This document shows positions 1 to 64,000 of a DNA stretch of 64,000 nt, piece by piece (position 1 is the stretch's first letter; each line of letters starts with the position of its first letter). Below the pieces are notes generated by a model that saw only the letters and a list, made by a program, of their open reading frames with translations, did not search any database and was not told where the DNA came from. Source of the stretch: Roseomonas sp. OT10 (GTDB lineage: Bacteria > Pseudomonadota > Alphaproteobacteria > Acetobacterales > Acetobacteraceae). The DNA lies in NCBI RefSeq assembly GCF_020991085.1, contig NZ_CP087719.1, forward strand, positions 2,748,001 through 2,812,000. Reading direction: 5' to 3'. A program made the translations under genes and the position numbers.

Positions 1-109
1 CGACGGCCGGCTACCGGACTGCGGCAGGGCGGGAGCGGGGCCGAGGCGGCTGGCCCGTGGCGCGCGGCAGGGCACCCCGGCCAGGGTCCATCGATCGGGC
101 GGGAGCTGA

Positions 110-432
110 TGTCCGCGGCGGGATTCGAACCCACGACCCCAGGATTCATCCCACTTCGGCTTTCGCCGCCGCGCGGCCGGTGCATGTCCCCGGCCGGCGT
201 TCGTGGTCTGGACTGTCCCTTCACCCTAGGTCGCCGGCGCGAACCGTCAGCCCTTAGGTGCCGCCCGTCCAGTCTCTACACCTTCCCGGTCGCCCGGGCT
301 TGGCTCGGGATCGGCGTGGGGAAGACCCCCGGCGCTTTCCCCGACTTTGAGCGGATCCGCCGTCCCGTTTCCATGGACGACGCCCAGTTCGAACAAGGAA
401 TCCTGTGCTCTATCCTGCTGAGCTACGCGGAC
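110..432 (-). tRNA. tRNA-Arg(CCU), interrupted by a group I intron
   Basis: Read on the minus strand, exon 1 (432 to 396) carries the 5' acceptor strand GTCCGCG, a D arm and the 5' anticodon stem CAGGA followed by TTCCT. Exon 2 (146 to 110) starts with AA, closes the stem with TCCTG, and has a T arm with the TTCGAAT loop and the acceptor strand CGCGGAC plus discriminator A. Joined, they make a 74-nt tRNA with a seven-base anticodon loop TTCCTAA, so the anticodon is CCU (arginine, AGG codons). CCA is not encoded (TCA follows). The 249-nt insert lies between anticodon base 36 and base 37. Short open frames over this region are artefacts of the tRNA and intron. Confidence 0.93.
147..395 (-). ncRNA. 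Self-splicing group I intron in the anticodon loop (IC3-like)
   Basis: The 249-nt insert follows a U at the 5' exon end (396) and ends in G (147), the two nucleotides group I splicing uses. On the minus strand it carries core elements closely resembling the Azoarcus tRNA-Ile intron: GAGCCAAGC, then GAAGGTGTAGAGACTGGACG, CACCTAAGG and GGTGAAGGGACAGTCCAGA, in the same order. These are the P3/P7/P8 core strands. No homing endonuclease fits inside, so the intron is minimal. Subgroup IC3 is inferred from the resemblance and the tRNA location. Related introns are known in tRNA-Arg(CCU) of other alphaproteobacteria. Confidence 0.9.
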
Positions 433-626
433 GACCAGTCTGCCGGGACGGCGCCCAGGAAATGTCCCTGGGCAAGCCGGCGCCGGCGCTGCCGTCATAC
501 CGGAACCGCCGCCAGGGTGGCAAGGCAGCCGCCCGGGCGTGTTGCGCCGCCCCCTCGCGGCGGCTAGAAGCGCCGCTTCCGCGCGCCCGGTCGGCATCGG
601 GCGGCCCGACCACGAAAGCCCACCCG

Positions 627-857
627 ATGAAGCCCGACATCCACCCGGACTACCACGAGATCACCGTCATCATGACCGACGGCACCACCTTCAAGACCCG
701 CTCCTGCATGGGCAAGGAGGGTGACACGCTGCGCCTGGACATCGATCCGAAGTCCCACCCGGCCTGGACCGGCCAGCAGCGCGTGATCGACACCGGCGGG
801 CAGATCGCCAAGTTCAACAAGAAGTTCGCCGGTATCGGCGCGCGCAAGAAGGCCTGA
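627..857 (+). CDS. rpmE: 50S ribosomal protein L31
   Basis: A 76-residue protein beginning [12 protein letters not shown], with the L31 features [14 protein letters not shown] and [12 protein letters not shown]. It is a large-subunit protein that bridges to the 30S head. The four cysteines of the zinc-binding type are missing: the usual CxC segment reads VIMTDGT and KCHP is KSHP, so this is the zinc-free (C-minus) form. The start at 627 was chosen because the protein aligns with the family from its first methionine; longer in-frame starts run into unrelated sequence. It stands alone, followed by hairpins. Confidence 0.95.
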
Positions 858-862
858 GGGCC

Positions 863-928
863 AGCGGCCACCCTTCGGCCGCTCCCAGCCGTCCGGAAGC
901 CGGGTCGCCGCAGGGCGCACCCGGCTTC
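863..928 (+). terminator. Two hairpins downstream of rpmE
   Basis: The first hairpin pairs AGCGGCC (863-869) with GGCCGCT (877-883). The second pairs GAAGCCGGGT (896-905) with ACCCGGCTTC (919-928), a perfect 10-bp stem. Neither is followed by a clear T-run, so intrinsic termination is plausible but not certain. Confidence 0.5.
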
Positions 929-1126
929 GTGCTGTCCGGGCCCCGCTCTCCCGCGGCCGCCACCGCGCCGGCCGGGGACCGGCGGATGTCTTGAAACCGC
1001 CCTGCCCCCCGCCCATCTCGGACCTGTCGGCGGTGCCCCGAGCGGGGCTGCCGGCGCGGACCGGACGGTTCCCGGCGTCGCCCATAGCGGGGCGCCAGAG
1101 CGAATCCCGGCCCGCCGTCATGAACG

Positions 1127-1147
1127 AACCTTGCTGATGAGGAGGTT
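1127..1147 (+). promoter_or_regulatory. ROSE-like RNA thermometer hairpin covering the hsp20 ribosome-binding site
   Basis: AACCUUGCU (1127-1135) pairs with AGGAGGUU (1140-1147) around a GAUG loop, leaving a single bulged G inside UUGCU. The 3' arm is the Shine-Dalgarno sequence, 5 nt before the start codon at 1153. A UYGCU strand with an unpaired G opposite an AGGA-type SD is the defining 3' hairpin of ROSE thermometers, which control small heat shock genes in alphaproteobacteria. The hairpin would block ribosomes at low temperature and melt on heating. The upstream hairpins of a full ROSE element were not worked out. Confidence 0.75.
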
Positions 1148-1152
1148 CCCTG

Positions 1153-1641
1153 ATGAGTGCCCTCGACTTCTCCCCGCTGTTCCGCACCGCCATCGGCTTC
1201 GACCGCATGGCCCGCCTGGTGGATGCCGCCCGCGCGGCGGATGCCCCCTCCTACCCGCCCTACAACATCGAGCGCACGGGCGATGACGCCTATGTGCTGA
1301 CGATGGCCGTGGCAGGCTTCGGCCCCGACGACATCGAGATCACGTCCCAGGACAACGTCCTGACGGTCTCGGGCAAGGCGCCGCAGGCCGAGGAGGGCCG
1401 CCGCTACCTGCACCGCGGCATCGCCGGCCGGGCCTTCGAACGCCGCTTCGTCCTGGCGGATCACATCCAGGTGCAGGGCGCCGACCTGCAGAACGGCCTG
1501 CTGCACGTGGCCCTGAAGCGTCTGGTGCCGGAGGCCCTCAAGCCCCGCCGCATCGCGATCGGCTCTGCCCCGATGGCCCAGAAGACCCTGGAGGTCGAGG
1601 CGGCCAACGAGCAGGACGCCGGCCAGGCCCAGGCGGCGTGA
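1153..1641 (+). CDS. Small heat shock protein, Hsp20/alpha-crystallin family
   Basis: A 162-residue cytoplasmic holdase chaperone that keeps unfolding proteins soluble. The alpha-crystallin domain spans about residues 35-135: YNIERTGDDAYVLTMAVAGF opens it, VLTVSGKA and the GLLHVALKR strand close it. The C-terminal RIAIG holds the I-x-I motif that docks neighbouring subunits during oligomerisation. A strong ribosome-binding site (AGGAGG) fixes the start at 1153 and sits inside a ROSE-like hairpin, so translation is probably heat-induced. The gene is monocistronic, ending in a strong terminator. Confidence 0.93.
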   Translation: MSALDFSPLFRTAIGFDRMARLVDAARAADAPSYPPYNIERTGDDAYVLTMAVAGFGPDDIEITSQDNVLTVSGKAPQAEEGRRYLHRGIAGRAFERRFVLADHIQVQGADLQNGLLHVALKRLVPEALKPRRIAIGSAPMAQKTLEVEAANEQDAGQAQAA

Positions 1642-1674
1642 CCTGACGCCATCCCGGGGCAGAGCACCGGAAGG

Positions 1675-1705
1675 AGGCCGGCGGAACGATCCGCCGGCCT
1701 TTTTC
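1675..1705 (+). terminator. Rho-independent terminator after hsp20
   Basis: AGGCCGGCGGA (1675-1685) and TCCGCCGGCCT (1690-1700) form a perfect 11-bp stem with an ACGA loop, followed directly by TTTTC. Confidence 0.93.
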
Positions 1706-1908
1706 ATGCCGACTCGCGCGCCGGGCGCACCGGTTCCGCGACGACCGTCTTTGACCGGGGGCGCCCCCCTCTCTATATCCAGCCCGACCCCTTGGCGGGG
1801 GGTGCCCTGCGGCCCGCGGGTGTGCCGTCGGGACCGACGCGCAGCCCCCTCGCCGCTTCGAACCTCTCTCCCGCGCGGTCGCCCCGCGGACCCGAAGGCT
1901 CCACACCC

Positions 1909-2484
1909 ATGTCCACTCCCCTGATGCCCAAGGCCACCGCGGTGTGGCTGATCGACAAGACCTCCCTCACCTTCGACCAGATCGCGGACTTCGTGGGGAT
2001 GCATCCGCTGGAGGTGCAGGCCATCGCCGATGGCGAGGTGGCGCAGGGCATCGTCGGCTACGACCCGGTCGCCAACGGCCAGCTGGCACGGGAGGAAATC
2101 CTGCGCGCCGAGGGCGATCCGGCCGCCCGGCTGAAGCTGCTGCCGGCCGCCATCCCCACGCCGAAGAAGCGCGGCAAGGGCGCGCGCTACATCCCCGTCT
2201 CCAAGCGCACGGACCGGCCGGACGGCATCGCCTGGCTGTTGCGCAACCACCCCGAGCTGACCGACGCGCAGATCGAGAAGCTGCTGGCGACCACCAAGGA
2301 AACCATCGCCAAGGTGCGGGACCGCAGCCACGCGAACTCCGCGAACATCAAGCCGCGCGACCCCGTCATCCTCGGCCTCTGCACCCAGTCGGAGCTGAAC
2401 GCGGCCGTCGCGGCCGCTTCCGAGCGCACCGGCCTGCCGCCCTCCATCCCGCAGCCGATGCCGGCCGAGGAAGACGCCGCCTGA
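1909..2484 (+). CDS. trcR: Cell-cycle transcriptional regulator TrcR (DUF1013)
   Basis: A 191-residue protein that looks like a full-length DUF1013/TrcR family member. The segment KATAVWLIDKTSLTFDQIAD with MHPLEVQAIADGEV forms an N-terminal helix-turn-helix-like region. A second block, PDGIAWLLRNHPELTDAQI with LLATTKETIAKVRDR, is a second putative DNA-binding unit. TrcR proteins are confined to alphaproteobacteria and act in cell-cycle transcription control; the specific role here is by family. The start at 1909 was chosen because upstream in-frame sequence is low-complexity and unlike the family. The gene has its own terminator. Confidence 0.88.
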   Translation: MSTPLMPKATAVWLIDKTSLTFDQIADFVGMHPLEVQAIADGEVAQGIVGYDPVANGQLAREEILRAEGDPAARLKLLPAAIPTPKKRGKGARYIPVSKRTDRPDGIAWLLRNHPELTDAQIEKLLATTKETIAKVRDRSHANSANIKPRDPVILGLCTQSELNAAVAAASERTGLPPSIPQPMPAEEDAA

Positions 2485-2509
2485 CCCCTGCCGCCCTGGC
2501 GGGTGGAAC

Positions 2510-2540
2510 AAGGCCGGGTGCCAGCGCGCCCGGCCTTTTC
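2510..2540 (+). terminator. Rho-independent terminator after trcR
   Basis: AAGGCCGGG (2510-2518) pairs with CCCGGCCTT (2529-2537) and is followed by TTC. It is a stable GC stem at the expected distance after the stop codon at 2484. Confidence 0.8.
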
Positions 2541-2607
2541 CATGCGTGCTGATCGGGGCCCGTCACCGCACGCGCGGGCGGTCGGTGCCGGCGTGGGGTG
2601 CGCCCGT

Positions 2608-2967
2608 GGCCCGGGGGCAAGGCTCCGCCTCGCCCCCGTACCCCCACTCCGCCAGGACCCTGCGGGCCCTGGACCCGATCAGCGCTGCCGCGCGGATGAC
2701 TGCGACGGGGTCGAGGCGCCGAGGAGCTTGGCTCCTCGGCGGGACCGGCCGCAGCACTCGCTGACGCCTTTGAAGCTTTTTCAGAGTCCCGCCTGTCCGA
2801 GCTCCGTCAGGGTTCAGCCCGCAGGCTGACGCTCACCGCGCAAAGCCAACTCCCAGCGGGGACCGGGGCCCGCTTGTGGCCCCGGCAGGGGAGGGTCTGG
2901 GAGGGGACGGCGTTCCCTCCCGGTCCACCGCCGGAACACCACAGCGGGACAGGTCATCCCGCTGCCG
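2608..2967. repeat. Interspersed intergenic repeat, long type, copy A
   Basis: This fills the gap between the converging trcR and recR. It shares long near-identical blocks with copies B (35631-36003) and C (57153-57472), in the same orientation and order: CCCGGGGGCAAGGC, CCACTCCGCCAGGACCCTGC, CAGCCCGCAGGCTGACG, and CTCCCAGCGGGGACCGGGGC. It contains a perfect 10-bp hairpin at 2718-2740 (GCCGAGGAGC, loop TTG, GCTCCTCGGC) and more GC-rich inverted repeats near 2850-2930. No open frame here resembles a protein, and no transposase or target duplication was seen. Confidence 0.85.
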
Positions 2968-2970
2968 GTA

Positions 2971-3570
2971 TCAGACCGGTCGGCGGGAACGCAGTGCGGC
3001 GGCCAGGGTACCGTCGTCCAGCACGTCCAGCGCCCCACCCATGGGCACCCCCTGGGCCAGGCGCGTGACCTGGGTTGGTAGGTCGTGCAGCCGGTCGGTG
3101 AGGTAGTGGCCGGTGGTCGCGCCCTCCACCGTTGCCGGCAGGGCCAGGATCACCTCCCGCACGCCCTGTGCCGCCACCCGGCGGACCAGGGCCTGGATCG
3201 CCAGGTCCTCGGGGCCCACCCCGCCCAGGGCCGAGAGCAGGCCGCCCAGCACATGGTACAGCCCGCGATGCGCCTGCGCCCGCTCCAGTGCCCAGAGATC
3301 GGCCACGCCCTCGACCACGCAGACCAAGCCATGGTCGCGGTGCGGATCGCGGCAGATGCGGCAGGGCGAGACCACGTCGAGATTGCCGCAGACCTCGCAG
3401 GGCCGCACCGCCGCCGCCGCCGCCTGGAGCGAATCGGCGAGGGGCAGCATCAGCCGCTGCGGATCCTGGAGCATCTTCAGCACCGCCCTCCGGGCGCTGC
3501 GGCGGCCGAGGCCAGGCAGGCGCGACAACAGCCCGATAAGCTGTTCGACCGGATCGTTGACCTGGCTCAT
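2971..3570 (-). CDS. recR: Recombination mediator protein RecR
   Basis: A 199-residue cytoplasmic protein that works with RecF/RecO to load RecA on SSB-coated gapped DNA. It has the RecR order: N-terminal helix-hairpin-helix (LIGLLSRLPGLGRRSARRAV), a four-cysteine zinc finger (CEVCG ... CRIC), a Toprim domain starting at VCVVEGVADLWALE, and the C-terminal GALDVLDDGTL segment. The start at 3570 gives the standard family length (about 200). The usual upstream partners dnaX and ybaB are absent: upstream lies the 3' end of the injection-system operon. Confidence 0.96.
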   Translation of the reverse strand: MSQVNDPVEQLIGLLSRLPGLGRRSARRAVLKMLQDPQRLMLPLADSLQAAAAAVRPCEVCGNLDVVSPCRICRDPHRDHGLVCVVEGVADLWALERAQAHRGLYHVLGGLLSALGGVGPEDLAIQALVRRVAAQGVREVILALPATVEGATTGHYLTDRLHDLPTQVTRLAQGVPMGGALDVLDDGTLAAALRSRRPV

Positions 3571-3635
3571 CACCCTCTTCCGTGCAGCGCCCCCGCACAG
3601 GCGCGAGCCGTTTCCGACATATGGGGCACGCTCGC

Positions 3636-3655
3636 GCCGGCCGCAGCAGGCCGGC
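3636..3655 (-). terminator. Hairpin between the injection-system operon and recR
   Basis: GCCGGCC (3636-3642) and GGCCGGC (3649-3655) form a perfect 7-bp stem with a 6-nt loop, just downstream of the last operon gene and upstream of recR. No T-run follows. It may be a weak terminator or only a GC-rich coincidence. Confidence 0.3.
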
Positions 3656-3676
3656 GGCGCAGCCCCGATGCGCGCC

Positions 3677-4510
3677 TCACGCCAGGGGCTGCGCGCCCCC
3701 GCACGTGGCCGCGGGGGGCAGCGCCGCCAGCAGCGGTGCGGCCGCCGCCAGTAGGGGCCGCTCTGCCGGCAGGGCATGCAGCAGACCCAGCGGCGGGCCG
3801 GGCGGGAACTCCGCATGCAGGGCCAGCCAGCATCCCGGCCCGCCCGGCTCGGGACCGGAGGAGAGCAGAAGGCTGCGCCCGCCCCAGTCCAGCGGCACCA
3901 CCTCCGCCTCCGTCAGCTCGCCCAGCCGCAGGCCGGGCGACGCCGCCCGCCCCCGCAGCCACCCCGCCGCCCAGGCGAGGGGCGGGCATGGCGGCGCCGG
4001 TGCCGCCCCGCCATGGCGGCGGGCCCCCTGCCCCATCAGGCAGGGGCTGTCCGGCAGGTCGGGCCAGCCCAGCAGGAGGTGCGCCAGCTCATGCGCCCAG
4101 AACCCCAGCGGTGCCCCTGCCGGCAGCGCGGCGTAGCGGCGCACCCAGCGTCCCGGCGCCACCGCCACCCCGCCCCCCGGAACCCGCCAAGCATGCGGCG
4201 CCAGGGGCGCATCGGCGACGATCACCACCGCCGCCGGCGCCTCCGTTCCGGCCGGCAGCGCCTCCAGCGCGCGCCGCGCCAGCCCGGCCGCGTTGCGCGG
4301 CCCCGGCCCCATCCCGCCCGCGGCGCACCAGCCGGCCGGATCGGCGGACAGGTGGACCGGCGGCAGCGGCACGGCACGCGGCCGCCAGTGGCCGAAGCTG
4401 CACGCCGCCCACCAGGCCGCGACCGCCTCCGCCCGTGGCGCGGGCGCCGCCCGTCCGCCGCCGCCGACCGGCAGCACCCCGAACGACGCCTCCGGCGGCA
4501 CGCCCGTCAC
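3677..4510 (-). CDS. Putative zinc metallopeptidase (HExxH), last gene of the injection-system operon
   Basis: A 277-residue protein with the zincin motif HELAH (residues 140-144) followed by LLLGWPD, where G148 and D151 resemble the HExxH...G..D/H metzincin layout. A conserved-looking SPCLMGQG follows, like the SxMxG Met-turn segment of M6/M10-type peptidases. No signal peptide or transmembrane segment is evident. It starts 28 bp after the giant gene and is very likely co-transcribed. Being last in a contractile-injection operon, beyond all structural genes, makes a delivered effector plausible; a maturation protease for the giant protein is the alternative. Substrate unknown. Confidence 0.6.
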   Translation of the reverse strand: MTGVPPEASFGVLPVGGGGRAAPAPRAEAVAAWWAACSFGHWRPRAVPLPPVHLSADPAGWCAAGGMGPGPRNAAGLARRALEALPAGTEAPAAVVIVADAPLAPHAWRVPGGGVAVAPGRWVRRYAALPAGAPLGFWAHELAHLLLGWPDLPDSPCLMGQGARRHGGAAPAPPCPPLAWAAGWLRGRAASPGLRLGELTEAEVVPLDWGGRSLLLSSGPEPGGPGCWLALHAEFPPGPPLGLLHALPAERPLLAAAAPLLAALPPAATCGGAQPLA

Positions 4511-4538
4511 CAGCGGATGCTCCTCCCGCGACCGCCTT

Positions 4539-7500
4539 TCAGGGGCGCCAGGTCAGGATGTCCAGCATGAAGGGCTCCTGCCCGGCCGCCGTGGCACCCC
4601 GCAGGGTGCCGGGCAGGCCCGGCGCCGCGAAGTCCCAGCGCTGCATCCGCAGCCCGCCCCACCAGCGCAGCACCAGGGGCGCGGCCCGGCGATCGCCGCC
4701 GGTCAGCTCCCGCCACTCCGCCGCCATGGCGGTGGCGGCGCGGAGGGCCTCCGCCCCCGCGGGGGTCCCGGGCCGCGCCGCATCGGGGCGGAGGGCGACC
4801 AGGAAGCGCCCGACCGGGAAGGCGGGCCAACCGGCGGGTCCCGGCGGCCTCGGGACGGCGGCCATGCTCGGCCGGTCCTTGTCGCCCGGGTCCCAGGGAA
4901 CGCGCAGCCATCCCATGTCGCGGGCGCCGATCAAACGGGGATCGTTCTCGGGCGCGCGGGCCAGGCGCAGGGTGCGGGCCCAGTCGGTGCGCCGCAGGTC
5001 GAAGCCGGGGTCGCGCGGCCATTCCGGCGTCATCCCGGCCTTGGGCACCCCGGCCGGCACGGGGGCCGCGCCGTTCACCTGCCAGTCCAGCGTGCCGTCC
5101 AGCAGCTCGATGCACAGCGCCCCGCCCACCACCGCGGCCAGCCCGATGCGCGCCGCCGTGCCGCCGGCGGCCGGCGTGGCCGCCGCCAGCGCCGCATCGA
5201 AGGCCCGGGCCGCGTCCTCGGCCGTCATGCCGGCGGTGACCGCGATCGCCGCCGTGGACAAGGTGCCGTTGCCCAGCCGGTAGCTGGCCGCCGCCTCGGC
5301 CGTGGCGCGCACGGCGCGCAGCCCGGGGCGCATCGCCGCCAGCGGTTCCGTGCGCCCCGCCCCCGGCCAGCCGCGTGCCTGTGCCGTCACCCCCGCCCCG
5401 AGCAGCACGTCCGCCACGGCGCGGTCCGTCACCCCGGCCGCCGGGATGCGGACGCTGCCCGCCAGGCCCGGCGAGGCCGTCTCCACCACCACCGTGCCGT
5501 CCGGCCAGGCCGCGGCCGCCCCGGCGCCGCCGGCCCGCAGGGCGGCATCCAGGCGCGCCGCCACCTCCGTCGCGTTCAGCGCCGTGCCGCCGAAGGCGAC
5601 CTCCACCCGGCGTGTCGCGGGCAGGTCGCCGGCGGTGTTCTCGTCGAGCCCGATGGTCAGCGTGCCGTTGGGCGAGACGCTCGCCGCCGGCCGGAAGGCC
5701 ACCGCGGCGCGCTCCGCCGCCCCGCGCGACAGGCTCTCCTCCCAGGCCGGGAAGGCGCCGGCGGCGCCGGCGGGCAGCCATTCCAGCCGCCCCGCCACGC
5801 CGCGGCGGGCGCTCCGCAGCACCCAGCCCATGCCGCCCGGCTCCTCGGGCGCATAGGCGGAGGGGCTGACCCACTCCTCGCCCTGCTCGGCCTCGTCCGC
5901 CGTGGTGTCGGGCTGGGCCAGCCCCGCCTCCAGCGCGGCGGCGATGTCGGCGGCGCTGGCCGCCCCCATGTCCGGCAGGCTGCCCGCCCCCTCCTCGAAC
6001 TGCGGCATGACGGCGACGGGGGCCCCGGCCGCATCGCGCAGGGTGATGCCGGTGGCCGGGTCCGCCGTCAGCGCGGTGCCGCCGGTCAGGCGCAGGTTCG
6101 CGCTGCGCCCGGCCCGGATGGTCTCCAGCACCAGCCGCACCGGCCCCGCCCCGCGGGCGAAGGCGCGCAGGGTCCAGCCGCTGCCGCGCGCGATCTGGGC
6201 GCAGAGCTCGGCCGCGCTGGCCGGGGCGGTCAGGGTGATCGTCCGCGGCGATGGCGGGGGGGGTGGCGAACCGGCCGCGCGGTCGACCTCGACGACCAGC
6301 GTCCGTCCCGCAAGCACCGCCAGGTTGGCCGGCAGGGCCAGCCGGTCCAGCCGCGCCGGGCGCCCCCAGAGCGGGGCGGCGATCACGCGCGACTCCTCGT
6401 CCGGCCGGTCGGCGTGCAGGGTCACCAGCTCCGGCTCCAGCACCCGCGCCGCGCCCAGCGTCGCCTCCAGGCTGCCCGCGGTGCCGCCGGCCAGCAGCCG
6501 CGCGATCGGCCCGGGCGTCCCCCGGACGGACAGCCGCGTGCGCGGACCGTTGGGAACCAGCCGGATGCGCCCCGTGGCGGCGTCGGCGACCGTGGCCCGG
6601 TACAGGGCCTGCGGCGCGTCCGGCAGGGTGGCCGCGGCGTCCAGCCGCGTCTCCAGCGTATCGCCGCCCGGCCCGGCCACGGCCACCGCCCCCAGGTCGG
6701 GGAGGTTGCCCTGGCCGCTGGCGTTCAGCGGGCCGCTCAGCCCCAGCATCCGGCCGCCGGGCGGCGTGCCGGGCACGCTGACCACGACGCGCCCGGCGCT
6801 GCCGCTCACGCCGCCACGGAACTCCAGCACCGGCTGGGCGCCGGGGGCGGGATCGGGGCGCAGGCCGGCCCAGCCCGGCTGGACGTGGCGGGCGATCCAG
6901 GCCGCCGCCGCCGCCACGTCCGGGAAGGCCGCCGGGGCGGGAGGCACGTTGCGCGTCGCCCCATCGATGCTCACCAGCAGCCCGTTCGTCCGCAGGTGCG
7001 CCAACTGGGCCACGGCCTCGGGCGTACCGTCCGCCGGCACCGGGTCCGGGGCCCGCAGCACCGCCGGGGCGCCCAGCAGCGGCAGGGTCGCCCGGCGCGG
7101 CCCGGCGGTGACGGTCAGCAGCCCCGGCCCGGGGGCCACCGGCCCGGGCCGCAGCCGGTCGGTGCCGCTTCCCGCGACGGCGGCCGCCAGGGCGGGCGGG
7201 TCGGAGCCGAGGACCGGCACCGGGGCCGGGGCCTCGCCGCGCGGCTGCAGCAGCACCTCCCCGGGCGAGGCGCCGGGCGCCACGGCATAGAGCGGCGCCG
7301 TCCCGCCCGACGCGGTCGCGGTCGCCACCATGCGGGCCAGCAGGGCCCGGATCTCCGCCTCCTTCACCGCCGCGCCGTCCGCGACGGTGCCGGCGCCGCT
7401 GGCGTCGAGGGCCTCGGCCGAGGGCGGCAGGACGGGCCGGCGGAACCCCAGCGCGAGCAGCGCCGCGCCCCCCTCCAGCCGCAGGGCCCAGTCGGTGCCG

Positions 7501-10500
7501 CCGCCTTCCGTCTCGAGATGCAGCACCGGCACGCCGGTGCCGGGATCCATGGCGAAGGCGAGCAGGCCGGGCACGCCCGCCAGCCGCGCGGCCGCCGTGT
7601 CGGCATCGGTCATGCCCGCCAAGTCCACCGTCGCGGGTGGCAGCGCGCCGCCGGGCCCGGTGATGCGCACGGTCAGCGGCAGGGCCGCGGCGCCCTGCGC
7701 CACCGGTGCCACGGTGCCGCGCAGGATGGCCGGCGAGGCGGCAAGCTGGCCCATGGCGCCGGCCACGACCCGGCCGGCCGCGTTGCTGACCTGCACCGTC
7801 CAGCTGGCGCAGCGGGCGCGGAGGTCCAGCGGCAGGGGCGTGGCGGTGACGCTCAGCTCCGTCCCGCCGGCGGGCACGACGAGCGCCAGCGGGTCCGGTG
7901 TCCGCGAGGCCCGTACCGAGAGGGTGTGGCCCGCGGCGGGCGCGAGCCGCGGCACCCCCGCCGCCGGGGCGGTCAGGAGGCCGCTGGACGCGCCGAACAG
8001 CCGCAGGCGTGGCCGGAGCCGCAGGCCGGGCCCGACCTGGAGATGGTCGTCCGACGCCCCCTCCGCGGCGTCGGACAGGGCGAGGCCACGGCGCAGGAAG
8101 CCAAGCGGCCCCAGCCCCGGGGATTCCGTCAGCGCCATCGATCCGGACCGGCCATGCCGCGCCCCGCCCAGCTCCACCCGCCAGGCGAAGCGCACGGCCA
8201 GCCGGTCGGGCGCCGCCGCGGCGATCCGCTCGGCCAGGTCGAGGAGGTCCTTCGGCGCGTCGGCGAAGGAGATCTCCAGCGGCCCGTCGGCCAGGGCCAG
8301 GACCAGGCGCGCCGGCGTCCCGCCGGCGGGGGCGGGCAGCCGGTCGAGGGCCAGCTCCAGCCGCGCCGGCTCGCCGGTCAGCGGGGCGCGCAGCACGCGG
8401 CCATCCACCTCCAGGTCGATCCAGGAGGAGCCCGGGAGCGAGAGATCGGCCGGCAGCGCATCGGAATGCCAGTCGGCCGCCGCCGCGGCGCTGCCCGGCA
8501 CCAGCGGCAGGCCCTGGGCGGAGATGCGCGCCGCATGGCCGGCGGCGACGCGCAGCCGCAGCCGGTCGCCATCCATCGCCACCACGGGGCCGGGGGCGGC
8601 CGGCTCGGGCTTCAGGGCGGCGGGGGCATAGCCGGTGGGAAAGCTGGCCCGCCCGGCCGCATCGGCCAGCACCCCCAGCAGCGTGGCGGGCGGCACCGCG
8701 CCGCTGTCCGCCACCGCGATCCCCCCGGCCAGCGGCGCGGAAGCCCCGGTCGCATCGCCGGCCGCCGGCAGGCGCAGCGCCCCGGCCGGGTTCGGCCCGT
8801 CCTTCTCCAGCCGCAGGGTCACGTCGCTGCCGCCGGAGACGCTGGCGACGATCACCGCCGCCCCGCCCGGCTCGGCCCAGGCGCGCAGCCCGTCGGCCTC
8901 GAGCATCAGGCGCCGGGCGACGGCGTTCGCGTCGGAATCCGTGGCGCGCAGGGCGACGGATTGCGTCGTGCCCTGGAGCACGACCCGCAGCGCCGTCGCC
9001 GCCCGCGCCGCCCCGGCCATGGCCGGGACCGCCAGCTCCAGCCGCAGCATGGCCGGCGCGGCGAGGATCGGCGGCGCCCAGGCGGCGCTCACCCCGACCG
9101 GCCCGGGATGCAGCGGCAGCGGGGCGGCGGGGACCAGCCCATGCGTGGCCGGGTCCAGCGCGACGCGCAGCACGGCGGCGTTGCGCGGCGTGCCGCGCGA
9201 GAGGTCGGGCGCCGGCCCGCCCGCGGTGAAGGCATTCGCCACGCCGGCGGGCCAGGGGGCGTTCAGCGCGCGGCCCAGGGCGGCGACCAGGTCGGCGCGG
9301 CTGAAGCGGCCGAGGTCGGGCAGGTCCCCGGCGCCGTTGACCATGGGACCGGGCGCGGTGCCGAAGGCGGCATCGCTGCCGGCGGCCAGTTGCAGCCGCG
9401 CGGCGCTGCCGCGGACGCGGCTTTCCAGGACCAGCACCGGCCTGGCGACGACCGCGCCACCCGCCCCGCGCAGCGCGGTGGCCAGGCCGGCGGCCATCTG
9501 GCGGGGGGAGCCGCGCGTGTCCGTCCCCGGCCCGGTCGGCCCGGCCGAGGTCTGCACCGTCTCGCCCGTGGCCAGGCCGCGTTCCGCCGGCACGTCGGGC
9601 AGCAGGCGCGGCCGATGCGCCCCGGCGAGCCAGAACTCGGTGGTCCGCCCGTTCACCCGCAGGGCGGCCTGTCCGCCGAGCATGCGGTAGGGACCCGGCT
9701 CCAACGCCATCATCCTCGCCGTGGGCGGCGCCAGGATGACCGGGGCCAGCCCCGGCAGCGCCGGCCAGCGCAGCGCGCCCAGCTGCTCCGTCTCCGTGTG
9801 TCGGTGACCGGGGACGGCATCCGTGGTGACGCTGCCCCGCGGCAGGACCTGGCGGCGGATCAGCGCCCGCAGCGCCTCCCGGGTGAAGGTCACCTGGTGC
9901 CAGTGGGCGGTGGGCGTCCCGGTCTTCGTCTCCTGGGCGCCGAAGCTGCCCAGGGTATGGCCGGCCGCCGGCACCCCTTCCAGGAAGGCGCCGGGATCGA
10001 TCTCCACGAAATGGAAGTGCTTGACCCCGGTGGCGTCGTCCACGTCGCTGAGCCGGACGAGCAGCGCGCGCAGCGGCCGCGGCAGCAGCGGGTGGACATG
10101 CCCGTCGGGCCCGGCCTCCACCGTGACGTCGGCGGGCTGCCATGCCTCGCCCCGCAGCAGCGCCTCGACCGCCGCGCGCTTGAGGGTGACGCGGTGGCTG
10201 TGGCCGCGCGAGGCTTCCGCGAAGGCCACCACGTCGCCCGCGCCCGCCAACGGCGCGGGCGGCAGGAAGAGGCGGTGCAGGTGCCCGTCCGCGCCGGCCG
10301 CGCCGCCCTCGTCCAGCGCCAGCTCCCGCGTCGCCGGCGCCGGGGTGGCGGCGGGGGCCGCGTTGTCCGACGCGTAGTAGGCATAGGCGATCGGCTTGCC
10401 GGCGATCAGCCCCTTGCCGCCGATCCAGCCCAGCAACGGATACTGCCGGCGGCTCTGTGCCGAGGCGTCGCCGAAGACGAAGGGCAGGCTGCGTTCCGGC

Positions 10501-12665
10501 CCGGACTGGAACTCGTTGGACGAGATGTGGATGTGATGCTGCGCGCTGCGCCCGGTGCTGTCGCAGAGCGCGACGCGCTGGCCGCGCACCACCGCCTGGC
10601 CCGCCACCGGCGCGATGCTCTCCCGCATGACGTGGTAGTAGATGCCCGTGCTCAGCACCCGCTCGTCGTCGCTGCCGGGGTCGTGCCCTTCCCTCCATTC
10701 CGTGTGCAGCAGCGAGAAGTGGTTGGCGTGGTCCGTGCGGTTGGGGTTGACGTCCTCCGCCTCCAGCACCGTGCCGTCGCGCGCGGCCACGACGACCGCC
10801 CCCTCGTTCTCGTTGAAGTCGTAGGCGTAGTGGTTGCTGTCGCCGCCCTTGGTGTGGTGGCTGAAGATGCCGTGCGTGCCCTGGCCGCAGAACCAGGATT
10901 CGTCCTTGCGGTAGGGCAGCCGGTAGGGCGACTGCGCGGGGTCGAGGCCGTGGAAGGCGTCGGGCTTGTCGCGCCCGTCGTCGATGTAGACCCACCACAG
11001 CGCGAAGGGGATCAGCCCGGCGCAGAACAGCCCCATCAGCAGGATCAGCGTGTAGGAGGCGCCGCCGGAATCCTGCGCCGCGAAGGTCCAGATGAACAGC
11101 GCGACCAGCAGCACCGCGGCGATGATGGTGACGACGATGCCCACCACCGCATCGTCGGATTCCACGTCGCTGAGCAGGCCGAAGACCAGCAGCAGGGCGA
11201 GGCCGGTGAAGGCCGCCATGATGACGCGCGTCGGCGTGTCGCCGGCCGGCGGGGTCCAGTCGGCCAGCGTGCTCAGCAGGGTGATCCAGGAGGCGACGCC
11301 CAGCACCACGACCGAGACGAGGGCGGAGACCCACATGGAGGTCGGGAAGCCCTCCAGCCGGAACTGGTCCCAGCTCGGGAACAGCCCGCCCAGCGAGGAG
11401 AGGATCCACCACGGCCCCCAGGCCAGCCACAGCGTGCGCAGCAGGCTGGGCGCGCCGCGTGTCCCCTTGGGCGCATCCTTCCAGCCGCTGAAGTACCAGA
11501 AGGAGCGCAGCATCTGGTAGAAGACGCGCGGCATGGAGACGGCGGTGACATGCTTCAGCGGCCGCACCAGCAGCGAGCTGATGTAGTTGCTGAAGGTCCC
11601 CACCTCGTGGAAGGCCATCAGCGCGCGCAGCCCGTTGGACAGCACGAAGTCGCCCTGGTCGGTGAAGAGCCACTGCGTGCCGGAGGGCCAGGAGGACAGC
11701 GTCTCCGGCGCCGCGCTGCGGACGCTGACGCGGGCGATCTGCCAGGCCAGCAGGATCACGCTCGCCGTGCCGTCCAGGCCGCGGCCGGTGAAGTTGTGGG
11801 TGCGCAGCATCTCCCAGAACAGGTTGAGGGCGCCGACGACCCCGGTGATCAGGTCCATCCACCACAGCTCGTGGCCCGGGGGGAAGGGCGTGGCCTTGCC
11901 CTCCTCGGTGAAGTCGGGCCGGGCGCCGGGCATGGGCTGCGGCCCCTCCACGGTCACCTCGACGCGCACGGAGACGCGCGACAGGGCGGAGAGCAGCGGC
12001 CCGAACTCCGCCTTCATGGCGCCGACCTGCCGGCCCAGCGCGCGCAGCCCCTCGACGTCGAGGCCGTTCAGCAGCGCCTCCGCCTGGCCGCGCAGCAGCG
12101 CCTTCAGGTCGAGGTTGGCGGCGACCGGTGGAAGGTCGGCATAGAGCGGCCGCAGCCGGCGGCGCAGCTCGGCGGCGGTGCGGAAGGAGCGGTGGGCGGG
12201 GGCGTCGCGCCGCCCCTCCCGCAAAGGCCGCTCCAGCATGCCGAGCGCCGCCTCGATCTCCGTGCGCAGCCCGGTCTGCAAGGCGGGCGCGCGCAACTCC
12301 GGCAGGGCGCCGAGCAGGGCGTCCAGCAGCGCGAGGATCGCGCGCCGCAGCGTGTCCGCATCCAGGCTGGCGGCGGCATCGACCAGCTCCGCCAGCTTCG
12401 CCTGCAACGCATCGAGCGAGTTCGGCTGCGGCGCGGTGAGCAGGCCCAGCGGCCCCTGCTGCGCCACGCGCCCCAGGCTTTCGGCGAAGGGCGCCATCCG
12501 CCGTACCAGCCCGGCCGACCATTCCGCCGCGGCCGGCCCGGGATCGCCGAAGCCCGCCAGCCCCAGCGCGGCATCGACCGAGGCGCCGTAGCCGTCGCGC
12601 GCCGGGCTGGCGTCGAGGGCCTCGCGGAGCCGGCCCGGATGCAGCAGGGCGTGGCCGAGCGCCAT
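4539..12665 (-). CDS. Giant multidomain protein: transmembrane helices, M23-like peptidase domain, HxH repeats, long beta-rich tail
   Basis: At 2708 residues this is the largest gene in the window. Residues 1-235 are mostly helical. About four hydrophobic helices lie at roughly 444-468, 481-500, 507-528 and 539-560. Residues about 575-735 look like a LytM/M23 metallopeptidase, with H612 and D616 (HYAYD) and HIH at 711-713 supplying the usual zinc ligands. Residues 795-956 hold six HxH motifs spaced 27-38 residues apart. The remaining ~1700 residues are beta-rich and Ala/Pro/Gly-rich, with recurring G-x-G-x-LPD-x-G motifs. The gene starts 4 bp after the 1137-residue protein, so it belongs to the tail-like operon. 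It could anchor the machine in the membrane, cut peptidoglycan for passage, or be a toxin. No full-length homologue is known to me. Confidence 0.72.
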   Translation of the reverse strand: MALGHALLHPGRLREALDASPARDGYGASVDAALGLAGFGDPGPAAAEWSAGLVRRMAPFAESLGRVAQQGPLGLLTAPQPNSLDALQAKLAELVDAAASLDADTLRRAILALLDALLGALPELRAPALQTGLRTEIEAALGMLERPLREGRRDAPAHRSFRTAAELRRRLRPLYADLPPVAANLDLKALLRGQAEALLNGLDVEGLRALGRQVGAMKAEFGPLLSALSRVSVRVEVTVEGPQPMPGARPDFTEEGKATPFPPGHELWWMDLITGVVGALNLFWEMLRTHNFTGRGLDGTASVILLAWQIARVSVRSAAPETLSSWPSGTQWLFTDQGDFVLSNGLRALMAFHEVGTFSNYISSLLVRPLKHVTAVSMPRVFYQMLRSFWYFSGWKDAPKGTRGAPSLLRTLWLAWGPWWILSSLGGLFPSWDQFRLEGFPTSMWVSALVSVVVLGVASWITLLSTLADWTPPAGDTPTRVIMAAFTGLALLLVFGLLSDVESDDAVVGIVVTIIAAVLLVALFIWTFAAQDSGGASYTLILLMGLFCAGLIPFALWWVYIDDGRDKPDAFHGLDPAQSPYRLPYRKDESWFCGQGTHGIFSHHTKGGDSNHYAYDFNENEGAVVVAARDGTVLEAEDVNPNRTDHANHFSLLHTEWREGHDPGSDDERVLSTGIYYHVMRESIAPVAGQAVVRGQRVALCDSTGRSAQHHIHISSNEFQSGPERSLPFVFGDASAQSRRQYPLLGWIGGKGLIAGKPIAYAYYASDNAAPAATPAPATRELALDEGGAAGADGHLHRLFLPPAPLAGAGDVVAFAEASRGHSHRVTLKRAAVEALLRGEAWQPADVTVEAGPDGHVHPLLPRPLRALLVRLSDVDDATGVKHFHFVEIDPGAFLEGVPAAGHTLGSFGAQETKTGTPTAHWHQVTFTREALRALIRRQVLPRGSVTTDAVPGHRHTETEQLGALRWPALPGLAPVILAPPTARMMALEPGPYRMLGGQAALRVNGRTTEFWLAGAHRPRLLPDVPAERGLATGETVQTSAGPTGPGTDTRGSPRQMAAGLATALRGAGGAVVARPVLVLESRVRGSAARLQLAAGSDAAFGTAPGPMVNGAGDLPDLGRFSRADLVAALGRALNAPWPAGVANAFTAGGPAPDLSRGTPRNAAVLRVALDPATHGLVPAAPLPLHPGPVGVSAAWAPPILAAPAMLRLELAVPAMAGAARAATALRVVLQGTTQSVALRATDSDANAVARRLMLEADGLRAWAEPGGAAVIVASVSGGSDVTLRLEKDGPNPAGALRLPAAGDATGASAPLAGGIAVADSGAVPPATLLGVLADAAGRASFPTGYAPAALKPEPAAPGPVVAMDGDRLRLRVAAGHAARISAQGLPLVPGSAAAAADWHSDALPADLSLPGSSWIDLEVDGRVLRAPLTGEPARLELALDRLPAPAGGTPARLVLALADGPLEISFADAPKDLLDLAERIAAAAPDRLAVRFAWRVELGGARHGRSGSMALTESPGLGPLGFLRRGLALSDAAEGASDDHLQVGPGLRLRPRLRLFGASSGLLTAPAAGVPRLAPAAGHTLSVRASRTPDPLALVVPAGGTELSVTATPLPLDLRARCASWTVQVSNAAGRVVAGAMGQLAASPAILRGTVAPVAQGAAALPLTVRITGPGGALPPATVDLAGMTDADTAAARLAGVPGLLAFAMDPGTGVPVLHLETEGGGTDWALRLEGGAALLALGFRRPVLPPSAEALDASGAGTVADGAAVKEAEIRALLARMVATATASGGTAPLYAVAPGASPGEVLLQPRGEAPAPVPVLGSDPPALAAAVAGSGTDRLRPGPVAPGPGLLTVTAGPRRATLPLLGAPAVLRAPDPVPADGTPEAVAQLAHLRTNGLLVSIDGATRNVPPAPAAFPDVAAAAAWIARHVQPGWAGLRPDPAPGAQPVLEFRGGVSGSAGRVVVSVPGTPPGGRMLGLSGPLNASGQGNLPDLGAVAVAGPGGDTLETRLDAAATLPDAPQALYRATVADAATGRIRLVPNGPRTRLSVRGTPGPIARLLAGGTAGSLEATLGAARVLEPELVTLHADRPDEESRVIAAPLWGRPARLDRLALPANLAVLAGRTLVVEVDRAAGSPPPPPSPRTITLTAPASAAELCAQIARGSGWTLRAFARGAGPVRLVLETIRAGRSANLRLTGGTALTADPATGITLRDAAGAPVAVMPQFEEGAGSLPDMGAASAADIAAALEAGLAQPDTTADEAEQGEEWVSPSAYAPEEPGGMGWVLRSARRGVAGRLEWLPAGAAGAFPAWEESLSRGAAERAAVAFRPAASVSPNGTLTIGLDENTAGDLPATRRVEVAFGGTALNATEVAARLDAALRAGGAGAAAAWPDGTVVVETASPGLAGSVRIPAAGVTDRAVADVLLGAGVTAQARGWPGAGRTEPLAAMRPGLRAVRATAEAAASYRLGNGTLSTAAIAVTAGMTAEDAARAFDAALAAATPAAGGTAARIGLAAVVGGALCIELLDGTLDWQVNGAAPVPAGVPKAGMTPEWPRDPGFDLRRTDWARTLRLARAPENDPRLIGARDMGWLRVPWDPGDKDRPSMAAVPRPPGPAGWPAFPVGRFLVALRPDAARPGTPAGAEALRAATAMAAEWRELTGGDRRAAPLVLRWWGGLRMQRWDFAAPGLPGTLRGATAAGQEPFMLDILTWRP

Positions 12666-12669
12666 GGGA

Positions 12670-15600
12670 TCAGGCCGCCACCGAGACGCTGACCGAGACG
12701 GAGGCGGACTGGATGCCGGTGCGCAGCGGGATGGCGCGCAGCATGGCGTCGAAGGCCTCCTCCACCCGGGCGAGCTGGATCTTCGCCTGCTCCGGCAGAT
12801 CGCCGCTGGCCGCGTCGATCAGGGCGCGCAGTTGCAGCGGCAGCTCCAGCGCGGGGGCGATGGCGCCCAGCGCGCGTTCCCAGGCAGGGTCCAGCACGTC
12901 GGCCACCACCCGCTCGGGCGAGAGCGCCGCGATCCGCGCCACCGCCGCGTTCCAAGCCGCATCGGCGTTGCGCAGCGTCGCCGAGGGCAGCAGCGCCTCC
13001 ACGTCCAGCAGCCCGGTCACCGAGGCCACGGCCCCGTCCAGCGCCGCCTCCACGGGCGCCGGGTCCAGCGCCGCCAGCGCCGTGGTCAGCCGCGTGTGCA
13101 GCGCGCGCAGCGGCGCCGCCACCTCCTCCAGGTCCAGATCCGTGAGCTGGTCGCGCAACCCGATCAGCGCGGTGGCCGCGCCGCCCAGACCGCCCTCGCC
13201 CAGGATCGCATCCAGCTTGGCGCGGATCGCGTCGAGCAGGTCGGACACCCCCTGTGCCAGCGCCGCCGCCCAGGGGGCGAGCGCGTGGAAACCCGCCTGC
13301 AACAGGCGCAGCGGCGCCACCGCCTCCTCCTCCAGCGCCGCGCGCACGGCGGCCTTGAGCGCGGGCAGGTCGGGCGGCGCCGGGCCGTCGAGGCCGGCGA
13401 AGGCGCCGCCTTCCACCGTCAGCAGCCGCTGGTAGTCGGCGAGCTGCGCCTCCAGCGCCGGGGCCTGCACGCCGATGCGCTGCCCCAGCGCCGGCCAGGC
13501 GGCCATGGCGGCGGCCAGCGCCTCGCCCGCCCGGGACAGGCGCGCCGCGGCGTCGCGGGCGCGGCGGGTGGCCGGCGCGTCGCGCGCCAGCACCAGCCCC
13601 TCCTGCGGCAGGGTGGCGATCAGCCGCGCGAGCCGCGCCCCCGGCCCGGCCAGCGCCGCCGGGGCAGCCGTCGCCGCCTGGCGCAGCACGGGGCCCAGCG
13701 GGGCGACCAGCGCGCCGCGCTGGATGCCGGCGACGGCGGCAGCGGTGGCCGCGAAGCCCTCCGTCAGCGCGGCCATGTCCACCGGGTCCAGCGCCACCAC
13801 CGCCTCGTCCAGCAGCGCGGCGATGGCGGCCTCCGCATCGCCCGGGCTGGCCAGCAGCGCGGCCGCGTCGCGCAGCAGGTCGCGCAGGTCGGCCAGGATG
13901 CCGAGCGGCCCCTCCACCGCCGCGACCAGTTCCGCCAGCCCGGCGAAGGCGTCGTCCAGGTGCGTCTGCTCCATGAGCTGCGTCACGGCACGGTCCGCCT
14001 CCTCCCGCACCGGGCGCAGCAGCGCGTCGGGCGAGAGGCCGGCCAGGGCCTGGGTCAGCGTCGCATGCCCCTCGCGCAGCGGGTCCAGCACGGCGCCCGG
14101 GTCCAGCACGCCCACCCGCGCGGCCACCTCGTTCAGCGCCGCCTGCACCTGGCCCAGCAGGGCGGAGGGGGTGAAGCCCTGCAAGGTGGCGGACAGCGCC
14201 GCGAAGGGCTCGCCGATCTCCGCGCCGATGGCGGCGGAGGGCTTGAAGGCGTCCAGCTCCGTGCGCAGCCGGTCGAGCCCGCCCTCGATCCCGCCGAGCA
14301 GCGCGCCCGGCCCCTCGCGCAGCGCCACGACGATGCCGTCGATCAGCGGCGTGCCGACGGTGCCGGTGAAGTCGATCTCCGTCACCACCTTCACCGCCTG
14401 CTCGATCCCCGGCTTGGCGGCGTCGGGGATCATGGACGGGTCGATGGCGGCGAGCTTCTGCTCGATCTGCTCGATGTTGCGGATGGTCTCGTCCGCCGCG
14501 GCCGAGAGGTTCAGCCCCTGCAACGCCGCCACCGCCGCGCGCAGCGCCTCGGCCACGGCGGCGAAGGCGTCCTGCAACGCCGGGTCCTCCAGCAGCGCGG
14601 CGAGCTGGTTCAGCGCATCGCGCAGCGGCGCCACCAGCCGTTCCGGGTCGAAGGTGACGGTGGCGTCGGCGACGGCTTGCACCGCCCCCTCCACCGCGCC
14701 GCGCACGGCGCCGACCACCGGGCGCACCTGGGTGTCCATGGCGTCGGACAGGTCGGTGGCGAAGCCGGTCAGGGCCGGCACCGCCTCCTCCAGATGCGCG
14801 GCGTCCAGCACCGTGTCCAGCGCATCCGCCACCGGGGTCAGCGCGGCGGAAAGGGCATCCCGCACGGCGCCGCGCGCGGCGGCCACGGCGTCCAGCGCCT
14901 CGCCCACCGCGTCGCGCAGCGCGCCGATCGGCCCGGCGATGGCGGAGAGGTCGAGGCCCGCGACGGCCTCCACCGCCGCCCCCAGCGGCGCCGCGGGCGG
15001 GGCGGGGATGGCGGCGACCACCTCCGAGGCCTTGCCCAGCACCGCCCCGCCATCCCCCGCGCCGGACAGGGCGCGGAGCGCGCGCAGCAGGTGGCCGGTC
15101 GCCTCGAAGGGCAGCTCGCCGATCCGCGCCAGGGGGGAATCCACCGGGTGCAGCGCGCCGAGGACGGATTCCGCCGCCTCCGCCGCGCGCTCCAGCGCCG
15201 TCGCCTCGGAGGCGCTGGGCAGGGACAGGCCGGTCGCCAGCCGCGCCGAGAGCGGCGGCAGCACGGCGGCCAGGGTGTCGCCCGCGAGGGTCAGCGCCTC
15301 CCCCGCCCCGGCGGCCTTGGCGGCCGCGTCCTGCAAGGGCGCGAAGGAGAGGCGGCGCGGCATGTCGATCAGCCGGGCCGCGTCCTGCAAGGTCGCGGCC
15401 AGCCCCTGCGCCAGGGCGGCGGGTGGCGCGGCCTGCCAGGCGGCGAGCGTGCCCAGCGCCTCCAGCAGGTCCCCGAGCACGGGGATGGGCGGCAGGCGCG
15501 GATGCCGCCCGCCCAGCCCCGCCCCGGCCCGGCGCAGCAGCGCCAGCAGCGCGGCGGCGTCGAGGCTCGGCCCCAGCGCGCCCATCGAGCCGCGGGCCTC

Positions 15601-16083
15601 CGCGATGGCGGCCCGCACCTGGTCGAGCGGGATGGTGTCCGGCATCGCGAAGGCGGTGGGGCCCGAGCCCGCGCTGCCGGACAGCCCCTGCGGCCCGCCG
15701 GGCAGGGTCCCGGTGACGAGGCGGATCACCTCCTGCACCACCTGCATCACCGCGGTGATGTCGATGCTGACGGAAACGGAGAAGCCGCCCTGGGCCAGGG
15801 CCCGCAGCGGCGCCAGCAACGGCTCGACCAGCGCGGCGGGGTTCTGCGGCGCCTGGGCGATGGCCTGGGGCAGGGTGGTGGCCAGCGTCGCGAGCCCGCC
15901 CAGCGCCGGCGGCACCGGCAGCGTGCCGATCGCGGCGGTGAGGTCGCCCAGCGCCGGCGGCCCGTCCTTCAGCGCCTGCACCACCGCGCCGAGGTCGCCG
16001 AGCTGCCCGGCCACGGCGCCCAGGTCTGCGGAGATGTCGATCCCGCCGCGGAGGTTGCCGATGCGCGCGATCAGGTCGCTCAT
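12670..16083 (-). CDS. Large helical Ala/Leu-rich protein, possible tape-measure or scaffold
   Basis: An 1137-residue protein dominated by amphipathic helices made of Ala, Leu, Asp, Val and Arg, with many short heptad-like stretches and few aromatics. A valine-serine strand pattern occurs near the N-terminus (FSVSVSIDITAVMQ) and at the very C-terminus (SASVSVSVSVAA), and a similar VSVRVEV pattern is found in the adjacent giant protein. No transmembrane span or catalytic motif was recognised. Its start overlaps the stop of the preceding 613-residue gene (ATGA). Length and helicity would suit a tape-measure protein, which is otherwise missing from the locus, but its position after the baseplate genes is atypical. 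Function unproven. Confidence 0.6.
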   Translation of the reverse strand: MSDLIARIGNLRGGIDISADLGAVAGQLGDLGAVVQALKDGPPALGDLTAAIGTLPVPPALGGLATLATTLPQAIAQAPQNPAALVEPLLAPLRALAQGGFSVSVSIDITAVMQVVQEVIRLVTGTLPGGPQGLSGSAGSGPTAFAMPDTIPLDQVRAAIAEARGSMGALGPSLDAAALLALLRRAGAGLGGRHPRLPPIPVLGDLLEALGTLAAWQAAPPAALAQGLAATLQDAARLIDMPRRLSFAPLQDAAAKAAGAGEALTLAGDTLAAVLPPLSARLATGLSLPSASEATALERAAEAAESVLGALHPVDSPLARIGELPFEATGHLLRALRALSGAGDGGAVLGKASEVVAAIPAPPAAPLGAAVEAVAGLDLSAIAGPIGALRDAVGEALDAVAAARGAVRDALSAALTPVADALDTVLDAAHLEEAVPALTGFATDLSDAMDTQVRPVVGAVRGAVEGAVQAVADATVTFDPERLVAPLRDALNQLAALLEDPALQDAFAAVAEALRAAVAALQGLNLSAAADETIRNIEQIEQKLAAIDPSMIPDAAKPGIEQAVKVVTEIDFTGTVGTPLIDGIVVALREGPGALLGGIEGGLDRLRTELDAFKPSAAIGAEIGEPFAALSATLQGFTPSALLGQVQAALNEVAARVGVLDPGAVLDPLREGHATLTQALAGLSPDALLRPVREEADRAVTQLMEQTHLDDAFAGLAELVAAVEGPLGILADLRDLLRDAAALLASPGDAEAAIAALLDEAVVALDPVDMAALTEGFAATAAAVAGIQRGALVAPLGPVLRQAATAAPAALAGPGARLARLIATLPQEGLVLARDAPATRRARDAAARLSRAGEALAAAMAAWPALGQRIGVQAPALEAQLADYQRLLTVEGGAFAGLDGPAPPDLPALKAAVRAALEEEAVAPLRLLQAGFHALAPWAAALAQGVSDLLDAIRAKLDAILGEGGLGGAATALIGLRDQLTDLDLEEVAAPLRALHTRLTTALAALDPAPVEAALDGAVASVTGLLDVEALLPSATLRNADAAWNAAVARIAALSPERVVADVLDPAWERALGAIAPALELPLQLRALIDAASGDLPEQAKIQLARVEEAFDAMLRAIPLRTGIQSASVSVSVSVAA

Positions 16084-17921
16084 GCGGCCGCCGCCTCCCG
16101 CGCCGTCCAGGGGTTGTAGGCCAGCGTCGCCTCGGTGACGGAGAGGTCCACGTCGCGCCGGCAGGCGAGCGAGAGGGTCAGCGGCCCCTGCGCCAGCGCG
16201 GCCAGGAGAGCGGCGGCGTCGCCGGCCAGCAGCAGGCGGCGGGCGAAGTCCGGCGCCGCGCCACCGGCGAGGTCGGCGGCCAGCAGGCCCGAGGCGCCCC
16301 CGCCTTCCCAGCGCAGCGGCAGCGGGCGGGCGGTGGCCGTGGCCTCGCGCACCGCGAGCTGCATCGCCGGGCGGGTGGCGCCGTCCGCCCAGCTTCCCCC
16401 GGCATCGGCCGAGACCAGGGCGCTGTCGTCCTCCGCGACGGCGCCGTGCCACAGGAACCGCCCCTTCCCCGCCTGCGCCACCAGCCAGACCACGGGCGGC
16501 AGCGGCGGCAGGATCGGCGCCGCCAGCACCGCGAGGTGCCAGGCCGGGTCCGCCGCCGGGGCGAGGGTGAGGGCGACCGGCGGGGCCAGCGGCGCCCCCA
16601 CCCGCAGCGTGTCGCCCGCATGCAGCGTGGCGAGCAGTTCGCAGGGTTCGGCGGCGCGGCCGAACAGGGCGAGGCGGACCAGCGGCAGGGCGCGCTCCGC
16701 CTCCGTCAGGCTGGTGCGGCGGGCGAGGCGCAGCCCCTCCTGCGCCAGCAGCCCCTGGCGCGACTGCGGCGGCGCGTCGTCGGAGGCATCGGTCAGGCGC
16801 TCGGGCAGGAACTTCCCCTGCACGGCGAGGTCCAGCGCGACCGGGCGCAGCCCGGCCGCCCCGGCGAGCGGCAGGCTGTGAACGGCGCCGCGCAGGGCGA
16901 TGCGCTCCGGCCGGGTAATCGGGCGGCGGAGGTAGCGCACCCCCAGTCGGTCCACCCGCAGCCGCGCCGCCCCCGGCCCGGTGGCGGTGACGCGCAGCGC
17001 GAGGCCGAGGTCGTTCCCCGCCGGCGCCGCATAGGCCGGGCCGGTCAGCCCGCGCGCGGCGGCGGCGAAGTCCAGCGGCACGAAGCGCTGGCCCGGGTCG
17101 CCCGGCAACTGCGCCACCGTCACCGCCTTGCCCGCCGCGACCGCCTCGACCTTCAGCGCCACGGGGCGGAGCTGCCAGACGGCGCGGATCGCCGTGGCGC
17201 GCCAGGTGACGGGCTGCGCCTCGTTCGGCAGGGCAGGCTTGTCGGGCGGCAGGCGCGAGACGGTCAGGCGCAGCGCGGCGAGCGCCGCCGCGCCTGTGGG
17301 CGTCAGCACCAGATCCACCCGCCCGTCCGACTGCCGCGTCGCGGCCAGCCGCCCGCCGCCCAGCGCATTGCCGTAGAGCGCGGCACCCGAGCCGGGCATG
17401 GGGAAGGCAGGCGTCGCCAGGAAGGGTGGCCCGTCCGCCGGGCTGAGCAGCAGGTAGACGGGGTTGCCGGCGCTGCCGGGATCGGCGCGGTCGCTGTTGG
17501 CCGGCCAGGACAGGTCCGGCCCGGTATCGGGGCGCAGCACCCGGGCGGCGCTGCCCTCGGCCGGCAGGGAGAAGCCCTGGATCTCGACGCGCAGCAGGGA
17601 GACGGGGGCGCCGGCGACGGGCGGCGTCAGGCTCAGCGTGACACTGCTGCCATTGCCGGTCGGGCCGGCATGGTTCGTGGTGCGCTCGATCGGACGGGGG
17701 CCGACGGCGCCCGCGGCCTCCGTCACCTCCACCTCCTCCATGCCGGGCAGGAAGGGGATGGGTACCGGCACGTCACGCGCCTCGCCGCCCGCGGGGAAGT
17801 CCAGCGGCGTGCCGCTGTCCGGCCCCTCGCCCGCCGCGAAGAAGGCGATCTGCACCGGCAGCGCCTGGAGGGTGGCGATGCCCTGGAGCGCGAGATTGCC
17901 GATGGTGACGGCCGTGCTCAC
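16080..17921 (-). CDS. Beta-rich structural protein of the injection-system operon
   Basis: A 613-residue protein starting with GTG at 17921, a start that overlaps the previous stop (GTGA). The sequence is rich in Val, Leu, Ala, Gly and Pro, with alternating strand-like segments and no catalytic motif, signal peptide or membrane helix that I recognise. The N-terminus, TIGNLALQGIATLQALPVQI, is helical; the rest looks like tandem beta-sandwich domains. In position it follows the fibre-like genes and precedes the helical and giant proteins, so a fibre, adhesin or baseplate-cage role is plausible. Not recognised as a named family. Confidence 0.55.
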   Translation of the reverse strand: MSTAVTIGNLALQGIATLQALPVQIAFFAAGEGPDSGTPLDFPAGGEARDVPVPIPFLPGMEEVEVTEAAGAVGPRPIERTTNHAGPTGNGSSVTLSLTPPVAGAPVSLLRVEIQGFSLPAEGSAARVLRPDTGPDLSWPANSDRADPGSAGNPVYLLLSPADGPPFLATPAFPMPGSGAALYGNALGGGRLAATRQSDGRVDLVLTPTGAAALAALRLTVSRLPPDKPALPNEAQPVTWRATAIRAVWQLRPVALKVEAVAAGKAVTVAQLPGDPGQRFVPLDFAAAARGLTGPAYAAPAGNDLGLALRVTATGPGAARLRVDRLGVRYLRRPITRPERIALRGAVHSLPLAGAAGLRPVALDLAVQGKFLPERLTDASDDAPPQSRQGLLAQEGLRLARRTSLTEAERALPLVRLALFGRAAEPCELLATLHAGDTLRVGAPLAPPVALTLAPAADPAWHLAVLAAPILPPLPPVVWLVAQAGKGRFLWHGAVAEDDSALVSADAGGSWADGATRPAMQLAVREATATARPLPLRWEGGGASGLLAADLAGGAAPDFARRLLLAGDAAALLAALAQGPLTLSLACRRDVDLSVTEATLAYNPWTAREAAAA

Positions 17922-18805
17922 GGCAGCACCTCCACCACCAGCTCGGCCAGCGGCACCGTCTCCCGCCCGTCGGCCTCCAGCGCGGCGGCGATGCGGGCGC
18001 GGGCGGGGCCGTCCAGCGTGGCGGGCGGGCGGAAGCCGAGCCGCGCCTCGCCGTCGGTCACGGCGACGGCGACGCTGCCCGGGGCGGCGGGCAGCGCATC
18101 GCCCAGCAGCGTGCCCGGCGGCGAGGCGCCGCGCAGCCGCGCCACAACCCGCGCGGGCGCGCCGCCGGTCGCGTTCAGGTCCAGGCGCAGCGGGATGGCG
18201 AGGTCCGGCCCGCCGGCCCGGGCGGAGAGCATCTCCGGCGCCTCGACCGGCAGGGTGACGATGCGGCGCGGGATGGTGACGATGGCGGGGCCCTCTGCCT
18301 CCGGCCGCACCGGCCAGAAATCGCCCTCGAAGGCATAGACGGCGCGCAGGGTCGCCTCGGCCAACCCGCTCTCGCCCTCCGCCGGGCCCGCGCGCAGGAA
18401 GCGGAAGCCGCGCAGGGAGAAGCCCTGGTCCGTATCGTCGTCGAAGCCGCTGCCCCGGCGCAGCGCCTCCTCCTGCAAGGCCACCAGCACGGCATCCAGC
18501 GCCCGCAGCCGCAGCGCGGCCGACGCGTCGGCCGCCGCCACCAGCTCCACCGCCGCCTCGCCGCGCAGCGCCAGCACGGTGCGCAAGCGCGGGCCCGCCG
18601 GATCGGGGCGCAGCCGCGGCGCGTCGTCGCCCAGCAGCGGGTCCGCCACGACGGAGAGCAACCGGACATGCGGCACCACCCCCGTCGCCGGCAGCGACCC
18701 CGCCGCCCCGCGCTCCGGCACCGCGAGGCCGGCCACGCCTCCGCCCGGCACCGCCAGGCGGTCGGCCAGCAGGTCGGCGAGCCGGGCCTCGAAGGCGTCG
18801 AGCAT
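17918..18805 (-). CDS. Uncharacterised tail-associated protein (possibly Pvc16/DUF4255-like)
   Basis: A 295-residue protein. The N-terminal half, LDAFEARLADLLADRLAVPG with HVRLLSVVADPLLGDD, then RLRALDAVLVALQEEAL, loosely resembles tail-terminator or sheath-cap proteins of the Pvc16 type, but the likeness is weak and unverified. The C-terminal half is beta-rich (AIVTIPRRIVTLPVEAPE). It lies 9 bp after the coiled-coil gene and overlaps the next by 4 bp, so it is translationally coupled. A baseplate or fibre attachment role is equally possible. Confidence 0.5.
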   Translation of the reverse strand: MLDAFEARLADLLADRLAVPGGGVAGLAVPERGAAGSLPATGVVPHVRLLSVVADPLLGDDAPRLRPDPAGPRLRTVLALRGEAAVELVAAADASAALRLRALDAVLVALQEEALRRGSGFDDDTDQGFSLRGFRFLRAGPAEGESGLAEATLRAVYAFEGDFWPVRPEAEGPAIVTIPRRIVTLPVEAPEMLSARAGGPDLAIPLRLDLNATGGAPARVVARLRGASPPGTLLGDALPAAPGSVAVAVTDGEARLGFRPPATLDGPARARIAAALEADGRETVPLAELVVEVLP

Positions 18806-18814
18806 GGCCCTGCC

Positions 18815-20392
18815 CTATCCGCCGATGCGGGTGGAGATGGGGCGGGTGATGACCGTCCCGCCCGCCGAGGTGTTCAGCCGGTTGATGCTCACCTCCTGCG
18901 CGGCGCTGCGCGCCTCCACCCCGGCGAGGCGGGTGTTGAGGTCGGCCAGCGTCGAGGCGGTCGGCACCTGCGACAGCCGCGTGTCCACGCCGCCGCGCCA
19001 GGTGTTGAGCGAGGCCGTGCTGCTCTCCAGCACGCTGATGCGGCCGGGCAGCGTCTCCAACGTGCCGAGGCGGGATTCCGCCGCCGTCACCCGCGTGGTC
19101 GCCGCCTGCGCCGCGTTCTCGGCGCGTGTGGCCTGGGTGGCGATGGCGTCGATCCGGTCCGTCGCCGCCGTCGCCGCATCCACCTTCCCGCGCAGGTCCG
19201 GCAGGGTCGCCACCGCCGTCTCCGTCGCCTTCAGCCGCGTTTCCAGCCCGGTGGCGCTGGTCTCCAGTGCCGCGACGCGCGGGGAGAGGGCGGCGGCGCC
19301 GGTCGCGAGGTCGATCGCCCGGGTGACATCGGCGCGCATCGCCTCCACCGCGGTCAGCCGCGTCTGGCTGGCGGCGAGACCCGTCTCCACCGCCGCGACG
19401 CGGCCCGGGAGGGCGTTGAGCACCCCCAGCGAGGCGGCGAGTGCATCCGCCCGGCTCGACTGCGTCGCAAGTCCGCTGTCCAGCGTATCCAGCCGCCCGG
19501 CCTGGGCCGACCGCGCCGCGTCCAGCGTGGCCAGCGTGCCGCGCGTCTCGCCCAAGCCCGCCTCCAGCGTGGCGAAGCGCGGCTCCAGCCGCGTGGCGGC
19601 CGCCTCCGCGGCGCGGGTCGCGAGGGTCCCGTCGGGATCGGCCAGCAGCGCGTCCAGGCGCGAGCCCACGCGCGTGTCGATGCCGGAGAGGTCGATCTTC
19701 GCCTCCTCCAGCGCCTTGAGCCGGCTTTCCAGGTCGCGGGCGCGCAGCACCTCGCCATCGGCGGTGCGCAGCCGGTCCACCTGCCCGCCCAGCGCGGCGA
19801 CGCGGTCGTTCAGCCCCTTCACGTCGATCGGCGCGCCGGTGACGTCGAACAGCGTGTCGCGGAACTTCAGCGCCTCCTCGACCTGCCCGCCGATCCCCGT
19901 CAGGCGGTTGTCGAAGGCGCTCACCCGCTTGTCGAGGTCCAGCACCCCGTCCAGCTTGCCCGACAGCTCGTCGGTGCGGCGGTCGCGCACGCGCTGGGCG
20001 TCGCCCGCATCGGCCAGCGCGTCGCGCAGCCGGTCCACCTGCCCCGACAGCGCTGCCACCTGGTCGCGCAGGGAGGCGACCTCCTTCGTCGCGGCGGCAA
20101 GCTTCGCCGTCACGTCGGCGGCGGCGCCCTTGCCCTCCACCATCTGCCGCGTCTGGGCGTCCAGCCAGGTGAGGCCGACCTGCCCCAGATGCTGGTGGTC
20201 GACGGGCGCGAACTGCTTGCGCAGCGCGTCCGCCTCCCCCTTCTCCCGCGACGCCGCCAACCGGGCGAGGCGCGCCACGGCGCCGGCCAGGGTGTTCCAC
20301 TCCGTCGCGCGCAGCGGCTGGCCGGAGCCCTTGCCGGAGGCCGACTCCGCGCCCTTCACGATCTCGTCGAGCAGATCGAGCGTGTCCGACAT
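18815..20392 (-). CDS. Long coiled-coil fibre-like protein
   Basis: A 525-residue protein. Residues about 1-85 form a head containing RATEWNTLAGAVARLARLAA and, about 40 residues later, DHQHLG. From residue about 90 to 500 it is continuous alpha-helical coiled coil with heptads of the type VASLRDQVAALSGQVDRLRD, many with Arg/Leu/Asp/Thr spacing. The C-terminus (TVITRPISTRIGG) is a short tip. The composition is that of a trimeric fibre or whisker. The WN...HxH head module recurs in the next gene downstream of the baseplate genes (20405-21352), suggesting the two dock on the same partner. Confidence 0.6.
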   Translation of the reverse strand: MSDTLDLLDEIVKGAESASGKGSGQPLRATEWNTLAGAVARLARLAASREKGEADALRKQFAPVDHQHLGQVGLTWLDAQTRQMVEGKGAAADVTAKLAAATKEVASLRDQVAALSGQVDRLRDALADAGDAQRVRDRRTDELSGKLDGVLDLDKRVSAFDNRLTGIGGQVEEALKFRDTLFDVTGAPIDVKGLNDRVAALGGQVDRLRTADGEVLRARDLESRLKALEEAKIDLSGIDTRVGSRLDALLADPDGTLATRAAEAAATRLEPRFATLEAGLGETRGTLATLDAARSAQAGRLDTLDSGLATQSSRADALAASLGVLNALPGRVAAVETGLAASQTRLTAVEAMRADVTRAIDLATGAAALSPRVAALETSATGLETRLKATETAVATLPDLRGKVDAATAATDRIDAIATQATRAENAAQAATTRVTAAESRLGTLETLPGRISVLESSTASLNTWRGGVDTRLSQVPTASTLADLNTRLAGVEARSAAQEVSINRLNTSAGGTVITRPISTRIGG

Positions 20393-20404
20393 GGCGGCCG
20401 GCCC

Positions 20405-21352
20405 TCAGCGCAGGTTCACGACCGGGCGGTTGCCCAGGCCGACATTGCGGTTGACCTTGTTCTGCTCCGCCACCTCGTCGAGGAAGGTGGAGGAACGACG
20501 GATCACCTGGAGCTGCGCCGTCGCCTTGCTCAGCGCCACGACGGCGGCGCTGTTGAGCACCACCGGCGGCTCGTCCGCCGTGGCCTCCTGCACCAGGGCG
20601 GAGAGGTCGGCGGCGATGCGTTGCAGGCGGGCGGTGAAGTTCTGCGGGTTTTCGCCGCGCGCCTCATCCAGGTTGCGCAGCAGCGTCTGGAAGCGCGGCT
20701 TGAAGGTGGTGCGCTTGGCGTCCGGCAGGGCGTCCAGCGCATCCTCCACCCGGTTCTGCAAGCCGAGGATCTGCACCTCCCGCTGGAGCTGCGACACCGC
20801 CTCGCCGAACACGTCGAACAGGCGTTGCAGGTTGCTCGCCTGCTCCTCGATCTTGGCGACGATCTCCGGATGGTCGTGGCCGATGGGCGAGACGAGCGTG
20901 GTCAGGTCCTTCGTCCCCCGCGCCACCTCCGCCACCACCGAGGACAGCTCGTTCCAGTCATCGGCGAAGATCGGCTGCCCCGCCCGCTTGCGCGCCTGCC
21001 GGTCCGCCGTCTCGGCCGAGGCGGCGAGGCGCGTCTGCACCGGGCCGAGATCGGCATCCGGCGTGTTGGCGATCGGCGTGTTCTCGAACAGGTTCGCCGG
21101 GATCGGGATGGGGATGAAGGTCGGCCGGTCGGGGAAGATGCGGATGCGGCGGCGGAACAGGTCGGCCAGGAAGTTCGGGTGCCGCACCTGCACCTCCCAC
21201 TCCCCGGCGGCGATGCCGGCCACCGAGACGGTGCCGTCCAGGAAGGGCTTGGTCGTCCGCCGCTCGCCGGTCGCGGCGTTGACCATCTCCACCGTCGTGT
21301 CGCGGGTGATGGCCGGGGGAGTGCTGAGCTGCATCTTCAGCAGGGTCGCCAT
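20405..21352 (-). CDS. Baseplate/fibre-associated protein with WN...HxH module
   Basis: A 315-residue protein. Residues 1-85 look like a small beta-sandwich (TTVEMVNAATGERRTTKPFL, AAGEWEVQVRHPNFLADLF), similar in style to carboxypeptidase-regulatory-like folds. The middle carries ADDWNELSSVVAEVARG followed by GHDHPE, the same module seen at the head of the coiled-coil protein 18815-20392. The C-terminal half is helical. No enzyme motif was found. It is separated by 12 bp from genes on either side. Probably a structural fibre adaptor; the family was not recognised. Confidence 0.55.
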   Translation of the reverse strand: MATLLKMQLSTPPAITRDTTVEMVNAATGERRTTKPFLDGTVSVAGIAAGEWEVQVRHPNFLADLFRRRIRIFPDRPTFIPIPIPANLFENTPIANTPDADLGPVQTRLAASAETADRQARKRAGQPIFADDWNELSSVVAEVARGTKDLTTLVSPIGHDHPEIVAKIEEQASNLQRLFDVFGEAVSQLQREVQILGLQNRVEDALDALPDAKRTTFKPRFQTLLRNLDEARGENPQNFTARLQRIAADLSALVQEATADEPPVVLNSAAVVALSKATAQLQVIRRSSTFLDEVAEQNKVNRNVGLGNRPVVNLR

Positions 21353-21364
21353 CGCCGTCTCTCC

Positions 21365-21913
21365 TCACGCGCCGTAGGGGAAGTCGACTTCGAAGTAGAG
21401 CGCGATCTCGTGCGCGTCCGTCTTGGGCACGGGATCGAAGACCACGCGGTTGTAGAGACGCGCCAGGCTGAGCCCGTCCGCCGCCAGCACGCCCAGCGAC
21501 GCCTCGGTGATTTCCACCCGCGCCGCCGAATCCTCCGGGTCCACCGCATTCGCCGCCGGCAGCAGGGCGCGGGCGGTGAGGCGCACGCGGAACTCGTCGG
21601 CGATGGTCTCCACGGTGAGGTCGGCGGGCGCGATCGGCGCGGTGGGGCGCAGCAAGCGCGGCGTGTCGCCCGGGCCGGTGACAGTCGGGCCGGATTCGTA
21701 GGGGGGGTTGGGCGGCTCGTCGCCCACCCCCACCATCGCCCCGTTGATCGGCGTGGCCACGGCGCCGCGGAACAGGTCCGCCAGCAGCTCCGCCCCGCCG
21801 CGCAGCACGGCGTTGCGCGCGTGCCGGCGCAGCAGCACGGGCCCGCCCGGCTCGCGCAGCTCCAGGGTCAGGCGGCCCTCGATCCGGGGACCCCGGTTCT
21901 GGGGAACGGTCAT
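21365..21913 (-). CDS. Uncharacterised tail-operon protein
   Basis: A 182-residue protein whose start (21913) overlaps the preceding stop by 4 bp. It contains LRRHARNAVLRGGAELLADLF, followed by GAMVGVGDEPPNPPYESGPT, a pattern I associate loosely with phage tail proteins that follow gpI in baseplate operons. The remainder is beta-rich (DEFRVRLTARALLP, EIALYFEVDFPYGA). A structural role at the baseplate periphery is likely from context only. Confidence 0.5.
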   Translation of the reverse strand: MTVPQNRGPRIEGRLTLELREPGGPVLLRRHARNAVLRGGAELLADLFRGAVATPINGAMVGVGDEPPNPPYESGPTVTGPGDTPRLLRPTAPIAPADLTVETIADEFRVRLTARALLPAANAVDPEDSAARVEITEASLGVLAADGLSLARLYNRVVFDPVPKTDAHEIALYFEVDFPYGA

Positions 21914-23223
21914 GCGAAGCGCGCCCCCTCCCGCGCGGTCTCGTCGAACAGGGCGGTGACGCCCGCCATGCGGCTCTCGGTGATCTGGGTGTCGGGCGGC
22001 AGGAACGGGTTCACCGCCCGCCCCCGGTCGCGCTGCCGCTGCGTCTCGCGCAGTGGCGCGAATTCCGCCCGTCCATCCACCCCCGCCGCGCGCAGCATGC
22101 GCAGCGTGTCGTTCAGCAGGGCGAGCAGCGCCACGCGCAGCGCCGCCGCGTCGCCCGTCTCGGCGGCCTCGCGCCGCACCGCGCCGCCCGGCACCTCGAA
22201 GCGGAAGCTGGCCGGCACGGCCTCCTCCCAGAACAGGTCGGCGGCGACGCTGGGCGGCTGCTCGAACAGGCTGTCGTCGAAATTGGTGCCGGGCGCCTCC
22301 GTCCCGCCGAAGACGCCGTGCCGCACCTCCAGCCCCGGCATCGCCAGCGCGCCACGGTCCAGCACGCGCTCGTCGTAGAGCGCCAGCGGCACGAACCACA
22401 GCAGGTTCTCGCCCGGCGACAGGACGATCGGCTTCGGTGCCGCATCTGGCGTCAGCGGCACGGCGGCACCCGGCACGAAGCCGCCCGCGGTGATCAGCCG
22501 CTCCGTCGCCTCCCGCCCGTCCAGCGTGGCGCGCAGCGTCTCGCCCGACGCCTCCAGCCGCAGCTCCACGCCGCAGGGCACGACGCCGCGGAACACCACC
22601 ACCCGCCCGCTGGCCGGATGCGCCAGCAGCGGCACCGCCGTCCGCCCGCCGCGCCAGCCGCGCAGCACGCCCTCCAGTAGCGAGGGCTTCAGCCCGCGAT
22701 GGGTCAGCGTGAAGCGGTCCAGCGGCCGCAGCCGCCCGCCCTGCGCCACCAGCGCCGGATCGCGCCGCCGACGCGGCGGGAATTCCCGGAACACCGGCTG
22801 CCCCGGCCGCCGTACCGCCGCCGGCTCGCGGAACACCCGCCCGCCCGCGCCGGGCGTCAGCGCGGCATAGCGGACGCCCAACACCGTCTGCGCCCCATCC
22901 AGCAGCCGCGTCACCACCCCGTCCAGCGCCTCGCGCGTCACCGCCCCCGCCAGCCGCGCCGAGACCGTGGCGGTCAGCCGCGCCCGCAGCATGCCCGTCG
23001 GCTCCCAGGCGGCCGGAACGAGATCGAACAGCGCGGCGAGCTTCGCCACGTCCTCGCGGTCGAAGGCGCTGGCCAGCAGGCGCGAACGCCGCACCCGGTC
23101 CATGTCCTCGTCGATGGCGGCGAGCTGCGTGTCGATCACGCCCAGCACCCGGCCGATCAGGCCCTGCGCATCGGCCCGCAGCGGCGGGGGGAGACGGTCG
23201 AGCATGGGGGCGAGGCGGGTCAT
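21910..23223 (-). CDS. Tail protein I-like baseplate component
   Basis: A 437-residue protein directly after the gpJ-like gene, the position where phage P2-like systems have gpI. The N-terminal 170 residues are helical (MLDRLPPPLRADAQGLIGRV, IDTQLAAIDEDMDRVRRSRL, FDREDVAKLAALFDLV), typical of tail protein I domains that bind the wedge. The C-terminal part is beta-rich and longer than phage gpI (usually about 200 residues), with no known domain. The ATG at 23223 was chosen over upstream frames because upstream is the intergenic repeat. Likely links the wedge to the fibre-like proteins that follow. Confidence 0.55.
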   Translation of the reverse strand: MTRLAPMLDRLPPPLRADAQGLIGRVLGVIDTQLAAIDEDMDRVRRSRLLASAFDREDVAKLAALFDLVPAAWEPTGMLRARLTATVSARLAGAVTREALDGVVTRLLDGAQTVLGVRYAALTPGAGGRVFREPAAVRRPGQPVFREFPPRRRRDPALVAQGGRLRPLDRFTLTHRGLKPSLLEGVLRGWRGGRTAVPLLAHPASGRVVVFRGVVPCGVELRLEASGETLRATLDGREATERLITAGGFVPGAAVPLTPDAAPKPIVLSPGENLLWFVPLALYDERVLDRGALAMPGLEVRHGVFGGTEAPGTNFDDSLFEQPPSVAADLFWEEAVPASFRFEVPGGAVRREAAETGDAAALRVALLALLNDTLRMLRAAGVDGRAEFAPLRETQRQRDRGRAVNPFLPPDTQITESRMAGVTALFDETAREGARFA

Positions 23224-23500
23224 GCTTTGCGCCCGCCCCCGGGGGAGGCGCCGCCTCCCCCGATACCCCCTCCGCCGGGGGCGAGCCGGCCCCCGGACCC
23301 CGGCGGGAGTCCGCCGTCGATCAGCGGCGGCACGGAACATTCTTTCAGGCCGCGAGCGTGGCGGCCGACCTCGCCGGGGAGCATGGCTCCCCGGCGCGCC
23401 CACGCCCCGTGAATGGGGGTCCAGGGGCTCTGCTCCTGGCGGATGGGGGGCATCGGGGGGAAGGCAGCGCCTTCCCTCCGGGGAACGAGCGCCACGCCCC
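23224..23500. repeat. Interspersed intergenic repeat, short type, copy D (inside the injection-system operon)
   Basis: A 277-bp gap between the gpJ-like and gpI-like genes that matches copy E at 46705-46975 over most of its length: GGCGCCGCCTCCCCCGATAC, CCCCGGCGGGAGTCCGCC and GGGGGTCCAGGGGCTCTGCT are shared in the same order. A hairpin at 23373-23395 pairs GCCGGGGAGC with GCTCCCCGGC around ATG. It is the one large break in an otherwise overlapping gene string. No credible open frame. Confidence 0.82.
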
Positions 23501-25216
23501 TCACGACGCCGCCTCCCGCACCGTCAGGTTCCGCAGCGTCGCGCGGGCGCCGGCCGGCAGGGTCAGGTCAGGGTCGCCGTCATGCAGCTCCGCGAAGCCC
23601 TGGGCGCCGCGATCCAGCACCAGGACGCAGTTCGCGCGGTCGAGCGCGTAGCGGGCATCGTCGCGCAACGCGCTGGCCACGGCGTCGAAGGAGAGGAAGC
23701 CGCCCGCCGCGACAGCGCCGAGGAAGGCGGTGAGCTTCGCGCGGATCGGCGCCTCCTGCGCGGCGGCCTCGCCGGCGATCGGGTGGATGGCGAATTCCGC
23801 GTCCAGCGGTAGCTCGCCTGGCGCCGCGGCGGCGCCATCCTGGGCGATGGCGCCGAAGGTGACGGGGGTGTCGGCCGGGACGGCGGTGCGGTCGGCGGGG
23901 ACGGTCAGCGCGTCGCCGGGGACGGGCGTGCCGTCGGCGACGATGGTGATGGCGGCGTCGGAGAGGCGCGCATCCTGCATCGCCGCCGCGATCAGCCGGG
24001 CGCGGCGCAGCGTGCCGCCGGGCGGCAGCGCCTTGATCTCCGCGACCAGGCGTTCCGCGACCCCGTTCTTCAGCGTGGCGAGGTCGGTGTCGGACAGCGC
24101 CGCGGCCAGGCGGAGGTCGGCGCGCAGCCCGACCTGCACCGCGCCGGCCCAGTGGCGCTCGACCCAGATGCCGGCCGGGCGCAGCTCCTCGATGCGGCGG
24201 TCCACCTGGAGGCGTTCCGCCGCGCCGTCCTGCGACAGCGCCACGTCCAGGCGCACGATGCCGGGCATCGGCACCAGCGGGTCGGGGTATTCCGTGGCGG
24301 TGACGGCGCGGACGAAGGCGAAGCTTTCCAGCCCGAAGCGCAGCGCGTCCAGCGTGCCGCGCCCGGTCGCGTGGATGGCGCGGCGGGCGCGGGTGCGCAG
24401 CGCGTCGTCCGTCTCCGCCTCGCTGGCGCGGAAGGTGGGGGCCTCGTTGGTCACGCTGTCCACGCCGGCGATGGCGCGCTCCAGCACGGTCAGCGTGCGG
24501 GCGTCGGCCGGCTCGGTCGCCTCCGTCTCGCCATGGACGGGCAGTTCCACGCTGGGCTGCGAGGGCTGCAAGGTGCCCTCCGCCATGGTCAGGTAGCGCT
24601 TGCCCTTGCCGTCGGTGACGACCGTGCCGATGGGGATGGTGATCTCGCCCGGGGCGTTGGGCCGGCGGGCGAAGCGCACCCGCCCCACCGGATGCCCGGC
24701 GCGCAGCCGGCGCACGTCCACCAGCGCCACCACCTTGTCCAGGCTGGCATCCTTCGCCGTCTCGACGAAGGCGCTGTCGTAGACCTCGCGGAGCTGGGCG
24801 TACTGCACGGCGATCTCGCGCGCCGCCGTCTCCAGCAGGGTGCGCACCACGCTGCCGGCGTTCACGTCCGTCAGCGGCGTGCGCGGCAGGTGGACGGGGT
24901 AGTAGTTCACCGTCAGCAGGCTGTTCGGCGCCGGGCGCTTCGCCTTGGGGCGGAAGCGGATGGCGACCTTCTCGTCCGGGTTGCGGTCGGTGCCGACCAG
25001 CTCGAACTCGCGCTCGGTGAAGCGGTAGGGGATGCGCTCGCTCCCCAGCTCCACCGTGCCCTCCAAGTGGCTCACCCGCCGCACCGGCTGATTGGCCAGC
25101 GGCACCGTGTCCGGCGGCACGGCGCCCAACTCGATCTGCTCCCGCGCGGTGCCGCCGGTCAGGACGGTGAGCAGGTCGCGGACGATGTCGGGATAGGGGC
25201 GGTCGAGCGGGGTCAT
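23501..25216 (-). CDS. Baseplate J-like wedge protein
   Basis: A 571-residue baseplate assembly protein of the gpJ type, the wedge core that joins the gp25-like protein around the spike. Supporting features are the central block NEAPTFRASEAETDDALRTR followed by ARRAIHATGRGTLDALRFGL, and the strand-rich VGRVRFARRPNAPGEITIPI with GTVVTDGKGKRYLT, both typical of Baseplate_J domains. The start at 25216 (MTPLDRPYPDIVRDLL) is preferred because upstream in-frame sequence lies in a repeat. It lies 130 bp after the gp25-like gene, a gap holding one arm of an inverted repeat. Confidence 0.82.
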   Translation of the reverse strand: MTPLDRPYPDIVRDLLTVLTGGTAREQIELGAVPPDTVPLANQPVRRVSHLEGTVELGSERIPYRFTEREFELVGTDRNPDEKVAIRFRPKAKRPAPNSLLTVNYYPVHLPRTPLTDVNAGSVVRTLLETAAREIAVQYAQLREVYDSAFVETAKDASLDKVVALVDVRRLRAGHPVGRVRFARRPNAPGEITIPIGTVVTDGKGKRYLTMAEGTLQPSQPSVELPVHGETEATEPADARTLTVLERAIAGVDSVTNEAPTFRASEAETDDALRTRARRAIHATGRGTLDALRFGLESFAFVRAVTATEYPDPLVPMPGIVRLDVALSQDGAAERLQVDRRIEELRPAGIWVERHWAGAVQVGLRADLRLAAALSDTDLATLKNGVAERLVAEIKALPPGGTLRRARLIAAAMQDARLSDAAITIVADGTPVPGDALTVPADRTAVPADTPVTFGAIAQDGAAAAPGELPLDAEFAIHPIAGEAAAQEAPIRAKLTAFLGAVAAGGFLSFDAVASALRDDARYALDRANCVLVLDRGAQGFAELHDGDPDLTLPAGARATLRNLTVREAAS

Positions 25217-25229
25217 GGCGTCGGAATCC

Positions 25230-25288
25230 GGGGGAGTGACCTCCCGGCCGTTCCCCTCTGGGCCCCCTCCCTCTTTCGGGAGTCCGCC
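25230..25288. repeat. Inverted repeat arm X, flanking the spike cassette
   Basis: This arm is nearly the reverse complement of arm Y at 27023-27079. Shared blocks include GGGAGTGACCTCCC, CCGTTCCCCTCTGG and CCCTCCCTCTTTCGGGAGTC, interrupted by only a few small differences. The arms point inward and enclose gp25, PAAR and gpV genes (about 1.8 kb). It also fills most of the 130-bp gap 25217-25346. Confidence 0.85.
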
Positions 25289-25346
25289 AGGGACGACCGC
25301 CAGAGCAGGAACCACGCGGGCTCCGCCCACGGGCTTGGGGGTGTGG

Positions 25347-25805
25347 TCATCCCGCCACCTCCAGGCCCAGGGTGATCGGGTCGCCGCCGGTCACGGCGCG
25401 GACGGACAGCCCGATGCGCAACGTGTCCGGGGCATTCGGCAAGGGCCCCGTCACCTCCAGCGACAGCACCTCCGCCACGCGGCGCTCCTGCCGCACCGCG
25501 GCCAGGACATAGGCCCGGGCCAGCAGCCGCGCCGGCTCGCCCATCTCCTGCCCGATCAGCTTGTGCAGCCGGCTGCCGTATTCCGCGTGCCCCAGATCGG
25601 CCAGCGCCCCCTGCGGCGTCAGCAGCCGCAGCAGCAGCGCCTGGCGCAGCGAGTCCGGCCCCGAGGCCACCGCCAGGTCCAGCGGCTCCGTCCGCCCCGG
25701 CCCGCCATCGGTGGGTGTCAGGTCCAGCGCATCCCACTCGGTGGCCGAAAGCAGCGGCGCCACCAGCAGGTCCTTGCCCAGGGGGTCGGCCAGGGTTCCG
25801 GACAT
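25347..25805 (-). CDS. GPW/gp25-like baseplate wedge protein
   Basis: A 152-residue protein of the T4 gp25/P2 gpW/TssE family, the wedge subunit that nucleates sheath polymerisation. Diagnostic features are LLTPQGALADLGHAEYGSRL followed by HKLIGQ, and RAYVLAAVRQERRVAEVLSL. Family members are usually 100-150 residues, so this is full length. It is 6 bp downstream of the PAAR gene. Its presence with a gpJ-like and gpV-like protein defines a contractile baseplate. Confidence 0.85.
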   Translation of the reverse strand: MSGTLADPLGKDLLVAPLLSATEWDALDLTPTDGGPGRTEPLDLAVASGPDSLRQALLLRLLTPQGALADLGHAEYGSRLHKLIGQEMGEPARLLARAYVLAAVRQERRVAEVLSLEVTGPLPNAPDTLRIGLSVRAVTGGDPITLGLEVAG

Positions 25806-25811
25806 CGCCGC

Positions 25812-26210
25812 TCAGCCCCCCACCAGCACGGTGCCGAAGGCGAGGATCTGCCCCACCGGCATGTCGGCGGGGTCGTTGCAGGTCTTCACGGTGTCGCTGG
25901 CCCGCGCCGCGCCCTTGCCGCCGATCTTCACCGTGGCGCTGCCCAGCATCACCGTGCCGCTGTTGGCCGGCGGCTTCTGGAAGCTGACGCCTGGCGGCGT
26001 GGGAATGTGCGGCGGCTGGTTCTGCGCCGTGCTGTCCACCGTGGCGGCCGCCTTGCCGCCGACCTTCACCGTCGCGCAGAGCCCGCCATTCAGCATGCCG
26101 GAGAACGGGTGCGGCAGCGGCGTCGGCACGGGCGCCACGGCCGGGACCAGCACGATGTGCGTGTCCACCGCCATCACGCTGTCCCCCTGTCCGGCGGCGG
26201 GCTGTCCCAT
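25812..26210 (-). CDS. PAAR-type spike tip protein
   Basis: A 132-residue protein that sharpens the spike. It consists of repeated beta segments typical of PAAR: HIVLVPAVAPVPTPLPHPFS, GLCATVKVGGKAAATVDS, SATVKIGGKGAARASDTVKT and CNDPADMPVGQILAFGTVLV. The paired VKVGGKAA / VKIGGKGA blocks and the final GTVLVGG are family hallmarks. No C-terminal effector extension. The start at 26210 overlaps the gpV-like stop (ATGA). Confidence 0.85.
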   Translation of the reverse strand: MGQPAAGQGDSVMAVDTHIVLVPAVAPVPTPLPHPFSGMLNGGLCATVKVGGKAAATVDSTAQNQPPHIPTPPGVSFQKPPANSGTVMLGSATVKIGGKGAARASDTVKTCNDPADMPVGQILAFGTVLVGG

Positions 26211-26878
26211 CAGTTCAGCTCCACCGTCGCGCCGCTGATCTTCACCGGCCCGTCCGCCTCGATCCGCACCTCCGCCCCCTTCAGCGTCACGCGGCCGGTG
26301 GCGGTGACGGTCAGGTCGCCATCCTGCTTCAGCTCCACCTTGGTCCCGCCCGCCTCCAGCGCGGCGACGCCGTCGGAGGAGCCGCCATAGCTCAGCTTCA
26401 GCGCGACGCCGGAAGCGGAGACGCGCAGCTCGCCCTTGCGCAGCTCGATCGCCACCTCGCCATCCCCGCCCACCGCCAGCTTGGCCGAGGGCTCGTCGGC
26501 GCCGTCCAGCCGCAGCAGCACGCGGTCTTCGGCACCAGCGGGCCAGAGCAGCGCGATCTCGTCCGCCTTGAACTCCGGCGGCCGCTGCGCATCGGAATAG
26601 ACGCTGGCCACCACGATCCCGGAGACCAGCGCCCCGCGCGGGAACATCACCAGCACCACGTCGCCCACCCGCGGCAGGCAGGCGAGCCCCGTCGCCCAGA
26701 CCGCCACCGGCAGGCGCCGCAGCGCCACGCCGGAATCCTTCAGCGTCACGCTGACCGTGTGGCTGTCGTCGCCCTGGGCGTTGTCGAAGACGCTGGTGAC
26801 GACGGCCAGCTCGCAGAAGGTGCGGCGCTCCGCCTCGTGCCGCGCGAAGGCGGTCATGACTTCGGCGAGGCGGCTCAT
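26210..26878 (-). CDS. gpV-like baseplate spike protein
   Basis: A 222-residue protein of the phage baseplate assembly V/VgrG-spike type. It has an N-terminal OB-fold segment (TFCELAVVTSVFDNAQG, HTVSVTLKDSGVALRRLPVA, LPRVGDVVLVMFPRGAL) and a C-terminal triple-stranded beta-helix needle with repeats such as GEVAIELRKGELRVSASG, VELKQDGDLTVTATGRVTLK and AEVRIEADGPVKISG. The needle would be capped by the adjacent PAAR protein. The start at 26878 was chosen because sequence further upstream is a repeat. Confidence 0.82.
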   Translation of the reverse strand: MSRLAEVMTAFARHEAERRTFCELAVVTSVFDNAQGDDSHTVSVTLKDSGVALRRLPVAVWATGLACLPRVGDVVLVMFPRGALVSGIVVASVYSDAQRPPEFKADEIALLWPAGAEDRVLLRLDGADEPSAKLAVGGDGEVAIELRKGELRVSASGVALKLSYGGSSDGVAALEAGGTKVELKQDGDLTVTATGRVTLKGAEVRIEADGPVKISGATVELN

Positions 26879-27095
26879 GGGGACCCACCGTCGGAATTCT
26901 CGGGGGAGCGGGCGAGGCAGTGCCTCGCCCCCCCAAATCCCCCTCCTTCTTTCAGGAGTCCGCCATCGGCTCCCGGCTCGCTGGCGCAGCCGGCGTGGAG
27001 CGGGTGCAGGTCTCTCCACCACGCGGACTCCCGAAAGAGGGAGGGGGCCAGAGGGGAACGGCTTGGGAGGTCACTCCCTCGCAGGGCGATGCCGA
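26879..27095. repeat. Intergenic gap with inverted repeat arm Y
   Basis: A 217-bp gap between the gpV-like and gpD-like genes. Arm Y (27023-27079) is the near reverse complement of arm X (25230-25288). The segment 26900-26970 contains GGCGAGGCAGTGCCTCGCC (a short perfect hairpin) and CAGGAGTCCGCC, words shared with the interspersed repeats D and E. No gene is visible in it. Confidence 0.8.
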
Positions 27096-28097
27096 TCACA
27101 GCAGCCCTCCCACCGCCGAGAGTGCCGCGCCGAGCAGCCCGCCGGACGCGGCGTCGTAGCCGGTGCCCCAGAGCTGCGACAGCGCGCCGTCCGACGCGGA
27201 CACCGTGTGCACCACCTGGTGCAGCGTGGCGCTGGCCAGCGGCAGCCCGTCCGGCATCTCGGCAAGCTGGAGCGGGAGGCCGGGGGCCAGGCCGGGGGTC
27301 AGGAAGGTGGTCAGGCGCACGGCCTTGGCGCGCGCGGCCCGGGCGGCGGCGAGGGCGTTGGCGGCGGCATCGGCATCGGCGCGGCGGCGGATTTCCGGCA
27401 GGGCGACGCGCGGGCCGCTGCCGGCGCCGCCCTGGAGGAAGTCCTTCAGCACCCAGAGCGCCTGGCCGCCATTCGGGTCGCCGCCCTCGCCCACCACCAC
27501 GGGCACGGCGCCGCCGGGGCTGCCCTCGGTGGATTCCGCGAAGAGGATCTCGCGGCCGTAGCGCAAGGCGATTGGCTGGCCGGGGCTGGCGGGGTCGGGG
27601 AGGTTCAGCGCACCCTCGCCGTCGAAGCTGGCCGAGGCGCCGGAGAGGGCGGCGAGGCGCGCGATCTCGGCCAGCGCCGTGCTGCGCCCGTCCGCGACAT
27701 AGACGGCGAGCAGCGGGCCGTCGGCGATGTCACCGGTCTCCACCCCCGCATCGCCGGCCAGCCGGGCGATGGCCTCCCCGGCGGTGACGCGCTCCAACGC
27801 CAGGGCGGGGCGGAACAGGGCGAGCCGGTCGGCGGGGCCGCGCGCGGTGAGGGAGAGCCCGTCGAAGCGGCGGCGCAGCGCGGCGACGGTGCCGGTGAAG
27901 ACCGTCTCCGCCCCCTCGCCGCCGTCCAGTTCGAGTTCCGCCTCGTCGCCCGGCGCCGCCTCGACCGGAACGCCGGCCGGGAAGGCGACATCCAGCCGGT
28001 CCACCGCCGGCAGGCGGGCGCGGCGCAGGCGCAGGGTGGCGACCTGCGGGCCGAAGATCTGCTCGCCCAGGCGGAGGCTGAAGCTCGGGACCAGCAT
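27096..28097 (-). CDS. gpD-like tail hub protein (late control D family)
   Basis: A 333-residue hub protein corresponding to P2 gpD or the gp27-like part of VgrG, which forms the trimeric platform for the spike. Features: N-terminal MLVPSFSLRLGEQIFGPQVA, a mid-domain AELELDGGEGAETVFTGTV then ADRLALFRPALALERV with AIARLAGDAGVE, and C-terminal LASATLHQVVHTVSASDGAL. These are the usual gpD landmarks (translocated-like barrel, then helical ALERVT...AGEAI segment). It lies 4 bp after the preceding hub adaptor gene, so expression is coupled. Confidence 0.78.
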   Translation of the reverse strand: MLVPSFSLRLGEQIFGPQVATLRLRRARLPAVDRLDVAFPAGVPVEAAPGDEAELELDGGEGAETVFTGTVAALRRRFDGLSLTARGPADRLALFRPALALERVTAGEAIARLAGDAGVETGDIADGPLLAVYVADGRSTALAEIARLAALSGASASFDGEGALNLPDPASPGQPIALRYGREILFAESTEGSPGGAVPVVVGEGGDPNGGQALWVLKDFLQGGAGSGPRVALPEIRRRADADAAANALAAARAARAKAVRLTTFLTPGLAPGLPLQLAEMPDGLPLASATLHQVVHTVSASDGALSQLWGTGYDAASGGLLGAALSAVGGLL

Positions 28098-28101
28098 GCG
28101 C

Positions 28102-28743
28102 CTAGCCCCCCAGCGCCTGGCCGAGCGCCGCCCCGGCCGAAGGGTCCGCCGCCCCCGAGAGCCCGCCCGCTGCGTCCTGCATCGGCGTCAGCGGGTTGCC
28201 GAGCGAGAGGTCCGCCAGCCCGGCCAGCGCCTGGAGCGTGTCCACCGCATCGGCCACGGCGGAGACGGCGTCCTGCAAGGCGCCCGCCTGGTCCAGCACG
28301 TCGCCCAGGATGTCCGTGTCGAAGCCGAGGTCCATCCCCTCCAGTCCGCCGAAGGGGGAGGCCTCGGCCGGCGGCGGCAGCGGCGGGGATTCGCGCAGCA
28401 ACAGGCGATAGGCGAAGCGGTCCGGGGCGCCGGCGCGCTCGGTGAAGACCGCCTCCGCGACGACGACCTTGGCCAGCTCCAGCGCGGTGGCGATGTCGGC
28501 GGCGAAGTCCAGCTCCTCGCCGGCCGCGGCGGCGCCCTGCAATTCCGCCAGCCGGTCGCGCGCCTCGGGGCCGGAGAGCAGCCCGTGCAGCTCGATCTCG
28601 TGACTGGCGCGGCCGAGGCTCTGCTGCGCATCCCCCGCCAGCCCGACCACCGGCAGCCCGGCGAGGCGCTGGCGCAGCCGTGTCTCCGCGAAGGTCACGG
28701 CGTCCAGCGCCAGCTCGCCGAGCAGGGGGATGGGGCGGGTCAC
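28102..28743 (-). CDS. Tail hub/spike adaptor (DNA-circulation-protein-like N-terminus)
   Basis: A 213-residue protein. The first 110 residues, PIPLLGELALDAVTFAETRL, SHEIELHGLLSGPEARDRL and LELAKVVVAEAVFTERAG, resemble the N-terminal beta domain shared by Mu-type DNA circulation proteins and tube-hub adaptors. The C-terminal 90 residues are Ala/Gly/Leu-rich, helical and low-complexity. It stands directly before the gpD-like hub, where contractile systems usually have a LysM-type adaptor; no LysM motif is seen here. Confidence 0.55.
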   Translation of the reverse strand: MTRPIPLLGELALDAVTFAETRLRQRLAGLPVVGLAGDAQQSLGRASHEIELHGLLSGPEARDRLAELQGAAAAGEELDFAADIATALELAKVVVAEAVFTERAGAPDRFAYRLLLRESPPLPPPAEASPFGGLEGMDLGFDTDILGDVLDQAGALQDAVSAVADAVDTLQALAGLADLSLGNPLTPMQDAAGGLSGAADPSAGAALGQALGG

Positions 28744-29588
28744 GGCAGGCTGACCCCGGCTTCGAGGGCGACCCGTTCGAGCAGGTCGGCCAGCAGCTCC
28801 TCCAGTTCCTCCCCGGGCAGGCTGGCGAGGGCGAGGCGCAGCGCGGCCGCGGCCTCGGCGGCGGGGACGGCGGTGGCGGCGGGGCGGAGCGACGGTGGGG
28901 CGGGTGGCGCGTCCGGCCGGTCCAGCATCGCGACAGGCGCGGCGGCCAGGGTCGGGAAGCTCGCCGGAAGGGGCGTCGGAGCGGCCGGGCGCGCCGAGGC
29001 GGGAGAGAGGCCGGGGGCCGCCGGCGGCGGTGCGGCGGTGCGGGCGGGCGCCTCCGCCCAGCCGGCGAGCCGGGGCGGGCCCGGCGGCGCGGGCGGCGTG
29101 GCGGCCATGGCCGCCGGCACGGCCGGCGCGGCGACGGGGGCGGGCATGGGCGCGGCGGGCGTGGTGGCGGGCAGGCGGAAGCGCACCCCGGCGGGACGGG
29201 GTGGCCGGGCGGCGGGAGGCATCTCCCGGGGCATGGCGGATGCGGCCGACGGGCTGTCGGCGGGCGACGTGCCCGGCGCGGTGACAACAGCCAGCCCTGG
29301 GGAGACGGGCGGCGCCATCCGCACCCGCCCGGCCACGGCGCGTCGCGGCGTCGCGATGGTGCCGGTCCCGGTGGCGATGGCGGATGCCGCAGCCGGGGAT
29401 ATGCCCGGTGAGGACGCCACCGCGGGCGGAGCGACCGGCTCCGTCCAGCCCGGCGCGCCCTCCGGCCCGGACGCCGCCTCCACCCCCGGCCCTGCCGCGC
29501 GGGGCGGATCGGCCCAGCCGGCGGCCCGGGCCAGCAGCGCATCCAGCCTCGGGCGCAGTCGCTCCTGCTCGGCGAGGAGGTCAGCCAT
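28740..29588 (-). CDS. Proline/alanine-rich tail-operon protein
   Basis: A 282-residue protein with a short helical N-terminus (ADLLAEQERLRPRLDALLAR), a ~190-residue Pro/Ala/Gly-rich middle, and a helical C-terminus (LRLALASLPGEELEELLADL). The first and last segments look like real helices; the middle is probably disordered. Its stop overlaps the next start (ATGA) and its start overlaps the previous stop by 8 bp. In position it matches the short helical proteins encoded between tube and hub in contractile systems, such as chaperones or a tape-measure stub. No family recognised. Confidence 0.5.
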   Translation of the reverse strand: MADLLAEQERLRPRLDALLARAAGWADPPRAAGPGVEAASGPEGAPGWTEPVAPPAVASSPGISPAAASAIATGTGTIATPRRAVAGRVRMAPPVSPGLAVVTAPGTSPADSPSAASAMPREMPPAARPPRPAGVRFRLPATTPAAPMPAPVAAPAVPAAMAATPPAPPGPPRLAGWAEAPARTAAPPPAAPGLSPASARPAAPTPLPASFPTLAAAPVAMLDRPDAPPAPPSLRPAATAVPAAEAAAALRLALASLPGEELEELLADLLERVALEAGVSLP

Positions 29589-30054
29589 CCGGCTCCTCCA
29601 TCACGCGGATGCTGTTCCAGCCGGGGGGCGGCGCGTGGGGCGCCGGGGCAGGCTCGTCCAGCCCGGCGAGAAGGGCATCCAGCCCCGCCGCCGGCTCCGC
29701 CTCCAGCGCCCCGGGCATCCAGCCGAAGCGGACGGCCAGACGCGCCTCGGCCGCGGCGAGCGGCGCGGGCGCCGGCCCCTCCCCCACCCCCAACAGATCG
29801 AGCGCGAGGAGAGCGTGCAGCGGCGCCAGCTCGGCCGGCGGCGCCGGGTCGTAGAGCATCGCCGCCAGCCCCGCCGTGAAGGCCGGCCCGTCGAAGCGTC
29901 CGCCACGCGTGCTGGCCGCGACCAGCCGCCGGCGCTCGCCCCAGCGCCAGGGGCGCAGGCGGCGCGACGTCTCGCCGAAGCGGAGGTGCCAGACGCCCTC
30001 GGCCGGGTCGAGCGCGATGGCGACGCCCTCGGCCGGGGATGGGAGGGGGATCAT
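29581..30054 (-). CDS. Small tail-operon protein following the tube gene
   Basis: A 157-residue protein beginning MIPLPSPAEGVAIALDPAEG followed by VWHLRFGETSRRLRPWRWGE. In contractile injection loci the gene after the tube often encodes a small assembly protein, and the ERRRLVAASTRGGRFDGPAF block is consistent with a compact basic domain. The start at 30054 was chosen 19 bp after the tube stop. No motif allows a more exact call. Confidence 0.5.
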   Translation of the reverse strand: MIPLPSPAEGVAIALDPAEGVWHLRFGETSRRLRPWRWGERRRLVAASTRGGRFDGPAFTAGLAAMLYDPAPPAELAPLHALLALDLLGVGEGPAPAPLAAAEARLAVRFGWMPGALEAEPAAGLDALLAGLDEPAPAPHAPPPGWNSIRVMEEPDG

Positions 30055-30073
30055 CCGGGCGCGCGGCGGCCCC

Positions 30074-30469
30074 TCAGGCCGCCGCCTCCTCCCGCAGGCG
30101 GGTGGCGGTGAAGTCGTAGACGGCCTCGGCATGGCCGCCGGCGGCGAGGGCGAAGCTCTTGCCCGTCATGGTGCAGCCGTCGAAGGCCACCGTCCGCTCG
30201 GGTTCAAGATCGGCGCGGGAGGAGAGGTTGGCGACGATCTGGAAGGCCTCGCCCGAAACCAGCAGCGCGTCCAGCGCGTCCGAGGCGGAGGCGACGGTGA
30301 TCCGCCCCGCCACGCTGGTGCCGCCGTAGACGACGCCGATGCGCTCGGCCGAACCGAGCGCGTAAACGCTCGCCTGCGCGCGCTGGTGCTGGAAGTCGAT
30401 GCCCCGCACGCCCGCGACGCGCTCGCCCGCGACCAGGACGGCGGAGCTGTTGGCGGTGAAGACGGCCAT
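30074..30469 (-). CDS. Putative tail tube protein
   Basis: A 131-residue beta-rich protein right after the sheath gene, the standard place for the inner tube. It contains GERVAGVRGIDFQHQRAQAS, the VVYGGTSVAGRITVASAS segment, and a C-terminal strand GHAEAVYDFTATRLREE, compatible with the tube fold of stacked hexameric rings. The identity rests mainly on position and predicted fold, since the sequence is divergent. Only one tube gene is present, whereas many extracellular contractile systems encode two or three. Confidence 0.65.
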   Translation of the reverse strand: MAVFTANSSAVLVAGERVAGVRGIDFQHQRAQASVYALGSAERIGVVYGGTSVAGRITVASASDALDALLVSGEAFQIVANLSSRADLEPERTVAFDGCTMTGKSFALAAGGHAEAVYDFTATRLREEAAA

Positions 30470-30483
30470 GTCCGTGCCTTCCC

Positions 30484-32820
30484 TCAGTTCCGCACGCGGA
30501 TGGTGGCGTAGACGTAGTCGATCGCCCGCACCGGCCGCACGGCGATGTCGACGCGCAGGATGCCCGCGGCGAAATCCGTCTGGCTGCCGTAGACCTGCAC
30601 GGTGAAGGCGGGGTCCTTGCCGTCCATGCTGGGCACCAGCGCGCCGTCGCGCTCCATCTGGGTGAAGGTGTCCACGATCATCTGCCGCAGCGCGCCGCGC
30701 TGCTCGCTGTTGTTGAGCTGGCCGATGAAGCGGTCGGCGATCTTGCTCACCTCCCGCACGCAGCGGTCGGCGGTGCGCAGCACGTTGATCTGGAAGCCGT
30801 CGCTCGTGATGCCCTTGACGACGATGGTGCCGCGCCCGCGCTTCGAGAGCACGACGCAGACATTGCCCTCCGGCCCGACCAGCTTGTTCAGGTCGCTCTC
30901 GGTATAGGGCACCAGCGGTGCGGAGAGGCTCGCCACCGTCTTGAAGGTGGGCGACTGGAAGACGTCGAGATGGCCGAGCAGCCCGGCCACCGCGCCTTCC
31001 GCCCCGCCCGGCGCCACCAGGATCAGCCGTCGCCCGGCCACCGCCGCCGCCTGGGACAGGATCGCCGCCGGGTCGTTCTGCGTCGCCGGGTTCACCCCCG
31101 CCAGGGCGATGCGCGGCTTGGCCAGGTCCGCCTGGGCCGTCGCATGGGCGGCGAGGGCGCGCTGCACGTCCAGATGCGCCAGCGCCGTGTCCTTCCAACC
31201 CTGCAGCCCCGCCAGGACGAGGTCCACGTCGCCGACCTGCGCCAGCGCGTCCACCGCCGCCTGCCATGCCGCCAGGCCGGGCATCGCGCCCTGGGTGAAG
31301 CGCTGCGGTGCCAGGCTGCCGGCCGGCAGGTGGCTCGCCCCGCGCCGCACGAAGCGGTCCAGCGCGCGCAGCAGGTTGGATTCCGCCGCCAGCACGGCGG
31401 GCAGGTAGCGCGGGTCGTCCGGGTCCATGGAGAGGTTGTCGAAGCTCTCCTGCTCGGCGAACTCGCCGCCCTGCTGCAGTCCGGCGGTGATCCGCGCCGT
31501 GCCGGCCAGCGTGCCCGCCTGCATCCGCACCCGCAGGGCGGCCGCATCCGCCCCCGGGGCGGGCACCAGCTCCAGCACCGTGGCGTCGGGATTGTCCTGG
31601 CCCGCATAGGCCCGCGCCGGGCCGGCATCGTGGCCGCCGGAAAGGAAGTTCGCGTTCGCCGCGCCGACATCCGGCAGGCGCGTGCCATCCGCCCCGGCCG
31701 CCAGTGCCGCCGTCACCTGCGGCAGCGCGTCCAGCGCGGCGGCGATGGCGGCGGCGCTGTCCAGGTCGGCGAGTTCGGTGGTGGAGACGCCCTCCTCCGC
31801 CAGGGTGACGGTGACGGTGCGCAGCAGCGGCTGCCGCCCCGCCGTCGCCGCGGGCAGGACGTCGCCCAGCCGCGTGACGGCGACGGTGGGATCGGCGGAG
31901 AGCGCGTCCAGCAGCGCGGCCACGCTGTCGATCGGCTGCGCCGCGCCGCCATAGCTGCGGATGTTGCCCTGCGGGTCCTGCACCTCGATGGTCACGGCGG
32001 CGGCATCGCCGGTGATGCCGATGCGGTTGCCGGTCCCGGCGAGGCCGGGCGTGCGGGCGGAGATGCGGATGGACGGCGCGGCCGCCGCCCCGGCGAAGGC
32101 CCGGCTGGCCCGGCCCTGCCCGACGGAGAGCGAGAGACGGTTGCCGCGGCCGCCGGCATCGGCCGCCGTCACCTCCACCAGCGTGTCGTTGCCCGCGCGC
32201 AGCCGTCCGCGGGCCGGCTGCGCCCCGGCATCGGCCAGGGCCACGAGGCCGGCATCGAAGGCCGGCAGATCGGTCATCAGGTCGGGGTCGATCGCCACGA
32301 CCAGGCCGCTGTCGCGGTTGATCGTGGAGAAGAAGTCGTTGTCCCGCGTCGAGTCGAAGACCAGGCCGTCGAAGCGCTCCGCCGCCACGCCGTTCAGCGA
32401 GATCTCCAGCGACAGCCGGCGCACGGTGCGCCCGTCCTCCGCCATCACCCGCACCACCCGGGCCCCGAGCGCATTGCCCCAGGGCCCGACGGCGCGGGCG
32501 CGCAGCAGGGCGACGGGCTGGCCCTCGTCATCCATGATGGTCAACTCGGCGGCGCGGCCCGAACGGGGATCCACGGGCGAGACGAAGAGCTCCGAGATGC
32601 CGTTCGCCAGCGCGTCCATCACCTCGGGGAAGGCGTAGCGGGTGGCCGCGCCGAAGCGCTCCAGCAGCTCCGGCGCGCTGGTGACGCCGGAAAGCTCGCC
32701 CGCGGGGGCGCGATCGACGACGCCGACCGCGCCCAGGATTCCGGAACGGGCGGGAAGGGGTGGGGGGACATCGAAGCGCGTCTCCACCGACACGCCCGGA
32801 ACAACCAGCATGCGTGCCAT
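30484..32820 (-). CDS. Contractile tail sheath protein
   Basis: A 778-residue sheath subunit whose contraction drives the tube. The C-terminal domain carries the signature VREVSKIADRFIGQLNNSEQ followed by RGALRQMIVDTFTQMERDGA, and just before it GNVCVVLSKRGRGTIVVKGI. The N-terminus (VVPGVSVETRFDVPPPLPAR, then ILGAVGVVDRAPAGE) is also typical. The ~350-residue middle (about 200-480) holds extra beta domains, making it longer than P2 FI (~400) and nearer to T4 gp18 size. The ATG at 32820 follows a GGGGGGATCAC ribosome-binding site; an in-frame ATG 24 bp upstream is weaker. Confidence 0.88.
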   Translation of the reverse strand: MARMLVVPGVSVETRFDVPPPLPARSGILGAVGVVDRAPAGELSGVTSAPELLERFGAATRYAFPEVMDALANGISELFVSPVDPRSGRAAELTIMDDEGQPVALLRARAVGPWGNALGARVVRVMAEDGRTVRRLSLEISLNGVAAERFDGLVFDSTRDNDFFSTINRDSGLVVAIDPDLMTDLPAFDAGLVALADAGAQPARGRLRAGNDTLVEVTAADAGGRGNRLSLSVGQGRASRAFAGAAAAPSIRISARTPGLAGTGNRIGITGDAAAVTIEVQDPQGNIRSYGGAAQPIDSVAALLDALSADPTVAVTRLGDVLPAATAGRQPLLRTVTVTLAEEGVSTTELADLDSAAAIAAALDALPQVTAALAAGADGTRLPDVGAANANFLSGGHDAGPARAYAGQDNPDATVLELVPAPGADAAALRVRMQAGTLAGTARITAGLQQGGEFAEQESFDNLSMDPDDPRYLPAVLAAESNLLRALDRFVRRGASHLPAGSLAPQRFTQGAMPGLAAWQAAVDALAQVGDVDLVLAGLQGWKDTALAHLDVQRALAAHATAQADLAKPRIALAGVNPATQNDPAAILSQAAAVAGRRLILVAPGGAEGAVAGLLGHLDVFQSPTFKTVASLSAPLVPYTESDLNKLVGPEGNVCVVLSKRGRGTIVVKGITSDGFQINVLRTADRCVREVSKIADRFIGQLNNSEQRGALRQMIVDTFTQMERDGALVPSMDGKDPAFTVQVYGSQTDFAAGILRVDIAVRPVRAIDYVYATIRVRN

Positions 32821-32864
32821 GTGATCCCCCCGTCCTGGTTTCATCAAAGGCGCGCGAAAAGTGC

Positions 32865-32976
32865 GTTGCGACTTGTTAACAGAGTTGATTCCGCAACCGC
32901 AAGGACAATCCCCAGCGCAGGCAAACCCCCGCACGGACAATCCCCTGCATGGGCCATCCCCGCACGGGCCATCGGG
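32865..32976. promoter_or_regulatory. Regulatory region of the injection-system operon: inverted repeat plus five 16-bp tandem repeats
   Basis: Five imperfect direct repeats with a 16-bp period start at 32899, 32915, 32931, 32947 and 32962, following GCAYGGRCMATCCCC; the second is the most diverged. An inverted repeat GTTGCG (32865-32870) / CGCAAC (32892-32897) brackets the most AT-rich stretch of the region, containing CTTGTTAACAGAGTTGATT. The array lies between the sheath gene (-) and the acyl-CoA dehydrogenase gene (+). It could be operators for either. No clear consensus -35/-10 pair was found. Confidence 0.6.
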
Positions 32977-33066
32977 TCCGGCCCCGCCGCCCTTTTCCCG
33001 TCGGATCGTGCACCGATCGACATGGCGCTGCCGCCGCTGCGCGCTTCGCGGCGTTACCGGCGCGAC

Positions 33067-34221
33067 ATGAACATCCTCGCCTCTCCCCCGCCGCCCCTGG
33101 CCCGCAACGGCGACGCGCTCCGACTCGATCGCCTGCGGGAGGCGCTGCCGGCCATCGCGGCGCGTGCGGCGGCCCTCGATGCGGAGGACGGCCAGCTTCC
33201 TGTCGAGGATGTCGAGGCGCTGGCCGCGGCGGGCGTGCTGACGGCACCGCTGCCCGCCGAGCTCGGCGGGCTGGGCTGGGGCACGGAGCCGCAGGGCGGG
33301 GACGCGGCCTTCGCTGCCCTGCGCCTCGTTGGCCGCGCGAGCCTGCCGCTGGGCCGGCTCTACGAGGGCCACATGAACACGCTGCGCCTCGTGCTGCGGC
33401 ACGGAACGGCGGCGCAGCGCGGCGCCGCGGCCGACGCGGCCCGGGACGGGATGCTGTTCGGCGTCTGGAACACCGAATCCCCCACCGTCTCCCTGCGGAT
33501 CGAGGCGGGGGTGCTGCGCGGCGGCAAGATCCTCTGCTCCGGCGTGGGGCTGGTGGAACGCGCGCTGGTGACGGCCCGGATGGATGGCCAGGGGCCGCAG
33601 CAGATGCTGCTGGTGCCGCTGCCCCGGGGCACGGCGCGCGCCGACCTCGCCACATGGACCCCGGCCGGCATGCGCGCCTCCGCCACCGGGCGGATCGATC
33701 TGGACGGGATTGCCGTCACGCCGGCGATGCGGCTGGGGGAGCCCGATGCCTATCTCGGCCAGCCGGACTTCTCCGCCGGCGCCTGGCGCTTCCTGGCCGT
33801 GCAGCTCGGCGGCCTCGAGGCGGTGGCGGAGGCGTTGCGGCAGCACCTGCGCCGCACCGGCCGCGGTGGCGACCCGCACCAGGCGGCGCGGCTGGGCGGG
33901 GTCCTGGCGGCGGCGGAGACGGCCCGGCTCTGGGTGCGGGAGGCCGCAAGGCTGGCGGAGGCCGGGCGGGAGGAGGCCGTGGCCTATGTGAACCTGGCGC
34001 GCGGCGCGGTGGAGCGGGCGGCGCTGGAGGTCATGGAGGCGGCCACCCGCTCGGTCGGATTGCAGGGTCTGATGCGCCCGAACCCGCTGGAACGCCTGCT
34101 GCGCGACCTGGGCACCTACCTGCGCCAGCCGGCGCCCGATCACGCCCTCGTCTCCGGTGCCGCCGCCGGGCTGGCGCGGGAGGAGCCGGTGGGAGAGATG
34201 TGGCCGGAGCGCGGCGCTTGA
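33067..34221 (+). CDS. Acyl-CoA dehydrogenase family protein
   Basis: A 384-residue flavoprotein-like enzyme. The N-terminal helical domain, the middle beta domain (LFGVWNTESPTVSLRIEAGV, ATGRIDLDGIAVTP) and the C-terminal helical bundle (VAYVNLARGAVERAALEVME with SVGLQGLMRPNPLERLLRDL) follow the acyl-CoA dehydrogenase order. The usual FADH-binding and Glu catalytic residues are not clear, so it may dehydrogenate something other than acyl-CoA or act on a carrier-bound or amino substrate. It is first in a coupled string with a PIG-L deacetylase. An alternative in-frame ATG at 33022 would add 15 residues. Confidence 0.8.
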   Translation: MNILASPPPPLARNGDALRLDRLREALPAIAARAAALDAEDGQLPVEDVEALAAAGVLTAPLPAELGGLGWGTEPQGGDAAFAALRLVGRASLPLGRLYEGHMNTLRLVLRHGTAAQRGAAADAARDGMLFGVWNTESPTVSLRIEAGVLRGGKILCSGVGLVERALVTARMDGQGPQQMLLVPLPRGTARADLATWTPAGMRASATGRIDLDGIAVTPAMRLGEPDAYLGQPDFSAGAWRFLAVQLGGLEAVAEALRQHLRRTGRGGDPHQAARLGGVLAAAETARLWVREAARLAEAGREEAVAYVNLARGAVERAALEVMEAATRSVGLQGLMRPNPLERLLRDLGTYLRQPAPDHALVSGAAAGLAREEPVGEMWPERGA

Positions 34222-34991
34222 GCGCCTGCACCGCCGTCCCCCGCGGCATCCCGGCGGCGGACTGGCTGCGCGCGGCCGAGGCGCTGCCGCTGGCGGGGCT
34301 GGATGCCCTGCTGCCGAGCGGCAGCGCACTGGTCCTGGCGCCGCACCCGGATGACGAATCCCTGGGCTGCGGCGGGCTGCTGGCGGCGCTGGCCGCGGCG
34401 GGACGGCCGGGCCGCGTGGTGGTGATGTCGGATGGCGCCGGGTCTCACCCCAACTCCCGCACCCACCCGGCGCCGGTGCTGCGCGCCCTGCGCCGTGCCG
34501 AGGCCACGGAGGCGGTCCGGGCGCTCGGCACGCCGCCGCCGGTCTTCCTGGACTGGCCGGACGGCGACGTGCCCATCGAGGGCCCGCGCTTCGACCGGGC
34601 GGTGCGGGCCGTCGCCATGGCGGCCGAGGGCTTCGACACGCTGGTCGCCACCATCCCGCTGGACCCGCACAAGGACCATGTTGCGACCTGGGCCATCGCC
34701 CGCGCCGTCGCCGCCCGGTCGGGCCTGCGGCTGCTGGGCTACCCCGTCTGGAGCTGGCGGCACCTCTACCCCGCCATCGCCCCGGTCGAGCCGGTGGAGT
34801 TGCCCGCCCCGCCCCGGGGCCGCCGGCTGGACGTCGCGGCGCATCTGCCGGCCAAGCGCCGCGCGGTCGCCGCGCATCGCAGCCAGACGACGCGGCTGAT
34901 CGCCGACGACCCGGACGGGTTCGTGCTGAACGAGGCGGTGCTCGCCGTGCTGCTGCGCCCCTACGAGCTCTATCTGGAGGAGGTCCCTTGA
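34218..34991 (+). CDS. PIG-L/LmbE family deacetylase
   Basis: A 257-residue zinc-dependent N-acetyl hydrolase of the LmbE/PIG-L type, acting on acetylamino sugars or their conjugates. The signature APHPDDESLGCGGLL supplies the HPDDE zinc-binding and catalytic residues, and PLDPHKDHVATW supplies the distal HxxH ligands. The start is TTG at 34218, overlapping the previous stop (TTGA). The reader should expect poor initiation unless coupled. It belongs with the glycosyltransferases downstream, where removing an acetyl group would prepare a glycan or glycolipid. Confidence 0.88.
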   Translation: MSACTAVPRGIPAADWLRAAEALPLAGLDALLPSGSALVLAPHPDDESLGCGGLLAALAAAGRPGRVVVMSDGAGSHPNSRTHPAPVLRALRRAEATEAVRALGTPPPVFLDWPDGDVPIEGPRFDRAVRAVAMAAEGFDTLVATIPLDPHKDHVATWAIARAVAARSGLRLLGYPVWSWRHLYPAIAPVEPVELPAPPRGRRLDVAAHLPAKRRAVAAHRSQTTRLIADDPDGFVLNEAVLAVLLRPYELYLEEVP

Positions 34992-35587
34992 GCCGCCCGC
35001 AGCAATCCCTGCCCGCCAGCTTCTTCGAGGCGTTCTACGCGGCCGCCCCGGACGGCGACCCTTGGTCCTTCGCCACCTCCGACTATGAGCGGGGCAAGTA
35101 CGCCGCCACCCTCGCCGCCCTGCCGCGGCCCCGCTACGGTTCGGGCTTCGAGGCCGGCTGCTCCATCGGCGTGCTGACCCGCCAGCTCGCTGCCCGTTGC
35201 GACCGGCTGCTCGCGGTCGATGCGGCGGAGGCACCCCTCGCCCAGGCGCGGCAGCGCAACGCGGAGCTGCCGCAGGTCGAGATCCGCCAGGCCGTGCTGC
35301 CCGGCGACTGGCCGCAGGGCGAGGCCTTCGACCTCATCCTCCTGTCCGAGTTGCTCTACTTCTTCAGCCGCGAGGATGTGGCGGCGCTGGCCGGGCTCTG
35401 CCTGGGGTCGCTCCGCCCCGGGGGCGATGTGGTGCTGGTGCACTGGCTGCCGGAGGCGGAGCCCCCCTACCCGCTCACGGGGGACGAGGCGGTGACAGCC
35501 TTCCTCGCCGCCTGCGGCCCCGCGCTGCGGCCCCTGCTCTCGCGGCGGGAGGCGCTCTACCGCCTGGATGTGCTGCGGCGCGCCTGA
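34988..35587 (+). CDS. SAM-dependent methyltransferase (NodS-like)
   Basis: A 199-residue class I methyltransferase. The region FFEAFYAAAPDGDPWSFATS, YERGKYAATLAALP and FEAGCSIGVLTRQLAARCDR with LLAVDAAEAPLAQARQRN gives the cofactor-binding motif I and II; the order resembles NodS N-methyltransferases. It starts with TTG at 34988 overlapping the previous stop (TTGA), with a good GGAGGAGG ribosome-binding site. NodS-like enzymes methylate a free amino group left after deacetylation, which would fit the neighbouring PIG-L enzyme. Confidence 0.85.
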   Translation: MSRPQQSLPASFFEAFYAAAPDGDPWSFATSDYERGKYAATLAALPRPRYGSGFEAGCSIGVLTRQLAARCDRLLAVDAAEAPLAQARQRNAELPQVEIRQAVLPGDWPQGEAFDLILLSELLYFFSREDVAALAGLCLGSLRPGGDVVLVHWLPEAEPPYPLTGDEAVTAFLAACGPALRPLLSRREALYRLDVLRRA

Positions 35588-35630
35588 TACGGGCTGTAGG
35601 ACGCCTTGATCCATGGAGGGGTGGTGCATG

Positions 35631-36003
35631 TGGCCCGGGGGCAAGGCGCTGCCTCGCCCCCGTACCCCCACTCCGCCAGGACCCTGCGGGCCCTGGACCC
35701 GATCAGCGCTGCCGCGCGATGGTGGTGACGGGGTCGCGGCGCCGAGGAGCCATGCTCCTCGGCGGGTACGGCCGCAGCACTCCCTGACGCCTACAAAGTT
35801 CTTATGGAGTCCCGCCTGCCCGCGCTCCGTCAGGGTTCAGCCCGCAGGCTGACGGCAGCCGCGCCGCACCAGACTCCCAGCGGGGACCGGGGCCCGCTTG
35901 TGGCCCCGGCAGGGGAGGGTCCGTGGAGGGGACAGCGTCCCCTCCCGGTCCACCGCCGGAACACCACAGCGCCACGGGTCAGGTCATCCCGCCGTCAGTA
36001 TGA
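35631..36003. repeat. Interspersed intergenic repeat, long type, copy B
   Basis: This occupies most of the 562-bp gap between the methyltransferase and the first glycosyltransferase, and so splits an otherwise coupled gene string. It matches copies A and C in the same orientation. The hairpin at 35741-35763 pairs GCCGAGGAGC with GCTCCTCGGC around CAT. The remaining 36004-36149 shows no gene, only short GC-rich words. Confidence 0.85.
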
Positions 36004-36149
36004 CACGCCCGGGCGGAGTGCCTTCCGCCTACGGCAACGTGTTCGGCGGGCCCGGCAACGGCGGGCCGAGGCTTGGCGCTATCCCGCCCGGACGCTGCTC
36101 ATCCTGGGCCCGTCCTGGAACGAGGCCAGCGCATGACGATCGCCCGCGC

Positions 36150-37232
36150 ATGAAGATCGCCCTGGTTGCCCACCTCAAATACCCGATTGTGGAGCCCTTC
36201 GCCGGCGGGCTCGAGATGCACACCCACCTACTCGCCCGCCACCTGATCGCCCGCGGCCACGACGTCACCCTCTTCGCCGCCGAGGGGTCCGACCGAGCCT
36301 TGAACCTGCGGCCCTGCGGCGCCCCGACCGGCATGCCCAACACCCCGCGCGAAGCGGAGGCGATCGCCCTGCTGGAGCACCAGGCCTATGCCGGGATCGT
36401 CGATGCGATCACGGCGGGCGGCTTCGACATCGTCCACAACAACGCGCTGCACTACCTGCCGCTGGACGAGGCGCGCCGCATCGCCGCGCCGATGGTCACC
36501 AGCCTGCATACCCCGCCCTTCCGCGAGCTCGCCGATGCCGTGGCCAATCCCGGCCACGCCGACCTGCGCTTCATCGCCGTCTCCGACACGGTGGCGGCGA
36601 TGTGGCGCGACATCGTGGCCGTTCCGGATGTCGTGCCCAACGGCATCGAGCTGGACCTGTTCCGGCCGAGGCTGGAAGGGCCCGTGGCCGGGCACGCCAT
36701 CTGGTTCGGGCGGCTGGTCCCGGAGAAGGGCGCGCACCTGGCCATCGCCGCGGCGCGGCGCGCCGGCGTCCCCCTGCGCCTCGCCGGCCCGCGGAACGAT
36801 CCCGCCTATTGGACGGACCACATCGCGCCGGCGCTGGGCGAGGGCGTCAGCTATCTCGGCCATCTCGACCACGCCGCCCTGGCGGAGCAGGTGGCCGCGG
36901 CGGCCGTGGCGGTCATCACCCCGCGCTGGGAGGAGCCCTATGGGCTGGTGGTGGCGGAGGCCCTGGCCTGCGGCACGCCGGTCGCCGGCTTCGCCCGCGG
37001 CGCCCTGCCCGAGATCGTGGATGCCTGGACGGGGTGCCTCGCCCCGGCCGACGACATCGCTGCCCTGGCCCGCGCCATCCCCGCGGCGGCGGCCCTGTCC
37101 CGCACGGATTGCCGCAGGCGCGCGGAGGAACGCTGCGACGCCCGCAGCATGGTGAGCGGCTACGAGGCGCTCTACCGCGCGGAGCTGGTGTCCCGCGAGG
37201 CGCAGGAGGCGGCGGCGCTGGCCGCGAAGTGA
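36150..37232 (+). CDS. Glycosyltransferase family 4
   Basis: A 360-residue GT-B fold enzyme that transfers a sugar from a nucleotide donor with retention. The N-terminal acceptor domain begins KIALVAHLKYPIVEPFAGG followed by LEMHTHLLARHLIARGHDV. The C-terminal donor domain has IWFGRLVPEKGAHLAIAAA and the EPYGLVVAEALACGTPVAGF block, where the EPYGLVVAEA motif is the GT4 E(x7)E. It is probably a cytoplasmic enzyme of the glycan cluster. The next gene overlaps its stop by 4 bp (GTGA). Confidence 0.92.
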   Translation: MKIALVAHLKYPIVEPFAGGLEMHTHLLARHLIARGHDVTLFAAEGSDRALNLRPCGAPTGMPNTPREAEAIALLEHQAYAGIVDAITAGGFDIVHNNALHYLPLDEARRIAAPMVTSLHTPPFRELADAVANPGHADLRFIAVSDTVAAMWRDIVAVPDVVPNGIELDLFRPRLEGPVAGHAIWFGRLVPEKGAHLAIAAARRAGVPLRLAGPRNDPAYWTDHIAPALGEGVSYLGHLDHAALAEQVAAAAVAVITPRWEEPYGLVVAEALACGTPVAGFARGALPEIVDAWTGCLAPADDIAALARAIPAAAALSRTDCRRRAEERCDARSMVSGYEALYRAELVSREAQEAAALAAK

Positions 37233-38299
37233 CCTCCCCCTGCTGCGTCGTCTGCATCCCGGCGCGCAACGAGGCCGCGAGCCTTCCCGGCCTGCTGTCG
37301 GCGCTGGACCGGCAGGCTTGGTCCGGGGGCCCGCTGCGCGTGGTGCTGCTGGCGAACAACTGCACCGATGGCACCGCCGGGCTCGCCCGGTCCCTGGCGG
37401 AGACGCGGCGCGGCTTGGCCCTACGGGTACTGGAGGCGGACCTGCCGCCGGAGCGCGCCACAGTCGGCGTCGCGCGGGAGATGGCGCTGCGGGCCGGTGC
37501 CGCCTGGCTGCGCGAGGACGGGGTTCGCTCCGGGGTGCTGGTGACCACCGATGCCGATGCTCAGCCACCGCCGTGCTGGATCGCCGCCACGCTGGAGGCG
37601 ATGGACGGGGTGGAGATGGTCGGCGGCGAGATCCGGCTGGCCGAGGCACCCGGCTCGCCCCTGCCTACCTGGCTGCGGGACTCGCATGCGCGGGTGGCAC
37701 GCTACTGGGCGGCGGTGCGCGCCCTGGCGCATCGGATCGACCCGCTGCCACATGACCCGCCGCCACGCCATGGCGACCATACGGGTGCCAGCCTGGCCGT
37801 GGCGCTTCGCGCCTACGAGGCCGCCGGCGGCGTGCCGCCGCTGGCGACGGGGGAGGACAACGCGCTGGTCGCGGCGGTGGAACGGCAGGGCGGCCGGCTG
37901 CGCCATCCGCCCACGGTCTGGACCGCCGTCTCCGTGCGGGAGGATGGCCGCGCCCCCGGCGGCATGGCGTCGGAGCTGCGTCGCTGGCGAGGGTTCGCGG
38001 AAGGGGCGGCGCCGCACCTGCTCCCAGACGCCACAAGCTGGCTGCGTTCCCTGGCCCGGCGCCGGGCGCTGCGCGACGGCTTCCACGGCGGCCTGTCGGC
38101 CGCCGCCGCGGCGATCGGCGTGGCGTCCGCCCGGCTGGAGGCCGTGGCGCGGGAGAGCGTGAATGACATCGCCTTCGTCGCGCGTGCCGAACCCCTGCTG
38201 CCGCCCTTGCCGTGCACCGAGCAGGAGATCGCGGCCGCGACCGCGGCGATCGAGGCGCTTGCCCGGCGGCAGACAGTGGACGAGCCTGCGGCCGCATGA
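37229..38299 (+). CDS. Glycosyltransferase family 2
   Basis: A 356-residue GT-A enzyme. The nucleotide-sugar-binding strand CVVCIPARNEAASLPGLLSA and the metal-binding segment LVTTDADAQPPPCWI (DAD motif) are clear. GDHTGASLAVALRAYEAAGG and ATGEDNALVAAVERQGGRL (the ED acid/base region) complete the pattern. It is an inverting transferase. It starts with GTG overlapping the preceding stop, and its own stop overlaps the next start (ATGA), so the three transferases are translationally coupled. Confidence 0.9.
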   Translation: MTSPCCVVCIPARNEAASLPGLLSALDRQAWSGGPLRVVLLANNCTDGTAGLARSLAETRRGLALRVLEADLPPERATVGVAREMALRAGAAWLREDGVRSGVLVTTDADAQPPPCWIAATLEAMDGVEMVGGEIRLAEAPGSPLPTWLRDSHARVARYWAAVRALAHRIDPLPHDPPPRHGDHTGASLAVALRAYEAAGGVPPLATGEDNALVAAVERQGGRLRHPPTVWTAVSVREDGRAPGGMASELRRWRGFAEGAAPHLLPDATSWLRSLARRRALRDGFHGGLSAAAAAIGVASARLEAVARESVNDIAFVARAEPLLPPLPCTEQEIAAATAAIEALARRQTVDEPAAA

Positions 38300-39333
38300 G
38301 GCCCATCGGTTTCTACGTCCATCACCAGGGGATCGGGCACTGGCAGCGGGCCGCCGCGCTGGTGCGCCGGATGCGCCGGCCCTGCACGCTGATCGGGACC
38401 TTCTCGGCCGCGCAGCAGCGCGCCGCCCCGGCCCCGATGCTGCCGCTGCCGGACGATGCGCCGGAGGGGGGGGCCCATGGCGATCCGGTCGGGGTTCCCG
38501 GCCTGCACTACGCGCCGCTGGGCCATGACGGGCTCCGCCGCCGCAGCGCGCGCCTGGCCGGCTGGATCGCGGAGCAGAAGCCTGCCCTGCTGGTGGTGGA
38601 CGTCTCGGTGGAGGTCGCGATCCTGTCGCGGCTCTGCTCCACGCCCTTCCTCTACTTCCGCCTCGCCGGCCGGCGCGACGATCCGCCGCACATCACCGCC
38701 TTCCGCGCCGCGGAGGCGCTGCTGGCCCCCTTCCCCGCCGCGCTGGAGGCGGATGACACGCCCGGCTGGGTGAACCGCAAGACCTTCCATGCCGGCCTGC
38801 TCGCGGCGCCGCCCGTGGCCCCCTCCCGCCCCGGCGGCGGGATCGTGGTGACCTTCGGACGCGGCGGCGCCGGGGGGGACCACGATGCCCTGGTGGCGGC
38901 GGCCCGCGCGGTCCCCGGGAGACGCTGGCGCGTGCTCGGCCCCGTCACGCCGGGCACGGCCCCGCTGCCGCCGAACCTCGAACTGCTCGGCTGGCGCGAG
39001 GATGCGGCCGTGCTGCTGGCCGAGGCGGATGTGGTGGTCGGGGGCTGCGGCGACGGGCTGCTGGCGGAGGTGGCGGCGCTGGGCAAGCGCTTCCTCTGCC
39101 TGCCGGAGCCTCGCCCCTTCGACGAGCAGCGCGCCAAGGCGCATCGCCTCGGCGCGCTGGGGGCCGCGGTGGTGCGGGACCGCTGGCCCGACGAGGCGGA
39201 CTGGCCCGCGCTGCTGCGCGAGGCCGAGGCGCTCGACCCCGCGCGCATCGCCGCGCTGCACGAGCCGGAGGCGCTGGGCCGGCTGGCCGGCGTCATCGAG
39301 GAGCAGGCGGAGAAGGCGGAACGCTACGGCTGA
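38296..39333 (+). CDS. GT28/MurG-like glycosyltransferase
   Basis: A 345-residue enzyme beginning IGFYVHHQGIGHWQRAAALV, the G-x-GH-x-x-RA loop of the GT28/MurG and related UDP-GlcNAc-type transferases. The C-terminal donor half has GGGIVVTFGRGGAGGD and later LLAEADVVVGGCGDGLLAEV with PEPRPFDEQRAKAHR, matching GT28 nucleotide-binding and base-binding loops. It is the last of the coupled glycosyltransferase genes. The acceptor is unknown; with the deacetylase, methyltransferase and dehydrogenase upstream, a modified glycolipid is the simplest idea. Confidence 0.82.
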   Translation: MRPIGFYVHHQGIGHWQRAAALVRRMRRPCTLIGTFSAAQQRAAPAPMLPLPDDAPEGGAHGDPVGVPGLHYAPLGHDGLRRRSARLAGWIAEQKPALLVVDVSVEVAILSRLCSTPFLYFRLAGRRDDPPHITAFRAAEALLAPFPAALEADDTPGWVNRKTFHAGLLAAPPVAPSRPGGGIVVTFGRGGAGGDHDALVAAARAVPGRRWRVLGPVTPGTAPLPPNLELLGWREDAAVLLAEADVVVGGCGDGLLAEVAALGKRFLCLPEPRPFDEQRAKAHRLGALGAAVVRDRWPDEADWPALLREAEALDPARIAALHEPEALGRLAGVIEEQAEKAERYG

Positions 39334-39421
39334 GCGCGGCCGGATTTTCGTTTCGATTTACCCATGACTTCGCCGCCCTGCTGCGCCAGGATGACGCCTC
39401 CCGTCATGCCGGAGCGAGGCC

Positions 39422-42037
39422 ATGGGGTCGCCGCCTGACGCCACGCCGGTGCCCACGGCCTTCGAGAGCCTGGCCCTCTCGCTGGCGGAGAAGGGGCTGG
39501 GCGAATACCTGAAGCAGGACGAGGTCCGCGCGGCGATCGTCGGCGCGGTCGCCGCCGCGACGGGCGTGCCCCCCATCGCCGTCCGGCTGGGCTATGCGAT
39601 GCTCGTCCTGCCCGCGGTGGAGCTGGCCGCGGGCGCGCTGAAGGACCAGGCCCGCGACCTGGCCCGCCGCGCGGCGGCGGCGGCCACGCGCCGCCTGGGC
39701 CTGCCGGCCGTGACGCGGCTGGCGGAACCGTTGCGCCGGGCCCTGGCGCAGGTGGAACTGGCCCGCGGGCAGACCGCCCGGCTGCGGGAGGCGCTGGTCG
39801 CCGCCGGCTTCGCCGCCGCCGCCGAGGCGGAGCTGGCGGTGCTGGAGCGCGAGGCGGACTTGCGGGAGCGGTCCGCCGCCGGGCGCTTCCGCGAGGAGGC
39901 GCGCGACTTCCAGGACGACGTGCGGGAGCAGCTTCTGCGGCTGCTCGGCCAGGTGGAGGCGCAGCCCGACCTGCGGCGGGAGAGCGCGCCGGACCTGGAG
40001 GGCATCCATGTCTACACCCGCGCCAACCAGCCCTGGGTGGGGCGCGAGGCGGAGATGGACCGGCTGCGCGGCTTCCGGCTCGATCCGCGCCCCTTCGCCT
40101 GGTGGTCGGTGACCGGCGCGGGCGGCATGGGCAAGAGTCGCCTGGCCTTCGAGTTCGCGCGCGTGCTCGATCACGCCGGATGGCGGGCCGGCTTCCTGCC
40201 GCGCTCGGCGGCCGGCCATGCCTGGGACCGGTGGGAGGTGCTGTTCCCGACGCTTCTCATCCTCGACGACGCCTCCACCCGCACGGAGGAGGCCGGCCGG
40301 ATCATCGAAGCCCTCGCCAGCCGGGCCGGACGCCTCGACTTCCCGGTCCGGTTGCTGCTGGTCGACCGGCACGACGGCGCCGCAACCGCGCTCGGTCAGG
40401 ATCTGCTGCTGCGGGAGACCTACCTGCATCCGACCCGCTTCCTGCCGGAGCCGCTGGCGCTGGGCCCCCTGCCCGACCCGGCGCTGCGCGACCTCGCCGC
40501 CCGGCTGCTGGGCGACGGCCCGGCGGAGCGGGTGGAGCAGGTGCTCCGCGCCGTCGGCCGGCTGGACGCGGGCAGCCGGCGTCCGCTCTTCCTGCGCTTC
40601 GTCGCCGAGGCGGTGCGGCGCGGGCGCGACCCGTCCGGCTGGGACCGGGCCGGGCTGCTCCGCGACCAGCTTGCCCATCTGCGGGAATCCCGCTGGCCGA
40701 AGCCGGGGGGTGGGGTGACGGAGGAGGAGCTGGACGCGGACCGGCGCCTCCTTGCCTTCGCCACCATGACCGCCGGCCTTCCCCTCCGCGATCTCGGCGC
40801 GGCCGTGGCCGCGGGCGCGCCCCTGCCCGCGCAGGTGAGTCCCGCCCAGGCCCGGCGGCTGGCCCAGATGGTGGACGCGACGGAACTGCCGGGCGGCCGG
40901 TTGCCGCCGCTGCGCCCGGACCTGCTGGGGGAGCTTTTCGCCCTCGACCTGCTGGCCGAGCGGGCGCGCCTCGCGCCTGCCGTGGCCTCGGGGCTGCTCG
41001 ACGCGGCCTGGGTGCGGCAGCCCTCGGCCATGGCGTGGTTCTGCCGCGCGGCGCTGGAGGACTGGCGCGACGCGGCCGATCCCATCGCGCTGCTGGAGCA
41101 TGTGCCGCCCGCGGGCGCGCGGGCCCGCTGGGCGGATGCCGTCGCGGCGGAGATCGATCTCCGGCTGGACGATCCGCCCCGGCAGGGACAAGCCCTCGCC
41201 CTGCTGGACCGGCTGCGGGCAGCCTATCCGGACGAGCCCTCCGAGGACGTGCTGATCGCGATCGACCGCGCCACGGCTCGGGCGATCGAGGCGGCGGGCG
41301 AGGAGATCGACCGCATCATCCCCCTTCTGGAAGCGGCGCTACGCCTGCCGCCGCCCGATGCGTCGCTGCCTTCGGCGCATGCGGCCCTGCGACGCGAGTT
41401 GCGGCTGGCGAGCGAGCTGGGGCCCTATGCCGCGATCTTCACCGTCCTGCCGGGGCTATGCAGGCGCCTGGGCCATCTCGACGAACGGACGGAGCGGCTG
41501 CTGCACCGTGTCGAGGCGATCCTGGACGGGCTGCCGGCCGACCATCCGGCCCTGTCCGCCGGGCGACCCATGCTCAGGCGGATACGGGGCATCCAGTCCA
41601 CGGAGCGCCATGTCCACGAGACGAAGGGCCTGATGGGAACCCTCGCGGCCGCTTCGCGACGCGTGGCGTTGCTGAGTCTGATGCAGGAGGTCAGGAAGCA
41701 GCAGGCGGCGATCCGGTCCGGCCCCCTGGACGCGACGGCACGGGACGAGCTTCGCGGGACCTTCGCCTCTCTCACCTCCCTGGTGGCCGCGCCGCCCGGC
41801 GGCCTGGAGGCGGACGAGCTCTGGCAGCCATTCCTGCACGACCTCGGCACCCTGATGCGGATGGCGGTCGAGGCGGGCCTCGGCCAGGGACTGCATCCGC
41901 TCGCGGCTGCCCTGCTCGGCATCCCGCCCGGGGAATTCACGGCCGCCTGGGTGGAGGAGACGGCGCCGGACGATCCTGACGTCCGCGCCTTCCTGCTGGA
42001 CGTCGCCACGGCGCCCGAGGCCCCGCCGCCGTCCTGA
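39422..42037 (+). CDS. STAND-type P-loop NTPase
   Basis: An 871-residue protein. Residues 1-185 are helical, possibly a coiled-coil or effector-like domain. At about 198-212, NQPWVGREAEMDRLRGF is the GRExE strand that opens STAND domains. Walker A is G232-AGGMGKS-S239 and Walker B is LLILDD (278-283). The C-terminal 450 residues are helical, with no clear TPR or LRR repeat. STAND NTPases sense a trigger and oligomerise, often in phage defence or signalling. It stands alone between the glycan cluster and an opposing kinase gene. The ribosome-binding site GGAG precedes the ATG at 39422. The trigger and output are unknown. Confidence 0.8.
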   Translation: MGSPPDATPVPTAFESLALSLAEKGLGEYLKQDEVRAAIVGAVAAATGVPPIAVRLGYAMLVLPAVELAAGALKDQARDLARRAAAAATRRLGLPAVTRLAEPLRRALAQVELARGQTARLREALVAAGFAAAAEAELAVLEREADLRERSAAGRFREEARDFQDDVREQLLRLLGQVEAQPDLRRESAPDLEGIHVYTRANQPWVGREAEMDRLRGFRLDPRPFAWWSVTGAGGMGKSRLAFEFARVLDHAGWRAGFLPRSAAGHAWDRWEVLFPTLLILDDASTRTEEAGRIIEALASRAGRLDFPVRLLLVDRHDGAATALGQDLLLRETYLHPTRFLPEPLALGPLPDPALRDLAARLLGDGPAERVEQVLRAVGRLDAGSRRPLFLRFVAEAVRRGRDPSGWDRAGLLRDQLAHLRESRWPKPGGGVTEEELDADRRLLAFATMTAGLPLRDLGAAVAAGAPLPAQVSPAQARRLAQMVDATELPGGRLPPLRPDLLGELFALDLLAERARLAPAVASGLLDAAWVRQPSAMAWFCRAALEDWRDAADPIALLEHVPPAGARARWADAVAAEIDLRLDDPPRQGQALALLDRLRAAYPDEPSEDVLIAIDRATARAIEAAGEEIDRIIPLLEAALRLPPPDASLPSAHAALRRELRLASELGPYAAIFTVLPGLCRRLGHLDERTERLLHRVEAILDGLPADHPALSAGRPMLRRIRGIQSTERHVHETKGLMGTLAAASRRVALLSLMQEVRKQQAAIRSGPLDATARDELRGTFASLTSLVAAPPGGLEADELWQPFLHDLGTLMRMAVEAGLGQGLHPLAAALLGIPPGEFTAAWVEETAPDDPDVRAFLLDVATAPEAPPPS

Positions 42038-42053
42038 CCGCCGCAGCGCCAGG

Positions 42054-43637
42054 CTAGGGCGGCAGCGCGTCCACCGCCCGCCGCTGCTCCTGCATCAGCA
42101 GGAAGCGCGCATACTGCCGGTCGAAATGCGCGCGCAGCGCCGGGTCCGGCGCGACCTCCCGCCCCGGCCCGGTCATCGCCCGCGCCGCCTCGCCCAGCGA
42201 GGGGTACAGCCCAGCCGCCGTCGCCGCGGCCATGGCCGTGCCGAGCAGCACGCTGTCCTCCTCCTCCGGCAGGACCAGGGTGCAGCCGGTGGCGTCGGCG
42301 TAGAGCCGCACCAGCAGCGGGCTGCGCGCATGGCCGCCGGTCAGGTGGATGGTGCGGATGGCGTAGCCTCGCCTCTCCAGCGCCTCCAGGATGTGGCGCG
42401 TGCCCAGCGCGATGCCCACCGCCGTGGCGTAGTAGAGCCGCGCGAGGGAATCGAAGCCGCTGTCCAGCCCCAGCCCATGGATCACCCCGCGCGCCATCGG
42501 CTCGGCCAGCGGCGAGCGGTTGCCGCTGAAATCCGGCAGCACCTGCAACGGCCCGGCCAGGCCCGGCCCCTCCTCCGCCAGCAGCTCCGCGATCCGTGCG
42601 AGCACGCGCTCATGCCCGCCGGGTCCCAGCGCCCGCCCCTCAGCATGCCAGTGCAGCAGGTGCGCGAGCAGCGCGCCCGTCGCGGATTGCCCCGCCTCGT
42701 TCAGCCAGAAGCCCGGGACCATCGCATCGCGGTGCGGCCCCCAGATCCCGGGCACGCGGCGCGGCTCCGCCGAGACGGCCATGTGGCAGGTGGAGGTGCC
42801 GGCGATCATCGCCAGCCGCCGGTCGAACTCCGTGGGCGGCAGGGCGCCGAGCAGGCCGAGCCCGCCGGCATGGGCGTCGATCAGCCCCACCCCCACGGCG
42901 CAGCCGGGGGTCAGCCCCAGCTCGGCCGCCGCCCTGGCGGAGAGCGGCCCGATACGGTGGCCGACCGGCCAGGGGGCATCGGGCAGGCCGCCGCGGCGCG
43001 GCAGGTCCGCGAGCCCGATGGCCTCCAGGAAATCCGCCTGCCAGCCCGGTGCCTCGTGGCTCAGATAGGTCCACTTGCAGGTCAGGGTGCAGGCGGAGGC
43101 CGCGACCACCCCGGTGGCGCGCCAGGCGAGGTGGTCCGTCAGGTCCATCGCCAGGGCCAGCCGACCCCAGCTCTCCGGCGCGTGCCGCTTCAGCCAGAGC
43201 AGCTTGGGCAGGTGCATCTCCGGCGACATCACGCCGCCGAGGAAGTCCAGCACGCGGTGGCCGGTGGCGGTGATCTCCACCGCCTCCGTCTCCGCCCGGT
43301 GGTCGGCCCACATCACCACGTTCCACCGGTCCTCGCCGGTGGTGGAGGCGCTCACCGGCCGCCCGGCCGCGTCCACCAGCACCAGCGAGCAGGTCGCGTC
43401 GAAGGCGAGCCCCGCCACCGCCTCCGCCGCCACGCCGCTCTCGGCCAGCGCGGCGCGGGTGGCGGCGCAGACGGCGCGCCAGATCTCCCCGGAATCGTGC
43501 TCCGCGTGATCGGGGCGCGGGCGGTGGACGGCGAAGGGATGCTCCGCGCGGCCGAGGCGGCGGCCGCGCGCATCGAACACCCCCGCCCGCGCGCTGGTCG
43601 AGCCGACATCGACCGCGACGACGACGCCGTCCTGCAT
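42054..43637 (-). CDS. FGGY-family carbohydrate kinase (ribulokinase-like)
   Basis: A 527-residue sugar kinase with two actin-like domains. VVAVDVGSTSARAGVFDARG opens the first; WNVVMWADHRAETEAVEI is typical of the D-ribulose/ribitol branch; GVGLIDAHAGGLGLLGAL and IAGTSTCHMAVSAEPRRVPG are ATP/sugar motifs; IRTIHLTGGHARSPLLVRLY binds the adenosine. The DAH aspartate is probably the catalytic base. It is downstream of, and overlaps by one base with, a sugar-binding protein gene, so the two may act on the same pentose or pentitol. The exact substrate cannot be told. Confidence 0.88.
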   Translation of the reverse strand: MQDGVVVAVDVGSTSARAGVFDARGRRLGRAEHPFAVHRPRPDHAEHDSGEIWRAVCAATRAALAESGVAAEAVAGLAFDATCSLVLVDAAGRPVSASTTGEDRWNVVMWADHRAETEAVEITATGHRVLDFLGGVMSPEMHLPKLLWLKRHAPESWGRLALAMDLTDHLAWRATGVVAASACTLTCKWTYLSHEAPGWQADFLEAIGLADLPRRGGLPDAPWPVGHRIGPLSARAAAELGLTPGCAVGVGLIDAHAGGLGLLGALPPTEFDRRLAMIAGTSTCHMAVSAEPRRVPGIWGPHRDAMVPGFWLNEAGQSATGALLAHLLHWHAEGRALGPGGHERVLARIAELLAEEGPGLAGPLQVLPDFSGNRSPLAEPMARGVIHGLGLDSGFDSLARLYYATAVGIALGTRHILEALERRGYAIRTIHLTGGHARSPLLVRLYADATGCTLVLPEEEDSVLLGTAMAAATAAGLYPSLGEAARAMTGPGREVAPDPALRAHFDRQYARFLLMQEQRRAVDALPP

Positions 43638-44926
43638 CAGGCGGGCATCAGCGGCTTCACCCGCTCGATGGTCGAGGCGACCGCCTCGCGCGGGGTCTTG
43701 CGGCCGAGCACGGCGAGCTGCACCTCCTCGACGAAGACCGCCTGGGCGCGCACCGCCTCGGGGAAGGCGGGCAGCGGCACGCGGGCGTTCTTCAGCGCCT
43801 GGGCCTCGATCGCCGCCAGCGGCTGCTCCGCCCGCAGCGCCGGGTCGTCATAGGCGGAGGGGCGCACCGGCCCGTTGCCGTTGCGCGCGGCGCCGATGGT
43901 GACGGCCTTGCTGGACACCTCGCGGATGAAGCTCCAGCCCAGCTCCCGGTCGCGGGAATTGGCGGGGATGGACATGGCCCAGAACTCGGTGGGCGTCGCC
44001 ATCGCGACCTTGCCGCGCAACGCCTCGGCCATCGGGAACTCGATCGCCTTCAGCTTCCCCGGATGGCGCGACTGGTCGGGGCGGTTGAGCTGCGGGTAGC
44101 GCGAGAAGGGCAGCACGGAGAAGGCGGCGCGGCCCTGCTGCAGCCAGGTCACCTGGTCATCCGTGACGGTGGTGGCGTAGCTGCGCGGCAGCGCCCCCGC
44201 CTCGAACAGCGCGCGCAGCGCGGCGAGCGCGCGCTCCAGCGCCGCCGGGTCGGGCACCAGCCTGTAGTCCTCGCCGATGAAGTCGCCGCCGAAGGCGCGC
44301 ACGAAGGTGACGGGGAAGACGGCGAGGTCGCTCGCCAGCACCATCCCCACCACGGGGCGCCCGTCGGCGGCGCGGTAGGTGAGGCGCTTCGCCTGCTCCA
44401 CCAGTTCCTCCAGCGAGGCGGGCGGCGCGGAGATGCCGCGCTCCTCCAGCAGCGCCTCGTTGTAGAACAGCCCGGCGGTGGCGTGGCGCACGGGCACGCC
44501 GACCAGCTTGCCGTTGACGCGCATCGAGGCGGTGAGGCCCGGCGCGATCTCCGCGAAATCCTCGATGGGCGCGGATTGCAGCAGTTCGTCCAGCGGCGCG
44601 AGCAGGGTGGCGGCGGCGGGGGTCGCACGGCTGTTCACGAGGTAGCCGACGCCGACATCCGTGCGGTCCAGGCTCGCCTCGCGGAACAGCCGGTCCTGCA
44701 ACGGGTTGCTGTCCAGCGTCGTCCAGGCGGCCTCCGCATCCTGCGCCTTCCGCCAGGGGCCGAGCAGGTCGCCGGCCGGACCGGTGGTCAGGCAGTTCTG
44801 GTGGACGCGATGGCTCAGCACGTTGAGCGTTCGCGCCGCCGCGTGGCCGATGCGCGGCGCGGCCAGCATGGCGCCTGCCGCGAGCGACGTGCCCAGCAGC
44901 CCGCGCCGGGTCCAGGAACCCGTCAT
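43637..44926 (-). CDS. ABC transporter extracellular sugar-binding protein
   Basis: A 429-residue family 1 solute-binding protein. The N-terminus SWTRRGLLGTSLAAGAMLAA with APRIGHAAA is a twin-arginine signal peptide (RR in the n-region, AHAA cleavage). The mature part has the binding-protein landmarks ATAGLFYNEALLEERGI and LASDLAVFPVTFVRAFGGDF. It captures a sugar or polyol in the periplasm. No ABC permease or ATPase gene is next to it. Overlap with the FGGY kinase gene suggests co-expression. Confidence 0.88.
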   Translation of the reverse strand: MTGSWTRRGLLGTSLAAGAMLAAPRIGHAAARTLNVLSHRVHQNCLTTGPAGDLLGPWRKAQDAEAAWTTLDSNPLQDRLFREASLDRTDVGVGYLVNSRATPAAATLLAPLDELLQSAPIEDFAEIAPGLTASMRVNGKLVGVPVRHATAGLFYNEALLEERGISAPPASLEELVEQAKRLTYRAADGRPVVGMVLASDLAVFPVTFVRAFGGDFIGEDYRLVPDPAALERALAALRALFEAGALPRSYATTVTDDQVTWLQQGRAAFSVLPFSRYPQLNRPDQSRHPGKLKAIEFPMAEALRGKVAMATPTEFWAMSIPANSRDRELGWSFIREVSSKAVTIGAARNGNGPVRPSAYDDPALRAEQPLAAIEAQALKNARVPLPAFPEAVRAQAVFVEEVQLAVLGRKTPREAVASTIERVKPLMPA

Positions 44927-45052
44927 CCTACCCTCCTCCCCGATCCGCGCAGGACGATCCCGCGCGGTCCCTGCTCACCCGGTCCCGGTGCGCGAGGCCC
45001 GGGGACCGCCCTTGGACGCCGCCGGCCTTGCGCGGCCGGTCATGGACAGATC

Positions 45053-45076
45053 GTCGCGGCGACGGAGCGCCGCGAC
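45053..45076 (-). terminator. Hairpin downstream of the dioxygenase gene
   Basis: GTCGCGGCG (45053-45061) and CGCCGCGAC (45068-45076) form a perfect 9-bp stem with a 6-nt loop, 16 bp beyond the stop of the TauD-like gene on the minus strand. There is no T-run. It lies in the 166-bp gap 44927-45092. Confidence 0.4.
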
Positions 45077-45092
45077 GGGTCATGATGACAGG

Positions 45093-45980
45093 TCAGGCCG
45101 CGCGGCCAAGCGGAACCTGATCGCCCCGCGCCGGGATCGGCACCGGCCCCTCGACCGTGGTGCGGTAGGTGACGCGGCGATAGCTAGGGTAGTCGCCGAT
45201 GGCGGTGTGCAGCACGAAGGGATTGGCCCACATGGTCAACGTCCTCTCCGCCCAGCGCACGCGGCAGGTGAATTCGGGGCGGATCGCCAGCGCCATCAGA
45301 TAGTCGATGATGGGCCGGCTCTCCGCCTCCGTCATGCCCTTGAAGCGGCTGAGCACGCTGTTCACCAGCATGTAGGGCTCGCCGGTCGCGGGATGGCGGC
45401 AGACCACCGGGTGCTCCGTCTCGATCCCGTCCACCGCGTCGGCGCCGGCCTGGGTCAGCCCCTGGTGCTTCGCGTTGATGGCGAAGACGCCCTTGCCGCT
45501 GTGGATGCCGGTCAGCCCCTCCAGGAAGGACTTCATCCCCGGCGAGAGCGAGCGGTAGGCGAGCGCCAGGTTGGCGAAGCAGGTGTCGCCGCCCACCGGC
45601 GGGATCACCTCGCCCCACAGCATGGTGATGCCCGGCGGACGTTCCATCCAGGCGAGGTCCATGTGCCACTCCTCGCCGATCACCTTGCCCTTGTCGTCCG
45701 GCTCGCGGACGAAGCGCACGACATCCTCCAGCCCCGGCATGGGGGTGTGGACGGGGTTGCCGCTGAAGGGGCCGAAGGCCTCCCGCACGGCATGCAGCAA
45801 CTCGGGGCTGAGCGCCTGGTCGCGGATGGCCAGGACGTGGTGCTGGTCGAGCGCGCGCTTCAGCTCGGCGACGGTCTCCGCGCCACGGTCGCGGGCGAGG
45901 TCGACGCCGACCACCTCGGCGCCGAGCGCGCCGGTGATCGGCCGCACCTCGAAGCGGGTGAAGCGGGGGTCGCGGTACAT
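45093..45980 (-). CDS. TauD/TfdA family Fe(II)/2-oxoglutarate dioxygenase
   Basis: A 295-residue enzyme. FEVRPITGALGAEVVGVDLA opens it; GEEWHMDLAWMERPPGITML holds the HxD iron ligands; MWANPFVLHTAIGDYPSYRR supplies the distal His and the 2-oxoglutarate Arg. The family hydroxylates sulfonates, aryloxy acids or amines; the substrate here is unknown. The start at 45980 was chosen because it begins at the family's conserved N-terminal strand. A TetR gene lies just upstream in the same direction and may regulate it. Confidence 0.88.
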   Translation of the reverse strand: MYRDPRFTRFEVRPITGALGAEVVGVDLARDRGAETVAELKRALDQHHVLAIRDQALSPELLHAVREAFGPFSGNPVHTPMPGLEDVVRFVREPDDKGKVIGEEWHMDLAWMERPPGITMLWGEVIPPVGGDTCFANLALAYRSLSPGMKSFLEGLTGIHSGKGVFAINAKHQGLTQAGADAVDGIETEHPVVCRHPATGEPYMLVNSVLSRFKGMTEAESRPIIDYLMALAIRPEFTCRVRWAERTLTMWANPFVLHTAIGDYPSYRRVTYRTTVEGPVPIPARGDQVPLGRAA

Positions 45981-46079
45981 GGGCTGTCTCCTCCGGTCCC
46001 GCCGGCCCGGTCGTTGCGGGCAGGGGTTACTTACCTGAAAGTCAGTCTCCGCCCCCGCCGGCCCTGCCGTCAACGAGAA

Positions 46080-46697
46080 TCAGCCCGCCCGCGGTCCCCA
46101 GGCGGCGGCGATGATCCGACCCAACGCCGCGAACAGCGCCTCCACCTCCTCGAACCGCCCGCTGTCCTGGGTCATCGGCCCGCAGGAGAGCAGCGTGGCG
46201 CGCAGGATGCGGCTGACGTCGCCCACGGGGGTGGAAAGCCGCAGCTCACCCGCCGCCACCGCCTGCCCCACCGCATGGCGCAGGTCGCGGTCATAGGCGC
46301 GGTCCACCCGTTCCAGCGCCGCCGCCGCCGGGGCGCCCAGCACGGGCAGGTCCAGCCGCAGCCGCGCGATCGGGCTCCAGACGTTGCGGTCCTCGGGGCG
46401 CGGGTTGAAGCGGCGGTGGAAGCGGCGCAGATCCTCCACCTGCCGGGTCAGCCGGTCGGCGAAGCGCGCCTCGCCCCCGGCCCAGAGCTGCGCGATGCGC
46501 GCCTCCGCATCCGTGGCGAAGCCCTCGATCAGCTCCTCCATCAGCCGCTGCTTGCTGCCGAAATGATGGTGGATGTTGGCGCGCGTGACGCCGATGGCCG
46601 TGGCCAGGTCGCCGAAGCTGAAGCCGTCATGGCCGCGCAGGACGTACAGCTCGCCGGCCAGGGCGCGGATGCGGTCGCGGGTGGGGAGGTCGGTCAT
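46080..46697 (-). CDS. TetR family transcriptional regulator
   Basis: A 205-residue regulator. The N-terminal helix-turn-helix reads RIRALAGELYVLRGHDGFSF followed by GDLATAIGVTRANIHHHFGS and KQRLMEELI, the standard TetR pattern. The C-terminal ligand-binding half is helical and specific to the branch. It lies 99 bp upstream of the TauD-like gene and could repress it until a substrate binds. The gap (45981-46079) includes CTTACCTGAAAGTCAGTCTC, near the TetR stop, a candidate operator. Confidence 0.9.
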   Translation of the reverse strand: MTDLPTRDRIRALAGELYVLRGHDGFSFGDLATAIGVTRANIHHHFGSKQRLMEELIEGFATDAEARIAQLWAGGEARFADRLTRQVEDLRRFHRRFNPRPEDRNVWSPIARLRLDLPVLGAPAAAALERVDRAYDRDLRHAVGQAVAAGELRLSTPVGDVSRILRATLLSCGPMTQDSGRFEEVEALFAALGRIIAAAWGPRAG

Positions 46698-46704
46698 CGT
46701 CGCG

Positions 46705-46975
46705 CCCGTTCCCCGTGGGAGGCTCCGCCTCCCCCGATACCCCCTCCGCCGGGGGCACGGCCGGCCCCCGGACCCCGGCGGGAGTCCGCCATCGTCTGCC
46801 GGCGGTTCCCGCAACGGTTTCCGAGGCCATGGGCATGACGGCCGCAGTCGCCGGGGAGCATCGCTCCCCGGTGCGCCCCCGCCCCGTGAACGGGGGTCCA
46901 GGGGCTCTGCTCCTGGCGGAGTGGGGGTATCGGGGGAGCGGCAGCGCCTCTCCCCCGGAGGCCCGTCACGCCATC
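46705..46975. repeat. Interspersed intergenic repeat, short type, copy E
   Basis: It fills the gap between the TetR gene and dihydropyrimidinase. It matches copy D (23224-23500). The hairpin at 46850-46872 pairs GCCGGGGAGC with GCTCCCCGGT around ATC, with a final G-T wobble. No coding sense was found. Confidence 0.82.
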
Positions 46976-46980
46976 CCCAT

Positions 46981-48444
46981 TCACGCCACCCCGGCCGGCG
47001 CGCCGTCGAACCCGTCCGGCAGGCGCCCCGTCGGCCGCGCCACCGCGCCGGGCCTGCGGGGCAGCCAGCGCCCGGTGCCCGGCTCGGCCGTCACCTTGCC
47101 GTCGCGCATCACCACGCCGCCGCGGGCGATGGTCGCCACGGGCCAGCCGGTGACCTCGATGCCCTCGAAGGGGGTGTAGTCGATGGCGTGCTGCATCAGC
47201 GCGTTGGTCAGCGTCACGCGCTTCTGCGGGTCCCACAGCGCCAGGTCGGCATCCGCGCCCACGGCGATGCTGCCCTTGCGGCCGTCGAGGCCGAGGATGC
47301 GCGCCGGGTTGGTCGCGCTGATCGCGACGAACTGCTCCAGGCTGATGCGCCCCTTGGACACGCCTTCCGAGAAGAAGACCGGCAGCCGCGCGGCGAGGCC
47401 CGGGATGCCGTTGGGGATCTGGTCGAAGGAGGCGCCGCGGCCGTTCTTCGCCTTGCCGCGCGTGCCGCCATAGGAGAAGCCGCAATGGTCGGAGGAGACG
47501 ACGTCCAGCACGCCGCGCCGGATCATCTCCCAGATATGGCCATGCTGCGCCGCGTCGCGCGGCGAGGGGCTGCACATGAACTTCGCGCCCTCGAAGCCGT
47601 CCTCGCCGGGGCGGTCCATGTCCTTCGCCGTCAGCGTCACGTACTGCGCGCAGGTCTCGCCGGTGACCTTCACGCCGCGCGCCTGGGCGGCGGCGATCTC
47701 CTCGGCGGCCTCGCGGCAGGAGACGTGGAAGATCTGGATCGGCTGGTCGATCAGCTCGGCCAGCGCGATGGCGCGGTGCGTCGCCTCCTGCTCCACCACC
47801 GGCGGGCGGGAGACGGCGTGGTAGGCGGGACCGGTCTTGCCCGCCTCCAGCAGCTTGCGCGTGCGCCAGAGGATGGCGTCGTAGTTCTCGCAGTGCACGT
47901 GCACCATCAGCCCGTGCTTCCGCGCGGCGGCGAGGACGCGCAGGAAGTCGCCATCCGGCAGGTGCAGCGTGTCGTAGGTGAGGAAGGCCTTCAGGCTGCC
48001 GACGCCCTCCGCGATCACCTGCGGCAGCTCCTCCTCCATCACCCGGTCGGAGGGGTCGGCGATGGTCTGGTGGAAGCTGTGGTCGATCATGCCCTGCGCG
48101 GCGCGCTCGCGGTTGGCGCGGAAGATCTCCAGGATGCCACCGCCCTTGAACTGCGGGTTGAAGCAGCAGACGGAGGTGGTGCCGCCGGCGAAGGCGGAGA
48201 CGCTGGCGGTCCGGAAGGTCTCCTCGTGGATGCTGCCGTCGGGCTGCGGCTCCTCGATGTGGCAGTGGGGGTCCACGCCGCCGGGCAGCACCAGCAGCCC
48301 GTCCGCCTCCACCACCCGCGCGCCGTCCTTCAGCCCCTCGCCCAGCGCCGCGATGCGGCCGTCCTTCACGCCCACGTCGCAGCGCGTCGTGCCGCCGGCC
48401 GTGACCACCGTGCCGCCCCGGACGACCAGATCGAACTCCGCCAT
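46981..48444 (-). CDS. Dihydropyrimidinase/hydantoinase
   Basis: A 487-residue binuclear zinc amidohydrolase that opens dihydrouracil or hydantoin rings. Landmarks: PGGVDPHCHIEEPQPDGS (HxH), SLKAFLTYDT (carboxylated Lys), LMVHVHCENYDAI, IQIFHVSCREAAEEI and VVSSDHCGFSYGG (the Asp ligand). The length matches the family. No adjacent beta-ureidopropionase or dihydropyrimidine dehydrogenase gene is in the window. The start at 48444 begins the first beta strand FDLVVRGGTVV. Confidence 0.9.
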   Translation of the reverse strand: MAEFDLVVRGGTVVTAGGTTRCDVGVKDGRIAALGEGLKDGARVVEADGLLVLPGGVDPHCHIEEPQPDGSIHEETFRTASVSAFAGGTTSVCCFNPQFKGGGILEIFRANRERAAQGMIDHSFHQTIADPSDRVMEEELPQVIAEGVGSLKAFLTYDTLHLPDGDFLRVLAAARKHGLMVHVHCENYDAILWRTRKLLEAGKTGPAYHAVSRPPVVEQEATHRAIALAELIDQPIQIFHVSCREAAEEIAAAQARGVKVTGETCAQYVTLTAKDMDRPGEDGFEGAKFMCSPSPRDAAQHGHIWEMIRRGVLDVVSSDHCGFSYGGTRGKAKNGRGASFDQIPNGIPGLAARLPVFFSEGVSKGRISLEQFVAISATNPARILGLDGRKGSIAVGADADLALWDPQKRVTLTNALMQHAIDYTPFEGIEVTGWPVATIARGGVVMRDGKVTAEPGTGRWLPRRPGAVARPTGRLPDGFDGAPAGVA

Positions 48445-48566
48445 GCTTCCCTCATCCCAGGCTGCGCCGTGGGTGGCATAGACCCGGCCGGGATGGAGGG
48501 CGAGAGGGGCGACAGGGTCCCGCCGCCCGGGCAGGATGGGCGGCAGCGGGGACGGAAGGTCGCGGG

Positions 48567-49235
48567 ATGGCGTGGCAGCTGCACTGGCTGGAGGCGGAGG
48601 GCAGCCTCGCCCCCTGGCGCGACCGGATCGGGGCGGAGATCGACGCGGCGCGGACGGCGGTGGCGCGCCTCCTGCCGCCGCCCCGTCTCGACATCCTGGT
48701 GCAGCGCCTGCCGGGCGCGGGCATTCCGGAGCTCGGCATGGTCGGGCATGCCTACCGCAAGGCGCTCTTCGCCCTGACGCTGGACCCGGACAACCCGAAC
48801 TTCGCCGCCAGCCTGTCGGGCGACGCGCTCCGCCGGATGGTCGTGCACGAGGCGCATCACTGCCTGCGCATGGGCGCGGTCGGCTACAGCCGGAACCTGG
48901 GCGACGCGCTGGTCAGCGAGGGGCTGGCCGGCCAGTTCGTCCGCCGCCTGCTCGGCACCCCGCCCGAGCCCTGGGAGGCGGCGGCGACGGAGGCGGAGCT
49001 GCACGCGCACCGGCCGGACGCGGCCACGCTCGCGGCGCCGCGCTACGATCACGACGCCTGGTTCTTCGGCGCCCGTGGCCTGTATCCGCGCTGGATCGGC
49101 TACACGCTGGGCTACCGCATCGTGGCGGACTGGCTAGCGGTGGAGCCGGAGCCGGACGGGGCGCTCTGGGCCGGTGTGGCGACGGAGGCGGTGCTGGCCG
49201 CGGCACGGGGCGGCGTGCTGGCACGGGAGGGCTGA
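48567..49235 (+). CDS. DUF2268-type predicted zinc protease
   Basis: A 222-residue protein with VVHEAHHCLRMGAVG: H94-E-A-H-H98 is an HExxH zinc motif, and the downstream ALVSEGLAGQFVRRLLG provides the conserved E of the third ligand position. That is the DUF2268 arrangement (named for the Bacillus protein family). A function has not been shown for most members. It is likely co-transcribed with the TfoX-like gene 5 bp downstream. No signal peptide is evident. Confidence 0.82.
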   Translation: MAWQLHWLEAEGSLAPWRDRIGAEIDAARTAVARLLPPPRLDILVQRLPGAGIPELGMVGHAYRKALFALTLDPDNPNFAASLSGDALRRMVVHEAHHCLRMGAVGYSRNLGDALVSEGLAGQFVRRLLGTPPEPWEAAATEAELHAHRPDAATLAAPRYDHDAWFFGARGLYPRWIGYTLGYRIVADWLAVEPEPDGALWAGVATEAVLAAARGGVLAREG

Positions 49236-49240
49236 CCGCC

Positions 49241-49666
49241 GTGGCCCGCCCGCCGAAGCCCTCCCCGCACGACCGCGCGCTGTTCGAGCAGGCGATGGCA
49301 TTGGTCCGGCCGCAGGAGCCGGCGCTGCGGACGGGGGCCATGTTCGGGTGCCCGGCCGCCTTCCTGGGACGGCGGCTGGCCTTCTGCGTCTATCGCGACC
49401 GCATCGGCGCGAAGCTGCCGCCGGAGGAGGCGAGGCGGCTGCGCGCGACCGGGCTGGCCGAGGCATTCACCCCCTACGGCCGGACCGGCATGCGGGGTTG
49501 GGTATCGCTGTCGGGGCAGGAGGCCGGGCTGGCGGCGATCCTCGCCCTGGCCGTGGGGGAGGCCGGGGCGCGGCGTCAGGAGCACCGCGCGAAGCGCGTG
49601 GCACGGAAGGCCTCGGCGGCCGCCGGCCCCGGGAGCGGGCCGGGGCGTGGCGACCCGGACGCTTGA
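49241..49666 (+). CDS. TfoX/Sxy N-terminal domain protein
   Basis: A 141-residue protein starting with GTG at 49241. It contains RTGAMFGCPAAFLGRRLAFC followed by VYRDRIGAKLPPEEARRLR and AFTPYGRTGMRGWVSL, the pattern of TfoX N-terminal domain proteins. In gammaproteobacteria TfoX regulates competence, but stand-alone N-terminal-domain proteins in alphaproteobacteria have unknown roles. The C-terminal tail (RRQEHRAKRVARKAS) is basic. It is 5 bp after the DUF2268 gene. Confidence 0.85.
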   Translation: MARPPKPSPHDRALFEQAMALVRPQEPALRTGAMFGCPAAFLGRRLAFCVYRDRIGAKLPPEEARRLRATGLAEAFTPYGRTGMRGWVSLSGQEAGLAAILALAVGEAGARRQEHRAKRVARKASAAAGPGSGPGRGDPDA

Positions 49667-49675
49667 TCCGCCCCG

Positions 49676-50862
49676 TCACACCCCCGCATAGGCCGCACGC
49701 GGCCGGATCAGCCGCCCGTCCGCGCGCTGTTCCAGCGCATGCGCGATCCAGCCCACGGTGCGGCCGGTGGCGAAGACCGCCAGCCCGGCGCCGGGCGGCA
49801 GGGCGAGGCGCTGCTCCAGCATGGCCAGCGCCACGTCGATGGTGGGCCGCAGCCCGGTCAGGGCGGCGGCGGCGGCGATCATCTCCGCCCAGATGCCCTC
49901 CGGCGGCAGCACGGCGAAGAGTGCCCCGGCGCGCGGGTCTCCCTGGGGGTAGAGGCGATGGCCGAAGCCGGGCAGCGCCTCGCCCCGCGCCAGGCGGGCG
50001 CTGAAGGCGCGCAGCGGGTCGTGGCGCACCTCCTCGCTCTCCGCCAGGGCGCGCACCAGCGGCGTCAGCCCGCCGTGGCGTGGCCCGGAGAGGGCGGCGA
50101 GCCCGGCCAGCACGCAGGCGGCCAGCGAGGCCCCGGTCGAGGCCACCACCCGCGCCGCATAGGCGGAGGCGTTCAGCTCGTGATCGGCGCACAGCACCAG
50201 GGCGCGGCGCAGCAGGTCGGCCCCGGCCTCCCCCACCCCCCAGGCGGCGGCCAGGCCGGCATGGAGGGGGCGCGCATGCGCGGGGCCGGTTGATGCCGCC
50301 CCGCCCGAGACCGAGCCGGCCACCAGCGCCAGCAGCCGCGCCGCCCCGGCGGCGATCCGCTCCGGCTGCCCGGCCCAGTCGGGGCGCGCGGCCTCCCGCG
50401 CCACGGCGCGCAGGCCCGTCTCGAAGGGGCTGCCGGCCGACGTTACGGGCGGGAGGTCCCAGGGGCCGGGCGGCAGCGGCAGGTCCCAGAGCAGGGCGGC
50501 CGCCTCCTCCAGCGTGGCCCCTTCCGACAGGCGCACGGCATCCTGCCCGCGGTAGAAGAAGCGCCCGCCCTCGATGCGGGTGAGGGCGGAGCGCAGGATC
50601 GGCTCGCCCCAGTCGGTGGTGGAGGCGGCGACCTCGCGCCGGGCGCGGCTGCGGTGCCGGCGCTCCGCCAGGGCCGCGACCTCGTGCGGGTCGTAGAGGC
50701 TGCGGCGCGGGTCGCCGGGATCGGGCCGCGCATGGAGCAGCCCGCGGCTGACATAGCTCTGACATAGCTGTAGAGGCTTTGGCGCGAGACGCCGAGGCGA
50801 GCCGTCACCGCCTCGGCCGTCAGCAGCCCGTCGGGGCGAGGCGGCATGGGGCGGGACGGCAT
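49676..50862 (-). pseudogene. Citrate-synthase family protein with N-terminal HTH, frameshifted
   Basis: The N-terminal 34 or so codons (from ATG 50862 or 50847) encode GLLTAEAVTARLGVSRQSLY followed by SYV, a MerR-like helix-turn-helix. The reading frame then breaks at 50748-50769, where an 11-bp unit is duplicated, and continues in another frame with SRGLLHARPDPGDPRRSLYD and a full citrate-synthase domain: ADHELNASAYAARVVASTGA (His) and LPGFGHRLYPQGDPRAGA (His). Deleting one 11-bp copy restores one frame reading SLYSYVSRGLL. No start codon in frame lies soon after the break. It would be an enzyme-like regulator if intact. Phase variation or an assembly error are alternatives. Confidence 0.8.
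50748..50769. repeat. 11-bp tandem duplication breaking the citrate-synthase-like gene
   Basis: Two exact copies of CTGACATAGCT lie side by side (50748-50758 and 50759-50769). Their 22 bp total adds 11 bp, which is not a multiple of three, and shifts the frame within codons for YSYV. Confidence 0.9.
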
Positions 50863-50863
50863 G

Positions 50864-50880
50864 TTGATCGTCTCGATCAA
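50864..50880. promoter_or_regulatory. Perfect palindrome between divergent genes
   Basis: TTGATCG (50864-50870), TCT, CGATCAA (50874-50880) is a perfect 7-bp inverted repeat with a 3-bp centre. It sits at the start of the HTH-citrate-synthase gene (-) and just upstream of the DUF2332 gene (+). It could be the binding site for the HTH domain itself. Confidence 0.5.
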
Positions 50881-50941
50881 GATTGACCGGCCACCTTCCC
50901 CGCCCTCCCCTCGCCCGGTCAAGCCGGAACGGAGGAGCCCC

Positions 50942-52000
50942 ATGGGCGAGGCGACGACAGAGGCGGTGCTGGCTGCCTTCGGGAAGCAGGTCGGCTGGTG
51001 CGAGCAACTCGGCTCCCCCTTCACCGCGCGGCTGCTGCGCGCGCTGGCGGCGCAGATCGCGGCGAGCGGCCCGGCGGCCGGGCTGGTCGCGAACTGGCCC
51101 GGCGATCCGGTGGCCGACGCCCTGGCGCTGCGCCTGGCGGGCGGGCTGCACGCGCTGGTGCTGGCGGGCGAGGCGCCGGAGTTGGCCTCGCACTACCCGC
51201 CGCACGACCCGGCCGAACGGGGGACAGGGCTGGAGGCGGCGCTGCCGGCTGCCGTCGCCGCGCATGCCGCGTGGCTGGGCGGCTTCCTGGCCTCGCCGCC
51301 GCAGACCAACGAGGTGGCGCGCGCCGCGATCCTGCTGGGCGGCTTCCTGACCGTGGCGCGGGAAACGGGGCTGCCGCTGCGCCTGCTGGAGATCGGCGCC
51401 AGCGCCGGGCTGAACTCGCTCTGGGACCGCTTCCATTACCGGCTGGGCGATGCGGCATGGGGCGACCCGGACAGCCCGGTGCGGCTGGCGCCGGACTGGC
51501 CTGGGGGACTGCCGCCCCTGGACGCGCCGCTGCGGATCGAGGGACGGCGGGCCTGCGACCTCTCTCCGGTCGCGCTGGAGGACCCGGCGCAGCGCCTGCG
51601 GCTGCGGGCCTATGTCTGGGCGGACCAGTCGGAGCGGCTGGCGCGGCTGGACGGCGCGATCGCCCTGGCCCGGCGCTTTGGCACGGCCGTGGAGGCGGCC
51701 GATGCGGCGGCCTGGGTGCCGGCCCGGCTGGCGGAGCGGCAGGCGGGCGAGGCCACAGTGCTGTTCCACTCCATCATGTGGCTGTACCTGCCCGCCCCCG
51801 CACAGGCGGCCATCGCCGGCGCCCTGGCGGCAGCCGGGGCCGGGGCGACGCCGGACGCCCCGCTCGCCTGGCTGCGCTTCGAGACCCCGCCCGGGACGGA
51901 ACGGCCGGAGCTGCGCCTGACCCTCTGGCCGGACGGGACGGAGCGGCGGCTGGCCCGAGGAGACGCGCATGGGCGCAAGGTGGAGTGGCTGGCGGGCTGA
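50942..52000 (+). CDS. DUF2332 family protein
   Basis: A 352-residue protein. The blocks FGKQVGWCEQLGSPFTARLL, FLASPPQTNEVARAAILLGG, ETGLPLRLLEIGASAGLNSL followed by WDRFHYRLG, and ATVLFHSIMWLYLP match DUF2332 in order. The EIGASAGLN segment resembles a SAM-binding glycine loop, so a methyltransferase-like fold is possible. A clear GGAGGAG ribosome-binding site precedes the ATG at 50942. Function unknown. Confidence 0.85.
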   Translation: MGEATTEAVLAAFGKQVGWCEQLGSPFTARLLRALAAQIAASGPAAGLVANWPGDPVADALALRLAGGLHALVLAGEAPELASHYPPHDPAERGTGLEAALPAAVAAHAAWLGGFLASPPQTNEVARAAILLGGFLTVARETGLPLRLLEIGASAGLNSLWDRFHYRLGDAAWGDPDSPVRLAPDWPGGLPPLDAPLRIEGRRACDLSPVALEDPAQRLRLRAYVWADQSERLARLDGAIALARRFGTAVEAADAAAWVPARLAERQAGEATVLFHSIMWLYLPAPAQAAIAGALAAAGAGATPDAPLAWLRFETPPGTERPELRLTLWPDGTERRLARGDAHGRKVEWLAG

Positions 52001-52027
52001 CGGACCCCTCTCCTTGCTCCGGCCCGT

Positions 52028-52048
52028 CGTATCTGTACGAATATAACG
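52028..52048 (+). promoter_or_regulatory. Possible ModE-like operator upstream of the Mop gene
   Basis: CGTAT (52028-52032), then ATATAACG (52041-52048) form an imperfect inverted arrangement that resembles ModE half-sites (CGTTATAT ... ATAACG). It lies 52 bp before the start of the molybdate-binding Mop gene in an AT-rich pocket of otherwise GC-rich DNA. No ModE gene is in the window. Confidence 0.35.
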
Positions 52049-52099
52049 CCCGGTGGGCGACGGCACGCGACAAGCCCCACCGCAACAGGAGCGATCCCC

Positions 52100-52306
52100 A
52101 TGAAGCTGAGCGCCCGCAACCAGATCAAGGGCAAGGTGGTCGCCGTGACCAAGGGCCAGACCACCGGACACGTGCGGATCGAGGCGGCCGGCGGCGTGGT
52201 CATCACCGCCTCCATCACCAACGAGGCGATCGACGACCTGGCGCTCAAGGTCGGGGACGAGGCCACGGCGGTGATCAAGGCCTCCGACGTCATGGTCGGG
52301 AAGTAG
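52100..52306 (+). CDS. Mop-domain molybdate-binding protein (molbindin)
   Basis: A 68-residue protein, one Mop/TOBE domain: MKLSARNQIKGKVVAVTKGQ opens it, then TTGHVRIEAAGGVVITASIT and NEAIDDLALKVGDEATAVIK. It stores or buffers molybdate in hexamers in the cytoplasm. A good ribosome-binding site (AGGAG) precedes the ATG. It is 4 bp before a molybdopterin-domain gene and near an oxidoreductase large subunit, all linked to molybdenum. Confidence 0.93.
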   Translation: MKLSARNQIKGKVVAVTKGQTTGHVRIEAAGGVVITASITNEAIDDLALKVGDEATAVIKASDVMVGK

Positions 52307-52310
52307 GTCC

Positions 52311-52838
52311 ATGCGCCGCCCCCGCCTGGCGGCGGCCTGGCTCGGCGCGCTGCTCTGCCTCGCGGCGCTTCCCGCCGCGGCGCAGGCCCCCGCACCCGCC
52401 GGGCGGACCGAGGCGACGGGCGGCGTGGCGGTCGGCCGCGAGGGTGGGCCGGCGGTGGTGCTGGACCCGGCGACGCTCTCGGCGCTGCCCGCGGCCCAGG
52501 CGAGGCTGCCGGCCGGACACGGCGCCGCACCGCGCCACGCCGAGGGCCCGCTGCTCTGGACGGTGCTGGTGGCCGCCGGGGCGGTCGATCCCGCGGCGGT
52601 GCACGAGCAGGTGCGTCAGACGGTGACGCTGCTCGGCCGCGACGGCTACACCGCCGTGCTGGCCCTCGGCGAGGTTTCGCCGGAATTCGCGAACCGCCCG
52701 GTGCTGCTGGCGCTGCGCCTGGATGGCGAGGCGCTGGCCCCGGGGGCGCTCCGCCTCGTCGTGCCGGACGAGGTGCGCGGCGGCCGCAGCGTGCGCGACC
52801 TCGCCCGCATCACCGTCAGCGCGCCGGCGACACGGTAG
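52311..52838 (+). CDS. Exported SUOX-like molybdopterin-binding domain protein
   Basis: A 175-residue protein. Residues 1-25 are a signal peptide ([20 protein letters not shown] with AAAQA). The rest matches the small Oxidored_molyb (sulfite-oxidase-like) domain: [34 protein letters not shown] followed by [11 protein letters not shown], and [20 protein letters not shown]. Most free-standing members have no known reaction, and the cysteine that binds molybdenum in sulfite oxidase is absent. Four bases separate it from the Mop gene, so they share an operon. Confidence 0.83.
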
Positions 52839-52934
52839 CGGCGGCCTCGTGCCGCCCGGTCCGCGATGCTTCCGGCGGCGGACCGGGGGGAGGCGCTGCC
52901 TCGCCCCCGGGGAACGGGTACACCGCCCGAACGA

Positions 52935-55304
<2,370 letters not shown>

Positions 55305-55441
55305 GGGCGGGCGGTGCGGGGCGGCACCGTCCGGCGGGCAAGATGGGGCCGGGCGCGCGGACCGCGAGGGCCACGGGCTCGACGGGAAGGATGCGGAGGC
55401 CGATGCTGCGCCGCCCAAGCCCGAAGGTCCAGAGCAGGCGG

Positions 55442-57118
55442 ATGACCGAGACCCCGATCGCCACCACCAAGCGCCCCGCCACCGGCAGCCGCGGCATGGT
55501 CGTCACCAATCACCCGCTGGGCTCCACCGCCGGGGCGGAGATGCTGGCCGCCGGCGGCAACGCGGTGGATGCCGCCGTCGCCTCCCTCTTCGCCCTCACG
55601 GTCGTCGAGCCGATGATGGTCGGGCTGCTGGGCGGCGGGATGGCGCATCTGCGCCTGGCCGACGGGCGGCACGTGGTGGTGGACGGCATGGCCGCCGTGC
55701 CGCTGGCGGCGACCCCGGACCTGTTCACCCCGGTCGGCGACGAGCCCGCGGTGCGGCTGGAGACGGTGGGGCGGAAGAACCACTTCGGCCCGCTGGCGGT
55801 CTGCGCGCCCGGCACGCTGCGGGCCTGGTGCCACATGCTGGACCGCTACGGCACGCTGCCGCTCGCCGATGTGATGGCGCCCGCGATCCGGCACGCGGAG
55901 CGGGGCTTCGCCGTCACCCCCTACCTCGCCGACTGCATCGGCGACACGGCGGCCGAGATGGCGCTCGATCCGGAGCTGTCGCGCATCTACCTGCCCGGCG
56001 GCACGGCGCTGAAGGCGGGCGACCGGCTGGTGCAGGGCGACACGGCCGAAACGCTGCGCACCGTGGCGAAGGACGGCGCCGAGACGCTGCACGGCGGCGC
56101 GCTGGGCCGGCTTGTCGCGGAATGGTTCGCCCGGCAAGAGGGCATCCTCTCGCTCGACGACCTGCGGGCCAACCCGGTGATCGAGCGCAAGCCGGTGCGC
56201 GGCACCTATCGCGGGCACGAGGTGCTGGGCCCGCCCCCGCCCTCCTCCGGCGGCGTCCACGTGGTGCAGATGCTGAATATCCTGGAGGGCTTCGACCTGC
56301 GCGCCCTGGGCTTCGGCAGCCCGGCGGCGCTGCACCGGATCGCCGAGGCGATGAAGATCGCCTTCGCCGACCGCGCGGTCGCCACCGCCGACCCGGCCTT
56401 CGTGCCCGTCCCCGTCGATCGCCTGACCGACAAGGGCTATGCCGCCGAGCGACGGGCGCTGATCGACCCCGACCGGGCCCAGGCCTGGCAGGCGGGGGTG
56501 AGCGTCGGGCACGAGGGCGCGAACACCACCCACGTCACCGTGGCCGATGCGGGCGGGATGGTGGTCAGCGCCACCCAGACCATCAACAGCCTGTTCGGCG
56601 CCCGGGTGCGGGTGCCCGGCGTCGGGCTGATCGCCAACAACTACATGTGCAACTTCGACCCACACCCGGGCCGGGCACAGTCCCTGGCGCCGGGCAAGCG
56701 GGTCAGCACCTCGATGGCGCCGCTGATCCTCCTGCGCGACGGCAAGCCCGCCTTCGCCCTGGGCCTGCCGGGCGGGCTGAAGATCTTCCCCTCCGCCATG
56801 CAGGCGGTGGTGGGGCTGCTGGAATACGGCCTGACCCTGCAGGAGGCGGTGGAGGCGCCGCGGATCTTCACCCAGGGCCAGGCGCTGGAGGTGGAGGTCG
56901 GCATCCCCGAACCCGTCCGCGCCGCGCTGGCCGCGATGGGCCATGCGGTGCAGCTTGTCCCGCATGTCGGGGGCGGCATGAACGCCATCCGCTTCGCCGC
57001 CGACGGGATGCTGGAGGGCGCCTCCTGCTGGCGCGCGGACGGCACGCCGATCGGCGTCGCGGGCGGGCTGGCCCGGCCGGGCGTGCGCTTCTGGATCGAG
57101 GGCCGGCCGCCGGCCTGA
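55442..57118 (+). CDS. ggt: Gamma-glutamyltransferase
   Basis: A 558-residue N-terminal-nucleophile hydrolase acting on glutathione and related gamma-glutamyl compounds. GMVVTNHPLGSTAGAEMLAA followed by GGNAVDAAVAS is the N-terminal signature. GANTTHVTVADAGGMVVSAT holds the self-cleavage site before the catalytic Thr (TTH), and later NSLFGARVRVPGVGLIANNY matches the small subunit. No signal peptide is evident, unlike the periplasmic E. coli enzyme, so it may be cytosolic or export-independent. The start at 55442 is set by alignment to the family. It diverges from the xanthine-dehydrogenase-type gene. Confidence 0.9.
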   Translation: MTETPIATTKRPATGSRGMVVTNHPLGSTAGAEMLAAGGNAVDAAVASLFALTVVEPMMVGLLGGGMAHLRLADGRHVVVDGMAAVPLAATPDLFTPVGDEPAVRLETVGRKNHFGPLAVCAPGTLRAWCHMLDRYGTLPLADVMAPAIRHAERGFAVTPYLADCIGDTAAEMALDPELSRIYLPGGTALKAGDRLVQGDTAETLRTVAKDGAETLHGGALGRLVAEWFARQEGILSLDDLRANPVIERKPVRGTYRGHEVLGPPPPSSGGVHVVQMLNILEGFDLRALGFGSPAALHRIAEAMKIAFADRAVATADPAFVPVPVDRLTDKGYAAERRALIDPDRAQAWQAGVSVGHEGANTTHVTVADAGGMVVSATQTINSLFGARVRVPGVGLIANNYMCNFDPHPGRAQSLAPGKRVSTSMAPLILLRDGKPAFALGLPGGLKIFPSAMQAVVGLLEYGLTLQEAVEAPRIFTQGQALEVEVGIPEPVRAALAAMGHAVQLVPHVGGGMNAIRFAADGMLEGASCWRADGTPIGVAGGLARPGVRFWIEGRPPA

Positions 57119-57152
57119 TCCGCGCGGCGCTCCGGCCCGGGGCGCGCCCGTT

Positions 57153-57472
57153 CCCCGGGGGCAAGGCGCTGCCTCGCCCCCGATACCCCCACTCCGCCAG
57201 GACCCTGCGGGCCCTGGACCCGAAGAGTGCTGCCGCGCGGCAGGCTGTGACGGGGTCGAGGCGCCGAGGAGCCACGCTCCTCGGCGGGCACGGGTTCCGC
57301 ACCCGCTGAAGCCTCTGAATCTTTTTCAGAGTCCCGCTTGTCCGTGCGCTCCCTGGCATCAGCCCGCAGGCTGACGCTCACCACGCGGCGCCAGACTCCC
57401 AGCGGGGACCGGGGCCCGCTCGTGGCCCCGGCAGGGGAGGGTCCAGGGAGGGGACGGCGTCCCCTTCCTGGC
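57153..57472. repeat. Interspersed intergenic repeat, long type, copy C
   Basis: It lies between the converging gamma-glutamyltransferase and PQQ dehydrogenase genes. It shares long blocks with copies A and B in the same orientation. The hairpin at 57263-57285 pairs GCCGAGGAGC with GCTCCTCGGC around CAC. Its right end lacks the CCGGAACACCACAGCG block present in copies A and B. Confidence 0.85.
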
Positions 57473-57514
57473 CGCGCCCACGCGCCGGGTCGCCCGGCCC
57501 GTCCGCGAGCGGCG

Positions 57515-60034
57515 TCAGTCTGGCAGGGCGTAAGCGATCACGTAGTCGCCGCGATCGGGCGACTGCCGGGCCCCGCCGGCGGTGATGACCACGTACTGCT
57601 TCCCCGTGCGGGGCGAGCGGTAGGTCATCGGGCCGCCCTGGCTGCCAACGGGCAGGCGGGCCTTCCACACCTCCTCGCCGGTGCCGCTGTCGAAGGCCCG
57701 CAGGTAGAAGTCCTGCGTTCCCGCGATGAAGACCAGCCCGCCCTGGGTGGCCAGGGTGCCGCCCAGGGTGGGCATGCCGATCGGGATGGGCAGGCCCATC
57801 CGGAAGCCGAGCGGCCCGGTATCCTCCACCGTGCCCACGGGAACCTGCCAGACGAGCTGCCGGGTCCGCATGTCGATCGCCGACAGGGTGCCATAGGGCG
57901 GCGCCTGGCAGGGGATGCCCAGCGGGGAGAGGAAGCGGTTCTTGTCCACGGCGTAGGGCGTGCCGGCCATCGGCACGAGGCCCATGCCCGTGTTCACCGC
58001 CTCGCCGCCCGTGCTCGCGGCGGGCTGCGGCGGCGTGGCGCGCCCGGTGTCGTTCTGGCCGCCGTTGTTCGCCTCGGCGGCGCGCACGTTTGTGCCGGCG
58101 GACGGGCCGGTCGCCACCATGCGGGACCAGAGGCCGAGCCGCATGTCGTTGACGAAGATGTAGTTCATCCGCGGATCGGTGGAGAGGCCGCCCCAGTTCA
58201 TGCCGCCCAGCGAGCCCGGGAAGCTGAGGGAAAGGGTGGTGTCGGGCACGGTGTACAGCCCGTCGTAGCGCATGCTCTTGAAGGAGATCCGGCACAGCAG
58301 CTGGTCGAAGGGCGTGGCGCCCCACATGTCCGCCTCGGTCAGCGTCTGCGTCCCGATCTGGGGCATGCCGACGGAGCGCGGCTGCGTCGGGGAATAGGGC
58401 TCGTTGGGGATGTTGCCCGGCCGGACGGGGAACTGCCGCACCTCCGTCAGCGGCTGGCCCGTGGCGCGGTCCAGCACGTAGATCTGGCCCGCCTTGGTGC
58501 CGAAGACCAGCGCCGGCACGGTGCTGCCATCCGCCTTGCGGAAGTCGATGAAGCTCGGCTGCATCGGGACGTCGAAGTCCCACAGGTCGTTGTGGACCGT
58601 CTGGTAGACCCACTTCTCGCGCCCCGTGGTGGCGTCGAGCGCCAGCATGGAGGCGCCGTACTTGTGGTCCAGCGGCGTGCGCGTCACGCCCCAGATGTCC
58701 ACCGAGGAGCTGCCCACGGGCATGAACACGACGTTCATCGCGGGGTCGTAGGACATGGCCGCCCAGACGTTGGGCGTGGAGCGGGTGTAGGTCTGGCCCT
58801 GGGGCGGCAGGCCCGTGATCGCCGGGTTGCCGGGATCGAAGGCCCAGCGCAGCGCGCCCGTCACCACGTCGAAGCCGCGCATCACGCCGCCCGGCATGTC
58901 CACCTGCACGTTGTCGGCCACGCGGCCGCCGACGACGACGGTGGTGCCCGCGACCGTCGGGGCGGAGGTGAGCTGGTACAGCGGGTCCGGCGCGGCGCCC
59001 AGCCCGACCTTCAGGTCCACCCGGCCGTTGGTCCCGAAATCCGGGCAGAAGGCGCCCGTGTCGGCGTCCAGGGCGATCAGCTCGGCGGTGATGGTGTTCA
59101 TCAGGATGCGCCGCTGGCACGCGGCGCCGGGCGCCACGGAGACCGGCGTGACGGGCGTGGCCCCCGGGGCGCTGGGCTGCTGGATCGGCGCGGCGGCGTC
59201 GAAATAGGCCAGCCCGCGGCAGCGCATCCAGACGGCGGAGCGGGCGTTGATCTCCGCCTTCCAGATCTCGCGTCCCGTCTCCGCGTCCAGCGCGATGACG
59301 TTGTTGTGCGGCGTGCAGAGGTAGACCCGGTCACCCACCTGCAGGGGCGTCGTCTGGTCCTCGGCGCCGTTGCCGTCGGTGCTTTCCGGGACGTCGCCCG
59401 TCCGGTAGGTCCAGGCGACCCGCAGGCGGGAGACGTTGCCGCGGTTGATCCCGTCCAGCGCCGCGAAGCGGCTGCCGCCCGACGTGTTGCCATAGGCCTC
59501 CCAGTTCCGCTGCTCGGTCCCGGGCGCCACCGGCGTCAGCGCGGGTCCGGGCCCGGCGGCGACGACGGGCGGATGCGGCACGAACATGCCGGCGAGGCCC
59601 GCGGCCGAGGCGAGGCCGACCACCGCGGCGGCGAGGAAGGAGGCGGCATAGGCGGGCGGCCGCCCCGCGGCACGGCGCAGCAGCGGGAAGGACAGCGCCA
59701 CGACCGTCGCGCCGACGCCCAGGGCGAGGAGTCGCGAGATGAGCGGCCAGAACCGCAGCCCGACCTCCCACAGCGCCCAGGCGATGGTGAGCAGGAACAC
59801 CAGCCCGAACAGCAGGGCGCCGGCGGGCCGGCGCAGCAGGACGAGCGCCCCGGCGGCGACGAGGCCGATTCCCGCGAGGAGGAAGTACCAGCTCCCGCCG
59901 AGGAGGAGGAGTTTGCCACCCCCGACCACGAAGGCGATTCCCGCGAGCGCGATGACGGCTCCCAGGAGGAACAGCCATGCCCTGGCGAGGATTCCGGGCG
60001 CGGCGACCGGCGTTGTCCGAGGGGGGGAGTGCAA
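57515..60034 (-). CDS. Membrane-bound PQQ-dependent dehydrogenase (glucose/quinate/shikimate family)
   Basis: An 839-residue enzyme that oxidises a sugar or polyol at the periplasmic face and passes electrons to ubiquinone. Roughly the first 150 residues hold five hydrophobic helices (for example ARAWLFLLGAVIALAGIAFV and LLAGIGLVAAGALVLL). The rest is a beta-propeller with W-motif blades: LDAETGREIWKAEINARSAV, LDATTGREKWVYQTVHNDLW with DFDVPMQPS (PQQ site), and DSGTGEEVWKARLPVGSQGG. The start at 60034 gives the standard length. The choice of glucose versus quinate or another polyol cannot be made from sequence. Confidence 0.92.
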   Translation of the reverse strand: MHSPPRTTPVAAPGILARAWLFLLGAVIALAGIAFVVGGGKLLLLGGSWYFLLAGIGLVAAGALVLLRRPAGALLFGLVFLLTIAWALWEVGLRFWPLISRLLALGVGATVVALSFPLLRRAAGRPPAYAASFLAAAVVGLASAAGLAGMFVPHPPVVAAGPGPALTPVAPGTEQRNWEAYGNTSGGSRFAALDGINRGNVSRLRVAWTYRTGDVPESTDGNGAEDQTTPLQVGDRVYLCTPHNNVIALDAETGREIWKAEINARSAVWMRCRGLAYFDAAAPIQQPSAPGATPVTPVSVAPGAACQRRILMNTITAELIALDADTGAFCPDFGTNGRVDLKVGLGAAPDPLYQLTSAPTVAGTTVVVGGRVADNVQVDMPGGVMRGFDVVTGALRWAFDPGNPAITGLPPQGQTYTRSTPNVWAAMSYDPAMNVVFMPVGSSSVDIWGVTRTPLDHKYGASMLALDATTGREKWVYQTVHNDLWDFDVPMQPSFIDFRKADGSTVPALVFGTKAGQIYVLDRATGQPLTEVRQFPVRPGNIPNEPYSPTQPRSVGMPQIGTQTLTEADMWGATPFDQLLCRISFKSMRYDGLYTVPDTTLSLSFPGSLGGMNWGGLSTDPRMNYIFVNDMRLGLWSRMVATGPSAGTNVRAAEANNGGQNDTGRATPPQPAASTGGEAVNTGMGLVPMAGTPYAVDKNRFLSPLGIPCQAPPYGTLSAIDMRTRQLVWQVPVGTVEDTGPLGFRMGLPIPIGMPTLGGTLATQGGLVFIAGTQDFYLRAFDSGTGEEVWKARLPVGSQGGPMTYRSPRTGKQYVVITAGGARQSPDRGDYVIAYALPD

Positions 60035-60338
60035 TGTCCTGATCTCAACCTTGTGGGGCGACGACTCTCCCGCGACGATCCCGCCTGCCGGGTCTCGGGT
60101 CCCGGACGTGCCCCGGGCGCGTCGGCGCGGGGTCCTTATGGGGGGTCCTAGTCGTCGCCAGACAACACCGGATAATGAAGCTTTTGTGAACGGTTACCGG
60201 GTACGCCGGCCCCCCTGCCGACGGCGTATCGCCGGCCCGGGCCGAGGCAGGGGCGGCCCGTCGGGGCGTGCGCTTCTGGGCGCGGGCCGCCCGCCGGCCT
60301 GGGCAGCCGGCGGGCGGGGCTGGGACCGCGGGGACAGG
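60035..60338. other. Intergenic region with a strong hairpin and an AT-rich pocket
   Basis: No gene is seen. A perfect 11-bp hairpin (CGCCCGCCGGC 60288-60298, GCCGGCGGGCG 60306-60316) lies just downstream of the solute-binding protein gene on the minus strand and may terminate it. The segment 60165-60200 (ACACCGGATAATGAAGCTTT and flank) is unusually AT-rich and is the likely promoter zone for the PQQ dehydrogenase. Confidence 0.5.
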
Positions 60339-61670
60339 TCAGGCGTCGCGCTCGGACTGCTCCAGCACCGGGCGGAAGGCCTCGGTCGCCTTCCTCAACT
60401 CGGTGGCGACGTCGGCGCCCCCGATGGTGTTAGTCAGGCCCGTCCCGAAGGTGTCGCGGAACTCCGTCACCGGCACGATCTCCGGCAGGCCGGCGCGGCC
60501 GATCTGGCCCGAGGCGACGAGGCTCTCGAAGAACTGCTTCGGGAAGCGGCTGTCGCGGATCGCCTCCTCGTTCGCGTAGGTCGAGGCGCGGGCCGGCGAC
60601 CCCGCGCCGGAGGTGAGGTAGCGGAGCTGATTCGCCCGGCCGCTGGCCCATTGCAGGTAGAGCCAGGCCGGCCCCTTCTTGCGGCTGGTCTCGGCGATGC
60701 CGAAGGCGGTCTGGGTCATGACGCAGTGGTGCGCCCCAGGGCCGCGCGGCATGACGCCATAGCCCACCTTGCCGACGACGCGGCTGCGGGTGCGGTCCTC
60801 CAGCGGCGCGGCGAAGCCGCAGCCATCGATCCAGAAGGCGGCGCGGCCCTGCATGAAGCTGGTCTGCGCCTCGTTCCAGTTGAAGCCGACGATGCCGGGC
60901 GGCGCCGTCTCGCGCATCATCTTCTGGTAGAGCTGCCCCGCCCAGATCGCATCCGGCGTGTCGGTGATCAGCCGGCGCTGGGCATCCAGCGTGTCCTTCT
61001 GCGCCGTGCCGAGCAGGAAGCTGGTCCAGATCAGCACGTTGGCGTTGCGCAGGCCGCGGTTGACGGAGCCGTAGATCTGCTTCGAGGGGTCGGTCAGCCG
61101 CTTGGCCGCGTCATAGAGCTCGTCGAAGGTGGCGGGCGGCGCCACGCCCTTCGCGTCCAGCAACTCCTTGTTGTAGTAGAGCAGGAAGTAGTCGACGAAC
61201 TCCGGAAGGGTATCGAGCCGGCCGTCCGCCTGGGTCGAGTAGGCGATGGTCCCGGGCGCGAAGTCCGAGAAGTCGAAGTCCGGCGCGGTCAGGGAGGTAT
61301 CGGCCAGCATCGGGCGCAGGTCGGCGCACCACTTGGCCCGGCCGACCTGGCGCTTGCTGACATGCAGGCTGATGCCCACCACGTCGAAGGACGGCCGGCC
61401 GCTGGCGAATTCGATCGCGAACTTCTGGCGGTGCTGCTGCTCCGGGATCGCCTCGGAATTGACCTTGATGCCGGTCAGCTCCTCGAACTCGCGCTGGTTC
61501 TGCATCAGGATCTGGCTGCGCGGATTCGCCGTCAGCGAGACATCGATGCTCTGGCCGCGGAAGCGCTTCCAGTCGAACTGGCTCTGGGCATGGGCCTGCT
61601 CGACCAGGGCGGGGGCGGCAAGCAGGGCGGCACCGGCCTGGAGGGCACGGCGGCGGGTCATGGACGTCAT
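60339..61670 (-). CDS. ABC transporter extracellular solute-binding protein
   Basis: A 443-residue family 1 binding protein with a signal peptide (MTRRRALQAGAALLAAPALV ... AHAQ) that includes RRR in the n-region, so Tat export is possible. Landmarks are ILMQNQREFEELTGIKVNSE, LDTLPEFVDYFLLYYNKELL and FNWNEAQTSFMQGRAAFWID, with the recurring binding-cleft patterns of sugar-binding proteins. No permease or ATPase gene is adjacent, so the transporter partners lie elsewhere. It is the second orphan binding protein in the window. Confidence 0.87.
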   Translation of the reverse strand: MTSMTRRRALQAGAALLAAPALVEQAHAQSQFDWKRFRGQSIDVSLTANPRSQILMQNQREFEELTGIKVNSEAIPEQQHRQKFAIEFASGRPSFDVVGISLHVSKRQVGRAKWCADLRPMLADTSLTAPDFDFSDFAPGTIAYSTQADGRLDTLPEFVDYFLLYYNKELLDAKGVAPPATFDELYDAAKRLTDPSKQIYGSVNRGLRNANVLIWTSFLLGTAQKDTLDAQRRLITDTPDAIWAGQLYQKMMRETAPPGIVGFNWNEAQTSFMQGRAAFWIDGCGFAAPLEDRTRSRVVGKVGYGVMPRGPGAHHCVMTQTAFGIAETSRKKGPAWLYLQWASGRANQLRYLTSGAGSPARASTYANEEAIRDSRFPKQFFESLVASGQIGRAGLPEIVPVTEFRDTFGTGLTNTIGGADVATELRKATEAFRPVLEQSERDA

Positions 61671-61759
61671 AGGCTTCCCTCTTCCGGCCTGGCTCGGTCC
61701 GGTTGCCGTTCAGAATAGGGGCGGCTCCGCGCGAGGGAAAGCACCGCCCGCCACGGAGG

Positions 61760-62065
61760 CTACGGCAGGCTCCCGCCCTGGGGCGCACGGGTCAGCAGAT
61801 CCGCGAAGCCGAGGGTGAAGAGGAAGCCGATCCACAGCAGCGCGGCCCCGGCGGCGAGGCGCAGCAGCGGGTCCGCCCGGCGCAGTTCCATGAAGCCCAG
61901 CGCCACGACGAGGGCCTTGGCCGCGGCGATGCCCAGGCTGACCGGCAGGTTCGCGCGCCCTATCGGCACGTAGGCCAGGGCCAGCGTCAGCAGCAGCAGG
62001 GCGACCAGCCCGGCCCAGACCAGCAGGGCGTGGCGCAGGATCGCGCGCGCCGACCGCTCACTCAT
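61760..62065 (-). CDS. Cytochrome c oxidase subunit IV family protein
   Basis: A 101-residue membrane protein with three hydrophobic helices (HALLVWAGLVALLLLTLALA, LPVSLGIAAAKALVVALGFM, AAGALLWIGFLFTLGFADLL). Its size and position after the subunit III gene fit the prokaryotic COX4 family, a small stabilising subunit. Its start overlaps the previous stop (ATGA). In many operons this gene follows subunits I and III. Confidence 0.83.
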   Translation of the reverse strand: MSERSARAILRHALLVWAGLVALLLLTLALAYVPIGRANLPVSLGIAAAKALVVALGFMELRRADPLLRLAAGAALLWIGFLFTLGFADLLTRAPQGGSLP

Positions 62066-62685
62066 GTCCGGCCGCCCAGGTAGAGCAACGGGTAGAGGAC
62101 GATCCAGACCACATCCACCAGATGCCAGTACAGCGCCGCGGCCTGGAAGGCGGGGCTCGACAGCGGGCGGTCGCCGCGCCGGGCCTGCCGGGCGAACCAG
62201 CCCACGACCAGCAGCCCGCCGGCGAGGTGCAGCGCGTGCAGGGCGGTCGTCGCCCAGTAAAGCCCGAAGAACAGCCGCGCCCCCGGCTCGGCTAGGCGGA
62301 AGCCGTCGCCGGGCCAGAGGTTCCGGCGCAGGTCCTCCGACCACTCGAAGCCCTTGAGCGCGAGGAAGCCCGCGCCCAGCAGCAGCACCGCCGCCATCCC
62401 GCGCAGGGCCAGCCGGCGCAGTCCCGCGCGCGCGGCCTCGCTGCCCACGGCCATCGCCGCGCTGCTGGCCAGCAGCAGCAGCGTGTTCGCCGTGCCCAGC
62501 ACGACATCCGTCTCCCGCCCCGCCGCCGCGAAGCCCGCCGGGTGCAGCCAGCGGTTCACCGCGAAGGCGAGGAGCAGCCCGCCGAACAGCATCGCCTCGC
62601 TGCCCAGGAAGACCCAGGTGCCGAACTGCGCCGCCTCCCGCTGGCGGCGCGGGCTGTCCCAGGGTTCGTGCAGCACCTCGCTCAT
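62062..62685 (-). CDS. Cytochrome c oxidase subunit III
   Basis: A 207-residue subunit III with five hydrophobic helices, beginning EAAQFGTWVFLGSEAMLFGG followed by LLLAFAV and ending LYWHLVDVVWIVLYPLLYLG, the classic COX3 helix VII with WHxVDxVWxxLYPxxY. It assembles with subunit I in the cytoplasmic membrane. Its start overlaps the subunit I stop by 4 bp (ATGA). Confidence 0.9.
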   Translation of the reverse strand: MSEVLHEPWDSPRRQREAAQFGTWVFLGSEAMLFGGLLLAFAVNRWLHPAGFAAAGRETDVVLGTANTLLLLASSAAMAVGSEAARAGLRRLALRGMAAVLLLGAGFLALKGFEWSEDLRRNLWPGDGFRLAEPGARLFFGLYWATTALHALHLAGGLLVVGWFARQARRGDRPLSSPAFQAAALYWHLVDVVWIVLYPLLYLGGRT

Positions 62686-64000
62686 GTCTCGCGCACCCCC
62701 ATCCCCGTCTCCCGCCCCTGGTCGCGGTGCGGGTCGCGGTGGTCGTGGCCCGGGCCCTCGTTCCCGGGGTGGTAGAGGTAGGGCCCCTCCTCCACCACGG
62801 GGGGCGAGCGGAAGTTGCCGCGCGGCGGCGGCGAGGCGGTGCGCCATTCCAGCCCCGTCGCGTCCCAGGGGTCCTCCTCCGCCCGCTCGCCCCAGACCAG
62901 CGACCAGGCGAGGTAGCCCATCGGCAGCAGGTAGGCCGCGGCCAGGATCACGGCGCCGCCGGAGGCGAGGACGTGCCAGACCTGGAACTCCTCCGGATAG
63001 GCGCCGTAGCGGCGCGGCATGCCGAGGAAGCCCATCAGGAACATCGGGAAGAAGGTGAAGCAGAAGCCGAAGAACATCAGCACCGCGGCGAAGCGCGCCC
63101 AGGCGTCGGGCGGCATGCAGCCGGTGATCTTGGGCCACCAGAAGTGCAGCCCGCCGTAGAAGGCCGTCACCGCCCCGCCCACCATGATGAAGTGGAAGTG
63201 GGCCACGACGTAGTAGGTGTCCGTGACGTGGCGGTTGACGGGGACCGAGGCCAGCACCAGCCCGGTCAGCCCGCCGATGGTGAACAGGCCGATGAAGCCC
63301 AGCGCGTAGAGCATCGGCGCCTGGAAGGTGATCTGGCCGCGGTAGAGGGTGAAGGACCAGTTGAACACCTTGATCGCCGAGGGCACGGCGATGACGAAGG
63401 AGAGGAAGGAGAAGACCAGCGAGGCGTAGAGCGACTGGCCGGAGACGAACATGTGGTGCCCCCAGACCAGGAAGCCCAGCAGCGCGATCATCAGGATCGC
63501 GTAGACCATGAAGCTGTAGCCGAAGAGGCGACGGCGGGCGAAGCAGGGCACGATCTCGCTGATCACGCCGAAGGCCGGCAGGATCATGATGTAGACCGCC
63601 GGGTGCGAGTAGAACCAGAACAGGTGCTGGAACAGCAGCGGATCGCCGCCCCGCGCGGGGTCGAAGACCGGCAGGCCGAAGGCGCGCTCCGCCACCACCA
63701 GCAGCAGCGCCGCCGTCAGCACGGGCGTCGCCAGCACCATCACCAGCGCCGTGCCGTAGATCGACCAGACGAAGAGCGGCAGGCGGAACCACCCCATCCC
63801 CGGCGCGCGCAGCAGGTGGACGGTGGCGAGCATGTTCACCCCCGTCGCGACGGAGGAGAAGCCGACCAGCACCACGGCCAGCGCCGCCGCCAGCACGTTG
63901 GAATGGGCATAGCCGGTGGACAGCGGCGTGTAGAAGGTCCAGCCCGTGTCCACGCCGCCGAACAGCAGCGCGGCCAGCAGCAGCAGGCCCGCCGCCATGA
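62682..64000 (-). CDS. ctaD: Cytochrome c oxidase subunit I, truncated by the window edge
   Basis: Only the C-terminal part is in the window; the N-terminal section lies beyond 64000. Visible ligands: HPAVYIMILPAFGVISEIV (CuB His), WGHHMFVSG (two CuB His), and DTYYVVAHFHFIMVGGAVTA (HFH, the heme a3 and heme a ligands). The tyrosine YSHPAV replaces the glutamate of the D-channel motif HPEVYI. That YSHPxV pattern marks A2-type oxidases. The C-terminus is Pro/His-rich. It reduces oxygen to water and pumps protons. Subunit II should lie upstream. Confidence 0.9.
   Translation of the reverse strand, partial: MAAGLLLLAALLFGGVDTGWTFYTPLSTGYAHSNVLAAALAVVLVGFSSVATGVNMLATVHLLRAPGMGWFRLPLFVWSIYGTALVMVLATPVLTAALLLVVAERAFGLPVFDPARGGDPLLFQHLFWFYSHPAVYIMILPAFGVISEIVPCFARRRLFGYSFMVYAILMIALLGFLVWGHHMFVSGQSLYASLVFSFLSFVIAVPSAIKVFNWSFTLYRGQITFQAPMLYALGFIGLFTIGGLTGLVLASVPVNRHVTDTYYVVAHFHFIMVGGAVTAFYGGLHFWWPKITGCMPPDAWARFAAVLMFFGFCFTFFPMFLMGFLGMPRRYGAYPEEFQVWHVLASGGAVILAAAYLLPMGYLAWSLVWGERAEEDPWDATGLEWRTASPPPRGNFRSPPVVEEGPYLYHPGNEGPGHDHRDPHRDQGRETGMGVRET

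Follow-up and report, generated by a model that had tools for sequence, protein, structure and literature searches.

A contractile injection gene cluster of Roseomonas sp. OT10 as a candidate ATPase-independent machine of a clade apart from ordinary eCISs

Extracellular contractile injection systems (eCISs), including Afp, PVC, MAC and AlgoCIS (subtypes Ia-IId), are encoded by operons that usually carry two or three tube genes and an ATPase and have large variable genes at the 3' end. In the text of PMC11495950 drawn on here, the AAA+ ATPase Pvc15 of PVC loads the effectors, and the excerpts of PMC8213781 used here describe eCIS toxins as the last gene of the operon. R-type tailocins, such as pyocin R2 and diffocin, and contractile phage tails have no ATPase, a single tube, and a hub and a spike that are separate. 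The T6SS (TssA-M) also has a contractile sheath and PAAR, and a haloarchaeal CIS has a transmembrane (TM) protein with six predicted helices in its operon, proposed as a membrane anchor in the portion of PMC11566945 consulted. Here we describe a locus that resembles eCISs in its homologous sheath, hub, spike, PAAR, gp25 and gpJ/Afp11, in the similar order of these genes and in its large variable 3' genes. It differs from them in the lack of an ATPase gene and in its single tube gene.

The window, that is, the whole stretch of 64,000 nucleotides analysed (contig NZ_CP087719.1, positions 2,748,001 to 2,812,000), contains 19 packed minus-strand genes, all with open frames, that span 3677-32793 (Table 1). 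Their products are a sheath, a tube, a hub, a spike, PAAR, gp25, a gpJ wedge and twelve further proteins. The preliminary description of this DNA had reported such a contractile injection gene cluster with a candidate tube, and its observation is confirmed by profile comparison for sheath, hub, spike, PAAR, gp25 and gpJ, and by an AlphaFold model and comparison with the PDB for the tube. Residues 274-399 of the sheath g23 are the stretch missing from the 564-aa sheath of Humitalea, and g20 overlaps the stop of g21 by 8 bp. From its position, g21 may be a tail assembly chaperone.

Table 1. Genes of the contractile injection locus and its borders (window coordinates)
Gene	Product or description	Position	Strand	Comparison
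Upstream border	acyl-CoA dehydrogenase-like gene, outside the system	33067..34221	+	
g23	tail sheath, 769 aa	30484..32793	-	94.9% to eCIS sheath (profile comparison)
g22	single tail tube protein, 131 aa	30074..30469	-	predicted fold
g21	157 aa, no family found	29581..30054	-	
g20	282 aa, Pro/Ala-rich, variable, no family found	28740..29588	-	
g19	213 aa, clade-specific, adjoins hub	28102..28743	-	40-73% identity within clade
g18	gpD/VgrG-like hub	27096..28097	-	99.1% to eCIS hub; 9gtr_q 1.2e-14, 3cdd_A 0.0014
g17	gpV-like spike	26210..26878	-	99.2% to eCIS spike
g16	PAAR tip	25812..26177	-	57-78% identity across 80 kept loci
g15	gp25-like wedge / sheath initiator	25347..25805	-	98.2% to eCIS counterpart
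g14	gpJ-like wedge, 571 aa	23501..25216	-	phrog_6 2.4e-39
g13	putative baseplate protein, clade-specific, 437 aa	21910..23223	-	no solved relative
g12	182 aa, putatively fibre-like (position and sequence)	21365..21913	-	
g11	315 aa, clade-conserved	20405..21352	-	
g10	525 aa, coiled-coil, putatively fibre- or whisker-like	18815..20392	-	
g9	295 aa, possible tail terminator	17918..18805	-	
g8	613 aa, clade-conserved	16080..17921	-	
g7	1137 aa, Ala/Leu-rich, helical-looking, proposed tape measure	12670..16083	-	
g6	terminal giant, 2708 aa	4539..12665	-	
g5	zinc metalloprotease-like, 277 aa, HExxH..L.WPDL..LM	3677..4510	-	
recR	downstream border, outside the system; start probably further upstream	2971..3483	-	

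Comparison of the parts with known machines by hhalign assigns sheath, hub, spike, PAAR, gp25 and gpJ a homologue in ordinary eCISs with a probability of 94-100%, the match of gpJ to Afp11 (94.0%) extending over 190 columns only. None of the tube, g19 and g13-g7 matches an ordinary-eCIS profile above 10%. The gpJ wedge has a single length, 571 aa, against a median of 1105 aa for Afp11 of ordinary eCISs. The tube protein g22 matched neither the eCIS tube profile nor any PDB sequence, and only its fold, which is common to Hcp, revealed a tube; on the AlphaFold model and PDB comparison g22 is a tail tube by fold, despite weak PHROG labels of capsid type. One tube gene is present in the window and in each of the 21 clade loci that hold the sheath, a count that would miss a divergent second tube. 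The clade-specific g19, unmatched to the eCIS tube or Afp7, has no solved relative at E<0.1 in the PDB comparison. A tail terminator role of g9 is unsupported, as its alignment with the DUF4255 (Afp16) profile is collinear and non-significant (probability 1.4%) and it has no solved relative. The terminator family PF14065 had no match in the window genome, and none in the controls as well.

The same gene order is found far beyond Roseomonas. A search with gpJ among 100 relatives gave 17 matches, of which the own genome and G002, G018 and G048 are strong over most of the protein and 13 are weak. A PAAR alignment compared with genome contigs matched 202 stretches, 188 of which encode a relative, and 80 loci were kept. 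The window's order recurs in 25 of these, complete from sheath to g11 in 19 and cut by contig ends in six, in Pseudomonadota, Myxococcota, Thermodesulfobacteriota, Acidobacteriota and Actinomycetota. Humitalea rosea (G018) and Pararoseomonas baculiformis (G002) are among the 25 and repeat the operon gene for gene. The remaining 55 loci are mostly ordinary eCISs or fragments, with four intermediates (L074, L101, L055 and L065). Fourteen eCIS profiles recover a median of 12 genes in 51 ordinary loci, against a median of 3 (range 2-5) in the 25 loci of the clade and 2 genes in the window, a comparison that is partly circular because the profiles were trained on ordinary loci. Full synteny was seen only with loci in which profiles of ordinary eCISs recognise few genes. 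The make-up of the locus is atypical, as had been proposed, but it is not unique, because the clade to which the system regularly belongs extends over several phyla.

Phylogenetic analysis supports this grouping. The hub tree has 55 rows. It unites the 26 rows of the clade, one of which is the window, at 100/100, and likewise the 22 rows from ordinary eCISs at 100/100, so that the two sets are separate. In the gpJ tree the groups are unmixed and the clade lies on one side of a weakly supported branch (50/76, 51% of bootstraps); this tree leaves out L006, L008, L013 and L016, for which the frame taken gave <300 aa, and includes L005 and L010 in a doubtful frame and long. As judged from sequence, the window and the 25 loci appear to form one clade distinct from ordinary eCISs. 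The clade intermingles hosts of different phyla, a pattern indicative of horizontal transfer. In the hub tree the window groups with Acetobacteraceae SJ470, Neoroseomonas soli, a gammaproteobacterial MAG, Plesiocystis and two Sphingomonadales, while the congener P. baculiformis falls in another part of the clade, so that two different versions occur in the genus.

A CIS-ATPase alignment built from eight ordinary loci was searched in 23 genomes, with CIS-type ATPases called at >200 bits and three controls scoring 1009-1058 bits. Fourteen of the 18 clade genomes gave no CIS-type ATPase; their best scores (<=83.4 bits) all lie over the generic AAA core. The 100%-complete genome of the window is one of these 14, with a best score of 64 bits, and the window ORFs hold no AAA+ ATPase match. 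The remaining four encode a CIS-type ATPase outside the locus (289-483 bits), about 330 kb from gpJ in Frankia QA3 and on other contigs in Plesiocystis, a Bryobacteraceae MAG and Cellulomonas, and these ATPases could act in trans. The ATPase profile had no match in the DNA retrieved for the 25 clade loci, whose upstream flanks reach only a few kb. Terminase is likewise absent, TerL PF03354 having no match in the whole window genome and being present in three of 14 control genomes. The lack of both genes, which the preliminary description had noted within the window, therefore extends to the genome for the families searched. Among the 19 genes we recognised no capsid family beyond the labels on the tube and no regulator cassette.

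A phage or prophage origin was considered and rejected, because neither gpJ nor sheath has a tblastn match in 50,697 phage records and because none of the 14 IMG/VR loci returned, comprising 11 gpJ relatives, partial matches of 29-43% identity at best, and 3 PAAR relatives, is a clade member. Two of these loci (L122 and L133) belong to a sister group. No synteny with a known prophage, which would have spoken against the original interpretation, was thus seen in these collections. In 72,556 plasmids gpJ has no match either.

To characterize the 3' end, operon ends were fetched for 15 clade genomes and added to the window, H. rosea and P. baculiformis. The terminal module is reached whole in 16 of the 18, and HExxH is present in every one of these. 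Two kinds of module are seen, type A in 5 operons and type B in 11, and each brings a zinc-protease motif. In type A (window, L103, L106, L108 and L114), a giant protein is followed by a zinc protease of about 250-280 aa in which HExxH, WPDL and LM are conserved in 5/5. The type B giant has 1779-2279 aa with an internal HExxH, then Q and GP, and RHS repeats score above the Pfam cut-off in two of three tested. The window's g6 consists of a helical N-terminus, four TM segments (440-559), an M23-like domain (611-715) and a long C-terminal region, with no internal repeats by self-BLAST. A TM cluster occurs in four of the five type A giants (four strong segments in the window, L103 and L106, five in L108), L114 being only partly called. 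The M23-like domain remains below the Pfam cut-off in both proteins scanned (27.3 and 23.6 bits vs 28.7); its Asp and HxH are kept in 6/6 aligned proteins and the first metal-binding His in 3/6. All five type A operons lie within one hub subclade of seven rows (100/99), which suggests that the module goes with the lineage of the machine. The terminal giant is a probable payload, and the module closes the operon, the place described for eCIS toxins.

The neighbouring g7 has 1076-1140 aa in 15 members (mean 1100, SD 21), even though its median pairwise identity is 20% (range 16-69%, n=15); the terminal genes of the same set range far more widely, from 1779 to 2759 aa. Four rows were omitted from this count or flagged: Plesiocystis L114 has some gene calls on the wrong strand, Devosia L113 has no called g7, and L104 and L109 stop at contig ends. 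A g7 of such constant length is likely the tape measure. Tape measures scale at 0.15 nm per residue, and g7 would set a tube length of about 165 nm.

We consider that the locus probably encodes a contractile injection system that works without an ATPase, has a giant payload and belongs to a distinct clade spread by horizontal transfer. Such a machine would assemble like a tailocin, without an ATPase, and g13-g8 would provide baseplate, fibre and collar parts. Contact of the baseplate with a target would trigger sheath contraction, driving tube, spike and PAAR into the target. The terminal module would be the payload, packaged during assembly of the machine with no ATPase loader, and the giant would be delivered or fire with the tip. 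The TM segments and M23-like domain of g6 would insert in and open the envelope, and the zinc protease g5 may serve as co-effector or processor. A broader proposal, which we put forward only tentatively, is that of a phylum-crossing CIS lineage without an AAA+ loader, missed by surveys, whose giant payload is co-assembled with the tape measure and exists as two interchangeable, zinc-protease-bearing forms.

Other readings of the same evidence deserve consideration. The locus may specify an R-type tailocin-like particle that kills by puncture alone, the terminal giant being an adhesin or accessory surface protein. We regard this as unlikely, even though tailocins have no ATPase either, the window system lacks head genes, and its one tube, separate hub and spike and single-length gpJ would suit such a particle. 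The eight solved relatives of gpJ at E<=0.01 are in fact named phage or tailocin baseplate proteins, with none from eCISs, and gpJ is close to their triplex proteins. However, the best solved relative of the hub is the VgrG-like CIS hub 9gtr_q, followed by a Mu-like hub, so the machine combines a hub and tip of CIS type with a wedge of phage type. Two further features set it apart from tailocins, a PAAR tip with 57-78% identity to the PAAR proteins of ordinary eCIS and clade loci and the protease-bearing terminal module in 16/16 operons. No lysis gene was recognised among the 19 (Pfam, PHROGs). eCISs too can be without an obvious lysis gene. Rather improbable, in our opinion, is a membrane-anchored, contact-dependent machine of T6SS mode with g6 as the anchor. 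The haloarchaeal proposal offers a precedent, and g6 has TM segments next to an M23-like domain by which peptidoglycan could be opened, but the type B giant that replaces g6 is without that TM cluster, so an anchor would be specific to a part of the clade. Moreover, by Pfam none of the 19 products belongs to a membrane-complex family of T6SSs or to TssJLM, TssBC or ClpV, and the operon has neither a ClpV-type nor a CIS ATPase.

A decaying prophage reduced to its tail genes, now without a function, would account for the tail-only gene set and for the rare, patchy distribution, a gpJ profile at E<=1e-70 being found in 1 of 385 genomes of the class, 1 of 398 of the phylum and 3 of 249 of the family, own genome counted each time. 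Conservation already weakens this explanation and leaves it very improbable, since the 19 frames are open and packed, the same order is kept in five phyla, g7 holds its length at 20% identity, and the phage records gave no match. An ordinary eCIS with its ATPase and second tube elsewhere in the genome could draw on the CIS-type ATPases found in four clade genomes; it is just as hard to credit, given the 14 genomes without one and the window itself, where eCIS HMMs at E<=1e-5 recognise nothing but PAAR and spike. The original interpretation that the locus is neither a P2-like prophage nor a T6SS and is unlike ordinary eCISs is supported by its one tube, separate hub and spike, single-length gpJ and lack of a CIS-type ATPase.

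How such systems fare in published surveys depends on the definitions applied. As far as the relevant text of the source goes, PMC12210884 left out loci with Cis13 and Cis14 but without Cis15. In the excerpts of PMC8213781, eCIStem asks for four or more linked genes that represent three or more different eCIS Pfams, and then for ten core genes plus one of AFP12/13/14/16. Judged by the profiles made here rather than the published HMMs, the window would fail both sets of criteria in the form just given. The exclusion of loci without the ATPase and the demand for ten core genes suggest that the clade has probably been overlooked, and the listings of a literature search gave no paper on such a clade. 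If so, it would show that surveys defining CISs by Cis15 or ten core genes under-count machines in soil and water bacteria, and it would add a compact chassis outside the Afp/PVC family. A clade that retains tube, spike and PAAR beside a giant cargo-like gene but has no loader would also be a natural test of the need for the motor.

Three loci of a second layout, G048, L119 (Nitrospirales) and L120 (Caldilineaceae), share hub, spike, PAAR, gp25 and gpJ with the window, and two of them (G048 and L119) also have g7 and a TM/M23 protein. They differ in that g7 and the M23 protein stand before the hub and a protein of about 800 aa follows gpJ. Two genomes of this layout scored 203 and 369 bits with the CIS-ATPase alignment. 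Phages usually keep the tape measure between positions like those of g19 and the hub. The g7 homologue of L119 lies between g19 and the hub, and g7 of the window is near the 3' end, away from the usual place of a tape measure. In the window g6 adjoins g7, and the TM/M23 protein of the second layout likewise comes directly after g7.

In the hub tree, the clade that shares the gene order of the window operon has a sister group (support 99/95) comprising two IMG/VR contigs (L122 and L133), a Bathyarchaeota locus (L055) and a Marinifilum locus (L065). The loci of this sister group carry genes between the tube gene and g19, the clade-specific protein beside the hub, which is the expected site of a tape measure, and in L122 the 622-aa gene at this position contains an HExxH motif. 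A second layout is also seen among related machines, in G048 (L022), L119 (Nitrospirales) and L120 (Caldilineaceae). All three loci have a protein of roughly 800 aa after the wedge gene gpJ, and in G048 and L119 the proposed tape measure g7 and a TM/M23 protein lie ahead of the hub. The CIS-type ATPase, the AAA+ loader of ordinary eCIS, is present somewhere in the genome for two layout-2 genomes, G117 and G118. Within the clade, this ATPase is found apart from the operon in Frankia sp. QA3 (L046), Cellulomonas (L081), Bryobacteraceae (L050) and Plesiocystis (L033), which suggests that these genomes contain an additional ordinary eCIS.

Clade sheaths fall into two size classes, 534-570 aa and 721-779 aa. 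The PAAR type of the 80 loci kept (L023-L102), whose hosts include archaea, has 57-78% identity to the window PAAR, a conservation far above that of the remaining machine parts.

At the recR border, a ybaB-like gene lies directly ahead of recR in all four congeners fetched; in the window the CIS operon occupies this place, and the ybaB-like gene is 1.67 Mb distant. Elsewhere in the window, a gene called on the plus strand runs at its 3' end into a tRNA-Pro, and this call may therefore be too long.

Coordinates of window features
Feature	Position	Strand	Remark
recR	2971-3483		
Sheath gene	30484-32793	minus	additional 126 aa (residues 274-399) relative to the Humitalea sheath
Called gene	39449-42037	plus	
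tRNA-Pro (cgg)	41959-42051	minus
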